A stretch of DNA of 38,213 nucleotides from IMG/VR virus record IMGVR_UViG_3300011997_000006, positions 1 through 38,213 of that record; one strand, given 5' to 3'. Positions within the stretch are counted from its first letter, which is position 1; each line of letters begins with the position of its first letter. This DNA is from a virus. The translations under genes and the position numbers were made by a program. This document shows, in pieces, positions 1-38,213 of the stretch. The notes below the pieces were generated by a model. The model worked only from the letters and a program-made list of their open reading frames with translations. It made no database searches and was not told where the DNA came from.

Positions 1-841
1 GGAACGCGAAGTGCTCAGTGCCGGTGGGAACCACGCCGCCGACGAACTCGGCACGCAGGTAGTACGTCGCGTTGCCGGGAAGGCCGTTGTAGAACGCCAT
101 GCCCGCGTCGTCCGCGGCCAGGGTGAGCTTGACCTCGTTCGTGGACTTGGCCTCGACGTTTCCGGCTGGCGCGCCAGCGAGGGACGCGTCCAGGACGAAG
201 AACGGCTTCCGGCGTCCGGTGGTCTTGGCCTCGAAGTCAAAGCAGCGGGTGAGCTTTGTGGTGCCGATGCCAACGAAGGCGGTGTCCAGGTAGAACGTGC
301 CCTCGGTCAAGTTGATGGGAACCAGGGCCTCGGTCACGACGGCGCCCGTGGACAGGGCCACGCCGTCTTCGATGGCGCCCCCGACGAGGGTTCCGTCCGC
401 CTTCGGGGTGTTGCCGGCCTTCCAGCCCAGGGTGAGCTCTGTGCCAGCGCAACCAGACACGCGCTGCGCACGGCCCACGTCGCCGGTCTCAACAGTCAGC
501 GAGGCGACGGCGTCCGCACCGAACGTGTTCGGCTGGAACGACCAGGACTGCGAGACGAGGTCGGTGCCCGCGGTGACAACGGCGTTGCCGATGACGGTCG
601 CGAGCAGGTACTGCAGCTCGGTGTACGTCGGCACGCCGGTCACCTTCAGCTCGGCGTAGCTCTCTTCCAGGGTCGTGACGGTGACGTGCTTCGCGCCCTG
701 CGGGGTGAACTCGCCGGTCTTGATCTTCGGCTGCGGCTCAATGCTGAACGCGCTGAGTCGGTGCAGCGCCGGTACGCCGGTGCCGGGGACGGTCTCGACG
801 CCCACCTGCGAGCTCTGGAGAACGCTTGTGCGTTCGGTCAT
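1..841 (-). CDS. Major tail protein (tail tube), N-terminal 280 residues; continues across the seam
   Basis: This is the first 280 codons of the major tail protein. Reading on the minus strand it runs off base 2 and resumes in frame at 38115, giving 329 residues that end at 37966. The product should polymerise into the tail tube around the tape measure. It starts MTERTSVLQSSQVGVETVPG, an N-terminus with a VGxETxPGT pattern common in actinophage and HK97-like tube proteins. The ATG at 841 follows an AAGGAG ribosome site in ATCAAGGAGATCATCATG. A promoter-like GGGACGGTACAGGGC lies upstream at about 876-890; the same 15-mer precedes the fibre gene. It sits between the tail terminator gene and the G/GT chaperones, the standard siphovirus position. 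The role rests on gene order and sequence character. No frameshift is visible. Confidence 0.85.
   Translation of the reverse strand, partial: MTERTSVLQSSQVGVETVPGTGVPALHRLSAFSIEPQPKIKTGEFTPQGAKHVTVTTLEESYAELKVTGVPTYTELQYLLATVIGNAVVTAGTDLVSQSWSFQPNTFGADAVASLTVETGDVGRAQRVSGCAGTELTLGWKAGNTPKADGTLVGGAIEDGVALSTGAVVTEALVPINLTEGTFYLDTAFVGIGTTKLTRCFDFEAKTTGRRKPFFVLDASLAGAPAGNVEAKSTNEVKLTLAADDAGMAFYNGLPGNATYYLRAEFVGGVVPTGTEHFAF
2..99. repeat. Terminal direct repeat, left copy (assembly circularisation overlap)
   Basis: Bases 2-99 are identical to 38116-38213 (98 bp). Base 1 differs from 38115 (G against T). Joining the ends gives an intact gene, so the overlap marks a circular or circularly permuted molecule, not two real repeats. 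Confidence 0.85.
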
Positions 842-921
842 GATGATCTCCTTGATAGAGGGGGCGCGTCTGCGCTGCCCTGTACCGTCCCGGTGTTCGC
901 ACGCGGGGCAAGGAGCGCGGG

Positions 922-1332
922 TCAGGCCCCGTAATGGCAGCGGTAGATGCCGCCCAGAGCCCGGCGGGTGACTCCCGCGGAAACCTCTGTGAGGCGGAAC
1001 GGGGACTGGCGCACCAGGCCGTAAACGGTCCCGTACGAGTTCACGGCACGCGCAGCCTGCAGGAGCTCGTCGACTCGGGAGTACGCGGGGGCCAGGTCTG
1101 CGTACCCGGCTTCACCGATGACGCGCACCAGCCACAGGCCGCTCGTCACGACGCGGGTGCCGTCGATGGTGGTCAGGTCGGATCCGTTGCCGTAAGGGGT
1201 GAACGTGACCAGCGGGAACGGGTCGCCGTTGGTGTTTGGGTGCTCGGTCACAGCGCTGACGAGGGCCATCAGGGTTGTGTCGCCGGACAGCGCCGCGTTG
1301 ATGAGGGCGTCGGGGGCCAGGTCAGCCAACAT
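922..1332 (-). CDS. Tail terminator / tail completion protein
   Basis: A 136-residue protein starting MLADLAPDALINAALSGDTT. Its length, its single-domain pattern and the interior VTFTPYGNGSDL and VDELLQAARAV segments fit tail terminator proteins, which cap the tail tube and set the head-tail junction. It lies directly before the major tail gene, where siphoviruses carry the terminator. Its ATG (1332) lies 11 bp inside the end of the preceding gene (stop at 1322), so the two are probably translationally coupled. The family call rests on position and size more than on a motif. A different head-tail connector is the main alternative. Confidence 0.6.
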   Translation of the reverse strand: MLADLAPDALINAALSGDTTLMALVSAVTEHPNTNGDPFPLVTFTPYGNGSDLTTIDGTRVVTSGLWLVRVIGEAGYADLAPAYSRVDELLQAARAVNSYGTVYGLVRQSPFRLTEVSAGVTRRALGGIYRCHYGA

Positions 1333-1792
1333 TGGGGACGCCCCTTCCGGGCCGGTCGAGTTTGGCCGTCACCTCAGCGATGTACACGTCCCGTGCTACG
1401 GCGCCGACGTGGCCGGCGGGCTCCATGAACGGGCGCGGCTCCGTGACCCGGTTGCCGAACGATGAGCCGAACTCGAGCGCGGCCGCGTACGGCGCGGCGA
1501 CACCGCCAGCGACGGCGCCCTGAACGCGGCCGTTGCCGGCAGTCTCAACGTGGCACGTCGCGGCCAGGACCCCGGTCCAGTTCGCGGGAGCCTCGCCGGG
1601 CGCGCTTGCCTGGTGCGGCAGCGGCTGCGGGCCGGACGTGTACACGACACCCGTCTTCGGGCCGGACAGGATTTCGCGGCGCATCTCAACCACGGTTGCC
1701 TCCGCACCGATTCGGTTCGCTTTGTTCATCACGGCGAGCAGCGCGGCCCCGTACAGGGGCAGGTCATTGAACACGACTCCGCGGGCGGGCAT
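1322..1792 (-). CDS. HK97 gp10-like tail completion protein
   Basis: A 156-residue protein. I chose the ATG at 1792 (MPARGVVFNDLPLYGAALLA) because it overlaps the upstream stop as ATGA; a longer frame starts at 1810 with no better signal. The N-terminal helix followed by a basic, glycine-rich middle, the GxxxxAxPYAAALEFGS segment and a C-terminal arginine-rich tail resemble HK97 gp10-type proteins at the head-tail joint. The segment AALEFGSSFGNRVTEPRPFM is typical of that family. Neighbours are a head closure protein before it and a tail terminator after it. The role is inferred from this pattern and from synteny. Confidence 0.65.
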   Translation of the reverse strand: MPARGVVFNDLPLYGAALLAVMNKANRIGAEATVVEMRREILSGPKTGVVYTSGPQPLPHQASAPGEAPANWTGVLAATCHVETAGNGRVQGAVAGGVAAPYAAALEFGSSFGNRVTEPRPFMEPAGHVGAVARDVYIAEVTAKLDRPGRGVPNVG

Positions 1793-2175
1793 CAGAGCAC
1801 CTCCTCGCACCAGATGACGTTTTCGGCGTTCCAGCTGGTCTGGTCACCGGCGCGGGTGGCTTCGAGCGTGATTCCTTGCGGCGTCACGTGCAGGCGGTCC
1901 TTGTCAAGAATGTCCACGCCCGGCCCGACGGTCAGCTTGTACGGCGTCACGGCTGCGAGGCGCCCGGCGATCACGGGCTCGTCGCCGCCTGGGTGGCGCT
2001 GCGACCGGACGCCGAGACGGCACGGCAGCGGGTCGCCGGCCTGCGCCCACGTCTTTGAGACTGAGCCAACGGCGTCCTTCGTGCTGGTGGGGCGCATGAC
2101 GGTGACCGTGTCCGGGAACGTGCCCGCACACGTGGCCTGCATTCGGGCCAGCTGTGTTGGGGTCAGGCCGCTCAC
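1792..2175 (-). CDS. Head closure / head-tail stopper protein
   Basis: A 127-residue protein starting with GTG at 2175 (MSGLTPTQLARMQATCAG). The GTG overlaps the upstream TGA in a GTGA junction. A longer reading from 2244 is unlikely because it would run back into the previous gene. The body contains a beta-rich VIAGRLAAVTPYKLTV then DILDKDRLHV, a pattern seen in SPP1 gp16-like stoppers that close the portal channel after packaging. It sits between a connector gene and the gp10-like gene, as expected for head completion. Functional assignment is from pattern and order, so moderate. Confidence 0.6.
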   Translation of the reverse strand: MSGLTPTQLARMQATCAGTFPDTVTVMRPTSTKDAVGSVSKTWAQAGDPLPCRLGVRSQRHPGGDEPVIAGRLAAVTPYKLTVGPGVDILDKDRLHVTPQGITLEATRAGDQTSWNAENVIWCEEVL

Positions 2176-2375
2176 AGTCCCAGCTCCTCGTCGTCGTTGT
2201 CGCGCAGGTGCCGTTCCGCAATGGCCGCAATGACGGGCCCCCACGCGACCCGCAGGTCTCGGGACGCTGACGGCTGGCCGATCAGGTGCCGGATGACGCC
2301 GATGCGCCCCCGGACGCGGGCCAGGTACGTCGCCCGGTACAGGGCGGCGCGCTCGTCGTCAGTCAGTTCGCTCAC
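2172..2375 (-). CDS. Small conserved head-region protein, function unknown
   Basis: A 67-residue acidic-ended protein, MSELTDDERAALYRATYLAR onward, ending NDDEELGL. It is predicted mostly helical with an Arg-rich centre. I do not recognise a family. It overlaps both neighbours: its ATG lies in the upstream ATGA and its stop in the downstream GTGA. It is therefore made with the head-tail connector proteins and may be a small partner of them. No catalytic or metal-binding residues are visible. Confidence 0.75.
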   Translation of the reverse strand: MSELTDDERAALYRATYLARVRGRIGVIRHLIGQPSASRDLRVAWGPVIAAIAERHLRDNDDEELGL

Positions 2376-2788
2376 AGCAGCACCCCGCCAAACCCAATCG
2401 GGTTGCCGTACGGGTCGGTGGTCAGCTCGCCCAGGGAGTAGCCGGCGTACCCGCCAGTGTTGAGGGTGCCCTGGCCGCCCTCACGGGACAGGAACTCGGC
2501 GGCCATCGCGAGGCAGTGCGTGTGGACCTGGTCGCGGTCGTACGAGTTGCCGTCAACGGTGAACTTGAAGTCTCCGGCGACCTTCGCCGCTTTCCAACGC
2601 CAGCCCTCAGCAGCGGCAGCGTTCAGCGCGTACGTGTTCTCCCAGGTGGCGTCCGTCGGGTAGCGCCCGAAACGGTCGGCGCGCGCGGCAAGGGCCAGCA
2701 GCGTCGTCAGCTCATCGACGGTCAGCACCGGCTCTGCGCCGTCTCCGAGCATTGATGCGAGCTGGGTTTGGGCCTGTGTCGCGTCCAT
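2372..2788 (-). CDS. Head-to-tail adaptor protein
   Basis: A 138-residue protein (MDATQAQTQLASMLGDGAEP). The N-terminal helices with VDELTTLLALAARAD, then WENTYALNAAAAEGWRWKAAKVAGDF, are characteristic of gp6/gp15-like adaptors that bind under the portal. It is the first gene after the major capsid gene, the usual adaptor position. A ribosome site (CGGAGG) precedes the ATG, and a promoter-like GGACGGT lies about 25 nt further upstream, so a second internal transcript may start here. It ends in an ATGA junction with the next gene. Confidence 0.65.
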   Translation of the reverse strand: MDATQAQTQLASMLGDGAEPVLTVDELTTLLALAARADRFGRYPTDATWENTYALNAAAAEGWRWKAAKVAGDFKFTVDGNSYDRDQVHTHCLAMAAEFLSREGGQGTLNTGGYAGYSLGELTTDPYGNPIGFGGVLL

Positions 2789-2909
2789 CGCGGTAACCTC
2801 CGGGGGTTGTCTCTCCTACACCGTCCGGCGCGGGGCGTGCTGGGCACGGATACGCAGCAAAGCCCGCCCCCTTGTGAGGGGCGGGCTCGGCCGTGTGTCA
2901 GCGGGCCGG

Positions 2910-3854
2910 TCAGACGGCAGGTGACGTGATGACCGCGAACGGGTAACGCGTGGCCGCGTTCTCGTTGTCGAATCGGATGGTGTTGGCAACCTCGAAGGCG
3001 CAACGGAAGGTGATGCGGAGCGCCTTCGCGTCCTGCTGTGCCAGGTTCAAGATGACCTTGCCGGTGTCGTCAGAGATGACGCCCTCGGTCAGGACCTTGT
3101 ACTGCATGTCGGTACGAATACCGAGCAGTGCCTGCGTGCTGTCACCCACGACGCCCTCGGCGACGGACAGGCCGACTGGCCAAAGTCCACGCGCCGGGTA
3201 GATCGGGGTTGTGCCGTACACGTTGGTCGGGGAGACCTCGGACAGCTCGCGACCCAGTGAGTCACGCGCCCCACGAAGGAGACCCTTGTACCGTGTCGTG
3301 AAGGCCAGGAGGTCGCTGTCGTAGCCGTCCTCTTCGACGAGTGCGAACAGGTCGCTCAGGTCCTGGGCAAGCCCACCCGCGGCGACCGCGTTGCGACCGC
3401 GGACCACAACGTGGTTGCGGAGGATGGCCTCTGGCACGATGGCGTCGCCCCACGTGACCGGCTTGTCGGTTCCGAAGAGGACCGCTGCGTCAATCTTGCG
3501 GGCGATGGCGGTGGCGATGGCGGACGTGGACTCGGCAACGATGTCGTAGTCGGCGTCGTCGGCAACCTCGTCCGGGATGGGCAGGATGACGGCCAGAACC
3601 TCGGCGTTGAGGAACTTGTTCGCCCACGCCATGTTCGTGGCCTGCTTCAGGCCGGTGTCACCGTTGACGAAGTACGCGACAGGCAGCGAGGACAGGACGG
3701 GCAGACGGGTCTGCTTCCGGCTCATCTTGACGTGCGTGAAGCTCTGGAGGGCGAGGCTGTGAGCCTCGACGGAAGTGAGGATGGCCTTGGAGACATCCTC
3801 CGGCATTAGTGCGCCGGCCGCTGTGCGGTCGGTTACTGCATCGTAAACGGTCAT
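2910..3854 (-). CDS. Major capsid protein, HK97 fold
   Basis: A 314-residue protein, the size of HK97-type capsid proteins without a covalently attached delta domain. The N-terminal arm includes MPEDVSKAILTSVEAHSLAL. The middle, LPIPDEVADDADYDIVAEST, resembles the E-loop/P-domain transition in the HK97 family (V.ipeel.dda..di). The C-terminus FRCAFEVANTIRFDNENAAT carries the usual strand with a basic-hydrophobic pattern. The ribosome site AAGGAG lies upstream of the ATG at 3854. A separate scaffold gene precedes it, and adaptors follow after a 120-bp gap. The assignment is strong from both sequence pattern and order. Confidence 0.9.
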   Translation of the reverse strand: MTVYDAVTDRTAAGALMPEDVSKAILTSVEAHSLALQSFTHVKMSRKQTRLPVLSSLPVAYFVNGDTGLKQATNMAWANKFLNAEVLAVILPIPDEVADDADYDIVAESTSAIATAIARKIDAAVLFGTDKPVTWGDAIVPEAILRNHVVVRGRNAVAAGGLAQDLSDLFALVEEDGYDSDLLAFTTRYKGLLRGARDSLGRELSEVSPTNVYGTTPIYPARGLWPVGLSVAEGVVGDSTQALLGIRTDMQYKVLTEGVISDDTGKVILNLAQQDAKALRITFRCAFEVANTIRFDNENAATRYPFAVITSPAV

Positions 3855-3914
3855 GATGGTTTCGCTCCTTAGGGCGATTGAGGGATGAGGGGTGCTGCGG
3901 TCAAGCTGGTTTGG

Positions 3915-4454
3915 TTAGCCCCAGAGCTTCTTGCGAAGCTCGGAGTTGAAGTTCGGGGTGCTGGCGTCGCCGTGTTGGGCGGTGTCGGCAGACCCGGCCG
4001 GACGGAAAAGCTCCGGGTACGTCTTGCGCAGGTCCGCGATGACGGGTGCGGCGCCCTTTGCCGGGTCGTAGGTGGCGAGGTCGGCCAGGCGCGCTACCGC
4101 GTCGGGTCGGACTGCACCAGCCGTTTTGGCTTCGGCGGTGAGGGCGTCCAGTGAGGTGCGGGTGCCGGCGTCTTTGACCAGGCCCTCGTACTTCCCCTTG
4201 TAGTCGTCCCGCTCCTGCTCCAACTTCTGCGTGGCGGTCAACTTCTCGTCTTCGTGAACTTTCAGGGACTTCTCCAGTGCGGTGATGCGCTTTTGTGCTT
4301 CGAGGTTTGCGGCCCGTTCAGCTGCTAGCGCCTTGACTCCGCCCTCACCGAGGGTGTCGTCCGTGGTCCCTGTTTTGGTGCCCGTGGCCGCTTCGGCGGC
4401 TGCCGATGCGGCAGCCTCGTCTGTGGTTCCGGTTGGTGCTGTTGCGTCAGCCAT
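3915..4454 (-). CDS. Capsid scaffold protein
   Basis: A 179-residue, low-complexity, highly charged protein. I placed the start at the ATG 4454 (MADATAPTGTTDEAAASAAA) because GAGGA lies 7 nt upstream; another ATG at 4472 is in frame. The Ala/Thr/Glu-rich N-terminus is followed by a coiled coil at about residues 45-95 (LAAERAANLEAQKRITALEK and continuing). The C-terminus ends ELRKKLWG, a short basic tail of the type that contacts the capsid protein. Position immediately before the major capsid gene supports scaffold function. No protease motif is visible. Confidence 0.82.
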   Translation of the reverse strand: MADATAPTGTTDEAAASAAAEAATGTKTGTTDDTLGEGGVKALAAERAANLEAQKRITALEKSLKVHEDEKLTATQKLEQERDDYKGKYEGLVKDAGTRTSLDALTAEAKTAGAVRPDAVARLADLATYDPAKGAAPVIADLRKTYPELFRPAGSADTAQHGDASTPNFNSELRKKLWG

Positions 4455-4563
4455 CGCGGCATCCTCATTCATCTGTCAATCGGGACGTATCGCACGTCCA
4501 GGTCGCATCGCGCTCCCATGCCCGTGACTGTCGCCAGCGTTTGGAACCACGCAAGGAGCCCGA

Positions 4564-5415
4564 TCAGCGGGGGATGATGGGGCGCAGGGAGCGCAGGGAG
4601 CGCGTGTACGGGACGCGGCCGACGCCCGGGACGTCGCGCCAGCCGACGATGCCGGTGTCCGCGGCCGTGTCCAGGGTTAGTGCCCCGGCGCGGTACGCCT
4701 GGAACTTGCCGGGCCCGATGAGCGCGGTCAGCTCTTCGTCGGTCATGTCGGCCGGGGAGGTCAGCCCGGAGCCGTCCATGTGCTGGAAGGTCCGGTAGCG
4801 CCACTCCTGCACGCACGCGCAGTTCGGGTGGGACGACATGGGCTCGCTGGCTGGGAACTCGTGCCCGTCCAGGACGGCGCACATCTCACAGCACGCGGAC
4901 CCGGCCACCCAAACCCAGGACAGTGCCCTGTTCGCGGTGGCGGTCTCTGCGGAGGCGTCACGCCACGCGCCGGCGGTCATGGTGGCTGCGACCGTAGCGG
5001 CGGCGACGGCCGCGGTGGCGAACACGGCCGCCGTGTCGGCGCCAGGGGTGACGACGGGCAGTGCCTCGAGCGCGCTCTCTTCGGCAAAGGCCGGCACTGG
5101 CGGGGCGGTGCCGCCGGGTCCCATGGCTCGGGTGTACGCGGCAACCCCTGTGGCGGTAGCTGCCGTTGCGGCGGCCCGCTGGGCGGACGTGATGAGGTGC
5201 GCCCCAAGCACGGCAGCCTCAGCCTCGACAGCCGCAACCGCGTCCCCTACCGCAGCCGCCACAGCAGCCGCCGAGGTGGCGCCTTTGACGGGCACCCCGG
5301 CCGCTACCCTGCCGGCGGCCAGGTACAGGGCGGCCAAGTTTGCGGCAGCCTTGCGGGTCTGCTGGCGCAGCTCGAGCGCGACAGCCGCGGCGGTCCCGGT
5401 GCCCCCGGTGGACAT
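4564..5415 (-). CDS. MuF-like minor capsid protein
   Basis: A 283-residue protein with an alanine-rich helical N-terminal half and a C-terminal MuF-type module. The module shows paired cysteines and a conserved histidine: ACCEMCAVLDGHEF, then MSSHPNCACVQEW. This CxxC...dG...HpnCxC pattern is the hallmark of Mu gpF-like head morphogenesis proteins, which probably bind a metal and attach near the portal. The start ATG (5415) overlaps the portal stop as TAATG. About 110 bp separate it from the scaffold gene, with no clear gene between. No fused toxin or ADP-ribosyltransferase domain is visible. Confidence 0.85.
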   Translation of the reverse strand: MSTGGTGTAAAVALELRQQTRKAAANLAALYLAAGRVAAGVPVKGATSAAAVAAAVGDAVAAVEAEAAVLGAHLITSAQRAAATAATATGVAAYTRAMGPGGTAPPVPAFAEESALEALPVVTPGADTAAVFATAAVAAATVAATMTAGAWRDASAETATANRALSWVWVAGSACCEMCAVLDGHEFPASEPMSSHPNCACVQEWRYRTFQHMDGSGLTSPADMTDEELTALIGPGKFQAYRAGALTLDTAADTGIVGWRDVPGVGRVPYTRSLRSLRPIIPR

Positions 5416-6833
5416 TAGGCGGCCTGGTCAGCCGGTACCTGGTCAGCGGCCGCGGCCTGCCCGGCACGGAACTCGGACAGCACCTGCGCGCGCATCGCGT
5501 TCGAGCCAGCGGTCTGCTGCTGCGCTTCGGTGGCGGCCAGCGCCATGATGCGGGTCACGTCGTCGGGCGCGAACCCCAAGCCCTCGAGGCGGTCTTGCAG
5601 CGGAACGCCTGCAATGAGGGCCAGGCCCGCGTTCTCGAGCTTCTCATGCTCGGACAGCGGCGCCGGGTCGTCCCACTCGCAACGCAGGGACACTTCGCGG
5701 CCCAGCATGACCAGTACGCAGAACGACATCGCGGACGCGTACTCGGGACCCCACCGGCGCTGCCTGGAAATGATGCGGGCCGTCAGGGACCTTTCCTCAA
5801 TCTTGACCTGCTCACCGGACGTGGCAGCTGTCGCTTCCAAACCCAGGACGCGCGGCGGTGTGCCAGAAACGCGGGCCATGTTGTTCTGAATGGTCTCCTG
5901 GGACGCGAGGATCTTCTCAATGTCGCCGGCCTTGAAGTCGCCGAACTTCGCCCCCTCGCCCGGGGCGTCCCACACGCCGCCCGGGAAGGATTTGAGGCCC
6001 TGCACGGTCTTGCCTGTGACCGGGTCGGTCCTTTGCTGAATGCCGGTAGCCCACCGTTGCGGCATCGCGTAGTACTCGCGGGCCACGACCTCATCGCAAA
6101 CGGCTTTGTTCAGGGTGTCCTGGACGGGGATGACGTCGCGCAGCTCGGACCTCTTGTTGTCGAGCTCCCACACGGTCAGCGGATACCCGTGCGTGATGGT
6201 GGACTGCCCGTTCTCGTCGACGAACGGTTCCAGCTGCGTGCGCCGCACAGGCAGCTGGCCGCTGTTGGACTTCGTGATGTACTTCTCGATGCGCCCGGCC
6301 TCGTACAGGTTTACGCGGTACTTTTTGCCGAACACCCACGCGCGGACGGCCGCGGTGCGGAGCCCGGGTACTTCCGGGTCCGTGATGACGGTGGTGGTGC
6401 CGGAGTCAGCGAACTGCAGGACGGGGGCACCCGCGGGGGTGACCCACCCGATGAGGAACGCTTTGCCGTCCACAAACGCACCAGTGTTCGCGTCCTCTTG
6501 CAGGGCGTCAAAGTGGACGGCCTCCAGGCAGTCCTCGATGCACTCCGCGACCTGCTCCGTTTCGGACAGGGTCGAGTCGGTGGTTGCCGCTTCGGTGGCG
6601 TCCCTGACGCCGAACCCGGAGACGTGCAGGCGGTCGGTGCGGGTCAGCACAATCCGCTCGCACAGGTTGACCTTGGACGCGCGCACGTACGGGCCGAAGG
6701 CGTTCAGGAACTTGGCGGTCGCAAACGTCAGGTCGTGGTCGCCGTTGAAGTACGCGCGCGGCTGGGTCAGGGCTTTGATCTGCACTGCAATCTGGGACAG
6801 GCCCTGCTCAATCGGGTCCACGGTGCTCTCCAT
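5415..6833 (-). CDS. Portal protein, SPP1 Gp6-like
   Basis: A 472-residue portal protein, normal length for the SPP1 gp6-like family. It forms the dodecameric gate for DNA entry and docks the terminase. Visible landmarks are an N-terminal IAVQIKALTQPRAYFNGDHD, the segment FGPYVRASKVNLCERIV typical of actinophage portals, a central VYRVNLYE-like beta region, and the C-terminal half with MARVSGTPPRVLGLEATA followed by a long helix with RIISRQRRWGPEY. The C-terminus is Ala/Gln-rich and probably extended. It starts 1 bp after the large terminase stop, which argues for coupled translation. The next gene is the MuF-like protein, as expected. Confidence 0.92.
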   Translation of the reverse strand: MESTVDPIEQGLSQIAVQIKALTQPRAYFNGDHDLTFATAKFLNAFGPYVRASKVNLCERIVLTRTDRLHVSGFGVRDATEAATTDSTLSETEQVAECIEDCLEAVHFDALQEDANTGAFVDGKAFLIGWVTPAGAPVLQFADSGTTTVITDPEVPGLRTAAVRAWVFGKKYRVNLYEAGRIEKYITKSNSGQLPVRRTQLEPFVDENGQSTITHGYPLTVWELDNKRSELRDVIPVQDTLNKAVCDEVVAREYYAMPQRWATGIQQRTDPVTGKTVQGLKSFPGGVWDAPGEGAKFGDFKAGDIEKILASQETIQNNMARVSGTPPRVLGLEATAATSGEQVKIEERSLTARIISRQRRWGPEYASAMSFCVLVMLGREVSLRCEWDDPAPLSEHEKLENAGLALIAGVPLQDRLEGLGFAPDDVTRIMALAATEAQQQTAGSNAMRAQVLSEFRAGQAAAADQVPADQAA

Positions 6834-6834
6834 C

Positions 6835-8292
6835 TCAGTAGGACCGCGCGTAGCCGATGAAGGTGGTCGGCGGCGTGTAGTAGGCGAGCATGACGGCGTC
6901 GCCGTCGTCGGGGCTCCTACCCAACCGTGCGGCTACGTCGGCCTTGGGCAAGACTTTGGTCCGGCCGGTCCCGTCGGTCGCCCACGTGGGCAGGGACAGC
7001 TCATGGATCACGTCGTCGTCGGCCTCGTTCAGGTCGATGGCGGCCTGCTCGCAGAGCTCCCGGAAGCCCCAGTGCATCTCGGCGCGGACGTTCGCGAACC
7101 GGGTCTTTTCGCCGGCGCCGGCACCGAAGTTGACGCCGTGAATGGTCGCCTTGTGCTGCCGGTTGTGGCCGGCCGTGGTGAGGATGTCCACGATGCCGTG
7201 CCCGACGCCGGTCGAGTCGATGTTGACCTCAGTTGCGCCCGTTTCGTGAATGTGGCGGGTGATGATGGCGGCGAGCTTCACGTGGTCTTTCTCCCGGTAC
7301 CGCCACACGCGCCCGAGCTTGACGCCGCGGCGTTCGCGCACAACGGTCTGGTCCCCGTTGTCGGACGCGCCGATGTCGATGCCGAGGACGACGGGCGCGA
7401 GCTGCTCCGGGGTCCAGGTGCGGTCGCCCTGGCATTGGCGCATCCACGAGTGCGGGATGACGCCGTCGGACGCGTCTTTGGGGAACAGGCCGAGGACTTT
7501 CGCCGTGTACACGGCGGAGTCTTCACCCCACCGGGCTTTTCGTTCGTCAACCCACGTTTGGGAGACGAGCAGCGGGCGCAGCCAGTCAGGCACGACCTCG
7601 CCGGTCATGTTGGGGGTATCAAGGCAGGAGACGTGGATGGTGTTCCAGCCGGAGCCCGGTGCGCAGATGGTGGCGAAGTAGGAGCGCGGGTTGTCAGGGT
7701 TGCCGATGGCGAGCACGCGGCAGTCGTCGTTTGTGGCGAGGGACTCGATGGCGTCCCACAGGGGGCCTTCTACGGCCCCGGCTTCATCAACGATGACGAG
7801 GACGTACCGGGCGTGAGTGCCTTGGAACGCGCCCGGGTCATGGTCGGACGGTTTGGAGCCGAACCCTACGAGCTCCTCACCAGGGCGGGGCGTGGCGTAG
7901 TGGGTGCCGTCGTCCGTCATGTGCCATTCGACTTGGGTGACGCGGCCGGGCAGTTTGCCTTTGCGGTGCGCACGGCCGATGTACCGCCACAGGATGGCGC
8001 GGACCTGTCGGTACGTGGGCGCGGTGGACACGACCATGGCGGTGCCGGGCGGGTGGGCTGCGAGCCACCAGGCGGTGATGAACGCGGCGAGCTGGCTTTT
8101 GCCGGTGGCGTGCCCGGACTGGACGGTTGTGTGCCGGTTGTCGCGGACGGACTCGATGATTTCGCGCTGCTTGGACCAGAGGAACCCGTCGAGGCGGTCG
8201 GTGACCCATTGGACGGGGTCGGCGGTGTAGTTGGGCGCGTTGACCATTTGCTCGAGCAGGTCGAGTGCGCGGGCTGTGGCGGCGTCCATCAT
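6835..8292 (-). CDS. terL: Terminase large subunit (packaging ATPase and nuclease)
   Basis: A 485-residue large terminase that translocates DNA into proheads and cuts concatemers. Walker A is GHATGKS (residues 60-66), preceded by WSKQREII and HTTVQS. Walker B is VLVIVDE (164-170), with the catalytic Glu at its end. A coupling motif follows near RVLAIGNPDNPR. The RNase H-like nuclease domain starts with GIDIGAS (Asp306), with VNIDSTGVGHG further on and DDGDAV near the C-terminus, giving the usual acidic residues. The start ATG (8292) lies exactly 7 nt after CACAGT, suggesting a leaderless late transcript; a second ATG lies one codon in. It is the first gene of the late block, directly downstream of a strong terminator. 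Confidence 0.96.
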   Translation of the reverse strand: MMDAATARALDLLEQMVNAPNYTADPVQWVTDRLDGFLWSKQREIIESVRDNRHTTVQSGHATGKSQLAAFITAWWLAAHPPGTAMVVSTAPTYRQVRAILWRYIGRAHRKGKLPGRVTQVEWHMTDDGTHYATPRPGEELVGFGSKPSDHDPGAFQGTHARYVLVIVDEAGAVEGPLWDAIESLATNDDCRVLAIGNPDNPRSYFATICAPGSGWNTIHVSCLDTPNMTGEVVPDWLRPLLVSQTWVDERKARWGEDSAVYTAKVLGLFPKDASDGVIPHSWMRQCQGDRTWTPEQLAPVVLGIDIGASDNGDQTVVRERRGVKLGRVWRYREKDHVKLAAIITRHIHETGATEVNIDSTGVGHGIVDILTTAGHNRQHKATIHGVNFGAGAGEKTRFANVRAEMHWGFRELCEQAAIDLNEADDDVIHELSLPTWATDGTGRTKVLPKADVAARLGRSPDDGDAVMLAYYTPPTTFIGYARSY

Positions 8293-8305
8293 GCCGGTGA
8301 CTGTG
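8293..8305 (-). promoter_or_regulatory. Leaderless late promoter -10 (CACAGT) of terL
   Basis: On the minus strand CACAGT (8305-8300) is followed by exactly 7 nt and then the terL ATG. The same spacing occurs at seven other genes here. No good -35 box is visible. Confidence 0.5.
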
Positions 8306-8328
8306 CGGGTCGGGGGCCGGGGGGCACG

Positions 8329-8361
8329 ACAAAGCCCCCGGCACCGAGACGGGGGCTTTGT
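8329..8361. terminator. Strong bidirectional-type terminator hairpin
   Basis: A perfect 12-bp stem (ACAAAGCCCCCG with CGGGGGCTTTGT) around a 9-nt loop, with T/A tracts inside the stem ends. It lies between the end of the 8373-8717 gene and the terL promoter, so it ends the accessory transcript just before the late promoter. Confidence 0.85.
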
Positions 8362-8372
8362 CGGTGTGCGGG

Positions 8373-8717
8373 TCAGTCTTCGGGTGGGGGACCGAACTCA
8401 CCGTCCAGGATGCGGTTCCACAGGCCGGGCAGGTACATGCCTACGGTGCCGTACACCCACGCGTAGGGCAGCAGCTCGGCCCGCTGGGCCTCGAGGGTGG
8501 CAATGCGGTCTAGGCACCAGGCCAGGTCCGCCGGCGCGTTCGCCAGCAGTACGAGGTCCGGGTCGTCGACTTCCAGGTAGCCGACGTACGCGGGCACGCC
8601 ACTCTCATCGGCGGCCCCGAACACGTTGGGGTCCAGCGCACTGTCCTGCTTCCACGGGCCGGGTGTGGCCGCGGCGAGCCGGGCGCGGATGGCTGCGGCG
8701 CGGTCGGCGGTGGTCAT
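8373..8717 (-). CDS. Ead/Ea22-like protein
   Basis: A 114-residue protein starting at ATG 8717 in an ATGA overlap (MTTADRAAAIRARLAAATPG). The opening RARLAAATPGPW, then DLVLLANAPADLAWCLDRIA with a following helix, is the pattern of ead/Ea22-like phage proteins of unknown biochemical role. The C-terminus (AELLPYAWVYGTVG, then RILDGEFGPPPED) resembles part of the product of the 18005-18742 gene, which has AELLPYA and RIEAGEFGPW. The two genes seem to share a module. It is the last gene of a four-gene coupled set (9794 to 8373) and is followed by a strong terminator. Confidence 0.7.
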   Translation of the reverse strand: MTTADRAAAIRARLAAATPGPWKQDSALDPNVFGAADESGVPAYVGYLEVDDPDLVLLANAPADLAWCLDRIATLEAQRAELLPYAWVYGTVGMYLPGLWNRILDGEFGPPPED

Positions 8718-8953
8718 GACCACACCCAGTACTCAACGCTGACCTTCCACACTGCGACGGTGCCGCCAGAGCAGAACAGCGAGGGCTGGGCGCGGCCAAT
8801 GTTGCGGTCAACGTCACACCTGTCGAGCATCTCAGCCGCGGTGGTTCCGAAGTACGACGCGGCCAGCTGGTCGGCGTGCGCCAGGGCCGAGGCCCGGTCT
8901 GCGCCTTCGCCCACGACTTCCACGCACTCAATGACGCGCGATGTGGCGGCCAT
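8714..8953 (-). CDS. Small protein of unknown function
   Basis: A 79-residue protein, MAATSRVIECVEVVGEGADR onward. The start ATG at 8953 overlaps the preceding stop as ATGA; a longer frame to 9016 would run into that gene. It contains a helix ALAHADQLAASYFG, two cysteines (RCDV, FCSGG) and an aromatic end, SVEYWVWS. I do not recognise a family. It sits in the coupled operon that ends with the Ead/Ea22-like gene. Confidence 0.7.
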   Translation of the reverse strand: MAATSRVIECVEVVGEGADRASALAHADQLAASYFGTTAAEMLDRCDVDRNIGRAQPSLFCSGGTVAVWKVSVEYWVWS

Positions 8954-9300
8954 CACGCCACCGCCACGAGGGTGAAGTCGGAGATGAGCGCGGTAGCGGC
9001 CTCGTACTCGGCCCACAGCTGGGCAACCACCCGGTAGTCAGTGAACTCGCACGCCGTGTAGTTCTCGTACGCGCGGCGGGCTTGCGCAGCGGCGGTGACG
9101 GTGCGGGCGGTCCTGCGAACGGCCAGCTCGAGGTTGCGGGCGGCTATGGCGGCGTGGCGCTCGGTGGAGGTGACGGTTGGGCGGCCCGCGTGCAGGGCCG
9201 CCAGGTGGGCGGTAGCAGCCTGGGCGCGTGTGGCCTTCTCGGCGAGTAGGCGCTGCACCGTCTCGGCGGTGAGGGCTGGGCGTGTGTACAGCATGGTCAT
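8953..9300 (-). CDS. Helical protein of unknown function
   Basis: A 115-residue protein starting at the ATG 9300, which overlaps the upstream TGA as TGATG. It begins MTMLYTRPALTAETVQRLLA. It is almost entirely alpha-helical and alanine/arginine-rich (AARNLELAVRRTARTVTAAA) and ends in a hydrophobic segment ATALISDFTLVAVA. No catalytic motif is visible. It belongs to the same coupled set as its neighbours. Confidence 0.68.
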   Translation of the reverse strand: MTMLYTRPALTAETVQRLLAEKATRAQAATAHLAALHAGRPTVTSTERHAAIAARNLELAVRRTARTVTAAAQARRAYENYTACEFTDYRVVAQLWAEYEAATALISDFTLVAVA

Positions 9301-9794
9301 CACTCCCCACCGACAGCGTGTGCGTCACAGGCGTCGTTGAAGGCGTCGGTGGCGGCGTAGTACGCGGTCCGTGCGGCCGTCAGGGTGGCCAGGCGGGCGG
9401 CGTACTCGGGGACGCAGGTTGCGGTGCCGGCCACGGCGTAGTCGGCCTCACGGTAGGCGTCTGCGGCGGCGGTGAAGGCGGCGTTCGCGGCCTGCCTGCG
9501 GGTGAGGGTTGAGGTGGTGGTGGCGGGCCGCACCCACGGGTGGTTGAGCGAGTCAGCGCAGGCCACGTGCGCAGTCGCGTCAACGCATCCGGGGTCGATG
9601 TACCTGGCGGCGTGCTGCTCGCCGGTGCCGTCGAGGTTGTGTATCTGCATGGTGCGGCCGCACCCGTAGCAGGCCCAGCTGGGGCCGTCGTGGCCGAGCT
9701 GGGTGGTCCTGAGTACGACCGCCGGGAAGGATGCCACCTTCAGGCCGGGGGTGAGGACCGGGAGGGACTTGGTGGGGAGGGTTGAGGTGGACAT
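9300..9794 (-). CDS. Protein of unknown function with a CxxC motif
   Basis: A 164-residue protein, MSTSTLPTKSLPVLTPGLKV onward. A possible zinc site is suggested by WACYGCGRTM, with more Cys/His in ARYIDPGCVDATAHVACAD. The C-terminal half is an alanine-rich helical region (RRQAANAAFTAAADAYREAD). A good ribosome site (AAGGAG, then CACGAA) precedes the ATG. It is the first gene of a four-gene coupled operon ending at 8373. The promoter region upstream holds the palindromic operator at 9874-9888 overlapping its -35-like box, so this operon is likely under the control of the operator-binding protein. Confidence 0.75.
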   Translation of the reverse strand: MSTSTLPTKSLPVLTPGLKVASFPAVVLRTTQLGHDGPSWACYGCGRTMQIHNLDGTGEQHAARYIDPGCVDATAHVACADSLNHPWVRPATTTSTLTRRQAANAAFTAAADAYREADYAVAGTATCVPEYAARLATLTAARTAYYAATDAFNDACDAHAVGGE

Positions 9795-9860
9795 TTCGTG
9801 CTCCTTACGTAGCGGCCTGGGAGAGGCCGGCGGCGGTGGGTTTCCGCCTTGTACTCCTAG

Positions 9861-9889
9861 ACAGTCCGCGCGCTTGCGCTATGTGCAAG
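9861..9889 (-). promoter_or_regulatory. Promoter with overlapping palindromic operator (copy 1)
   Basis: On the minus strand, TTGCAC (9888-9883) and GACTGT (9866-9861) have 16 nt between them, like -35 and -10 boxes. The 15-bp pseudo-palindrome TTGCGCTATGTGCAA (9874-9888, plus strand) covers the -35. The same start-to-start distance of 22 bp recurs at 22742 and 26316 on the plus strand. It should drive the 9794 to 8373 operon. Confidence 0.6.
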
Positions 9890-9932
9890 TAGGTCCGGCG
9901 CCCACAGCCCGCCCGTAGGTAAAGGTTTGGTA

Positions 9933-10256
9933 TCAGTTCGCGGCGGCTGCGAGGCGGCGGACGTGCCGGGCGGAGTACCCGTGCGTGTCCCGCTGCAAGT
10001 AGTACGGGTGTGCCGACTTCGCGGTGCCCGGACCGTACAGGCGCGGTATCCGGGACTCCCGGCGCAGCAGGGCAACGTCGCGCGGCATGACGGTGGTTAG
10101 CGTGCCCTCGAACGGGACGTGCCACCGCGGCGACCCGTCCGGCAGCAGCTGGACGACGTGCAGGAGGCCGGTGGTGGTGTTGCGGTACAGGTGGCACACG
10201 CGGTTCTTGGCGCGGACTCGAAGGGTGACAGATCGGGTGAACTCGTAGGTGGACAT
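9933..10256 (-). CDS. Basic protein of unknown function
   Basis: A 107-residue, strongly basic protein beginning MSTYEFTRSVTLRVRAKNRV. The N-terminal half looks beta-rich (VCHLYRNTTTGLLHVVQLLP) and the C-terminal half helical and Arg-rich (HGYSARHVRRLAAAAN). No known domain is evident. The ATG is 7 nt after CACAGT, one of the cleanest leaderless starts here, so it has its own promoter. It is followed by a 138-bp gap that holds the operator for the next operon. Confidence 0.72.
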   Translation of the reverse strand: MSTYEFTRSVTLRVRAKNRVCHLYRNTTTGLLHVVQLLPDGSPRWHVPFEGTLTTVMPRDVALLRRESRIPRLYGPGTAKSAHPYYLQRDTHGYSARHVRRLAAAAN

Positions 10257-10269
10257 GCCCGGTACTGTG
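10257..10269 (-). promoter_or_regulatory. Leaderless promoter -10 (CACAGT)
   Basis: Minus-strand CGGCACAGT, then ACCGGGC, then ATG (10256). The hexamer occupies 10269-10264, with 7-nt spacing to the start. Confidence 0.5.
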
Positions 10270-10296
10270 CCGATGCGGTCAGGGTCGGCCAGGTGG

Positions 10297-10512
10297 TTAG
10301 CTGGTGCTCCCGCAGAAGCCGACCTGGCGCGGGCCGTCCTGGTCGGAGCGTTCCGTGTCAGCGTGTGAGCTGGACGCGCCGTGCGGCTTCACGTGCCCGT
10401 CGTGGCGGGCAACCCACAGGTTATGCACGCCGACGAGGTCCGGCACGGTCTTGGCGGTCACGTACAGGCGCGACCCGCACGGGCAGGAGTCGGACAGCTT
10501 GGCGGCGCTCAT
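10297..10512 (-). CDS. Small putative zinc-binding protein
   Basis: A 71-residue protein starting at ATG 10512 (MSAAKLSDSCPCGSRLYVTA), chosen because the ATG overlaps the upstream stop. CPCG near the N-terminus plus several histidines (VHNLW, RHDGHVKPHG, SSSHAD) could bind zinc. The C-terminus is hydrophilic and ends GFCGSTS. No family is recognised. It is the last of three coupled genes that begin with the holin-like gene at 11178. Confidence 0.65.
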   Translation of the reverse strand: MSAAKLSDSCPCGSRLYVTAKTVPDLVGVHNLWVARHDGHVKPHGASSSHADTERSDQDGPRQVGFCGSTS

Positions 10513-10667
10513 CGGATCACCGGGCCGCGGATGGGGCTCGGGGGCTCGTGGTAGTGCTTGCCGACGGCGCACGCAGCCCAGAATGCGACCTCCTGCGACC
10601 ACGCGTGCAGGAGGCTGCGAACCCGCGAAGTAAAGGGGGGCTTGCGGAAACTGGTGCGGGCGGCCAT
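10509..10667 (-). CDS. 52-residue basic protein of unknown function
   Basis: A short gene read directly from the minus strand: MAARTSFRKPPFTSRVRSLL at the N-terminus, a central HAWSQEVAFWAACAVG, and a proline-rich end PSPIRGPVIR. Support comes from its junctions. The ATG at 10667 begins 1 nt after the upstream TGA (TGACATG), and its own TGA overlaps the next ATG (CGATGA). The frame is open throughout. It is probably translated with the holin-like protein upstream. Function is unknown; the central hydrophobic stretch is too short to call a membrane segment. Confidence 0.6.
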   Translation of the reverse strand: MAARTSFRKPPFTSRVRSLLHAWSQEVAFWAACAVGKHYHEPPSPIRGPVIR

Positions 10668-10668
10668 G

Positions 10669-11178
10669 TCAGCCTGCCGCGGGTGTGCGCCCGGCTACCG
10701 AGTCCGCGCCCACGTACGGCGTCGCGGTAGCACCAGAGGGGGAGGGGTCTGACGGGTGGTGCCACCCCACGGGGGGAGTGGTGCCCAGGGCGGGCGGCGT
10801 TCCCAGGGTGGCGATGTACGTGGTCAGCTGCACCAGGCGGGCGTCACGGGCGGCGTTGGCGGCGGCCAGCAGCTGCGCCTCCACCACGTCAGCGAGGGTG
10901 CCCAGTGCGGTTGAGAGGGTCGGCGCGTTCTTGGCCGCCTCATACGTGGGGGAGCCGGGCTTGCCGAGCAGCCACCCGAAGCGTGGGTCCACATGCACTT
11001 CGAGGAGTCTCACGGCCGTGAAGTACGCGGCGGTGATGACGGGCAGGAGGGCGACAGTGGTCCCGTCGTACGGCAGGTTCAGGCCGATCTTGGCGGCGGC
11101 CCAAAGCACGCCGGCGACGATGTAGGGGACGACGGTGCGGACGACGGACGGGGTGACGGACGGGGCGGTGGTTGACAT
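10669..11178 (-). CDS. Holin-like membrane protein
   Basis: A 169-residue protein with two predicted membrane segments near the N-terminus: roughly residues 14-34 (VRTVVPYIVAGVLWAAAKIG) and 41-61 (VALLPVITAAYFTAVRLLEV). After them come HVDPRFGWLLGKPGSPTY and a soluble, Ala/Pro-rich C-terminal half. Two N-terminal helices followed by a FGWLLGxP-type segment are common in actinophage proteins annotated as holins. It is unlinked to the endolysin (20342), which is unusual. CACAGT lies 7 nt before the ATG, suggesting a leaderless transcript. Alternatively it could be a superinfection-exclusion or other membrane protein. Confidence 0.55.
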   Translation of the reverse strand: MSTTAPSVTPSVVRTVVPYIVAGVLWAAAKIGLNLPYDGTTVALLPVITAAYFTAVRLLEVHVDPRFGWLLGKPGSPTYEAAKNAPTLSTALGTLADVVEAQLLAAANAARDARLVQLTTYIATLGTPPALGTTPPVGWHHPSDPSPSGATATPYVGADSVAGRTPAAG

Positions 11179-11191
11179 GCACCGGACTGTG
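11179..11191 (-). promoter_or_regulatory. Leaderless promoter -10 (CACAGT)
   Basis: Minus-strand CGGCACAGT, then 7 nt (CCGGTGC), then the ATG at 11178. Confidence 0.5.
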
Positions 11192-11231
11192 CCGACCTAC
11201 CCGCCACGCTGCACGGGTCCGGTGCCAGCTG

Positions 11232-11927
11232 TCAGGAGTCCCAGGAGTAGCCCTTGTGCGCCTTGCCGCGTGGCGCCGTCCCCAAGTCGGCCTCGCTGCC
11301 CCACACGTCCCAGCCCTCACGCGGGTACCGGGCGAACATTTCCAGGTACGGCCCAGGCGAGCACGACTCAATCAGGTCGTACTGCTCATCAGGCTTGCGC
11401 GAGTGCTCACGCTTCCGGGTCTCAATCATGTTCACCTGCGACCGGCCGGGGCCCAGGGTGCGCATCGAACCCTTGACGCCGAAGAGGATGATCTCGGTCA
11501 CGTTCCGGAAGTAGAACCCGACACCGCGGCCATCAGGGCCGCCGTCCTTGCGCCGCTTGGCCCACACGACGTTGCTGATGTACCTGTAGCCCCACGCCTC
11601 CATGACGCGCAAACCGTCCGGTAGTAGCGCGTTCGGCACCCACAGGTACAGGTGCGAGTTTTTTGCGGCGGACTCACCGACGGGCAGGGCCGCGATGTCG
11701 TCGAGCGTCATTGTGTCGTACCTGTCGAGGCGCCGGTGCTCTGGTGCGACCTTCCCGGTTCGGTTAGTGAACCTCCACGGCGGGTCGGCCAGGACCGTCT
11801 TGAAGCCCCCGTCAACGACCGGCAGGCCCGGTAGCCCGCTGTAGTCGGCGGTGTCAGCGCGCAACGGGGCCGCCCGCAGTCTCGGCGTGCGGTCTGCGTC
11901 TGGGGCCGGAACGGGCTGGGCAGTCAT
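11232..11927 (-). CDS. MT-A70 family DNA adenine N6-methyltransferase
   Basis: A 231-residue methyltransferase. The catalytic DPPW motif lies at residues 48-51 in FKTVLADPPWRF. The following parts also fit MT-A70: SHLYLWVPNALLPDGLRVME, WGYRYISNVVWAKRRKDG, VTEIILFGVKGSM, and a C-terminal RKPDEQYDLIESCSPGPYLE then MFARYPREGWDVWGSE. It is expected to transfer a methyl group from SAM to N6 of adenine. The ATG (11927) overlaps the stop of a BglII/BstYI-like endonuclease gene in an ATGA junction. This implies a restriction-modification pair in which this enzyme protects phage and lysogen DNA. The recognition sequence is not readable from the protein. Confidence 0.9.
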   Translation of the reverse strand: MTAQPVPAPDADRTPRLRAAPLRADTADYSGLPGLPVVDGGFKTVLADPPWRFTNRTGKVAPEHRRLDRYDTMTLDDIAALPVGESAAKNSHLYLWVPNALLPDGLRVMEAWGYRYISNVVWAKRRKDGGPDGRGVGFYFRNVTEIILFGVKGSMRTLGPGRSQVNMIETRKREHSRKPDEQYDLIESCSPGPYLEMFARYPREGWDVWGSEADLGTAPRGKAHKGYSWDS

Positions 11928-12733
11928 TCATCATCCTCAGGGTTGTCAACGGTTTGGTTTGCGGATCCAACAGTGCTCGCGGCTTCCGCCACCGCAGTGG
12001 CCACGTTATCCGGCGGCACGAAGCACCTCTCCGTGATGGCAATGGCAAGCAGCGGGCACCCTCCGGCGTCACCGCGTCCTATGCGCGGTGTCAGCTTCTC
12101 TAGGTTCGTCGTCGTGGTTGAGCCAAGCGGGTCATCGGCGAGCTTGCGCAGCACGCCCAGGCGCTCGTAGTCGCCGTCCTGCTCTGCTTGGGCCTTCGCG
12201 AGCCGGATGAGGTCAGCTGCCAGCGCCCGCAGCTTGCCGGTGATGCGCGTGACCATGACCGCCACGTCAATCTGTCCGGCTTCGTACAGGGCGCGGAAGT
12301 TCGAGATGTCACGGTCCAGGTTCCCGTCCTTGGCGTTCCACTCGACGTCGAGGGCGATGCGGCCTTTGACGTTATCTACCTGGTGGCCTTCGTTCACGTT
12401 GTGTGCGTGGCGTTGTCTCTTGGCTCTTTCGCCGCCCGCCCGGTATGGGTTGATGATGAGGCGGGTGTCAATGGTCTGCTCGTATTTGGCTTCCCGCCAG
12501 CCGCCTTCACGAAACGCTGTGTCGAGGGTCAGGGCGGCCGGGGTTTTGTTACCGCCTTTGGTGAGAATCATTTCCGTTGTGAGCTGGAAGTCGGACAGGA
12601 CCCTGCACATGTCATCGAACTCGTCCGGGTTGGTTGCTTGCATGATGGCGGCAGCGTTGCGGGTTTCGACGATGGTGTACCTGTCCTGGATGTCCTGTGG
12701 GAGAACGTCTTTCCACGACTCGGTGAGTTCCAT
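11924..12733 (-). CDS. BglII/BstYI-family type II restriction endonuclease
   Basis: A 269-residue protein. The diagnostic block at residues 117-142 reads HQVDNVKGRIALDVEWNAKD followed by GNLDRD and then ISNFRALYEAGQIDVAVMVT. This metal-site and strand pattern is that of the BglII/BstYI family, whose members cleave AGATCT or RGATCY. The N-terminal part contains IVETRNAAAIMQATNPDEFD. The gene starts at ATG 12733; a TAGATT hexamer lies 6 nt upstream, so the transcript may be leaderless. It precedes the MT-A70 methyltransferase with an ATGA overlap. No controller (C) protein is adjacent. It lies next to attP, a typical spot for lysogenic cargo. The frame is intact, so it is probably active; specificity is inferred only. 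Confidence 0.85.
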   Translation of the reverse strand: MELTESWKDVLPQDIQDRYTIVETRNAAAIMQATNPDEFDDMCRVLSDFQLTTEMILTKGGNKTPAALTLDTAFREGGWREAKYEQTIDTRLIINPYRAGGERAKRQRHAHNVNEGHQVDNVKGRIALDVEWNAKDGNLDRDISNFRALYEAGQIDVAVMVTRITGKLRALAADLIRLAKAQAEQDGDYERLGVLRKLADDPLGSTTTTNLEKLTPRIGRGDAGGCPLLAIAITERCFVPPDNVATAVAEAASTVGSANQTVDNPEDDE

Positions 12734-12745
12734 GGGCGCAATCTA
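12734..12745 (-). promoter_or_regulatory. Possible leaderless promoter of the restriction operon
   Basis: Minus strand TAGATT, then GCGCCC, then ATG (12733). TAnnnT six nt before the start is the normal actinobacterial leaderless arrangement. It differs from the CAC(A/G)GT type used at other genes. Confidence 0.45.
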
Positions 12746-12954
12746 ACCGCGTGCGAGGCCCGGTTGGGGGATCGTCCGCCCGGTGGCGCGCCGCGCGTCG
12801 GGGCCGGTTAGGGATGAGGCCCCCGGCGATCCCTAATCCCTAACCCGATCCCTAATCGACCTAGCGGTCCTGACGATGAGACCCCGGGCGCCCCATGCTC
12901 ATAACCGATCCCCAACCGGGCGTCAAGTGAGCACGAAACGTCCGGTGCTCTACT

Positions 12955-12996
12955 CTGACACGGAAGAGGTCGCGGGTTCGATACCCGCATCGCCCA
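12955..12996 (+). other. attP: attP core: 3' half of tRNA-Val(GAC)
   Basis: Read 5' to 3' on the plus strand: anticodon loop CTGACAC (12955-12961, anticodon GAC), stem 3' strand GGAAG, variable loop AGGTC, T-arm GCGGG-TTCGATA-CCCGC (12972-12988), acceptor strand ATCGCCC and discriminator A (12996). The acceptor strand would pair with GGGCGAT, the usual start of actinobacterial tRNA-Val. The 5' half is absent and the bases before the loop do not pair with GGAAG, so this is not a functional tRNA. It is the crossover region that would rebuild the host tRNA gene on integration. Confidence 0.85.
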
Positions 12997-13011
12997 CGAA
13001 CGAATAGCGTT

Positions 13012-13052
13012 GCAGCGCAACGGCCCCCAATGCGCGGGGGGCGTTGCGCTGC
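13012..13052. terminator. Hairpin beside attP, probable terminator of the integrase transcript
   Basis: Arms 13012-13028 and 13036-13052 pair at 16 of 17 positions around a 7-nt loop. It lies 55 bp past the integrase stop on the minus strand and 16 bp past the tRNA fragment on the plus strand. It lacks a clean T-tract. Confidence 0.55.
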
Positions 13053-13107
13053 CCGGAAGCGCCCACCCGATCCCTAACCCGATCCCCAATAGCGGTGCGC
13101 GGCCTGC

Positions 13108-14343
13108 TCACGGCACGTCCTCCACAGCCTCTTCGACCTCGATGCCCGTGGTCGGCATCGACAGCCGCTTGGCGAGCTCGCGCCGGTCCACCTGCAACGC
13201 GTGACGGTACACCCGCTCGGTCGTGTGCGTGCTGGAGTGCATCGCCTGCTGGCGGACCAGCTCGATCGGCGCCCCGCCCGCAATCAGGAGCGAGACCCCG
13301 ACGTGCCTTAGCGCGTGCGCCGAATATGGCACCCCGGACGCCTTCCGGGCCGCGTCCAGGTGCCTGCGCCACAGGCCGTAGGACAGCATCCCGCCGCGCT
13401 CACCGCACAGCAGCGTGGCCGACCCGCGGGCCTTAGCGAACGCCGTCAGCCGGGCCAGCGGGCCCACCGCCTCGTCAATGAGGGTGATGTACAGGTCGTC
13501 GCCGCCGCCTTTGAGCGCCTCGACGACGCGCCCGGTGCTGGACGGGCGGGAGCGCCACACCAGGATTGAGCGCAGGTCCTCGTGGATGTCGTCCAGCAGC
13601 AGGGCCGACAGGGACTCCCAGCGCATCGACGTGAACGCGAACGCGCGCACAATGTCGCCGCGGCCCGGCCACTCGACGTCCATTGCGGCGGCCTGGGCTT
13701 CCACCTGGGCCAGGGACGGGATGACGACGCGGGCGGTGCGGCCGCGGGCGCCCCACACGGTGCGCAGCTCGACGGCGGGGGAGCGGGTCACGATGCCGGC
13801 CCGGACGGCGTCCCGGAACATGAGGCGGGCGACGGACGCGACCTTGTCCTGGGTGTCCGGGTCGGCCGGCTTCGTCTTCGGCTTGCCGGGCAGGGCGTGG
13901 TCGGTCACTTTGAGCGTTGTGATGGCGGAGGTCAGCTGGGCGGGCGTGACGGACACCATGCGCCGGTCCTCGCCCAGCATCGGAACGATGTACGCGTTCA
14001 CGTTGGCGCGCACGCCGCCCCAGGTGGTCTCGGGCCGGGGCACGCCGCCTTCGCCGCCGACCGGCTCGACCTTCCACTTGTAGCGGCGCAGGAACTCCAG
14101 GCCCCACTGCCCTACGGTGACGTACTGGGCGCGCGGCAGGACGGGCGCGGCGGACCCGGCGACCTGTTCGCGGAGGGCGGCCAGCTGGGCGGCCGCGTAC
14201 CGCTGTGTGCCGTACACGGTCTTCTCGCGCTGCCGGTTGGCGCGCCCGTCCCACACGCGCAGGGACCAGCCGGGCTGCCCGCCCTTCGTCTTGCGGGTGC
14301 CGTCGGGGCGGTGGTCGGGCTGGGGGACGCTGGTTGGCCGCAT
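13108..14343 (-). CDS. int: Tyrosine integrase
   Basis: A 411-residue site-specific recombinase. From the start at ATG 14343 (MRPTSVPQPDHRPDGTRKTK) the catalytic residues are visible: Arg241 in SMRWESL, Lys278 in VEALKGGG, His343 and Arg346 in HALRH, His369 in MHSS, and the nucleophile Tyr379 in ERVYRH. The N-terminal part has the GQPGWSLRVWDG beta region of an arm-binding domain and a SAM-like core-binding domain. The frame is open to 14481, but the 14343 ATG lies 7 nt after CACAGT and does not run into the divergent excisionase-like gene. The stop is 19 bp from the nearest arm-type repeat. It should integrate the phage at tRNA-Val(GAC). Confidence 0.93.
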   Translation of the reverse strand: MRPTSVPQPDHRPDGTRKTKGGQPGWSLRVWDGRANRQREKTVYGTQRYAAAQLAALREQVAGSAAPVLPRAQYVTVGQWGLEFLRRYKWKVEPVGGEGGVPRPETTWGGVRANVNAYIVPMLGEDRRMVSVTPAQLTSAITTLKVTDHALPGKPKTKPADPDTQDKVASVARLMFRDAVRAGIVTRSPAVELRTVWGARGRTARVVIPSLAQVEAQAAAMDVEWPGRGDIVRAFAFTSMRWESLSALLLDDIHEDLRSILVWRSRPSSTGRVVEALKGGGDDLYITLIDEAVGPLARLTAFAKARGSATLLCGERGGMLSYGLWRRHLDAARKASGVPYSAHALRHVGVSLLIAGGAPIELVRQQAMHSSTHTTERVYRHALQVDRRELAKRLSMPTTGIEVEEAVEDVP

Positions 14344-14356
14344 GGTCTCTACTGTG
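14344..14356 (-). promoter_or_regulatory. Leaderless promoter -10 (CACAGT) of int
   Basis: Minus-strand CGGCACAGT, then AGAGACC (7 nt), then the ATG at 14343. It decides the start among several in-frame candidates. Confidence 0.5.
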
Positions 14357-14467
14357 CCGTAGGGATCTGACAGCTCACTGCCGCCCCTACCCCGTGTGAC
14401 GAACGTCACACCGCCGGGGATTGCGCGGGGATTGTGCCGTTGGCGCGCGTAGTCACCGTACCCGCCC

Positions 14468-14710
14468 ATGATCACTGACACGCCGCTGGTGGACGTCCCC
14501 TCCGCCGCCGCCTACCTGAATGTTTCACAGTCGACCGTTCGCCGCCTAGTCAAGGCGGGGGAGCTGCCAGCCCGCCGCATCGGCACCCAGCTCCGCTTCG
14601 AGCGGGACACGCTGCTCGAGTACAGCGCGCCGGTCGAGACCGTGGCGCAGGGCCGGACCGGGTTCGACTTCCGGGCCGCGCGGGCCGCGCTGCGCTACTC
14701 CGCCGCCTGA
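14468..14710 (+). CDS. Excisionase-like helix-turn-helix protein
   Basis: An 80-residue protein with a MerR/excisionase-type HTH: VPSAAAYLNVSQSTVRRLVK, then AGELPARRIGTQLRFERDTL. This is the pattern of small DNA-binding proteins used as excisionases or recombination directionality factors. It is transcribed divergently from int, with 124 bp between the starts. CACCGT lies 8 nt before its ATG (14468), again consistent with a leaderless start. It could alternatively be a small regulator of the int promoter. The stop is 1 bp from the convergent stop of the next gene. Confidence 0.75.
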   Translation: MITDTPLVDVPSAAAYLNVSQSTVRRLVKAGELPARRIGTQLRFERDTLLEYSAPVETVAQGRTGFDFRAARAALRYSAA

Positions 14711-14711
14711 C

Positions 14712-14966
14712 CTACTCGAGCGGGACGTCGGTGCCGCACTTGGGGCACACCCGTGGCGCCAGGGCGTCGTCGTATGCGTCGCCCACCCGGGCCACGATGC
14801 TGCGCAGGGCTTCCAGGGCGCTTTCCGCGTACATGCCCGCGGACACCTGGTGCCGCGGCTGCGCGATCTCAACGAGGGCGTTCAGCGCCTTGATGAGGAG
14901 CTCGGTTGCCGGTTGCAGGTCGCGCTGCAGGTCGCGCACGTTGGGGGCGTCGGGTGTGGTTGTCAT
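14712..14966 (-). CDS. Small protein with a C-terminal CxxC motif
   Basis: An 84-residue protein from ATG 14966 (MTTTPDAPNVRDLQRDLQPA). It is helical (LLIKALNALVEIAQPRHQVS, ALEALRSIVARVGDAYDDAL) and ends PRVCPKCGTDVPLE, half of a zinc ribbon. The CPKCGT ending may pair with another chain to bind zinc. TACGCT lies 6 nt before the ATG and could be a leaderless -10. It converges on the excisionase-like gene. No function is recognised. Confidence 0.68.
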   Translation of the reverse strand: MTTTPDAPNVRDLQRDLQPATELLIKALNALVEIAQPRHQVSAGMYAESALEALRSIVARVGDAYDDALAPRVCPKCGTDVPLE

Positions 14967-15290
14967 CACCCCAGCGTAGGCCCGGCCCGGCCCCTTGCGG
15001 TGCTTCCGGACGCGCGCAGGGTCCTGTGAGGCCGGGAGGCCAGACCACACAATCGGCTCGCGCGTGCTCCGTGGTAGCGCGCAGGCCCGGGCTGGGCGGC
15101 AAGCCCAGCCCCAGCATCAAACAGAACACGCGACGTCCCTCCCTATTTGATCTGGGGAGGGGCGCCGCTTCATGCCCAGATCAGCTCCTTGCGTTATGCG
15201 CAACCGCTCCGAACAGTGAAGTAGGTAGGCACGACCGTGCCAGCCGCCGGCACTACCCCGGCTTCCCAACAGATCAGAGAGGTATCAACC
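14967..15290. other. Intergenic regulatory region without a gene
   Basis: No convincing ORF. It holds a perfect 9-bp hairpin (GGGCTGGGC/GCCCAGCCC, 15089-15111), a 9-bp inverted repeat (TGATCTGGG at 15148-15156 and CCCAGATCA at 15175-15183), the palindromic operator at 15189-15203, and a ribosome site AGAGAGG before the 15291 gene. It separates divergent transcripts. Confidence 0.65.
15189..15217 (+). promoter_or_regulatory. Promoter with palindromic operator (copy 2)
   Basis: TTGCGTTATGCGCAA (15189-15203) is the most symmetric copy of the phage operator. Its TTGCGT can serve as a -35, with AACAGT at 15212-15217 17 nt downstream. It should drive the two-gene unit 15291-15808. Confidence 0.55.
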
Positions 15291-15572
15291 ATGTCCGTTT
15301 ACCCCACAGTCACCACCGAGGACGAGCGCGCCGAGTGGGCCGCATCCGTCAACGTCGCTACGGAGTTGGAAAGCATCGCGCGCGCTATTGCGCTCGAGAT
15401 CGCGAACCGCAGGCACCACCACGTGCCTTTCGCGGTGCAGGCCGAGCAGTTTGAGGGCGTGCTTGCCCTGCTGCGTGTCGAGTCGCCAACAGTTGTCGAG
15501 CCCCTGCTTATCGGGATTGCCGAATGGGCCAGCTACCAGACGTGCATGAACTGCCACCAGTGCCGCGCGTGA
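15291..15572 (+). CDS. Small protein of unknown function, operator-controlled
   Basis: A 93-residue protein starting MSVYPTVTTEDERAEWAASV with an AGAGAGG ribosome site 8 nt upstream. It is helical and ends with a Cys/His cluster (YQTCMNCHQCRA) that could bind a metal. I see no helix-turn-helix. The gene is the first of two behind the operator at 15189, pointing the opposite way to int. This makes it a candidate for expression in the lysogen, but that is inference. It overlaps the next gene as TGATG. Confidence 0.7.
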   Translation: MSVYPTVTTEDERAEWAASVNVATELESIARAIALEIANRRHHHVPFAVQAEQFEGVLALLRVESPTVVEPLLIGIAEWASYQTCMNCHQCRA

Positions 15573-15808
15573 TGCGCGCCGTCCTGGGCGAGATTGCCCA
15601 CACAGTGGTCGCCCTGGTGCTGTTTGCCATCGTCGTCCTGTTCGTCATTCAGCACGTCGAGCCGACTACCGCGACGCCCCCACAGGGAGCCCCTCCGGCT
15701 GTCGTCAAGACGCTGCCCACCTGCCCGCCCGGGTTCGCGCTTACTGCGCACAGCCCTTACGGCAAAACCTGCACGTCACCGACCGTTGTGGTCACCTACC
15801 GCTCGTAA
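15572..15808 (+). CDS. Small single-pass membrane protein
   Basis: A 78-residue protein from ATG 15572 (TGATG overlap with the upstream stop). It begins MRAVLGEIAHTVVALVLFAI, with one membrane helix at about residues 8-27, then a proline-rich stretch (TTATPPQGAPPAVVKTLPTC) and a small outer domain with two cysteines (TCPPGFALTAHSPYGKTC) that could form a disulfide. The topology suggests an N-in, C-out exported peptide. Given its place in an operator-controlled unit, it could alter the lysogen surface or exclude other phages. A strong terminator follows. Confidence 0.7.
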   Translation: MRAVLGEIAHTVVALVLFAIVVLFVIQHVEPTTATPPQGAPPAVVKTLPTCPPGFALTAHSPYGKTCTSPTVVVTYRS

Positions 15809-15842
15809 GAGCACCCGCCCATCTACGCGCTCCCGCGCACAG

Positions 15843-15873
15843 CACCCCCGCCGGCATTGAGCTGGCGGGGGTG
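15843..15873 (+). terminator. Terminator of the 15291-15808 unit
   Basis: A perfect 10-bp GC-rich stem (CACCCCCGCC/GGCGGGGGTG) with an 11-nt loop, followed by TCCTTTGTG. Confidence 0.75.
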
Positions 15874-15890
15874 TCCTTTGTGCGGCGGCA

Positions 15891-15955
15891 GTTACCACTT
15901 TGCGGCCCAACTGGTAACCGGGCCGCCAGGGCACTACCAGTTAGTGCCCTGGCGG
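15891..15955. repeat. Three interlocking inverted repeats at a convergent gene end
   Basis: GTTACCA (15891-15897) pairs with TGGTAAC (15912-15918). AACTGGTA (15909-15916) pairs with TACCAGTT (15935-15942). A perfect 14-bp stem joins 15923-15936 to 15942-15955 around a 5-nt loop. The second overlaps both others, so they are mutually exclusive folds. The long stem covers the stop codon of the minus-strand gene at 15941 and is its likely terminator. Confidence 0.65.
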
Positions 15956-16414
15956 GTGCTGCCAGTCGATGCGCACGTCCCACACGCGCTTCACGAGGTC
16001 GGCGACGTCGGGGAAGTCGCCGGCCTCCCACTGGTTCTGCGCGGCGTCCTCGATGTATACGAACGCCCGAGGTGTGAGCGGGACGCCAGCCATCCGGGTC
16101 AGTGCCCGCACCGCCCTCTGCACGGCGAGGGTGGCCAGCCACTCGAAGTCGGGGCAGTCGCCGTCGTGCAGCTGGCACGCGCCCGTGATGGTGGCACTGA
16201 TGAGGGTGCCACAGTGGGCACAATGTTCACACCACGTGATCGCCCGTGTGCTGACGTCGAGCGTGGTCAGTTCGAGCGTGGGGGCCGGCAGGGCCGCACA
16301 CCACTTGTGGGCGTGTTCGGGCGTGCAGAATGCCAGAGCGACGCCGTTTCCTGTGCGCAGGTAGAAGCGTTCAATGGTCGCCACGGTGCCTACGGTGCCG
16401 GGTGGGTGTGACAT
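15941..16414 (-). CDS. Cys/His-rich protein of unknown function
   Basis: A 157-residue protein, MSHPPGTVGTVATIERFYLR onward. It contains several possible zinc ligands: FCTPEHAHKWC in the N-terminal third, then WCEHCAHCGTLI and CQLHDGDC in the middle. This looks like two zinc-knuckle or ribbon elements around a beta-rich core. The C-terminal helical part ends VWDVRIDWQHPPGH. No family is recognised. It is the last gene of the leftward small-gene operon, and its stop lies inside a 14-bp hairpin. Confidence 0.72.
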   Translation of the reverse strand: MSHPPGTVGTVATIERFYLRTGNGVALAFCTPEHAHKWCAALPAPTLELTTLDVSTRAITWCEHCAHCGTLISATITGACQLHDGDCPDFEWLATLAVQRAVRALTRMAGVPLTPRAFVYIEDAAQNQWEAGDFPDVADLVKRVWDVRIDWQHPPGH

Positions 16415-16457
16415 GGCAGTGAGGCCGTTCCCGCGGTTTGTGGGGTTCGCGGCCCGC

Positions 16458-16496
16458 GGATTTGCTGGTTAGGCCCCATCGGATTTGCTGGTTAGG
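16458..16496. repeat. 16-bp direct repeat, 23 bp apart, spanning a stop codon
   Basis: GGATTTGCTGGTTAGG occurs at 16458-16473 and 16481-16496. The first copy contains the stop codon of the 16469-16717 gene; the second encodes its last residues. Confidence 0.8.
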
Positions 16497-16717
16497 GCGC
16501 CCGGTGGCACACCGCAGCCAGCACAGCCGAGCTCCATCGGTAGCCCCGTGACGGGGCACCTGGTTATCTGCCCCTTCGCCAGGCCGCCCACGAACAGGCC
16601 CACGAGCGTACGCTCCCGCTGGTTGCGCGGTTTGCGGGAGTGGAACAGACGCACCTGGCGGGCTTGAGATAGGACGTCGGGGTCGGTGACGCGGGTGGTG
16701 ACGCACGTGCGGCACAT
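16469..16717 (-). CDS. Small Cys-rich protein
   Basis: An 82-residue protein from ATG 16717 (ATGA overlap with the upstream stop), starting MCRTCVTTRVTDPDVLSQAR. CRTC at the N-terminus plus RCPVTGLPMELGCAGCG near the C-terminus give two Cys pairs, a likely zinc site. The middle, FHSRKPRNQRERTLVGLFVG, is basic. No family is recognised. The C-terminus (TSKSDGA) lies in a short direct repeat, so the end of the gene may have been extended or trimmed by repeat slippage. Confidence 0.68.
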   Translation of the reverse strand: MCRTCVTTRVTDPDVLSQARQVRLFHSRKPRNQRERTLVGLFVGGLAKGQITRCPVTGLPMELGCAGCGVPPGALTSKSDGA

Positions 16718-16857
16718 CAGGCGGCCCGCAAGCCGCGTAGGTCCACGGTGCCGCCGCAGTCCTGGTGGACGACTTTTGTGCAGCCTTGGCAGCGGGGGGT
16801 GTTCGGGCAGTGCGCGCGGATGCTGAGCAGCTTGCCGCCGCAGTGCGGGCACTTCAC
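16717..16857 (-). CDS. 46-residue zinc-ribbon peptide
   Basis: A short gene starting with GTG at 16857 in a GTGA overlap. It reads MKCPHCGGKLLSIRAHCPNT then PRCQGCTKVVHQDCGGTV and ends LRGLRAA. Cys pairs CPHC and CQGC plus an intervening Cys and a CxH-like pair give a plausible four-ligand zinc ribbon. It ends in ATGA with the next gene. Both junctions and the Cys pattern support a real gene despite its size. Confidence 0.68.
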   Translation of the reverse strand: MKCPHCGGKLLSIRAHCPNTPRCQGCTKVVHQDCGGTVDLRGLRAA

Positions 16858-17273
16858 GGGGTCGGCTCCTGGCGGTGGCGGCCGGCGTACGGGGCCAAGT
16901 AGGTGCGACCCGGGCAGGGCCCGCCGGTGCGCTGGTCCTCCGGGACGATGCCCAGGGCGACGAACGGCGCAAGGGCGACGATCTGCGGGGCGAGGTCGTC
17001 CGGGTCGTGCGCCAGGCCGAACGCTTCGAGCTTGGCGACGATGCCGGCGGTAACGTGGCACAGGGTGAACTCCTGCACGGCGAGGGTGTCGTGCCCGATC
17101 ATGGAGAGCTGGAAGTCGTCGGTGCGGAAGACGTGCAGGCCGAGGTCGGTGGGCAGGCCCAAGTCGGGGGCGGTGAGGTCGGCGACGGTCAGCTGCATGA
17201 TGACGTCCACGAGGAGCCAGGGCTGGACTAGGCCCTGGTCACTGATGGTTAGGTGGAACGGCACGGTTGGCAC
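16854..17273 (-). CDS. Protein of unknown function
   Basis: A 139-residue protein. I placed the start at GTG 17273 (MPTVPFHLTISDQGLVQPWL) because GAAGGG lies 8 nt upstream; the frame itself is open further back to 17333. The protein looks beta-rich at first (LLVDVIMQLTVADLTAPDLG, VFRTDDFQLSMIGHDTLAVQ), with a helical middle. It ends DQRTGGPCPGRTYLAPYAGR followed by HRQEPTP. A CACAGT -10-like box lies at 17310-17305, about 32 nt before the start, so a short leader is likely. No known domain. Confidence 0.66.
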   Translation of the reverse strand: MPTVPFHLTISDQGLVQPWLLVDVIMQLTVADLTAPDLGLPTDLGLHVFRTDDFQLSMIGHDTLAVQEFTLCHVTAGIVAKLEAFGLAHDPDDLAPQIVALAPFVALGIVPEDQRTGGPCPGRTYLAPYAGRHRQEPTP

Positions 17274-17337
17274 TGCTGGGTCCCTTCGGGCGGCTGTGCC
17301 GGTTACTGTGCGCGCGGTGTCGGGTCGGCGCACGGGT

Positions 17338-17772
17338 TCACGCGTCGCGTCGCTTGGCGTCCGTCGGGTACTGGATATGCGCGGACTGCTCGACGCAGTA
17401 CTGGCGCCACGCCGCGGCGTGGGTGCGTGCCGCGTCGCGCTGTGCGGTGACCGCTGCCAGCTCGTCCACCAGGGCGGCGACGTACGTCCGCGTCTCGTCC
17501 AGCTCGTCGTCGCGTCGTGGCGTGTCGTAGTGGCCGGCCTTCGCGTGCCGCTCCATGTTGTTGATGGCGGTCATGGCGCGCTCAAACGGGGTGGGTGGCA
17601 GGTGGCGCCACACGTACACGAACCGCGTAACGAACGCGGCGAGCAGGGCGGCCACAAGCAGTACGGCCGCCCATAGGTTGCCGTAGGCCAGCAAGACGGC
17701 GGCGGGGACCACACCCAGGCCGATGACGACCGCTAGGTCCCAGTACCCGCCGTCCTCACGCAAGGGCTTCAC
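17338..17772 (-). CDS. Two-pass membrane protein with coiled coil
   Basis: A 144-residue protein starting with GTG 17772 in a GTGA overlap (MKPLREDGGYWDLAVVIGLG). Two membrane helices lie at about residues 10-27 (WDLAVVIGLGVVPAAVLLAY) and 31-50 (WAAVLLVAALLAAFVTRFVY). They are followed by a soluble helical region, ELDETRTYVAALVDELAAVT, probably a coiled coil. The function is unknown; the topology would allow a lysis or membrane-sensing role. It is in the leftward small-gene operon. Confidence 0.7.
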   Translation of the reverse strand: MKPLREDGGYWDLAVVIGLGVVPAAVLLAYGNLWAAVLLVAALLAAFVTRFVYVWRHLPPTPFERAMTAINNMERHAKAGHYDTPRRDDELDETRTYVAALVDELAAVTAQRDAARTHAAAWRQYCVEQSAHIQYPTDAKRRDA

Positions 17773-18008
17773 AGCACACCGCGGTTCGCGGGCAGCAGGT
17801 CGAGCACGGCGGCCTTGTTGACCAAACCCCAGCCGGCGCAGTCCGTGTTGTTGCAGATGACTTTCAGCCAGTTCGCGGACCACATGCGCGGGTTTCCGTA
17901 CCCGCGGCAGTTCGCTTTCATGAACTTGTCGACGATCCACTCGTGGTAGTCGTCGTCCGGGCCGAGGTCCTGGTGCGGGGTCACGAGGCGCGCCCTGATG
18001 GCGGTCAT
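17769..18008 (-). CDS. Small protein with possible metal-binding cysteines
   Basis: A 79-residue protein, MTAIRARLVTPHQDLGPDDD onward. A Trp/Cys-rich middle (FMKANCRGYGNPRMWSANWL, then KVICNNTDCAGWGLV) resembles a small zinc-binding fold seen in actinophage accessory proteins. The ATG at 18008 overlaps the previous stop (ATGA) and its stop overlaps the next GTG. Function is not recognised. Confidence 0.7.
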   Translation of the reverse strand: MTAIRARLVTPHQDLGPDDDYHEWIVDKFMKANCRGYGNPRMWSANWLKVICNNTDCAGWGLVNKAAVLDLLPANRGVL

Positions 18009-18742
18009 TGCTCACCTGCGAGCTCTGCCAGCGTCGGCGCGTCGTCGTCGTCGGCCACGTAGATGCCGCCTTCGGCCTGGGTTAGGTGGCAGCGTGGGCA
18101 TTCCCAGTCCGAGCAGCCGGGCTGCGGCTGTCGGTGGGGCAGCGCGACGGGCGGCCCGTACTTGGCCTCCATCGCCTGGGCGGGGGTCGGGATGTTGTCC
18201 CAGTCGTTGCCGCCCCAGACGTGCCCACACGTGTCAGCCAGCGTGAGACCCGGCCCGTAGGTGACCACGCTCGCTGTGTCGTCGATGATCTCGCCGGTGG
18301 CCCAGCGAGAGCTGCGGAACGCGCTAGCGAGGTTCTCGTTGACGGCGGGCTCTTGCGGCCACGGCCCGAACTCGCCCGCCTCGATGCGGGCGCGCATAGC
18401 CAGCTCGTCCGCATCTGCGATGTCCAGGCGGTCTGGGTAGTCGTCGGTGTCGAGATAGTCGTGGGTGCCGCTGAGCGCGTAGGGCAGGAGCTCGGCGAGC
18501 TGGGCCTCCATCGCATTGACGGTGTCGGCCTGGATGCGGTTGATGATCTCGAGCTGTTCGATGTGGGCGTTCGCAGCCTCCCGGTCGTCGAACAGCTCCA
18601 GACACCGGGCGCGTGCGACGTTCTCCGCCGCCCGTATCTCGTCGATGCGGGTGTTGGCCGCACGCAGCTGCTCCAGCAGCCACGCTGGGGTTTCCGCGTT
18701 GGCCTTCTCGACGGCGGCCGCGAGACGGTCGGCGACGGTCAT
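18005..18742 (-). CDS. Coiled-coil protein with Ead-like module and C-terminal zinc ribbon
   Basis: A 245-residue protein. Residues 1 to about 90 form a long helical/coiled-coil region (MTVADRLAAAVEKANAETPA, then helices up to VNAMEAQLAELLPYA). AELLPYA and RARIEAGEFGPWPQEP match elements of the Ead/Ea22-like protein at 8373, so the two share a module. Near the C-terminus GCSDWECPRCHLTQAEGG is half of a zinc ribbon, with DTCGHVWGG earlier as a possible other half. Overlapping ATGA junctions flank it. The biochemical role is unknown. Confidence 0.68.
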   Translation of the reverse strand: MTVADRLAAAVEKANAETPAWLLEQLRAANTRIDEIRAAENVARARCLELFDDREAANAHIEQLEIINRIQADTVNAMEAQLAELLPYALSGTHDYLDTDDYPDRLDIADADELAMRARIEAGEFGPWPQEPAVNENLASAFRSSRWATGEIIDDTASVVTYGPGLTLADTCGHVWGGNDWDNIPTPAQAMEAKYGPPVALPHRQPQPGCSDWECPRCHLTQAEGGIYVADDDDAPTLAELAGEQ

Positions 18743-18921
18743 GACTGCACCTCGACTTTCGCGTAGGTGAAGCCGACGCGGGTTTTGTTCGTCTCGGTGT
18801 CGTACTTGGCAGTGACGGCCGTCAGCGGCTCACCGAGAGTGTTCGGTCCCTTCACCTCACCGATCATGTGGGTGACGTCGCCGGGGTAGGTGGCGAACCG
18901 GGTAGGGGCGGGCGTGGTCAT
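18739..18921 (-). CDS. Small beta-rich protein
   Basis: A 60-residue protein, MTTPAPTRFATYPGDVTHMI onward, with predicted beta strands (LTAVTAKYDTETNKTRVGFT). It is flanked by ATGA overlaps on both sides. No family is recognised. Confidence 0.66.
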   Translation of the reverse strand: MTTPAPTRFATYPGDVTHMIGEVKGPNTLGEPLTAVTAKYDTETNKTRVGFTYAKVEVQS

Positions 18922-19136
18922 GACTCCTGCCCATCCACCACGTCGGCGGGGCGGACGTGCGGGATGTTCGTGGCCGGCTGGCGGAACGCCCGCGGGATCG
19001 TGATGACCCTGTCGGTCGGCTTCAGCGCGAGGTGCCGGCGAGCCCGGCGGTTATCCCAGCGCTGCTCAGACACCTGAACGGGCACGGACGTGGGCGCGTT
19101 CAGGACGCTGGCCGGGGTGCGGTTGTTGGAGCTCAT
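18918..19136 (-). CDS. Small basic protein
   Basis: A 72-residue protein, MSSNNRTPASVLNAPTSVPV onward. The middle is basic (QRWDNRRARRHLALKPTDRV), which could contact nucleic acid. Its ATG overlaps the upstream stop and its stop overlaps the next ATG. No family is recognised. Confidence 0.66.
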   Translation of the reverse strand: MSSNNRTPASVLNAPTSVPVQVSEQRWDNRRARRHLALKPTDRVITIPRAFRQPATNIPHVRPADVVDGQES

Positions 19137-19450
19137 GACTGCACCTGGCGGGTGTACTCAGCGTGCGCGGCGTCCAACTCGGCACCGACCACGGCGGAGG
19201 CGACGTACCAGCCCCTGGCGTCGGAGTGGTGCTGGCTGTTGGTGTCGTCGGCGTGCGCCTCGAGCGCGACCACGCGCTCTTCCAGTGCGGTGATGTAGCC
19301 GGCGAGCGTCTTCCACGCGTTGGCCGTCACCGAGAGTGGGCCTGCTCCTGCTTGCTGCAGCAGCTCGGCGACCCTCTCCGCGGTGGGCGGGCAGTGGCTC
19401 AGGATGTGCAGTTGCGCGGCTGTCGGCTGCGGGGCTGGGATGGTGGACAT
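19133..19450 (-). CDS. Helical protein opening the leftward small-gene operon
   Basis: A 105-residue protein from ATG 19450 (MSTIPAPQPTAAQLHILSHC); a GTG at 19459 is an alternative start three codons upstream. It is mostly helical, with TAERVAELLQQAGAG and ITALEERVVALEAHADDTNS (possible coiled coil). The C-terminus YVASAVVGAELDAAHAEYTR is also helical. It heads the chain of coupled genes down to 17338. The 90-bp region to the divergent 19542 gene must hold both promoters. Function unknown. Confidence 0.68.
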   Translation of the reverse strand: MSTIPAPQPTAAQLHILSHCPPTAERVAELLQQAGAGPLSVTANAWKTLAGYITALEERVVALEAHADDTNSQHHSDARGWYVASAVVGAELDAAHAEYTRQVQS

Positions 19451-19501
19451 TTTGGACACTCAATCCGGCCGTGGTTGGGAGTTTTTGCGGCCTGTGCTAC
19501 G

Positions 19502-19541
19502 TACCGTGTCGGCGTGCGCACCCAACGCAAGGAGCCCCCAT
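19502..19541 (+). promoter_or_regulatory. Promoter and ribosome site deciding a TTG start
   Basis: TACCGT at 19502-19507 is -10-like. AAGGAG (19529-19534) is followed by 7 nt and TTG (19542). This is the best ribosome site ahead of this frame, better than that before the downstream ATG at 19578. Confidence 0.5.
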
Positions 19542-19760
19542 TTGGCCCGCCGACCTCCGGGTGGGACGCTGGAAAGCATGAGCGAACCCGACGACGGCAT
19601 CCCGCCCAGCCTTCACATCGCTGTGGCCAGCAACCTGATCCGAGAGTTTGACCCAGGGGAAGGCAGCCCGGCGGCGAGCGTCGTGCTGGCCGAGCTGGAA
19701 CGGCTGCGCGCCTTGTGCCGTAGTGCCGGCATCAACCCGGACCCGGACAGGGCCACGTAG
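19542..19760 (+). CDS. Small protein of unknown function on the opposite strand
   Basis: A 72-residue protein if started at TTG 19542 (MARRPPGGTLESMSEPDDGI), favoured by AAGGAG at 7-nt spacing; the shorter 60-residue form starts at ATG 19578. Helices follow (HIAVASNLIREFDPGEG, ASVVLAELERLRALCRSAGI). It is a lone rightward gene inside a leftward region. It diverges from 19450 and converges on the terminase-small-like gene with 1 bp between the stops. It could be a small regulator, but no HTH is evident. Confidence 0.6.
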   Translation: MARRPPGGTLESMSEPDDGIPPSLHIAVASNLIREFDPGEGSPAASVVLAELERLRALCRSAGINPDPDRAT

Positions 19761-19761
19761 G

Positions 19762-20340
19762 TCAGGCCGGGCCCTCCATTTGCGCACGCAGCAGCCCAAC
19801 CGCGACGATGCGCTGCTCCGGGCTCAACCCCAGCACGGGCGCCGTGATGATCTTGCCGAAAGCCTCCGCCAGCAGCCTCCCCTGACCCTCAGCCAGCGTC
19901 ACCGCCCGATCAGCGATGCCCGCCTTCACGCCGTCCATCGCCACCTTCGCTCCGTCCATCGCGACCCGGTGCGCGAACACCAGCTTGTCCGCGGTCAACT
20001 CGCCGTCCTGGACCAGCTGCCGCAACGCCCGCACGTTCCCGGAGCTCACCTCGAGCGCGTACTGGTACGACTCAGCCGGCACAACCCCAGACTCGGCATC
20101 CCAGTACTCGGCCAGCGCGCAGTCCAGCTTCGCAGCGGCAACCTTCGCGTCAGCTGACGCGCGCACCGGCGACCCCTTACCTGCACCGTGAGAACCACAC
20201 ACCGTCGTCCCCAACACCGGGCGTTTCTTACAACGCTCGCCGTCCTTTTTGATGCGCACACACCGGCGCCGGCACACCGTCGGGTCCCACGCGGCATCCA
20301 CCGCGGGGCTCTGCTTGGGGGCCTTCATCGCGCGGGGCAT
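19762..20340 (-). CDS. Terminase small subunit-like protein with treble-clef cysteines
   Basis: A 192-residue protein from ATG 20340 (MPRAMKAPKQSPAVDAAWDP), which begins 1 nt after the endolysin stop. The block CVRIKKDGERCKKRPVLGTT then VCGSHGAGKG matches the Cx(n)dGxxCxx...GxxxCxxHG pattern found in small proteins annotated as terminase small subunits of actinophages. Helical DNA-binding-like parts follow, with RALRQLVQDGELTADKLVFA and an Ala-rich end. It is about 11.5 kb from terL, unusual for a TerS pair, so an alternative role as an HNH-associated or other zinc protein remains open. Confidence 0.6.
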   Translation of the reverse strand: MPRAMKAPKQSPAVDAAWDPTVCRRRCVRIKKDGERCKKRPVLGTTVCGSHGAGKGSPVRASADAKVAAAKLDCALAEYWDAESGVVPAESYQYALEVSSGNVRALRQLVQDGELTADKLVFAHRVAMDGAKVAMDGVKAGIADRAVTLAEGQGRLLAEAFGKIITAPVLGLSPEQRIVAVGLLRAQMEGPA

Positions 20341-20341
20341 G

Positions 20342-21250
20342 TCACTTCCCGTAGTTCCGGGCGACCGCAGACGCCCACGCGGCCTTGCTTTTCGGGCCCC
20401 AGTCGCCATCCGCTGCAACGCCGATAGCAGCCTGCAAGCGCTTCACGGTGGCAACCCATGCGGCCTGAGACTTGGGTCCCCAAAGGCCGACCCCGACAGC
20501 TCCGACGTGTGCCTGCAAGTAGTGGGTGGCCGCCGTGTTGTGGGTGTCGTGGGTAACGACGGCGGTACCGGCCTTTTGTGTGTCAGGACCCCAGGAGCCG
20601 TCGGCGGCAACGCGTACTGCGCGCTGCACGGCCTTTGTCAGGGGGACGCTGTGCATGCTCGGGGGTTTCACCGGCTTGGGTGCAGGCTTTACGGGCGGCT
20701 TTACCGGGACGGGCTTTGTTGGCACGACCACCGGCGGCTTGGCGGGCTTTCCCGCCTCTGACGCGGCCAGCAGCCGGCTCGTCTTCATCACGCCGTTGAC
20801 CCAGGGGCCGTGCGGGCGGTGCCGCAACGCAACGCAGCCGCCATTTGTTTGGCTGCCTGAGCTGCCGTCCGGGGAAGTGTTGCCCTCCCAGACGGCCATT
20901 GTCTTGCCGTCGTCGCTTTCGATGATGCCGGTGTGCTGCCCGTTTCCGTAGCACACAATGTCGCCGGGGGAGTAGTGGCCGCTTTCATCCCACAGGCCGT
21001 GAGCTTTTGCGTACGCCATTGCGTTGGGCACGTAAACGAACCCGTACGGTTTGCCCATTGCGGGGAGCGGCATTCCGGCCTCAATGAACACGGCGCTGGC
21101 GAACCCGGCGCACCACGGCTGGCCCTGCATGGCCGGGTCGAGCCTGGCCCAGAAGATGGTGATGTTTCCGCTTTTGCCGTCGGGGCCACCACCCTCGACG
21201 TATCCGAGATACTTGCGGGCGGTGGCGAGGACTTGCGCTGCTGTGGTCAT
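20342..21250 (-). CDS. Endolysin: CHAP amidase/endopeptidase with C-terminal binding repeats
   Basis: A 302-residue lysin. The CHAP domain covers roughly residues 5-155: catalytic Cys47 in QPWCAGF, His106 in GQHTGII, and an acidic/Asn pair in WEGNT (122-124). A Pro/Lys-rich linker (KPVPVKPPVKPAPKPVKPP) spans about 165-200. The C-terminus holds tandem wall-binding-like repeats: VRVAADGSWGPDT, VGVGLWGPKS and IGVAADGDWGPKS. It cleaves host peptidoglycan at lysis. CACGGT lies 7 nt before the ATG, a leaderless-type start, so the lysin has its own promoter. The holin candidate is 9 kb away. Confidence 0.92.
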   Translation of the reverse strand: MTTAAQVLATARKYLGYVEGGGPDGKSGNITIFWARLDPAMQGQPWCAGFASAVFIEAGMPLPAMGKPYGFVYVPNAMAYAKAHGLWDESGHYSPGDIVCYGNGQHTGIIESDDGKTMAVWEGNTSPDGSSGSQTNGGCVALRHRPHGPWVNGVMKTSRLLAASEAGKPAKPPVVVPTKPVPVKPPVKPAPKPVKPPSMHSVPLTKAVQRAVRVAADGSWGPDTQKAGTAVVTHDTHNTAATHYLQAHVGAVGVGLWGPKSQAAWVATVKRLQAAIGVAADGDWGPKSKAAWASAVARNYGK

Positions 21251-21855
21251 GCGGCTGACCGTGCCGGCGTCTCGTCCGGGTGCCAGGGGGCGGCGGCCGC
21301 GGTGACCCGGACCACTACCTGGTCACCGGTCGGGCCGCCGGCCCAGAACACCACGTCGGTCTGCACCCACTCGGCTGTGTCGTTCGGGACCAGGCACCAC
21401 GACTGTGTGATGCCGTCCTGCGCGGCCTTCACACTCACGCCGGAGATGTAGTTGCCGCTGTCGGCCTGGGACCGGTTGACCAGCGGCAGCGCGAATGTCA
21501 GCTGGACCCGGTGCCCGCGGAAGTCGGTCAGCGTGACCTCGCCTGCACGGGCGGCGTCCAGTCCCGCAGCGAGCCACGCGAGCTTGTCCTCATGGGACAC
21601 CCGGAACGAGCGCCCGGCGGTCGCGTTGACGGACAGCGGCTTGGACGGTGCGGTGAAGTGCAGCAGCACCTGCCCGTCAGGCCCGCCCGGCAGTGGGTGC
21701 TTCGGGAAGGCGGCCAGGCGCACGTCGTCAGGGTGGGCGGAGGCTGCTTTGATGGCGGCGCTGATGGGTGATGGCTGAGACCTGCGGTACACAGGCTTCT
21801 CGGCGCCGGCGCGCTTGTAGAGGGAGGCGTACGGGTCTTTGCGGGGCGGGGTCAT
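21247..21855 (-). CDS. RusA-like Holliday junction resolvase
   Basis: A 202-residue protein from ATG 21855 (ATGA overlap). The central part fits RusA: a beta start HFTAPSKPLSVNATAG, then LPLVNRSQADSGNYISGVSV, then KAAQDGITQSWCLVPNDTAE. The D..N....K...D pattern and a later ND before a strand are the usual acidic metal-binding residues that cut four-way junctions. It is likely to resolve recombination intermediates or branches before packaging. It is coupled to a HEVLH protein upstream and overlaps the endolysin start region downstream. The N-terminal 50 residues are basic and probably flexible. Confidence 0.78.
   Translation of the reverse strand: MTPPRKDPYASLYKRAGAEKPVYRRSQPSPISAAIKAASAHPDDVRLAAFPKHPLPGGPDGQVLLHFTAPSKPLSVNATAGRSFRVSHEDKLAWLAAGLDAARAGEVTLTDFRGHRVQLTFALPLVNRSQADSGNYISGVSVKAAQDGITQSWCLVPNDTAEWVQTDVVFWAGGPTGDQVVVRVTAAAAPWHPDETPARSAA
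21251..21263 (-). promoter_or_regulatory. Leaderless promoter -10 (CACGGT) of the endolysin
   Basis: Minus-strand CGGCACGGT, then CAGCCGC (7 nt), then ATG (21250). It lies inside the end of the RusA-like gene. Confidence 0.5.
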
Positions 21856-22208
21856 GACGCGACCAGGTAGGCGGCCAGGTCCGGGTTGTCGCGCAGCACC
21901 ATCAGCGTCGGGGATTCCAGCCGGCGGACCACGGTCTCTTCGCGGTGTTCCTTGCTGCCTCCCAGGTGCTTCCAGGGCGGGCTGCCTGCGGCGGCGTTGA
22001 TGGCGGCGTGCAGCACTTCGTGCCACAGCGTGAGCCGCAGCACGTCCGGTGCCGAGGTCGGGTTGAGCAGGATCAGGGCCAGGTTGTGGTCGCAGTGCCC
22101 GAGGAGATCTGCGCGGCCTAGCACGACCCAGTCGGCGGGGTCTGCGGTGACGGTGTACGTGACGGCGCCGACGATGACGGCGGTGGGCAGCTTGGCGGTG
22201 GGGGACAT
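21852..22208 (-). CDS. HEVLH zincin-like protein
   Basis: A 118-residue protein from ATG 22208 (MSPTAKLPTAVIVGAVTYTV). His63-Glu64-Val-Leu-His67 in LTLWHEVLHAAINAAAG is a zinc-peptidase HExxH motif. It is preceded by beta strands and a C/H-containing stretch, LLGHCDHNLALILL. The size and the LWHEVLH pattern fit small phage metalloprotease-like proteins, possibly related to ImmA/IrrE or SprT-type zincins. The third metal ligand may be the Glu in the later EHREE segment, but that is a guess. CACGGT lies 7 nt before the ATG. It is coupled to the RusA-like gene by ATGA. The target is unknown. Confidence 0.7.
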   Translation of the reverse strand: MSPTAKLPTAVIVGAVTYTVTADPADWVVLGRADLLGHCDHNLALILLNPTSAPDVLRLTLWHEVLHAAINAAAGSPPWKHLGGSKEHREETVVRRLESPTLMVLRDNPDLAAYLVAS

Positions 22209-22221
22209 GCCCGGTACCGTG
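22209..22221 (-). promoter_or_regulatory. Leaderless promoter -10 (CACGGT)
   Basis: Minus-strand GGCACGGT, then ACCGGGC (7 nt), then ATG (22208). It drives the zincin/RusA unit. Confidence 0.5.
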
Positions 22222-22450
22222 CCCGCCGGCACGTCGATTGCAAGGCGCCGGATCGTAGCGTAGCGAGGCGCTAAACGGTAGTGCTGCCAGCCCACCCGCA
22301 ACGCCCTGACGGGGGAGGGCCGCAAGACCCCCCAGGAGCTCACAGGAGGCCGCTGGGCTGGTTTTCAGGGCACCGCAGGCCGCCCAGTGCCGGCAGGCGT
22401 CCAGAACCTAAATGCGCTAGGTGAAAGTAGGGGTGTCACCGGGCACGCAC

Positions 22451-22465
22451 TTGCGCTATGTGCAA
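22451..22465. promoter_or_regulatory. Palindromic operator (copy 3)
   Basis: TTGCGCTATGTGCAA, identical to copy 1. A degenerate relative (ATGCGCTAGGTGAAA) lies 39 bp upstream at 22412. No clear -10 box is at the usual distance, so this may be a stop-type or cooperative site. Confidence 0.55.
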
Positions 22466-22576
22466 GGGGAGTGGGGACGTGTCCCGGTCTTGTCCCTTGT
22501 CGTCGCTGCGAGTCCGCGACGCCGGTGTGGCAGATCCGCGACCGCTGTTGTCGTCGTCGACCCGCCACCCCGTCAC

Positions 22577-22694
22577 GACTATCCCAGCCCCTGACCCCTT
22601 TTAGAAGAAGGGGGGTCAGGAGGGTTGGGATAGTCGTTCCTCAGGGGAGTGGCACCCTCCCCTGGGATAGTCCTGGGATAGTCCTGGGATAGTC
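22577..22694. repeat. Iteron-like repeats of CTGGGATAGTC, probable replication origin
   Basis: TGGGATAGTC occurs at 22626-22635, 22663-22672, 22674-22683 and 22685-22694. The last three are tandem at 11-bp period, one helical turn. An inverted copy GACTATCCCA is at 22577-22586 and can pair with the 22626 copy around a second stem CTGACCCC/GGGGTCAG. The cluster lies just before the winged-helix and RepA-like genes, the normal place for an initiator-bound origin. Confidence 0.68.
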
Positions 22695-22741
22695 AGGTGG
22701 GTCAGCCAAAAAGCTCCCCAAAACTGACCCCATCCAGCTAC

Positions 22742-22769
22742 TTGCGCCGCCCTTCCGCGCCGGCACGGT
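22742..22769 (+). promoter_or_regulatory. Early rightward promoter PR-like (half operator)
   Basis: CTACTTGCGC (TTGCGC at 22742) and CGGCACGGTACGTG (CACGGT at 22764) have 16 nt between the boxes. The same CTACTTGCG-N10-GCGCCG-CACGGTACGTG layout recurs at 26311-26349. Only half of the palindrome remains here. Confidence 0.6.
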
Positions 22770-22815
22770 ACGTGCTACGCCGCCTCGCCCGGGGCCGCGA
22801 ACCGCAGGAGCTCCC

Positions 22816-23151
22816 ATGCACAACCGCATCACCACCCCCCGCATCATCGTGTCCCCGAAGGCTGTCGCCGTCGCCGCCGTCATCCTGCCGCTGGCCGCCA
22901 AGGCCGGGCGGCGCCGTCAGTGGCTGGGCTTGACCGCCGTGACCCTGGACGATTCCACCATTGCCCAGCAGGTCCGGTTGGCCCCGGACACGGTAACCGA
23001 CGCGCTTCGCGAGCTGCGCCGCATTGGCGCCATCACCTACTCTGACGGGCGGGCCGCCGGTGACCGGACCGTGCAGGTTGACTCGGGCCACTGGGTCTGG
23101 GCTGCCGTTACCGCCGTCACTGCGACCGTTGTGCCCCCGGTGCTGTCGTGA
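22816..23151 (+). CDS. Winged-helix-like replication protein candidate
   Basis: A 111-residue protein with an AGGAG ribosome site 5 nt before the ATG. Residues 30-80 look like a winged helix: WLGLTAVTLDDSTIAQQVRL, then APDTVTDALRELRRIGAITY and a wing SDGRAAGDRTVQVDSG. This is the N-terminal architecture of phage replication initiators and DnaD-like proteins. It lies 122 bp downstream of the iterons and overlaps the RepA-like ATPase gene as GTGA. It is therefore a good candidate for the iteron-binding initiator; a regulator is the alternative. Confidence 0.6.
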   Translation: MHNRITTPRIIVSPKAVAVAAVILPLAAKAGRRRQWLGLTAVTLDDSTIAQQVRLAPDTVTDALRELRRIGAITYSDGRAAGDRTVQVDSGHWVWAAVTAVTATVVPPVLS

Positions 23152-24377
23152 GCGCCCAGCCGCTCGACACCGGCGACCCGTTTGACTTCCCCGTTGAGGG
23201 CGCCCAGGACGACCACGCCCCCGCGTTCCTGCACGGGACCGGGCCTGCCGTACCCGCCGCGTTCCGCAAACCGGAGGGACCCAAGTTCCTGGACGCGGAC
23301 TGGGACGAAGAGGAGCCCGAAGTTGTGCCGTGCATCTGTGAGGTCACCGGCGGGCGCCCCCTGTTCTACGACGGGGAGAGCCACATGATTTACGGCGAGG
23401 GCGGCATCGGCAAGTCGTGGCTTGGGTACGTGGTTTGCGCCCAGGTAGCTGCCGCCGGTGGCATCGCCGCCATCCTCGATTACGAGTCCAACCGGCGCAC
23501 CGTTCGGTTGCGGATGAAGGCACTCGGCGTGACCCGCGAGCAGGCTTCCCGCATCGCGTACTGGAAAGTCACCGGTTCCCTGATGCCCGGCCGGCTGCCG
23601 CGTGTTGCTCTCGACGAGTGGATTGCCGAGCGCCAGCCGACGTTCCTCATGCTGGACTCTGTGGCGAAGTCCATGGGTGCCGCCGGCATGAACGAGTCCG
23701 ACCCGTCGGCGTACGTCATCTGGCAGCAGCAGGTCGTCGAGCCGTGGACGTCGCTGCGTATCACGTCGCTCATCATCGACCACATCGGGCACATCAACGA
23801 GGACCATCGCAGGGCCGGTCGCACCCCGGCAGCCCGCGGCGCGTCCTCCAAAAAGGACCAGGTCAGCGGAGCGTCCTATTACTTCGAGGTGGACGAGAAA
23901 TGGTCCCGGCAGAACAACGGGCACGGCCTGCTGTCACGGATGAAGGACCGCGAGGGTTGGGGCCGTACCGGCGACCCGGCTGCCGAGGTCGTCGTGACCG
24001 TTGCCGACTTGGGCGCCGCAGTGCGCATCGAGCTGGTCGCGCCGACCGAGAAGGCCGACAGGACCCCGTTTGTGCCGCGCTACACGTGGTACATGGAAGC
24101 CGTGTGCGACCTGTTGGCGACCGAGCGTGACGGGCTGACCGCCAGCAAGGTAGGGGCGCATTTCAGAGACGCGGGCAAGTCGGCCGGGTACGCAGACGTT
24201 GCGCTCAAGACGCTGGTCCGCGAGGGCCACGTCGAGGTTGGCGAGCCGGGCCTGCGCGGCGCGAGGCTTTGCAAGGTCGTCAAGGTGTACACGGCCGCAT
24301 GGGAGGACGCCTGCACGGCCGCCGTGGAGGCTGGCGAGGAGCTGCCGGAGCCGCCCGAGATTGGGGAGCAGTTCTGA
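23148..24377 (+). CDS. RepA-like hexameric helicase/ATPase
   Basis: A 409-residue protein starting with GTG (MSAQPLDTGDPFDFPVEGAQ). Walker A is GEGGIGKS (residues 83-90) in HMIYGEGGIGKSWL. Walker B is TFLMLDSV (about 165-172). SLIIDHIGHINE with a downstream Ser-Lys-Lys segment fits the AAA_25/RepA family, related to RSF1010 RepA. A C-terminal winged-helix-like part follows (RDGLTASKVGAHFRDAGKSA). It probably unwinds DNA at the origin. It is in an operon with the initiator candidate before and two unknown genes after. No primase domain is present. Confidence 0.85.
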   Translation: MSAQPLDTGDPFDFPVEGAQDDHAPAFLHGTGPAVPAAFRKPEGPKFLDADWDEEEPEVVPCICEVTGGRPLFYDGESHMIYGEGGIGKSWLGYVVCAQVAAAGGIAAILDYESNRRTVRLRMKALGVTREQASRIAYWKVTGSLMPGRLPRVALDEWIAERQPTFLMLDSVAKSMGAAGMNESDPSAYVIWQQQVVEPWTSLRITSLIIDHIGHINEDHRRAGRTPAARGASSKKDQVSGASYYFEVDEKWSRQNNGHGLLSRMKDREGWGRTGDPAAEVVVTVADLGAAVRIELVAPTEKADRTPFVPRYTWYMEAVCDLLATERDGLTASKVGAHFRDAGKSAGYADVALKTLVREGHVEVGEPGLRGARLCKVVKVYTAAWEDACTAAVEAGEELPEPPEIGEQF

Positions 24378-24718
24378 TGGCCGCCCTGACGCCGCACGAG
24401 GCGATGGCCGCCTGGGCTGACTCCCGTGCGGCAGCAGTCGCAGCCGTGGACGACCGGAAGGCCGCGCAGCTCCGTCTCCGCGCCAACCCCCAGTCCTTGG
24501 CTGAGCAGACCGCGTACGACATCGCGTGGGATGAGGAGCTGGACGCGAGGCGATGGCCGGCTGGTGCGCGCGAGGCGGCCCACGCGGCGTACCTGGGTGC
24601 CGGGCAGGCCGCGGGGGCCGCGATGCTGGTACAGCTATGGCGGGCCGGGGGGATGGGCCCGTTGGAGATTGAGGCGGTCATCGAGGCCGTCCTGGCTGCC
24701 CCGGCGGAGACGTCGTGA
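24377..24718 (+). CDS. Alanine-rich helical protein in the replication operon
   Basis: A 113-residue protein from ATG 24377, overlapping the upstream stop as TGATG. It reads MAALTPHEAMAAWADSRAAA, then helices with a DIAWDEELDARRWPAGAREA segment and a C-terminal ALGLV-like end (GPLEIEAVIEAVLAAPAETS). No catalytic motif. It sits directly after the RepA-like ATPase, so it may be a loader or accessory subunit. It overlaps the next gene by GTGA. Confidence 0.68.
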   Translation: MAALTPHEAMAAWADSRAAAVAAVDDRKAAQLRLRANPQSLAEQTAYDIAWDEELDARRWPAGAREAAHAAYLGAGQAAGAAMLVQLWRAGGMGPLEIEAVIEAVLAAPAETS

Positions 24719-25122
24719 GCGACGTGACGCGGGAGGTGCGGTGCGCGCTTGCTGCGTGGCGGGACGCGCTGGCCGAGCTACGAAGGTGGGTGGACGCCGA
24801 GCAATACTGCGCGGTGCCGGTCCGGTACGTGGTGGGCCTGTCCGAGCTCTCGGCCGACGGAACCATCAACCTTGCCACATACCCGACCGTGGCGATTTCT
24901 GACTCCGGGTCCGGTCTCGCCCAGGCGATGAGGGCAGAGAAGGAGGGGTACCGGGCGCAGCAGCACGCGCTCTCGGCGTACAGCGGCCTGGCCGCCGCGC
25001 TCGAGGATTGGCGACCGGGTACGGCCGCGCTGTTCCTACTGGTATACCCAGATCCGCACTTGTACGCGCCGGACGCGGTTGAGGTGCTGTGCGCGCTGGC
25101 CGGAGCCCCTGCCCGGACCTGA
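24715..25122 (+). CDS. Protein of unknown function in the replication operon
   Basis: A 135-residue protein starting with GTG 24715 (MSDVTREVRCALAAWRDALA). It is helical at both ends, with a beta-rich middle (VPVRYVVGLSELSADGTINL, LATYPTVAISDSGSGLAQAM). It ends DAVEVLCALAGAPART. No family is recognised. It is the last gene of this operon, followed by terminator-like hairpins. Confidence 0.68.
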   Translation: MSDVTREVRCALAAWRDALAELRRWVDAEQYCAVPVRYVVGLSELSADGTINLATYPTVAISDSGSGLAQAMRAEKEGYRAQQHALSAYSGLAAALEDWRPGTAALFLLVYPDPHLYAPDAVEVLCALAGAPART

Positions 25123-25136
25123 CCGCAGGCAAGACG

Positions 25137-25169
25137 AAACCCCCACCGCACGAATCAGGTGAGGGGTTT
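25137..25169 (+). terminator. Terminator of the replication operon
   Basis: AAACCCCCACC pairs with GGTGAGGGGTTT with one bulge, giving a GC-rich stem ending in AAA/TTT. It lies 15 bp after the stop of the 24715 gene. Confidence 0.65.
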
Positions 25170-25254
25170 CGACTGCCCGTAGGTGCGCCCCATGCGAACG
25201 CTCCCGACAGCTACTGTGCGCGCCACCCGGGTGGGGGCAATGAGGGTGCAGGTG

Positions 25255-25280
25255 AGGCCCCCACCCGAAGGAGGGGGCCT
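25255..25280. terminator. Second hairpin, probable terminator
   Basis: AGGCCCCC (25255-25262) and GGGGGCCT (25273-25280) form a perfect 8-bp stem with a 10-nt loop. Confidence 0.55.
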
Positions 25281-25440
25281 GCTTACGTGAGACCGCAACC
25301 ACCACCCCGCATGTCCAACGGGCGATGCTCCCATGCGCTCAACAACCTGACGTACCCAGGCCAGACCGGGGCTACCCGGCGGCGTGCGGGCCGTTGACCA
25401 CCACTGTGCCGGCGTTACCGGACTGCGCAACCAGCACCGG

Positions 25441-25453
25441 CACAGTCCCGCGC
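25441..25453 (+). promoter_or_regulatory. Leaderless promoter -10 (CACAGT)
   Basis: CGGCACAGT then CCCGCGC (7 nt) then ATG at 25454. It is the plus-strand example of the shared start signature. Confidence 0.5.
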
Positions 25454-26041
25454 ATGGCCCTTCCCTGCTCTGGTGTTCAGCCCGGTGACGTCGGTTTCGA
25501 CTACTCCTCCGGGCTGGTCGCGTGGGCGGTGCGCCTGTCTGGCACGTACGCGCACACGTTCACGTTCGACCACCTGCTGGCGACAAGCCCGGACGGGTCC
25601 GAAGTGTGGGCCACTGTCGAAACGTTCCCGAACAACGACCCGGCCCTGGACGGCACCTGCCCCCGGCGGCGGACGCTGACCCGCCCGGCGCCCGGCGAGG
25701 AGTACCGGCTGGCGGTGATGCGCCCAGCTCGCACCCAGTCGGAGGCGGACGCCATTGTGGCCGCGGCTGCCGGGTGGGCTGCCCGCCACCCGCGGTACGA
25801 CTGGGCCGAGATTGCGCGCATCCTTCTCGACAAGTTTGGCGTCAAGGTGGACCGCTGGTCCGACTCGGATTATAAGGCGATCTGCTCCCACCAGGTCGCG
25901 GACTGCATCGTGGACGCCATCCCCGAGTTTGGGCCGCTGCTCCCGTACCCGCCGTCGAGGGTGTGGCCGGGCCTGCTGGCCGCGGTGCTGACGGCGGCGG
26001 GCGTGCCGTCGGTGCGCCTGTGGTCCGCTGTGCCCGTTTAG
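25454..26041 (+). CDS. Permuted papain-like (YiiX/LRAT-type) hydrolase candidate
   Basis: A 195-residue protein from ATG 25454 (MALPCSGVQPGDVGFDYSSG), chosen because CACAGT lies exactly 7 nt upstream. GDVGFDYSSG, then LVAWAVRLSGTYAHTFTFDH, parallels the GDxxF...lsrxIrxxTgsxxSHvgi start of permuted NlpC/P60 enzymes, with His34 as the catalytic His. Cys144-Ser145 in YKAICSHQVADCI fits the later catalytic Cys (usually CSEL). Such proteins cut amide or ester bonds in peptidoglycan or lipids. It stands alone between terminators and an operator-bearing gap. A lysis, DNA-entry or anti-host role is possible. No signal peptide is visible. Confidence 0.62.
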   Translation: MALPCSGVQPGDVGFDYSSGLVAWAVRLSGTYAHTFTFDHLLATSPDGSEVWATVETFPNNDPALDGTCPRRRTLTRPAPGEEYRLAVMRPARTQSEADAIVAAAAGWAARHPRYDWAEIARILLDKFGVKVDRWSDSDYKAICSHQVADCIVDAIPEFGPLLPYPPSRVWPGLLAAVLTAAGVPSVRLWSAVPV

Positions 26042-26158
26042 ACACGGTTAGACCTGGGCGGCCAGCCTCTGACAGCGCCAATCTGAGCGCCGAAAACGGC
26101 CCCGGGTCCGGTAGCACCCAAACGGTACCGGGTGAGGGCCAGGCGCGTCCTGCCCCTG

Positions 26159-26173
26159 TTGCGCTATGTGCAG
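26159..26173. promoter_or_regulatory. Palindromic operator (copy 4)
   Basis: TTGCGCTATGTGCAG matches the consensus at 14 of 15 positions. No -10 box is seen at the expected distance on either strand. Confidence 0.5.
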
Positions 26174-26310
26174 GTAGCTCCCCCCTGAACGAAAACGGCC
26201 CGAAACCGGCGGCGGCGCGACTGGCCTGGTCCGATCTGGGTTCTGAAAAGGCAACCCGCGGTGCCGTCCTGACCGGGCGCCCTACCGTCGGCCCAAAGTG
26301 CCCCTCCTGA

Positions 26311-26349
26311 CCTACTTGCGTTATGTGCGCGCGCCGACACGGTACGTGG
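26311..26349 (+). promoter_or_regulatory. Promoter with operator (copy 5) for recT
   Basis: TTGCGT (26316-26321) and CACGGT (26338-26343) are 16 nt apart. TTGCGTTATGTGCGC (26316-26330) is 13 of 15 to the operator consensus. The arrangement copies that at 22738-22775. Confidence 0.6.
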
Positions 26350-26394
26350 TGTCCCCACATTCCCGCGGGGGCCAACACCGAAAGCAGGCACCAA

Positions 26395-27441
26395 ATGTCC
26401 TCCACCGAAATCGCCACCATCACCGCCGCCCCCCACGGCGCCCTCGCCATCAGCCCAGACCAGGCGCGCTGGTCGGACGTGCAGCGCGCCACGTTCGCCC
26501 AGATGGGCATTGAGGACGCGTCCGAAGCTGACGCCCTCGTGTTCCTCAACCAGGCCCAGCGCACCGGGCTCGACCCGTTCACGCGCCAGATTTACATGAT
26601 TGGCCGCAAGTCCAAGGTCAACGGCCAGTTTGTCACGAAGTGGACCATCCAGGCGGCCATCGACGGGCTGCGCGTCATCGCTCAGCGGTCTGGGAAGTAC
26701 GCCGGCCAGGTCGGCCCATTCTGGTGCGGCGGCGATGGTGTCTGGGTTGACGTGTGGTTGCAGTCGTACCCGCCGTCAGCGGCGAAGGTTGGTGTGCTGC
26801 GCCGCGGTTTCACCGAGCCGATGTGGGGTGTGGCCCGGTTCGAGTCGTACGCCGCGTACAAGGACGAGTGGGCGGGCGGCTCAAAGACGGGCGGGCGGAC
26901 CCTGTCTGGGCAGTGGCCGACGATGCCTGACGTCATGATTGCGAAGTGCGCTGAGTCGCTGGCGTTGCGGAAGGCTTTCCCGCAGGACCTGAGCGGCATT
27001 TACACGTCGGAGGAGATGGACCAGGCCGACGCGCTGGCGCCGGTCGTGCAGGGCCCGGGAACGGGTCAGGTCGTTCAGGCGCAGGCACTGCCGGCCGGCC
27101 CGGCCATTCCGGCCGGGTTCGCGGCGCGCAACGAGGCCACGTCTCGCATGGTCGCGGCGCTCGGCAAGGAGCTCGCGGTTGAGCTGTGGAACGGCGCCGG
27201 CCTGGCGGACGCGCAAACGGTCAACATGGCCGTTGTGGACGGTCTCATCGCGAAAGGCGTGGCGCTCCTGGACGACCGCGCGAAGGCGCCAGCCGCGGAC
27301 CCGCTCGCGGACTACGTCGCTGGTGAGGTTGTGCCGGACCTGCCGGGTCCGTTCTCATCGACGACACCCAACCCGCTCGCTGCGGAGACGCCCACCGAAG
27401 CCATCGCAGCGGACGGCAACCCGTTCACCCTGGACGACTGA
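26395..27441 (+). CDS. recT: RecT/Bet-family single-strand annealing protein
   Basis: A 348-residue recombinase from ATG 26395 (MSSTEIATITAAPHGALAIS). Family signatures are visible: FLNQAQRTGLDPFTRQIYMI, then KWTIQAAIDGLRVIAQRSGK and YAGQVGPFWCGGDG. Near the end of the core are WPTMPDVMIAKCAESLALRK and FPQDLSGIYTSEEMDQADAL, the standard Bet C-terminal core. It anneals complementary single strands in phage recombination and replication. The C-terminal 120 residues are Ala/Pro-rich and probably bind partners. I see no RecE/YqaJ exonuclease gene next to it. The next gene overlaps by TGATG. Confidence 0.92.
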   Translation: MSSTEIATITAAPHGALAISPDQARWSDVQRATFAQMGIEDASEADALVFLNQAQRTGLDPFTRQIYMIGRKSKVNGQFVTKWTIQAAIDGLRVIAQRSGKYAGQVGPFWCGGDGVWVDVWLQSYPPSAAKVGVLRRGFTEPMWGVARFESYAAYKDEWAGGSKTGGRTLSGQWPTMPDVMIAKCAESLALRKAFPQDLSGIYTSEEMDQADALAPVVQGPGTGQVVQAQALPAGPAIPAGFAARNEATSRMVAALGKELAVELWNGAGLADAQTVNMAVVDGLIAKGVALLDDRAKAPAADPLADYVAGEVVPDLPGPFSSTTPNPLAAETPTEAIAADGNPFTLDD

Positions 27442-27605
27442 TGGGGACCATCTACTGCGCTTTCTGCAACCAGGAGCACTACTCGTTCCTGGTTGTGGAG
27501 GGCTGCACGCCCGACTCCCCGCAAGGGCCGGTAGAGCTTGCGCTCTGCGCCGCCCACTACACGATCCTCCTCCCCGAACTCAACAGAAAGCAGGCCCAGC
27601 AATGA
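27441..27605 (+). CDS. 54-residue zinc-finger protein
   Basis: A short gene: MGTIYCAFCNQEHYSFLVVE, then GCTPDSPQGPVELALCAAHY and an end LNRKQAQQ. CAFC and CAAH (C-x2-C ... C-x2-H) are a likely zinc site. The ATG overlaps the recT stop (TGATG) and its stop overlaps the next ATG (ATGA), so it is coupled to recT and could be a recombination partner. Too small to place in a family. Confidence 0.68.
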   Translation: MGTIYCAFCNQEHYSFLVVEGCTPDSPQGPVELALCAAHYTILLPELNRKQAQQ

Positions 27606-27937
27606 CCACCACCGCCACACCAGCCACCATCACGGACGCCCAAACGGGGCGTGTTCTTGACGCGCTTGCCGCCACCGGCATGGTCCGCGACTACTCGAAA
27701 GTGTCGAAGGAGAGGCTCACTGCCGTCCTCGACGCTCTCCGGGCGTCCGTGAACGGCAACGGGTACACGAGCATCACGAACCCGGAGCTGGCAGAGGAGG
27801 CCTGCGGGAATCGCCAAAAGGTCCGGTCAGTGCAGTACGCGCTTCGGGCGTTGCGGGCGTCCGGCCAGATCCGGCAGCAGTCGTACCAGCCGACGGCGGA
27901 CATGTCCGTCAGCCGGCGCATCTACGTCAACGACTGA
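27602..27937 (+). CDS. Possible winged-helix DNA-binding protein
   Basis: A 111-residue protein from ATG 27602 (MTTTATPATITDAQTGRVLD). Helical N-terminus, then VSKERLTAVLDALRASVNGN, ITNPELAEEACGNRQKVRSV, and YALRALRASGQIRQQSYQPT resemble a winged helix with helix-turn-helix and a basic wing. It ends MSVSRRIYVND. It closes the recT operon. It could regulate the operon or bind DNA with RecT. The gene overlaps the 3' end of the convergent EndoVII-like gene by 11 bp. Confidence 0.62.
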   Translation: MTTTATPATITDAQTGRVLDALAATGMVRDYSKVSKERLTAVLDALRASVNGNGYTSITNPELAEEACGNRQKVRSVQYALRALRASGQIRQQSYQPTADMSVSRRIYVND

Positions 27938-28208
27938 CCGGGCCCCGCTGCGGGTACGGGGAGCAGCCCGCGCACAGCAGGCGCACGACGTCGGTGGCGC
28001 GGGTGTAGTTGATGAAGGGCCGGGTCAGCTGGGTCGGGCACAGGGCGCAGAGCCCGCCTTGCGCTACCACGATGGCGTCCACCTCGGACCGTTCGAGTCC
28101 GTAGCCCATGAGGAGTCGGTTGTACCAGCGTGCTTTTGGGGGTTTGGGCGCGGTTCGGTAGATGACCCGTGGTGGGTCAGCTGGCGTGTACCGCGAGGTA
28201 GGTGTCAC
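27927..28208 (-). CDS. Endonuclease VII-like zinc protein lacking the catalytic His motif
   Basis: A 93-residue protein starting with GTG 28208 (MTPTSRYTPADPPRVIYRTA), placed 7 nt after CACAGT. The segment YGLERSEVDAIVVAQGGLCA, followed by LC and a later CAGC, is the recombination endonuclease VII layout (YGLtxeexxxLxxxQgGxCaxC...LLCxxC). The normal DHDHxTGxvRGLLC block is replaced by INYTRATDVVRLLCAGC. The zinc cysteines survive (CALC, CAGC), but the catalytic Asp-His-Asp-His is gone. It is either a structural relic, a DNA-binding derivative, or a decayed nuclease. It is the last late-strand gene. Confidence 0.65.
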   Translation of the reverse strand: MTPTSRYTPADPPRVIYRTAPKPPKARWYNRLLMGYGLERSEVDAIVVAQGGLCALCPTQLTRPFINYTRATDVVRLLCAGCSPYPQRGPVSR

Positions 28209-28221
28209 CCTGTGGACTGTG
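28209..28221 (-). promoter_or_regulatory. Leaderless promoter -10 (CACAGT) before a GTG start
   Basis: Minus-strand CGGCACAGT, then CCACAGG (7 nt), then GTG (28208). The spacing picks this GTG over the upstream TTG. Confidence 0.45.
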
Positions 28222-28392
28222 CCGGTTCGGGGGTCAAAGTGCAGCAAACGGGATGCGGTTGTGCCTAGGTGGTTGGCGCCGTTTTTGGGTGGGCGGTTGG
28301 GAGCGGGTGTGAGCGTGGCGCAGGCGCGGGGCAGGCTGTCGGCAGCGGCGCGGGGTGCCGACGATCGGCGGTGTGCGTTGCGTCAGGGTGTT

Positions 28393-28704
28393 TCAGGCCG
28401 GCGGGAACGCTGCGAGGGCGAGCGCGAGCGCGTCGCGCTGCACCTGCGACAGGGACTCGAGCAGCGCGGCGACGGCCGGGTTGACTTCGGGCGCCGGTGT
28501 CGGGTTGAGCCGCTCGAGCTCGCCGTCGGTGGGCTGCCGGGTGGTCGCGGTCGGGGTGCCGTCGGCGTCCCAGGTTGTGTGCGTGACCGTCCAGGTGCCG
28601 GCGGTGTCCTGGTCTGCGGTGACGGTTTCGACGACGTTGCCGTTGGGCAGGTCTGGGTTTTCGCCGCCGAGGCCGGCAGTGGTGGAGAGGGTGCGGGTGG
28701 TCAT
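28393..28704 (-). CDS. Fibre-associated protein
   Basis: A 103-residue protein from ATG 28704 (MTTRTLSTTAGLGGENPDLP). AGGAG lies 6 nt before this ATG; the adjacent ATG at 28707 is too close. It has a beta-rich first half (VVETVTADQDTAGTWTVTHT) and a C-terminal helix rich in Ala/Leu. It directly follows the tail fibre with an overlapping stop, so it is probably a fibre chaperone or small tip protein. No function is recognised. About 180 bp without a gene lie between it and the EndoVII-like gene. Confidence 0.72.
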   Translation of the reverse strand: MTTRTLSTTAGLGGENPDLPNGNVVETVTADQDTAGTWTVTHTTWDADGTPTATTRQPTDGELERLNPTPAPEVNPAVAALLESLSQVQRDALALALAAFPPA

Positions 28705-30299
28705 CATGCGCTCCTTAGCATCTGGATGATGGGCGCCGTGCCGTAGTCGGACCCGGTGGCAGCTCCCCGGCACGTGGACGCGACAGTCGCGGGTAGCGGG
28801 AAGTACGTGGCGTTGATGGTCCGACCGTACAGCGGGTCGTCGGTGAACGCCGCGGGTGGGTTGATCCCGGCGTATGCGACGCCCAACCCTCCCGTGAGCA
28901 CGGCCTGGGCCAGCGCGACGGGGGTGCTAAGCACCCGGGCACCGTCCGCGCCCTGTGCCAGCTTTGACCGGAAGCCGATGGCACCCGCGCCCGTGGCTAC
29001 CACGTCCCCGCCTGTCAGGAAAGCCAGGTAGTAGACGCCCGGCGTAAGGGTTTGGTTGATCGTGATCGAGTAGTTGCCGTCAGCGGTGCCGCTGACTGAC
29101 ACGGTGCCGGCATCCAGGACCAGACCCCGGATGCCGAGCTCGCAGGTGGGGTCGGCGCGGTAGATTCCGAGCCGGACAGCACCGCCCCCGCCGCCGTAAA
29201 CGCTGTAGGTGGTGCTGGTGAACCCGATCTTGGTGTACGTGCGCGTTTCCGGCACGACGAACGGGGTGAAGTAGATGGTGTTGCGCTTGACCATCAAGTT
29301 GCCCGCGGCGAGCGGGGCTGACCCGGGCATGACGAACATCGAGGCGGACCAGTACCCAACCGGGTGGTCGTACAGGGAGGCCGTGCTGCCGATGACGGTC
29401 TCAGGGGTGACGCCCGCGCCGCCGCCTGGCGCGTTCGTGTTGCCAATCACAGCCCAGTCACCCGGAGTCACCACCGGGTAGATCGGGGCGTCCACCGGCA
29501 GCGTTATCGCATACCCGCCACTGGTCGGCCCCACCCGGATGGACGAGTTGGCGCCGTAGCGGACACCCACCGAGTAGAACGGGGTCTCCGCCTGCGTGGA
29601 CGCGTCCGTGTACGTGGCCGTGCCCAACGCCACCAGCGTCACGTTCACCACAGTTGTCGAGCCGGTGTTGTCCTTGCGGTAGATGTCGTAGCCGAGCGCG
29701 CCCGTGGTGTCGGCCGGCTCAGTCCACGTGACGATGTGCTGGGCGCCCGCGCCGCCAGACTGGGTGACGGCCACGGCCGATACGGGATCGCCGGACAGGG
29801 CCGCCTGGGTGGAGGAGGTGTTCGCCTTGGCGACGTACGTCTGCCCTGCCTTGACGACCACATCGCCTTTGAGCCACGGGCCGGTCCCGCCGGCAGTGTC
29901 GAGGTGCATGGCGTTCGTGTCAGTGCCGCCGCCCGTGCCGGGTGGGCCCACCGGGCCGACCGGACCAGGCACGGTGGACGCCGCGCCAGCCGGGCCGGTC
30001 ATGCCCACACCGCCACCAGCCCACGGCGGGTTGATCCACACCTTCGCCAACGAGCCACTCAACGCCAGAACCTGACCCGGCCCGCCACCCGCCGGCAGGT
30101 CCGAACGTGCGTACGCCGCGTCCGCGCGCGCCTGAGCCGTAGCCGCAGCCGTCACACCCGCGTTCGCCGTCGTCTGGGCAGCAGCGGCCGCACCGCGCGA
30201 GTCCTCCGCCGCAGCCGCAAGGTCATCATGGTCGCCAGGGTGTGCCCCAGCCATCGCGGTGCCATCGGCGCGCGTCTGCGGGATGCCGTAGTAAGTCAC
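28704..30299 (-). CDS. Tail fibre / receptor-binding protein with collagen-like and FnIII parts
   Basis: A 531-residue protein starting with GTG 30299 (MTYYGIPQTRADGTAMAGAH) after TTAGGAGCACAC. The N-terminal Ala-rich helices (about 25-66) likely attach to the baseplate as a trimer. A collagen-like stretch spans about 101-125 (TGPAGAASTVPGPVGPVGPP). A fibronectin type III-like domain covers about 170-265 with AGAQHIVTWTEPADTTGALG. The C-terminal 250 residues are beta-rich and end APIIQMLRSA; they should bind the host receptor. A promoter-like GGGACGGTACAGGGC precedes the gene, so it may have its own transcript in addition to late read-through. Confidence 0.85.
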   Translation of the reverse strand: MTYYGIPQTRADGTAMAGAHPGDHDDLAAAAEDSRGAAAAAQTTANAGVTAAATAQARADAAYARSDLPAGGGPGQVLALSGSLAKVWINPPWAGGGVGMTGPAGAASTVPGPVGPVGPPGTGGGTDTNAMHLDTAGGTGPWLKGDVVVKAGQTYVAKANTSSTQAALSGDPVSAVAVTQSGGAGAQHIVTWTEPADTTGALGYDIYRKDNTGSTTVVNVTLVALGTATYTDASTQAETPFYSVGVRYGANSSIRVGPTSGGYAITLPVDAPIYPVVTPGDWAVIGNTNAPGGGAGVTPETVIGSTASLYDHPVGYWSASMFVMPGSAPLAAGNLMVKRNTIYFTPFVVPETRTYTKIGFTSTTYSVYGGGGGAVRLGIYRADPTCELGIRGLVLDAGTVSVSGTADGNYSITINQTLTPGVYYLAFLTGGDVVATGAGAIGFRSKLAQGADGARVLSTPVALAQAVLTGGLGVAYAGINPPAAFTDDPLYGRTINATYFPLPATVASTCRGAATGSDYGTAPIIQMLRSA

Positions 30300-30307
30300 G
30301 TGTGCTC

Positions 30308-31237
30308 CTAAGCGGTGGGCGTGTCGCCCTGTACCGTCCCGACGCCCGCCCCCCGGTCAAGGGTTAGGGCGTCCGCCGCGGCCAGCACCGCCGCAGCCAC
30401 CGCCTCATCGGTAGCGTCAAGCAGTGACCCAGCCATCGACTCCACGTCCGGGCGGGTCAAACCCAGCCTGGCCGCAGCAAACGTCAGCATCTCCAAACGC
30501 AGCCCGTCCGGTGTCGGCGTGCGCGTCAGAGCCTCCGGGAAGGCCGCGTTCACGTCAAAGTCGTCCGGCAGCACCTCGTCGGAGTGGTTGTACTGGACCA
30601 CGTCCCGGTTTGTGTGAATGTGCATCGCAAGCTTGCCGCCGGCCACAGCGGACAACAAACCCTGGGAGCGCACGTCCAGCAGGACACCGCCGTCGCACAC
30701 GAACTCCAAAATCCAGTAGTCGGACCCGTCAATCTTCTCCCTGCCGGCAAACCAACCCAACAACGTGCGCGGGCAGTTCACCCGGCCCGGCTTCGCAACG
30801 TCTTCGCCGCGCGCCACCCTAAGCAGCGTGTTCAGCGCGACCGCTTCCGAGGACGCTGTTTTCTCGCACACCCGTTTCACGTTCACCCAGTCGTACCGGA
30901 CGCCCCCGCCCTCCGTGAACGTCTGCACCTCAAAATCGAACCCTTTACGGCCGCCCGCCGGCAGCCACGAAACGGCCAAGACGGCGCCCATCCCCGGAAC
31001 TTCCCCGCCGGGAAGCAGGCCCTGCACGTCAGCGGTGATTTGGTCCTGGGCCGGGCCCGTAAGCAGCTTTCCCAGCGCGCCCTCAAACGCTTCACCCGTG
31101 CCGCGGTTGCCGCCAGTACAGAAAGTAGAAGCCTCCGCCAGGGCGCCAATGCGGCGCAGCTCCGGGGAGGCTTTGATGGCTGCCCACAAAGCAGCACCGG
31201 CCGACAAGGTCCGGTCTCGGGGCGGGAGATTCACCAT
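30308..31237 (-). CDS. Accessory protein, possible PD-(D/E)xK-like nuclease
   Basis: A 309-residue protein from ATG 31237 (MVNLPPRDRTLSAGAALWAA); frames upstream lack a ribosome site. It is not a normal tail protein. An early acidic helix (GTGEAFEGALGKLL), then GFDFEVQTF with Asp101 and Glu103, and YDWVNVKRV with Asn119-Val-Lys121 resemble the D...(D/E/N)xK core of restriction-like nucleases. Later segments (SSEAVALNTLLRVARGED, SDYWILEFVCDGGVLL) fit the alternating helix/strand layout. Asn in place of the acidic residue weakens the match. It lies between the tail tip genes and the fibre, a place where phages carry inserted cargo. Function unproven. Confidence 0.4.
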   Translation of the reverse strand: MVNLPPRDRTLSAGAALWAAIKASPELRRIGALAEASTFCTGGNRGTGEAFEGALGKLLTGPAQDQITADVQGLLPGGEVPGMGAVLAVSWLPAGGRKGFDFEVQTFTEGGGVRYDWVNVKRVCEKTASSEAVALNTLLRVARGEDVAKPGRVNCPRTLLGWFAGREKIDGSDYWILEFVCDGGVLLDVRSQGLLSAVAGGKLAMHIHTNRDVVQYNHSDEVLPDDFDVNAAFPEALTRTPTPDGLRLEMLTFAAARLGLTRPDVESMAGSLLDATDEAVAAAVLAAADALTLDRGAGVGTVQGDTPTA

Positions 31238-31286
31238 CCCCTGCAACGGTCCAGGCCGGTTAGCAGTGGTCAAGCAGGTCAGGCGG

Positions 31287-31730
31287 TCAGGCGTGGCCCG
31301 AAGCACGCATGATTGAGATGATGACCGCCACAAGCCCGCCGGAGAACAGCGACGTGACCGGGATGATGTAAATCCACCGGCCCGAGTTCTGGTCCAGCTT
31401 CGACGTCAGGGCCTTGATCTGCACCTCTGCACGCTCGGCCTGCAGGTCAATCTTTTCCACGACGGTCGCGTGGCGGAGCTCCTGGGCAAGCTCGGATTTG
31501 GTGGTCTGCTTCTCGCGGTTGTCGTCGGCTGCGGCAACGGCCTTCTCCTGCGCGGCCAGCGCGGCCGCGATAGCAGTACGGTCGGCCAGCGCCCTTTCGT
31601 CCAGGGACTTGACTAGCGCGGTGATGGTGGCCGCTCCGTTGTTCTTGTTGTCGTCGATCTGCCGCTGCATCAGGTCCAGCACCCTGGTTACCCAGCCGGT
31701 GCTGCCCGCGTCGGTCGTCTCGGCTGCCAT
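31287..31730 (-). CDS. Coiled-coil protein with C-terminal membrane helix
   Basis: A 147-residue protein from ATG 31730 (MAAETTDAGSTGWVTRVLDL). Residues about 20-120 form a charged coiled coil (MQRQIDDNKNNGAATITALV, VVEKIDLQAERAEVQIKALT). A single membrane helix lies at about 124-142 (WIYIIPVTSLFSGGLVAVII). This resembles XhlA/haemolysin-like or small holin/spanin-type proteins of tailed phages. It sits at the end of the tail operon where lysis genes often lie, though the endolysin is elsewhere. A promoter-like GGACGGT lies 40 nt upstream. It may act as the second holin. Confidence 0.65.
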   Translation of the reverse strand: MAAETTDAGSTGWVTRVLDLMQRQIDDNKNNGAATITALVKSLDERALADRTAIAAALAAQEKAVAAADDNREKQTTKSELAQELRHATVVEKIDLQAERAEVQIKALTSKLDQNSGRWIYIIPVTSLFSGGLVAVIISIMRASGHA

Positions 31731-31808
31731 CGTGTGCCTCTCGCGTTTGAGAGGCCGGTCGGCCCTCACTGGCTACCGTCCGGGGCTACCCGGTTCAGGC
31801 CAGGAACA

Positions 31809-32066
31809 TCAGAGCGCGCACAGGGCGACAAGCTCACCGTTGATGACAGCCAGCACGACCACGTCCCCGACGGTCTGGCCCGTGTACGACCGAGCGCACG
31901 GCACGCCCGCCACCAGCGCACCAATGTCCACCGTGACCGTGCCCGAAACGACGGCCGTGACCGTCCCGTACCGGACCACGCCAGCGGCCGCCTGGCGGGA
32001 CGCGCCACGGGACCGCGCCAGCGCGCGCAAAGGCTGCCGTGAAGGTTTCAGCTCAGGCCTGCTCAC
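31809..32066 (-). CDS. Small OB-fold-like tail protein
   Basis: An 85-residue protein starting with GTG 32066 in a GTGA overlap (MSRPELKPSRQPLRALARSR). After a basic N-terminus it shows a five-strand beta pattern, YGTVTAVVSGTVTVDIGALV then SYTGQTVGDVVVLAVINGEL and VALCAL. The GTVTAVxxGTVTVxIG...GDxVxxxxxxGxLVxLG repeat is that of small OB-fold proteins in actinophage tail tips. It is coupled to the baseplate-like protein, which suggests it belongs to the tail tip. Confidence 0.65.
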   Translation of the reverse strand: MSRPELKPSRQPLRALARSRGASRQAAAGVVRYGTVTAVVSGTVTVDIGALVAGVPCARSYTGQTVGDVVVLAVINGELVALCAL

Positions 32067-33211
32067 AACCCCACCGTCCTGACCGCTGTGACCGTCATCG
32101 GCTGGTTCGGTGCCGGGTCAAAGCTCACAGACCGCACCACGTACAGGCCGTCCGTGCCGAGCTCCGAGCTCGTAATCCACACCAGGTCGCCCTCATGCAC
32201 GGCCGGGTTTCGCAGCACGTCCACTTCGATGGCCTGAATGAGTCCGCCCTCGTTGCGCAGGATGGCGTTCGCCGCGACCTGGCACTGCGCCAGGGACGTG
32301 AAGGCCGAGTCGGACACCTCTTTCGTGACCTCGCCAATGGCTGCGACGTTCCACGGGGAGGCCGGGTCCGTGATCTGCGCGACGGCCCGGTACTGCCCGT
32401 TCGTGTGCGACGCGCCCAACACCACGACCGTGTTGATGAGGTCGGCGTCGTCCTGCGTGTCAGCGAACCGCATCACGGTCCCGTTCACTCCGTCAGCGAA
32501 CGTCCACGCCGCGTCAGCCCGCGTCATCGTGGACAGGTCCGGGACGGGCATCACCGTCACGCCGCCGGTCGCGTCGTCAAAGATCACGCACCCGGAAAGC
32601 ATGGCGAGCTGCACAACGTCCGCCCACGGGTCCGACGTTGTCCCGGCGCCCAGGACCGTTGTGGGTAGCGCGTCCGTGGCCCCCGTGATGGTCACCGTTG
32701 CGGACGGGCACCTGTCCGTGATGACAGCCCGGATGCCGTCAGCTACCGTCTGGCCGGTCCCGCCGACGACGAACGGCCGGTCCCACCCTGTGCGCTGAAT
32801 GCGGCGCGAGACTCCGTATGCGGTGCAGGCCACCCCGAACCCGGTGGCGTCGTGCGTCCACACGACCTGCGAAGCCATGAACGTGCCCAAACCAGTTTCG
32901 GTGCCGTTCTCCGTGTAGAACGCTTTCACGTCCGTCACCGACGGGAGAAGCAGGCCGCGCAGCTCGGTCCGGACCGAGTCCCCGTACGTGCCGCCGCCGT
33001 ATGTTCCAGTGCCGTATGTTGCAGCTGTGCCCGTTAGGACGGTCGTGGGGGCTATCGAGCTGACGCCGGCGGCCGTGAACCGCACCTGGCGGCGCACCGT
33101 TGCGGACATGTCCGCTGTCACCTGCAACGACGTGAGCGCCAGGTCCGCAGACTTTGTGCTGCCGTTCCACAGTTCGGCGCGGGCGGACACGCCCGTGTTG
33201 ACGGCGCCCAT
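32063..33211 (-). CDS. Minor tail / baseplate hub-like protein
   Basis: A 382-residue protein from ATG 33211, which overlaps the upstream TGA as TGATG. It starts MGAVNTGVSARAELWNGSTK, a pattern like the DUF5047 tail proteins of actinophages, with beta-rich halves (VTVMPVPDLSTMTRADAAWT, EGDLVWITSSELGTDGLYVV). The gene lies after the distal-tail-like gene and before the small OB-fold gene, the typical hub position. The assignment is from order and general fold pattern; no enzyme motif is visible. Confidence 0.65.
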   Translation of the reverse strand: MGAVNTGVSARAELWNGSTKSADLALTSLQVTADMSATVRRQVRFTAAGVSSIAPTTVLTGTAATYGTGTYGGGTYGDSVRTELRGLLLPSVTDVKAFYTENGTETGLGTFMASQVVWTHDATGFGVACTAYGVSRRIQRTGWDRPFVVGGTGQTVADGIRAVITDRCPSATVTITGATDALPTTVLGAGTTSDPWADVVQLAMLSGCVIFDDATGGVTVMPVPDLSTMTRADAAWTFADGVNGTVMRFADTQDDADLINTVVVLGASHTNGQYRAVAQITDPASPWNVAAIGEVTKEVSDSAFTSLAQCQVAANAILRNEGGLIQAIEVDVLRNPAVHEGDLVWITSSELGTDGLYVVRSVSFDPAPNQPMTVTAVRTVGL

Positions 33212-33861
33212 CACGCAACCCCGGCCGGTCGGTCCACCGGCACAAACTCCAACGTGGCGAGCAGCAGCTGCTCACCTGTGCCGCGCAACGTGTTGTTTTG
33301 CTCAACGATGTCCGGGGACGTGATGGCGGCCACCCAGTACGTGCTGCCCAGGTCGGACGCCAGGTTGAGGGCGCCGCGCCCGGTAAGGGTGATGAGCGCG
33401 CTCTGGTCTGGCAGGCCCCACAGCATGAGCGCCGGCAGGATGATGCGCGTCAGGCGTTGCGGCCCCAGGTACAGCGTCGGCTTTGTTGCGCCCAACGGCC
33501 AGAACTCGCCGCGGTCCTGGTCGTACGTGAACTTGGGGTCGCCGGCCTCCGGCCAGATGCGCCGGCTCAGGGCGGGCAGGGTCACGTCGCGCAGCCACCA
33601 GCCGCCGGTGCCCACATCCACGCTCGCGGTGGCGGACCAGGTGGCGCCGCCGTCCGAGCTTGCCCGGTACGACACGGTGCCGGCCACGGGCGCGAAGTGG
33701 TCCGTGAACGACCAGGTGGCGCCCGTGGCGGTGCCGATGGTGGCCCAGGTCGAGTCAACCCAGGAGCGTTGCAGGGTGACCGTGCCCGAGCTCAGGGTGC
33801 CGGTCACAACCACGGCGCCAGTGGTGGCGTCCGGTGTCATCGCTACGATTGCTGCCGTCAT
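33211..33861 (-). CDS. Distal tail / minor tail protein
   Basis: A 216-residue protein from ATG 33861 (MTAAIVAMTPDATTGAVVVT) with an AGAGG ribosome site. The N-terminal half has Ig-like strands (SGTVTLQRSWVDSTWATIGT, SYRASSDGGATWSATASVDV). The C-terminal half (LPDQSALITLTGRGALNLAS, TGEQLLLATLEFVPVD) is beta-rich. It is the first gene after the tape measure, where distal tail proteins lie. The Ig-like N-terminus may bind host surface sugars. Confidence 0.65.
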   Translation of the reverse strand: MTAAIVAMTPDATTGAVVVTGTLSSGTVTLQRSWVDSTWATIGTATGATWSFTDHFAPVAGTVSYRASSDGGATWSATASVDVGTGGWWLRDVTLPALSRRIWPEAGDPKFTYDQDRGEFWPLGATKPTLYLGPQRLTRIILPALMLWGLPDQSALITLTGRGALNLASDLGSTYWVAAITSPDIVEQNNTLRGTGEQLLLATLEFVPVDRPAGVA

Positions 33862-33872
33862 CACACCACCTC

Positions 33873-36800
33873 TCAGTACTGCCGGGTCAGGCGGTCCAGC
33901 TCGGCGAAGTGCTCCACGGATACCTTCTCGATTTCGGCGGTGATGGCGGCCTTGTCGGCTGCCGTCGTTGCCGCATCGAAGTGGTACACGGGTGCGTAGG
34001 TGACCGTGCGTGCGCCGCCGCTGTGGGCACCCATTCCGGCGCCGACGCCAGCCAGGGCAAGCCCGCCGATGGACGGCGCGGTGAAGCGCGTGTCAGCGAT
34101 GGTGCCCGTGACCTTGTCGAGGGTTTCGCGCAGCGCACCGATCTTGCCGGTCAGGCCGGCGCGCAGGCTGTCCATGATGGCGCCACCGTGCGGGGTGAGG
34201 AGTGTGGCGTCGTACGACAGAGGTCCCTTGTGCTCCGAAATCCAGGAGCCGATGCCGCCGATGAAGTTCTGAACGTCCCTGAACCTCTCCGTGATGCCGC
34301 GGAACAGGCCACCGAGGATTGCCACGCCGGCGTTGTACAGCCACGTGCCGGCGTTCGCGAAGATGCCTGTGACGAAAGCCCACGCGTCCTGGAACGGCTT
34401 GACGAACAGCGTGTTCAGCAGCGTCGTGAATGTGCCCCAGGCGGCCCTCACGTGGTCGACGACGCCCGTGACCAGGTTGACGACGCCGGCCTTGATGGCG
34501 TCAAAGTGCTGAGAGATGAACAGGACGGCCAGGCCGATAGGGCCGGTCAGCAGCGCGAGCAGCAGCGGCCAGTGCTCTTTGACCCAGCCGATGACGACCT
34601 TGCCGGCGTCAACGAGCCAGCCGAACGCGATGGTCAGGCCCTTCCAAATAGTCTGGAACCACGTCGTCTTTGTGGCAATCCACACGATGCCCGCGACCAG
34701 GGCGACAACGGCGGCGATGACCAGTCCGATTGGGTTCGCGTCCATCGCCACGTTCAGGAGCCACTGCACGCCGGCCCATACCTTCGTGGCCGCGGCAACG
34801 GCGAGCTGGATTCCTTTGTTGATGACGAGCTTGGCGTTGGCGATGGTCAGCACCGAGCTCACCTTGGAGAACCCGGAGACGATAGCGCCGGTGACCTTGC
34901 CGGCCACGCCAGCGAGCGACGCCCAGCTGGCCTTGAACACGTCCAGTGCTTTGGTCGGCAGCGACTTGGAGAGACTGTTGACCTTGAGGGCCTGGGCCTC
35001 GCTGGCGAACCGCCCGGTGGCCGGGTTGTGCCAGGACCCGGCAGCGTCCTTTACGAACGCCTGCGGTCGCCCCGCGTTGCTCATGGAGCCGGCCACGGTG
35101 GACCAGCTTGACTTCGCCAGGTCGGTGGCCCTGCTCGCGCCGGCCTTGATGCCGGAGCCCATCCGGGCGGCCAGAGACGGCTTTTTGCCGAACGGCAAAG
35201 ACATCTGCTCACCGGCCTTCGGGCCGTACCCGGGCATGCCGGGGATCTTGGAGGCGAGGTCCCGGAACTTACCGGCGGCCGTGGTCGCCCGGCCCCACGC
35301 GCCGGTGATGCCATCAATGGACGACTGGACTACGCCGAACGTGCCCTTCACAACCTTGAACGCCAGGTACGCAACCAGCAGGTCCTTGACCAGGGTCATG
35401 TGCTTGGCGAGCCAGCCGACGACCTCGACCATGACCGTGGTGATTTTCAGGATGGCCGGGATGAGCGTGCCGGCGATGAACTTGGCTGCGGACTCGAACG
35501 CGCCCACAATCTCGGCCTTGTGCGCGGCAACGTAGCTGATGACGGCCGTGACCGCGTCCTGCAGTTTCTTGAACTCGACGGCGGCATTGCGGCCCATCTC
35601 AACGAACGCGTTCCCGGACGGTCCGTTGCCCTGGAAGCCCTCCATGAACAGCTTCGCGTCGGCGGCAACGGTCGTGGCGACCTTTTTGACGGTGGCGCCC
35701 ATCTCGGCAACCTTCGCCCGGAAGGTCTCGGAGTGCGTGTACGCGAAGTACGCGGCGCCGCCCAGCAGCAGCAGCGGTGACAGGAGCAGCAGGACGGGCG
35801 CGGCGGCGGCCGCCGTGGACACGGCAAACGTCAGAACGGCAGCGGTCAGCACGCCACCAACGGCTGCTGCGAGGCCGATAGCGGCACCTTTGTTGTCCGC
35901 GAAGTACCCGAAGACCGACTGCACGACCGGGATGAGCTTGCCGCCAATCGTGATCAGGAGCGTCTGCGCGGATTCCTTGATGCGGTCAACCTGGTTAGCA
36001 AAGAGGCCCTGAATGGTGGACCAGTCCTTCACGGCGCCGCCCGCGTCGGTGGTGGTTGCGGCGATGGCTTTCACGTTGTCGTTGAAGTCGCCGGACGCCT
36101 TGCCGGTCAAGTGCAGGGCAACCTGCAGACCGGTCTGGTCGCCCATCAGCGATTTGAGTGCCGCGGTGAACGTTTGCGCGTCCTGGCCGCCGCCCTTCAG
36201 CGCGGCGGAGAACCCGTGGCTGCTGTCCTGCATCGCCTTCCACTGCTGGAGCAGCGCGCCCTGCGGGCCCGGCAGGGCCTTCATTTCCAGGCGGTACTCG
36301 CCCAGGCCAATCTTGCCGGACGCGTACGCCTCAGCCACCTTTTTCGCTTCCGCCGGAAGGCTTGCCATCGCGCGCTTGGCGTTCTCGGCAGCGGCCTGCG
36401 ACTGGTTGAACGCGGACCGCAGCGTGAGCCCGGCCGGGCCCATCTTCGTCATGATGGCGCCGTAGATTTCGTCCATCGTGCCCGTCAGGCCCTTTTTGCC
36501 GAGCTGCTGCGCTACCGTCTGCGCGTTCAGGCCGTACGAGGCCATCGAGGACGTCATTGCGGCGGTTGGGGCTGCCAGCTTCACAATGGTGTGGTTCAGG
36601 TTTTGGGCCGCCTGGTCAGCTGACAGGCCCTGCGCGGTCATTGTGGCGAGCGCGCCAGCGACCTGTGGGAAGCTCAACCCGAGCGCGGCGGCGTTGGGGA
36701 GCACGGAGTGAATAGAGCCGGCGAGGTCGTCCATCGTCATCTTGCCTCGACCGACCGCCGTGACCATCTGGGACATGATCAGGTTGACGCTGCCGACCGG

Positions 36801-37295
36801 CGCGTGCATGTCTTTCATCACGGTCGTCAGCGCGTTGCCGACCTGCACCATGTCGGCGCCCTCAATCTTTGCGCCCTGCGTGGCCGCGTTGAGGACTTTG
36901 AGGCCGTCCGCGCCGTGGAACCCGGCGGACTCGATCTGGTACATGCCCGCGGTCAGCTGCTCGGTGGTTGTGCCCGTGTCCCGGGCCACTTTCAGGATGC
37001 CGTCAGAGATGGAGGACAGGTTGGACTTGTTCTCGCCGGCAGCCGTGACGAGCTTCATCGTCTGCTTTTGGAAATCGGCCGCCATTTTGATGCTGGCAAC
37101 CCCGACCCCGACCGCGGTCGCGACAGCGGCTCCGCCCACCGTGGACAGGCCAGCAACGGCCTGGTGCCCCTTCGCGGTAATCTTGTCCATCGCGCCGCCG
37201 GACGTAGCGATGCCGGACATGACCTTGCCCTGGGCGCGCTCGAAGCTCGACGCGTCGCCTGTGAACAGCGTTCGCAGTACTGCGACGTCAGGCAT
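33873..37295 (-). CDS. Tape measure protein
   Basis: An 1140-residue protein from ATG 37295 ([20 protein letters not shown]), with GAAGGGTGG as ribosome site; a GTG at 37307 is an alternative. The N-terminal 350 residues match the TP901-type tape measure core ([29 protein letters not shown]-like segments). Hydrophobic segments near 470-530 ([40 protein letters not shown]) and about 850-910 may insert in the host membrane during ejection. At about 0.15 nm per residue the tail would be near 170 nm. It is preceded by the G/GT chaperones. Confidence 0.95.
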
Positions 37296-37313
37296 TCGGC
37301 CCACCACCCTTCG

Positions 37314-37906
37314 TCATCGTCGGCGCTCCTCTAGGTCTTTCTGGATTTCCTGCTCCGCGTTCTCGTAAACGAGCGCGGCCATAACCCACCACTCGTTGCA
37401 GGCCTGCACGAGCTCCGGCGGTGGCGTAGGAACGAGCGTCCGCGGGTCCACCTTCATGAACCGCGCGGACCGGAGCAGCAGGTACTCGTCAGGCTGGTGG
37501 TACTTCACGTCTGGGTTGCGGGGGTCAATCCCGCCCCCCAGCACCATGACGCGCCTTAGGCCTTCGGCTCGGGCGCGGAGGCTTTTGGGGCGTCCTCCAC
37601 CACCGCTTCGAAGATGCGCATCATCATCACGTCTGGCAGGGCGTTGACGTTCTCCCTCGTCAGCGGCCACGGCTCGCCGTTCATGGAGAAGTCCCACGAC
37701 GCCAGGATTTCGGTCAGGGTGTCCGCCAGCCCGGACCGGGGCGCGAGTGAGACGCCGTCCCGCTCGTCCCGCTCGGCCGTAGCCATGTGGGCAGTGGATA
37801 GCGCCCGCGGGCGGTACACGACCACCAGGACCGTGTCCGTGTTCGGGAAGGTGACGGTGCATTCGTGCAGGTCTGCATCGAAGTACTTCGTGAGGTCGAA
37901 ACCCAT
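37314..37906 (-). CDS. Tail assembly chaperone GT (product of -1 frameshift)
   Basis: A 197-residue fusion made when ribosomes slip back one base at C-CCA-AAA (37589-37583). The first 108 residues are those of protein G; the reading then continues from AGC as SLRARAEGLRRVMVLGGGID and ends ENAEQEIQKDLEERRR at 37314. The zero frame stops at 37556. The heptamer follows the X-XXY-YYZ rule and lies in the correct frame, eight codons before the G stop. The downstream frame has no clear start or ribosome site of its own at its beginning. In lambda-like phages GT binds the tape measure protein, which follows 18 bp later. Confidence 0.85.
37556..37906 (-). CDS. Tail assembly chaperone G
   Basis: A 116-residue protein from ATG 37906 (MGFDLTKYFDADLHECTVTF) with AAGGAG about 10 nt upstream. 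The frame is open back to 38056, but that part lies over the tail protein end. It has a beta start (VTFPNTDTVLVVVYRPRALS) and a helical C-terminus (LTRENVNALPDVMMMRIFEA). The slippery site is at 37583-37589, near the C-terminus (DAPKASAPEPKA). The chaperone keeps the tape measure soluble while the tail tube assembles. It lies between the major tail gene and the tape measure gene, as in most siphoviruses. Confidence 0.88.
   Translation of the reverse strand: MGFDLTKYFDADLHECTVTFPNTDTVLVVVYRPRALSTAHMATAERDERDGVSLAPRSGLADTLTEILASWDFSMNGEPWPLTRENVNALPDVMMMRIFEAVVEDAPKASAPEPKA
37583..37589 (-). other. -1 ribosomal frameshift slippery heptamer CCCAAAA
   Basis: On the minus strand C-CCA-AAA in the G frame (codons CCA, AAA). 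It fuses G to the downstream T frame. Confidence 0.82.
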
Positions 37907-37965
37907 GCTGTGTGTGCTCCTTAGGCGGTGGTGGGGTGAAGCGGTGGCAGTCAGCCGCCCTCGGG

Positions 37966-38213
37966 TCAGAGGGTGGCTGCGGCGTTGACGAGCGTGTAGT
38001 GCTGGTTGTTTCCGGCGCCGTCCTCGACGATGGTCAGGGTGATGTCCACGCCCCACACGCCTTCGGTGTCTTTCAGGCCGGACACGTCTTTGACCTTCAC
38101 TGCGTAGTCCGCGGTGAACGCGAAGTGCTCAGTGCCGGTGGGAACCACGCCGCCGACGAACTCGGCACGCAGGTAGTACGTCGCGTTGCCGGGAAGGCCG
38201 TTGTAGAACGCCA
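37966..38213 (-). CDS. Major tail protein, C-terminal part across the seam
   Basis: The C-terminal end of the tail tube protein that begins at 841. Bases 38116-38213 repeat the stretch already read at 2-99. The last 49 residues are new and start after EHFAF with TADYAVKVKDVSGLKDTEGV. The C-terminus is ITLTIVEDGAGNNQHYTLVN then AAATL. The join keeps the frame, so the full protein is 329 residues. Confidence 0.85.
   Translation of the reverse strand, partial: AFYNGLPGNATYYLRAEFVGGVVPTGTEHFAFTADYAVKVKDVSGLKDTEGVWGVDITLTIVEDGAGNNQHYTLVNAAATL
38116..38213. repeat. Terminal direct repeat, right copy
   Basis: Identical to 2-99; see the left copy. After removing one copy the genome is about 38,115 bp. 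Confidence 0.85.

Follow-up and report, generated by a model that had tools for sequence, protein, structure and literature searches.

Some phages have promoter classes of their own: SPO1, T7 and, for its late genes, T4 rely on a sigma factor or a single-subunit polymerase which the phage itself encodes. Actinobacterial leaderless promoters of the TANNNT type have a -10 box a few nucleotides before the start codon, with no Shine-Dalgarno (SD) sequence (Zheng et al. 2011, PMC3160421; Cortes et al. 2013, PMC3898074). The start-associated sequences of cluster K mycobacteriophages hold an SD core and are thought to act in translation (PMC3203893). In the -10 box, position -12 is the one base with known sigma70 suppressors: Q437H and T440I rescue a change of T to C (PMC2613000).

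We have analyzed a phage genome (38,213 nt, hereafter the window) in which nearly all genes, whether early, lysogenic or late, seem to be switched on from one kind of -10 signal lacking the initial T. About nine messages seem to begin exactly at the start codon, which suggests an RNA polymerase with an altered DNA preference.

Results

According to the original prediction, eight genes on both strands carry CACAGT or CACGGT 7 nt before the start codon, and gene 14468 has CACCGT at 8 nt. All these sites are in place (Table 1), and inspection of the window gives a distance of exactly 7 nt in eight cases out of eight. The hexamer itself is not over-represented: 61 copies of CACRGT are found in the window and 61.2 are expected. 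Only its position is enriched. When all hexamers at offsets 0–29 before any ATG are ranked over the whole window, CACAGT at 7 nt is first: six of the 17 CACAGT copies are placed in this way (p = 2e-8; Bonferroni correction for some 120,000 tests gives about 0.003). The comparison of 7 nt with other spacings, proposed as a check, is clear: of the 15 copies of GGCACRGT, six have an ATG at 7 nt, and none has one elsewhere between offsets 0 and 24. CACRGT-N7-ATG occurs nine times, against a mean of 0.45 and a maximum of 5 in 400 order-3 Markov genomes. Simulation and unbiased ranking thus agree with the earlier opinion that such a fixed spacing is hard to obtain by chance. One of the nine occurrences, within an ORF at 2097, is probably fortuitous.

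Seven of the eight leaderless sites are intergenic, while intergenic DNA makes up only 14.5% of the genome; the endolysin site falls within the end of the preceding gene. C at -1, A at +1 and T at +2 are found in seven of the eight, and CGG just upstream of the -10 box in most sites, in agreement with the preferences mapped in M. tuberculosis (PMC3898074). An SD core is absent from all eight starts and present in 21 of 38 other starts, so an SD-like role for CACRGT was rejected. A PafBC-type reading of the int site (TGTCR-N8 before the -10 box) was also discarded, this arrangement not being common to the other sites.

Table 1. Putative promoter elements and related features of the window
Position (strand)	Element	Downstream start and gene	-35
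8300–8305 (-)	CACAGT, leaderless, 7 nt	ATG 8292, terL	GTGC, -35-like, 8324–8327
10264–10269 (-)	CACAGT, leaderless, 7 nt	ATG 10256, 107 aa, no function assigned	TGGC, -35-like, 10288–10291
11186–11191 (-)	CACAGT, leaderless, 7 nt	ATG 11178, 169 aa, PHROG 10742, no function assigned	no clear -35
14351–14356 (-)	CACAGT, leaderless, 7 nt	ATG 14343, tyrosine integrase (int)	GTGA, -35-like, 14375–14378
21258–21263 (-)	CACGGT, leaderless, 7 nt	ATG 21250, CHAP endolysin	TGGC, -35-like, 21282–21285
22216–22221 (-)	CACGGT, leaderless, 7 nt	ATG 22208, zincin-like HEVLH motif, PHROG 1233	TTGC, 22240–22243
28216–28221 (-)	CACAGT, leaderless, 7 nt	GTG 28208, short endonuclease VII-like protein	no clear -35
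25441–25446 (+)	CACAGT, leaderless, 7 nt	ATG 25454, 195 aa, no function assigned	no clear -35
14454–14459 (+)	CACCGT, 8 nt	ATG 14468, excisionase-like HTH	TTGT, -35-like, 14432–14435
4527–4532 (-)	GACAGT, 7 nt	ATG 4519, 16-codon mini-ORF	TTGC, 4551–4554
22764–22769 (+)	CACGGT, leadered	22816, HTH gene, SD AGGAG	TTGC, 22742–22745
26338–26343 (+)	CACGGT, leadered	ATG 26395, recT	TTGC, 26316–26319, within operator-like palindrome
19503–19508 (-)	CACGGT, leadered	gene 19450/19459	TTGC, 19527–19530
884–889 (-)	GACGGT then ACAGGGC	ATG 841, 329-aa gene, SD AAGGAG	TTGC, 908–911
30333–30338 (-)	GACGGT then ACAGGGC	gene 30299, SD AGGAG	TTGA, 30357–30360
25403–25408 (-)	CACAGT, divergent from 25441 promoter	uncertain	TTGC, 25427–25430
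25213–25218 (-)	CACAGT, candidate, intergenic	uncertain	TTGC, 25237–25240
26316–26330 (.)	operator-like copy of TTGCRYWTWRYGCAA		overlaps -35 of 26338 promoter

The sites had been thought to have no -35 box in common, which turned out to be wrong: there is a shared -35, TTG[AC], at a fixed gap of 18 nt. When all 4-mers at gaps 4–40 before the 61 CACRGT sites are compared, TTGC at gap 18 comes first of 9,472 combinations, with 7 occurrences against 0.22 expected (p = 4e-9). The bipartite element TTG[AC]-N18-[CG]AC[AG]GT is found at 11 sites, eight of them intergenic. None of the other gaps between 6 and 35 nt has more than two, and Markov simulations give a mean of 0.6 and a maximum of 4. These promoters are partly near-copies of each other (19508 and 26338 share 36 nt at 89%, 889 and 30338 belong to one 37-nt repeat family), so the gap-18 sites are not all independent. 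Two sites, 6929 and 32558, are inside genes and may be due to chance. The gap corresponds to a 16-nt spacer between hexamers, within the fixed spacers of 15–19 bp of the sigma70 family. The nine leaderless sites on their own have a weak -35 at this offset as well: six of the nine match TTG[AC] at -22 with one mismatch or none, and other offsets give two or fewer. Three of the eight with 7-nt spacing (11178, 28208 and 25454) have no recognizable -35.

The first base of the -10 box is C in 12 of 12 training sites. The box was originally described as having C instead of T, which holds as regards the absence of T, but G is also used in the class as a whole. TTG[AC]-N18-TACRGT does not occur in the window; the T which sigma70 promoters have at -12 is thus missing. 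A at -11 and T at -7 are found in 12 of 12 sites, a conservation which is partly by construction because the sites were picked by hexamer.

The sites were also predicted to be leaderless promoters. The fixed spacing, the mostly intergenic location, the lack of SD and the C-1/A+1 context support this well, but the element is not restricted to leaderless starts: It is also found upstream of leadered genes with an SD, such as RecT, an early HTH gene and genes of the tail region. The 329-aa product is probably a tail-region protein, judging from its position. The mini-ORF at 4519 ends in a TGA which overlaps the ATG of a scaffold gene (4472) devoid of SD. Overall, the element is found with early genes (recT, HTH), with lysogeny genes (int, xis-like) and with late ones (terL, scaffold, tail, lysin). 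The palindrome TTGCRYWTWRYGCAA at recT looks like a repressor operator placed over the -35; better copies are found at 9874–9888, 15189–15203, 22451–22465 and 26159–26173.

The original proposal was to look for CACRGT at 7 nt in related phages, where no such peak appears: 80 TerL relatives (1 Mb) use ordinary TANNNT-N6-ATG starts. No close relatives were obtained from IMG/VR when TerL, integrase and capsid were each used as a single query, or from GTDB contigs with TerL. Among the IMG/VR matches listed, those to the leaderless pattern are chance occurrences inside coding sequences, and those to the bipartite pattern with the correct gap include repeated conserved sequences, with no contig resembling the window. 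A literature search for CACAGT or CACGGT together with promoter and sigma factor found nothing. The host is probably an actinobacterium. The tRNA-like attP core has no exact match in GTDB contigs or IMG/VR; the putative attB would be a tRNA-Val ending in ...GGTCGCGGGTTCGATACCCGCATCGCCCA.

Discussion

We consider it very likely that the CACRGT signature is a promoter class. From the DNA sequence we infer the following course of transcription. CACRGT would be the -10 box of genome-wide promoters of the sigma70 family, TTG[AC]-N18-[CG]AC[AG]GT, usually with CGG just before the -10 box. For about nine genes the first base transcribed would be the A of the start codon, and the leaderless mRNA would be translated without an SD. 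In at least five other promoters this element would start a leadered message, and in one case a leaderless mini-ORF which is coupled to the scaffold gene. The reader would be the host RNA polymerase, its sigma factor recognizing C or G at -12, not T, through region 2.4. All temporal classes are served, so a host sigma factor is the simplest reader, and we favor, with moderate confidence, that it acts without any phage factor. More tentatively, TTG[AC]-N18-SACRGT might be a distinct promoter code, read by a natural sigma factor (from the host or recruited by the phage) with a re-specified region 2.4, with lysogeny genes kept on TANNNT. Against the favored reading, two canonical TANNNT-N6-ATG starts are found in the lysogeny region, 12733 (BglII-like nuclease) and 14966, and may mean that the main sigma factor of the host reads ordinary boxes.

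It is less probable that the specificity comes from a dedicated factor, be it an alternative sigma of the host, a diverged one of the phage or a phage protein which re-aims the polymerase, with the main sigma factor of the host reading the two TANNNT promoters. Nearly all -10 positions are conserved and the spacer is exactly fixed, as for alternative sigma factors and more tightly than expected for a housekeeping one. Both TANNNT starts belong to lysogeny-region genes, and the relatives use TANNNT. Nevertheless, two such starts are about the number expected by chance. Moreover, the element is common to int and to early and late genes, and is therefore not the mark of a single temporal class. 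The phage has no match to Sigma70 region 2 (PF04542), a search which a strongly diverged factor might escape, and there is no sigma factor or RNA polymerase among its PHROG, Pfam and NCBIfam matches. Nor is there a candidate ORF for a T7-like single-subunit polymerase (about 800 aa upwards), since the tape measure gene is alone among the called genes in having such a size.

It was also suggested that CACRGT might be a regulator site located at the starts, in which case a phage protein would bind it and it would not be a promoter element. Short, strictly conserved repeats are common as phage operators, and the genome has other operator-like repeats, but this explanation is improbable because the same bipartite element is found away from start codons. 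CACRGT is not palindromic; it is directed in the sense of the gene and fixed either to the start codon or to the upstream TTG[AC]. A distinct operator-like palindrome lies over one of the promoters, and the absence of SD would be left unexplained. Even less probable is a translational element acting on the ribosome, as in cluster K mycobacteriophages: the distance to the start codon is fixed across unrelated genes, but the word has no SD complementarity and, with its fixed-distance -35, sits tens of nucleotides upstream of genes which do have an SD. Chance or a codon-usage artefact is hardly credible, for although the CACRGT total is unremarkable and the spacings of words beginning with CAC peak with period 3 in coding DNA, simulations, unbiased rankings, intergenic placement and the lack of a peak in the relatives are all contrary.

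If the promoter reading is confirmed, a whole phage, and perhaps its host lineage, uses a -10 box without T at -12, which would explain how promoter predictors tuned to TANNNT miss such genomes. It also provides a usable map of late, early and lysogeny promoters for an otherwise unannotated temperate phage.

As in SPO1, T4 late and T7 promoters, one deviating consensus is found across the phage, but this phage has no recognized gene for a sigma factor or polymerase, and its class covers early, lysogeny and late genes alike. Cluster K start-associated sequences (PMC3203893) are also a phage-wide word at a fixed short distance before many starts. However, their SD core (AGGAG) is absent from our repeat, which has a -35 instead. 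The actinobacterial leaderless promoters (PMC3160421; PMC3898074) are similar in several ways: our sites share A at position 2, T at position 6, the probable start on the A of ATG and CGN before the -10 box, which lies within about 6–7 nt of a start without SD. On the other hand, our sites do not have the TANNNT consensus. The first base is C or G and never T, the middle is fixed as C-R-G, and the distance to ATG is 7 nt, not 6. The phage also has a TTG[AC] -35 at fixed spacing, while none was detected in M. tuberculosis. Finally, the deviating base is the same as in the sigma70 suppressor cases (PMC2613000), where E. coli genetics shows that -12 is re-specified by single changes in region 2.4. 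Those cases are laboratory mutations at single promoters, whereas in this phage C or G at -12 is found in the whole class.

Probable promoter element

CACRGT, with 61 sites in the window, is not over-represented. The original prediction placed it 7 nt before eight start codons, and all eight sites were confirmed with exact spacing. CACAGT at 7 nt is the top-ranked combination of hexamer and offset before ATG in the window, and the observed number of CACRGT-N7-ATG was never attained in simulated genomes. Gene starts were picked by codon statistics. An SD core precedes none of these eight, predicted leaderless, genes, versus 21 of 38 other starts.

The -10 consensus is SACRGT (S = C or G), usually with CGG just before it. 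Its first base is never T, as had been proposed, but G is found as well as C (GACGGT, GACAGT). A at position 2 and T at position 6, described as fixed, are indeed invariant. These are the most important bases for sigma70-type melting, so their conservation is as expected for a -10 box of this type.

A common -35 box had been considered absent, but TTG[AC] is present at a fixed gap of 18 nt. Among 9,472 combinations tested, which paired each 4-mer with each gap ahead of the 61 CACRGT sites, TTGC with a gap of 18 came first (7 sites, 0.22 expected). TTG[AC]-N18-[CG]AC[AG]GT is found 11 times; no other gap from 6 to 35 gives more than two. A weight matrix built from 12 sites yielded two more promoters, 889 and 30338, which are near-identical (-10 GACGGT, -35 TTGC or TTGA). 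Some gap-18 promoters are near-copies of one another, therefore an independent test on the leaderless sites matters: TTG[AC], allowing a single mismatch, lies at -22 in six of nine (the eight and 14468), and other offsets give two or fewer. Intergenic regions, only 14.5% of the genome, contain 7/8 leaderless and 8/11 gap-18 sites.

Genes and associated elements

Both leaderless and leadered genes are served (Table), and one predicted promoter class would be common to early, lysogeny and late genes, as judged from gene function. Within 4472-4532 (minus strand), ATG 4519 opens a 16-codon mini-ORF that ends in a TGA overlapping the scaffold gene's ATG. The scaffold gene itself lacks an SD. The GACAGT box would start a leaderless mRNA for the mini-ORF, and the overlap suggests translational coupling.

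Table. Predicted promoters and other elements.
Feature	Position	Strand	Description
terL	8292		leaderless, hexamer at 7 nt
Gene	10256		leaderless, 7 nt
Gene	11178		leaderless, 7 nt
Integrase	14343		leaderless, 7 nt
Lysin	21250		leaderless, 7 nt
Zincin-like	22208		leaderless, 7 nt
Gene	25454		leaderless, 7 nt
Gene	28208		leaderless, 7 nt
Excisionase-like	14468		leaderless, 8 nt
GACAGT box	ATG 4519	minus	7 nt before ATG
HTH	22816		leadered
recT	26395		leadered
Gene	19450		leadered
Tail-region gene	841		leadered
Gene	30299		leadered
CACAGT boxes, opposite orientation	25403-25446		perfect inverted repeat (ACTGTGCCGG / CCGGCACAGT), lying between divergent promoters
tRNA 3' half match	12940-13002		GGAAGAGGTCGCGGGTTCGATACCCGCATCGCCCA; GAC anticodon, Val-like; downstream of integrase; probable attP
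BglII-like restriction endonuclease and adjoining methyltransferase	11232-12733		endonuclease: Pfam PF09195, 1e-25; beside attP
TANNNT-N6-ATG	12740-12745	minus	BglII-like gene (12733)
TANNNT-N6-ATG	14973-14978	minus	84-aa gene (14966)
Palindrome TTGCRYWTWRYGCAA	9874-9888, 15189-15203, 22451-22465		CTAC flank often present in this family
One or two mismatches	26159-26173, 26316-26330		
Same family, pseudo-palindrome	22412-22426		
GGGATAGTC words	~22570-22690	four plus, one inverted	upstream of 22816

An MT-A70 family methyltransferase gene adjoins the BglII-like gene, a predicted phage-borne restriction-modification system. AGATCT occurs just once in the window.

The TTGCRYWTWRYGCAA family is likely to represent immunity repressor sites. 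At recT, the promoter's -35 lies within the copy at 26316, the layout expected of a repressor acting on a promoter. The GGGATAGTC words are possibly iterons or regulator sites.

Genome and relatives

The contig (38,213 bases, 68% GC) has a 98-base terminal direct repeat, which indicates a circular or terminally redundant genome. It encodes an integrase, an excisionase-like HTH protein and RecT, and is that of a temperate, siphophage-like virus. The best match of TerL (43% aa) is in an unannotated faecal phage, followed by Streptomyces and Arthrobacter phages; the capsid is nearest to Arthrobacter phages (45%), Arthrobacter phage Mufasa8 has the closest tape measure, and the lysin weakly matches Actinomyces phage Av-1. 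Because of these relatives, we infer an actinobacterial host. No near relative was found in IMG/VR (TerL, integrase, capsid) or GTDB contigs (TerL).

The signature did not extend to related phages: 80 TerL-related contigs and the faecal phage (~1 Mb) have no CACRGT-N7 peak, and peak instead at TANNNT-N6-ATG (59, versus ~22 at neighbouring offsets). It was also absent from a few annotated phages, and the pattern-scan matches listed did not reveal it elsewhere.

Recognition and comparison with other systems

The best supported reading is that the host's polymerase transcribes these genes using a sigma factor able to accept C or G at -12. No sigma region 2 is recognisable in the phage genome. Among the -10 positions in E. 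coli, suppressor residues are known only for -12, where a T to C change is rescued by Q437H and T440I (PMC2613000). A dedicated factor, a less likely alternative, would fit the unusual strictness of conservation and spacing and the location of the window's only two TANNNT-N6-ATG starts in the lysogeny region, although two is about the number expected by chance.

The genes listed as leaderless are predicted to have their transcription starts at the start codon and leaderless translation. In seven of the eight with the hexamer at 7 nt, C precedes an ATG start codon, so that the initiation context reads C(-1) A(+1) T(+2), as is favoured in M. tuberculosis (PMC3898074).

Follow-up and report, generated by a model that had tools for sequence, protein, structure and literature searches.

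The window, as we call the whole 38,213-nt stretch of IMG/VR virus record IMGVR_UViG_3300011997_000006 analysed here, very probably carries a complete type II restriction-modification (R-M) pair as cargo of a temperate siphophage, itself probably a phage of Actinobacteria, with an RGATCY-type target and a role in the lysogen. This reading draws on sequence, on a structure model and on analogy with a homologous phage pair. The two genes are as follows:

11924-12733, minus strand: BglII/BstYI-family type II restriction endonuclease (R), 269 aa, assigned by PF09195 and a structure model, with D120, D129 and E131
11232-11927, minus strand: MT-A70 family adenine DNA methyltransferase (M), 231 aa, with a DPPW motif, assigned by PF05063 and PADLOC MTase_II

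The endonuclease of the original prediction is real and intact, but it had been treated as a lone gene, and its partner M, the other half of an R-M pair, was missed. A lone nuclease is ruled out, the methyltransferase gene overlapping R.

By sequence and by model R is an intact BglII/BstYI-family endonuclease, for which cleavage is predicted. Its open reading frame begins with ATG, runs through 269 codons with no internal stop and ends exactly at the limits given above. The Pfam profile PF09195 (Endonuc-BglII) matches R over profile positions 1-162 of 163 at 90.5 bits (E 1.3e-25) against a curated cut-off of 26 bits, which bears out the family originally predicted. An AlphaFold2 model built with 36 sequences has a mean pLDDT of 92.2 and a pTM of 0.87, and a Foldseek comparison of this model with the PDB places three BstYI entries at the top and BamHI next. 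VIA-align Z scores of the model are 17.4 for BglII, 17.1 for BstYI, 15.2 for BamHI and 12.7 for OkrAI, after which they drop to 6.0 and below (unrelated rows); the model has the fold of BglII, BstYI and BamHI. A profile of 12 relatives matches BstYI by sequence (E 0.0013). There was no match for R in a phmmer search of the PDB, among PADLOC profiles or in a single-protein scan of viral contigs, and NCBIfam profiles gave none for R or M.

The catalytic residues of BstYI are D119, E128 and Q130. When R is compared with BstYI, the check that had been named for its intactness, D120, D129 and E131 are all present and align with these three positions through the 12-relative profile; the metal-binding positions are acidic or polar as in BstYI, although R has D and E where BstYI has E128 and Q130. 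In a set of 155 relatives that includes the window, position 120 is D, position 129 is D or E and position 131 is E in 153 rows; the remaining two are gapped at the metal-site positions. Loss of activity through residue loss was considered, D129 being odd beside E128 of BstYI, and was rejected: position 129 is D in 109 and E in 44 of the 153 readable rows.

The assignment of M is equally direct, with 97.2 bits to PF05063 (cut-off 23.9) and E 5.8e-116 to PADLOC MTase_II; window M has the DPPW motif, as do 144 of the 149 relatives of M in the form in which they were extracted. M is the gene after R, and the two share a 4-nt overlap, ATGA. With a separate endonuclease gene beside a methyltransferase gene, R and M together are, on sequence grounds, in all likelihood a complete type II R-M pair. 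The same arrangement recurs among the relatives, where an M relative lies within 300 bp of R at 59 of 63 viral-contig loci, at 75 of 80 bacterial genome loci (the best 80 of at least 567), at 6 of 8 plasmid loci (8 of 13 records read) and at 3 of 3 phage loci (3 of 5 records read); phage Lo5R7ANS is counted twice in this locus set (L003, L064). Besides R and M, no window gene is common to the relatives' loci, which suggests that the two genes move together.

It could be that only M matters, R being a non-functional passenger and M being kept as an anti-restriction methyltransferase. Solitary methyltransferases are described as common in phages (PMC6536676), and M is far more conserved than R. 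R is nevertheless full length and without stops, has all aligned catalytic positions, and remains paired with M whether on phages, plasmids or chromosomes, and we regard a passenger role for R as improbable.

The preferred reading, a complete pair, is supported by a homologue that has already been characterised in vitro. NrS-3, a temperate phage of deep-sea Nitratiruptor, encodes R.Nph3I and M.Nph3I (PMC10734518, PMC9723563). As reported there, cell-free R.Nph3I cuts all four RGATCY probes and 6mA blocks the cutting (PMC10734518); the product of M.Nph3I is RG(6mA)TCY (PMC10734518), and RGATCY is fully methylated in the NrS-3 and host genomes (PMC10734518, PMC9723563). Protection of the lysogen by R.Nph3I and M.Nph3I is offered by the authors as a tentative model (PMC10734518). 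The window resembles NrS-3 in being a temperate phage with R then M adjacent, the one matching PF09195 and the other of MT-A70 type. Window M and M.Nph3I are 64% identical in alignment (72% locally over 176 residues), and window R and R.Nph3I 36% (39% locally over 190 residues). The two differ in that R.Nph3I is of the NPF subtype with E at position 129, that the 4-nt overlap of R with M in the window has no counterpart in NrS-3, and that NrS-3 is a phage of another phylum. The window pair is a well-supported further example of a temperate-phage R-M pair of the Nph3I/BstYI sort, and by analogy with R.Nph3I, which cuts in this way, sequence-specific cutting at a GATC-centred site is expected of R.

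Other members of the fold are more distant. BstYI (RGATCY) and BglII (AGATCT) resemble window R in fold, and BstYI also in its aligned catalytic positions, but sequence identity is 12-17%. Their own methyltransferases are N4-cytosine enzymes, unlike the MT-A70 enzyme of the window.

Window R may not read the same site as R.Nph3I. In a tree of 147 of the 155 R rows (L086 and L098, both AGNL, are among those left out), window R falls in a 51-row clade (SH-aLRT 100) with R.Nph3I outside, and its nearest relative is only 53% identical. Residues 134 and 137-139 divide the family into three subtypes: A/GNL (53 rows, including the window), S/QT[FY] (55 rows) and N/PF[FY] or N/EFF (45 rows, including R.Nph3I). 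These residues come directly after the catalytic strand, which speaks against a simple transfer of specificity from R.Nph3I; with R only 36% identical and of another subtype (AGNL, not NPF), the target of window R may differ from that of R.Nph3I.

In favour of such a transfer, the M genes are not neatly divided along the R subtypes. When the three R-subtype labels are placed on an M tree of 143 of the 149 rows, they change 25 times, against a least possible 2 and a mean of 67.4 when shuffled; another M tree held 145 of the 149. By sequence, then, M mostly follows the R subtype but has been exchanged repeatedly. Four pairs of loci (L018/L062, L117/L151, L021/L025 and L114/L144) have M 83-88% identical beside R of different subtypes only 27-38% identical, for example L018/L062 (M 88%, R 30%) and L117/L151 (M 87%, R 27%). 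Such pairs are, to judge from these identities, natural partner exchanges inside one R-M family. An exchanged M must protect the sites of the resident R, so a methyl target common to the R subtypes is likely, and M swaps between subtypes are what would be expected if it were common; the swaps are also indirect support for R and M acting on one sequence. The R target could still be narrower than the M target.

It is possible, though we think it rather unlikely, that the R-M pair works but that R recognises a target different from full RGATCY, such as AGATCT alone, GGATCC alone or some other site centred on GATC, with M covering at least that site. The clade of window R excludes R.Nph3I, residues 134 and 137-139 differ (A/GNL against N/PFF), and specificity does vary within the fold, BglII having cut only the AGATCT probe in the experiments of PMC10734518. 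Against this, near-identical M (83-88%) beside R subtypes at 27-38% favours one methyl target, under which a narrower R would still be protected. A bolder proposal, which we think unlikely, is that the AGNL enzymes form a so far uncharacterised BglII-fold branch with a narrower or different GATC-centred target than the shared RGATCY methyltransferase, and that the phage would use the pair at the attP edge as a module for addiction and superinfection exclusion that is tied to integration, in Actinobacteria.

Site counts do not choose among these targets. The window has 9 RGATCY sites against 18 in first-order simulations and 14 YGATCR sites against 31; every GATC context is scarce, so RGATCY does not stand out as the avoided site. 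In the flanks of the family loci, a set of carrier loci only, GGATCC (0.59) and AGATCT (0.66) are the 2nd and 5th lowest of 63 palindromes, and over whole loci of the same set AGATCC (1.00) and GGATCT (0.85) show little or no avoidance. One of the nine window sites lies within R itself:

11963-11968, no strand assigned: GGATCC inside the R gene, from the site count

The M gene has no RGATCY site. The window is in this like NrS-3, whose sole GGATCC is within its R gene and whose M gene is without RGATCY (PMC10734518). We rejected this layout as a family feature, since across 154 loci GGATCC occurs 27 times in R genes where 28.9 are expected and 21 times in M genes where 25.1 are expected. Separately, GTGCAC is absent from the window where a Markov estimate expects 11.6, the strongest avoidance of 31 testable 6-mer palindromes, and may reflect a host R-M system that targets GTGCAC.

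The placement of the pair ties it to integration. The original prediction put the endonuclease beside attP, and the position stands: between R and the integrase gene lie a core matching a tRNA-Val gene and clusters of repeats flanking it.

12817-12917, no strand assigned: left cluster of CCGATCCCTAA-like repeats (repeat families D1 and D2), by inferred function probable integrase arm sites
12957-12997, plus strand: probable attP core, the 3' part of a tRNA-Val gene from the anticodon onward, 39/41 nt matching
13058-13091, no strand assigned: right cluster of CCGATCCCTAA-like repeats (repeat families D1 and D2), by inferred function probable integrase arm sites
13108-14481, minus strand: tyrosine integrase (PF00589 31.9 bits, cut-off 27.1; phrog_1 integrase, E 1.5e-26)
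14468-14710, plus strand: small HTH protein, probable excisionase (PF12728 52 bits; phrog_66 excisionase and transcriptional regulator, E 3.1e-8)

The 41-nt core matches, at 39 positions, a tRNA-Val(CAC) gene in a genome from the order of Microbacterium, where ARAGORN confirmed a tRNA-Val(CAC) gene at the matching place. Core and flanking repeats fit an attP with arm sites. A 31-nt version of the core was found exactly in none of 10 genomes, and 2 of 297 genomes from a single order contained it with one mismatch; a 35-nt version was found in none of 396 genomes of the phylum, and the genomes searched yielded neither an exact attB nor a host. Just downstream of the integrase and before the attP core, at 13012-13052, is a 17-nt inverted repeat, 94% complementary with a 7-nt loop, perhaps an integrase terminator.

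The window also encodes terminase, portal, major head protein, tape measure, tail proteins and endolysin, and its best named terminase relatives are from Streptomyces phages (38-39% identity). The R-M pair thus lies in a genome with an integrase, an attP core shared with a tRNA gene and structural genes, as temperate-phage cargo does, and the carrier is probably a temperate siphophage of Actinobacteria. The head genes (terminase, portal, protease, major head) occupy 1-8292 and the tape measure and tail genes 33873-38213, every one of them on the minus strand, an order like that of a circular genome cut open between its head genes and its tail genes.

An alternative in which R serves the lytic cycle, degrading unmodified host or rival DNA while M shields phage DNA, seems to us highly improbable. 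The pair does occur in the phage Lo5R7ANS, which has a gene for a T7-like RNA polymerase, but the Lo5R7ANS record has an integrase too. M made in the lysogen would protect the host as well, and in NrS-3 the host genome is indeed methylated (PMC9723563). The attP and integrase position here also points to the lysogenic state, as do the tyrosine integrases in 33 of the 63 viral records with the R family (at E 0.001 or better, with 30 of them above the Pfam cut-off).

In the preferred reading the pair would act in the lysogen. R would cut RGATCY sites, or some of them, where the DNA is unmethylated, and M would make RG(6mA)TCY, leaving host and prophage protected. Integration at a tRNA-Val gene would put R-M at one edge of the prophage, with the integrase at the other end. 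In the lysogen the pair could restrict unmodified incoming phage and plasmid DNA, and loss of the prophage could be penalised as modification dilutes out (addiction). Expression, exact target, defence and addiction are what we infer for the window pair. Three observations count against this explanation at the step of entry into an unmethylated host: R is ahead of M in translation order, a promoter scan showed no sigma-70-like promoter for R-M, and no controller gene was seen. A TAGATT, read by eye a few bases upstream of the R start, might be a leaderless -10 box.

The original prediction held that such endonuclease genes are rarely carried by phages, and for the BglII/BstYI family this is so: R relatives are in 5 of 50,697 phage records (two NrS phages, two Lo5R7ANS records and one unannotated fragment). 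Among 72,556 plasmid records 13 have one, and a pattern-limited search of IMG/VR gave at least 63 loci. According to the introduction of PMC10734518, phages have been regarded as having almost no complete R-M systems. Finding this gene pair again in another temperate lineage, in this case at attP, suggests that phages recurrently carry this R-M family as cargo, and three R subtypes served by one interchangeable methyltransferase family are a natural set for how the BglII fold sets its target.

EcoP1I of phage P1 is a type III system and so of another R-M type than the window pair. Like the window, phage P1 and Staphylococcus phage Phi42, which carries Sau42I, are temperate phages with a complete R-M system, as the titles of references in PMC6536676 indicate; Sau42I, too, is of another type, BcgI-like by the title of a reference in that paper (PMC6536676). 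Nearer in kind are plasmids pTHAF40_e, pSMR3-2 and pZM22-2, mobile DNA in which the BglII/BstYI and MT-A70 families stand side by side as in the window, although in plasmid pairs M is often on the opposite strand. In the two plasmid exceptions a 'DNA adenine methylase', not of MT-A70 type, is near R (L008, 2062-3240; L010, 3123-4313) with a small HTH gene adjoining it, which indicates that within the BglII-type endonuclease family the partner methyltransferase can switch to another class. PIN-domain, VapC, YafQ or RelE/ParE toxin genes lie near R-M on plasmids L005, L007, L008, L011 and L012.
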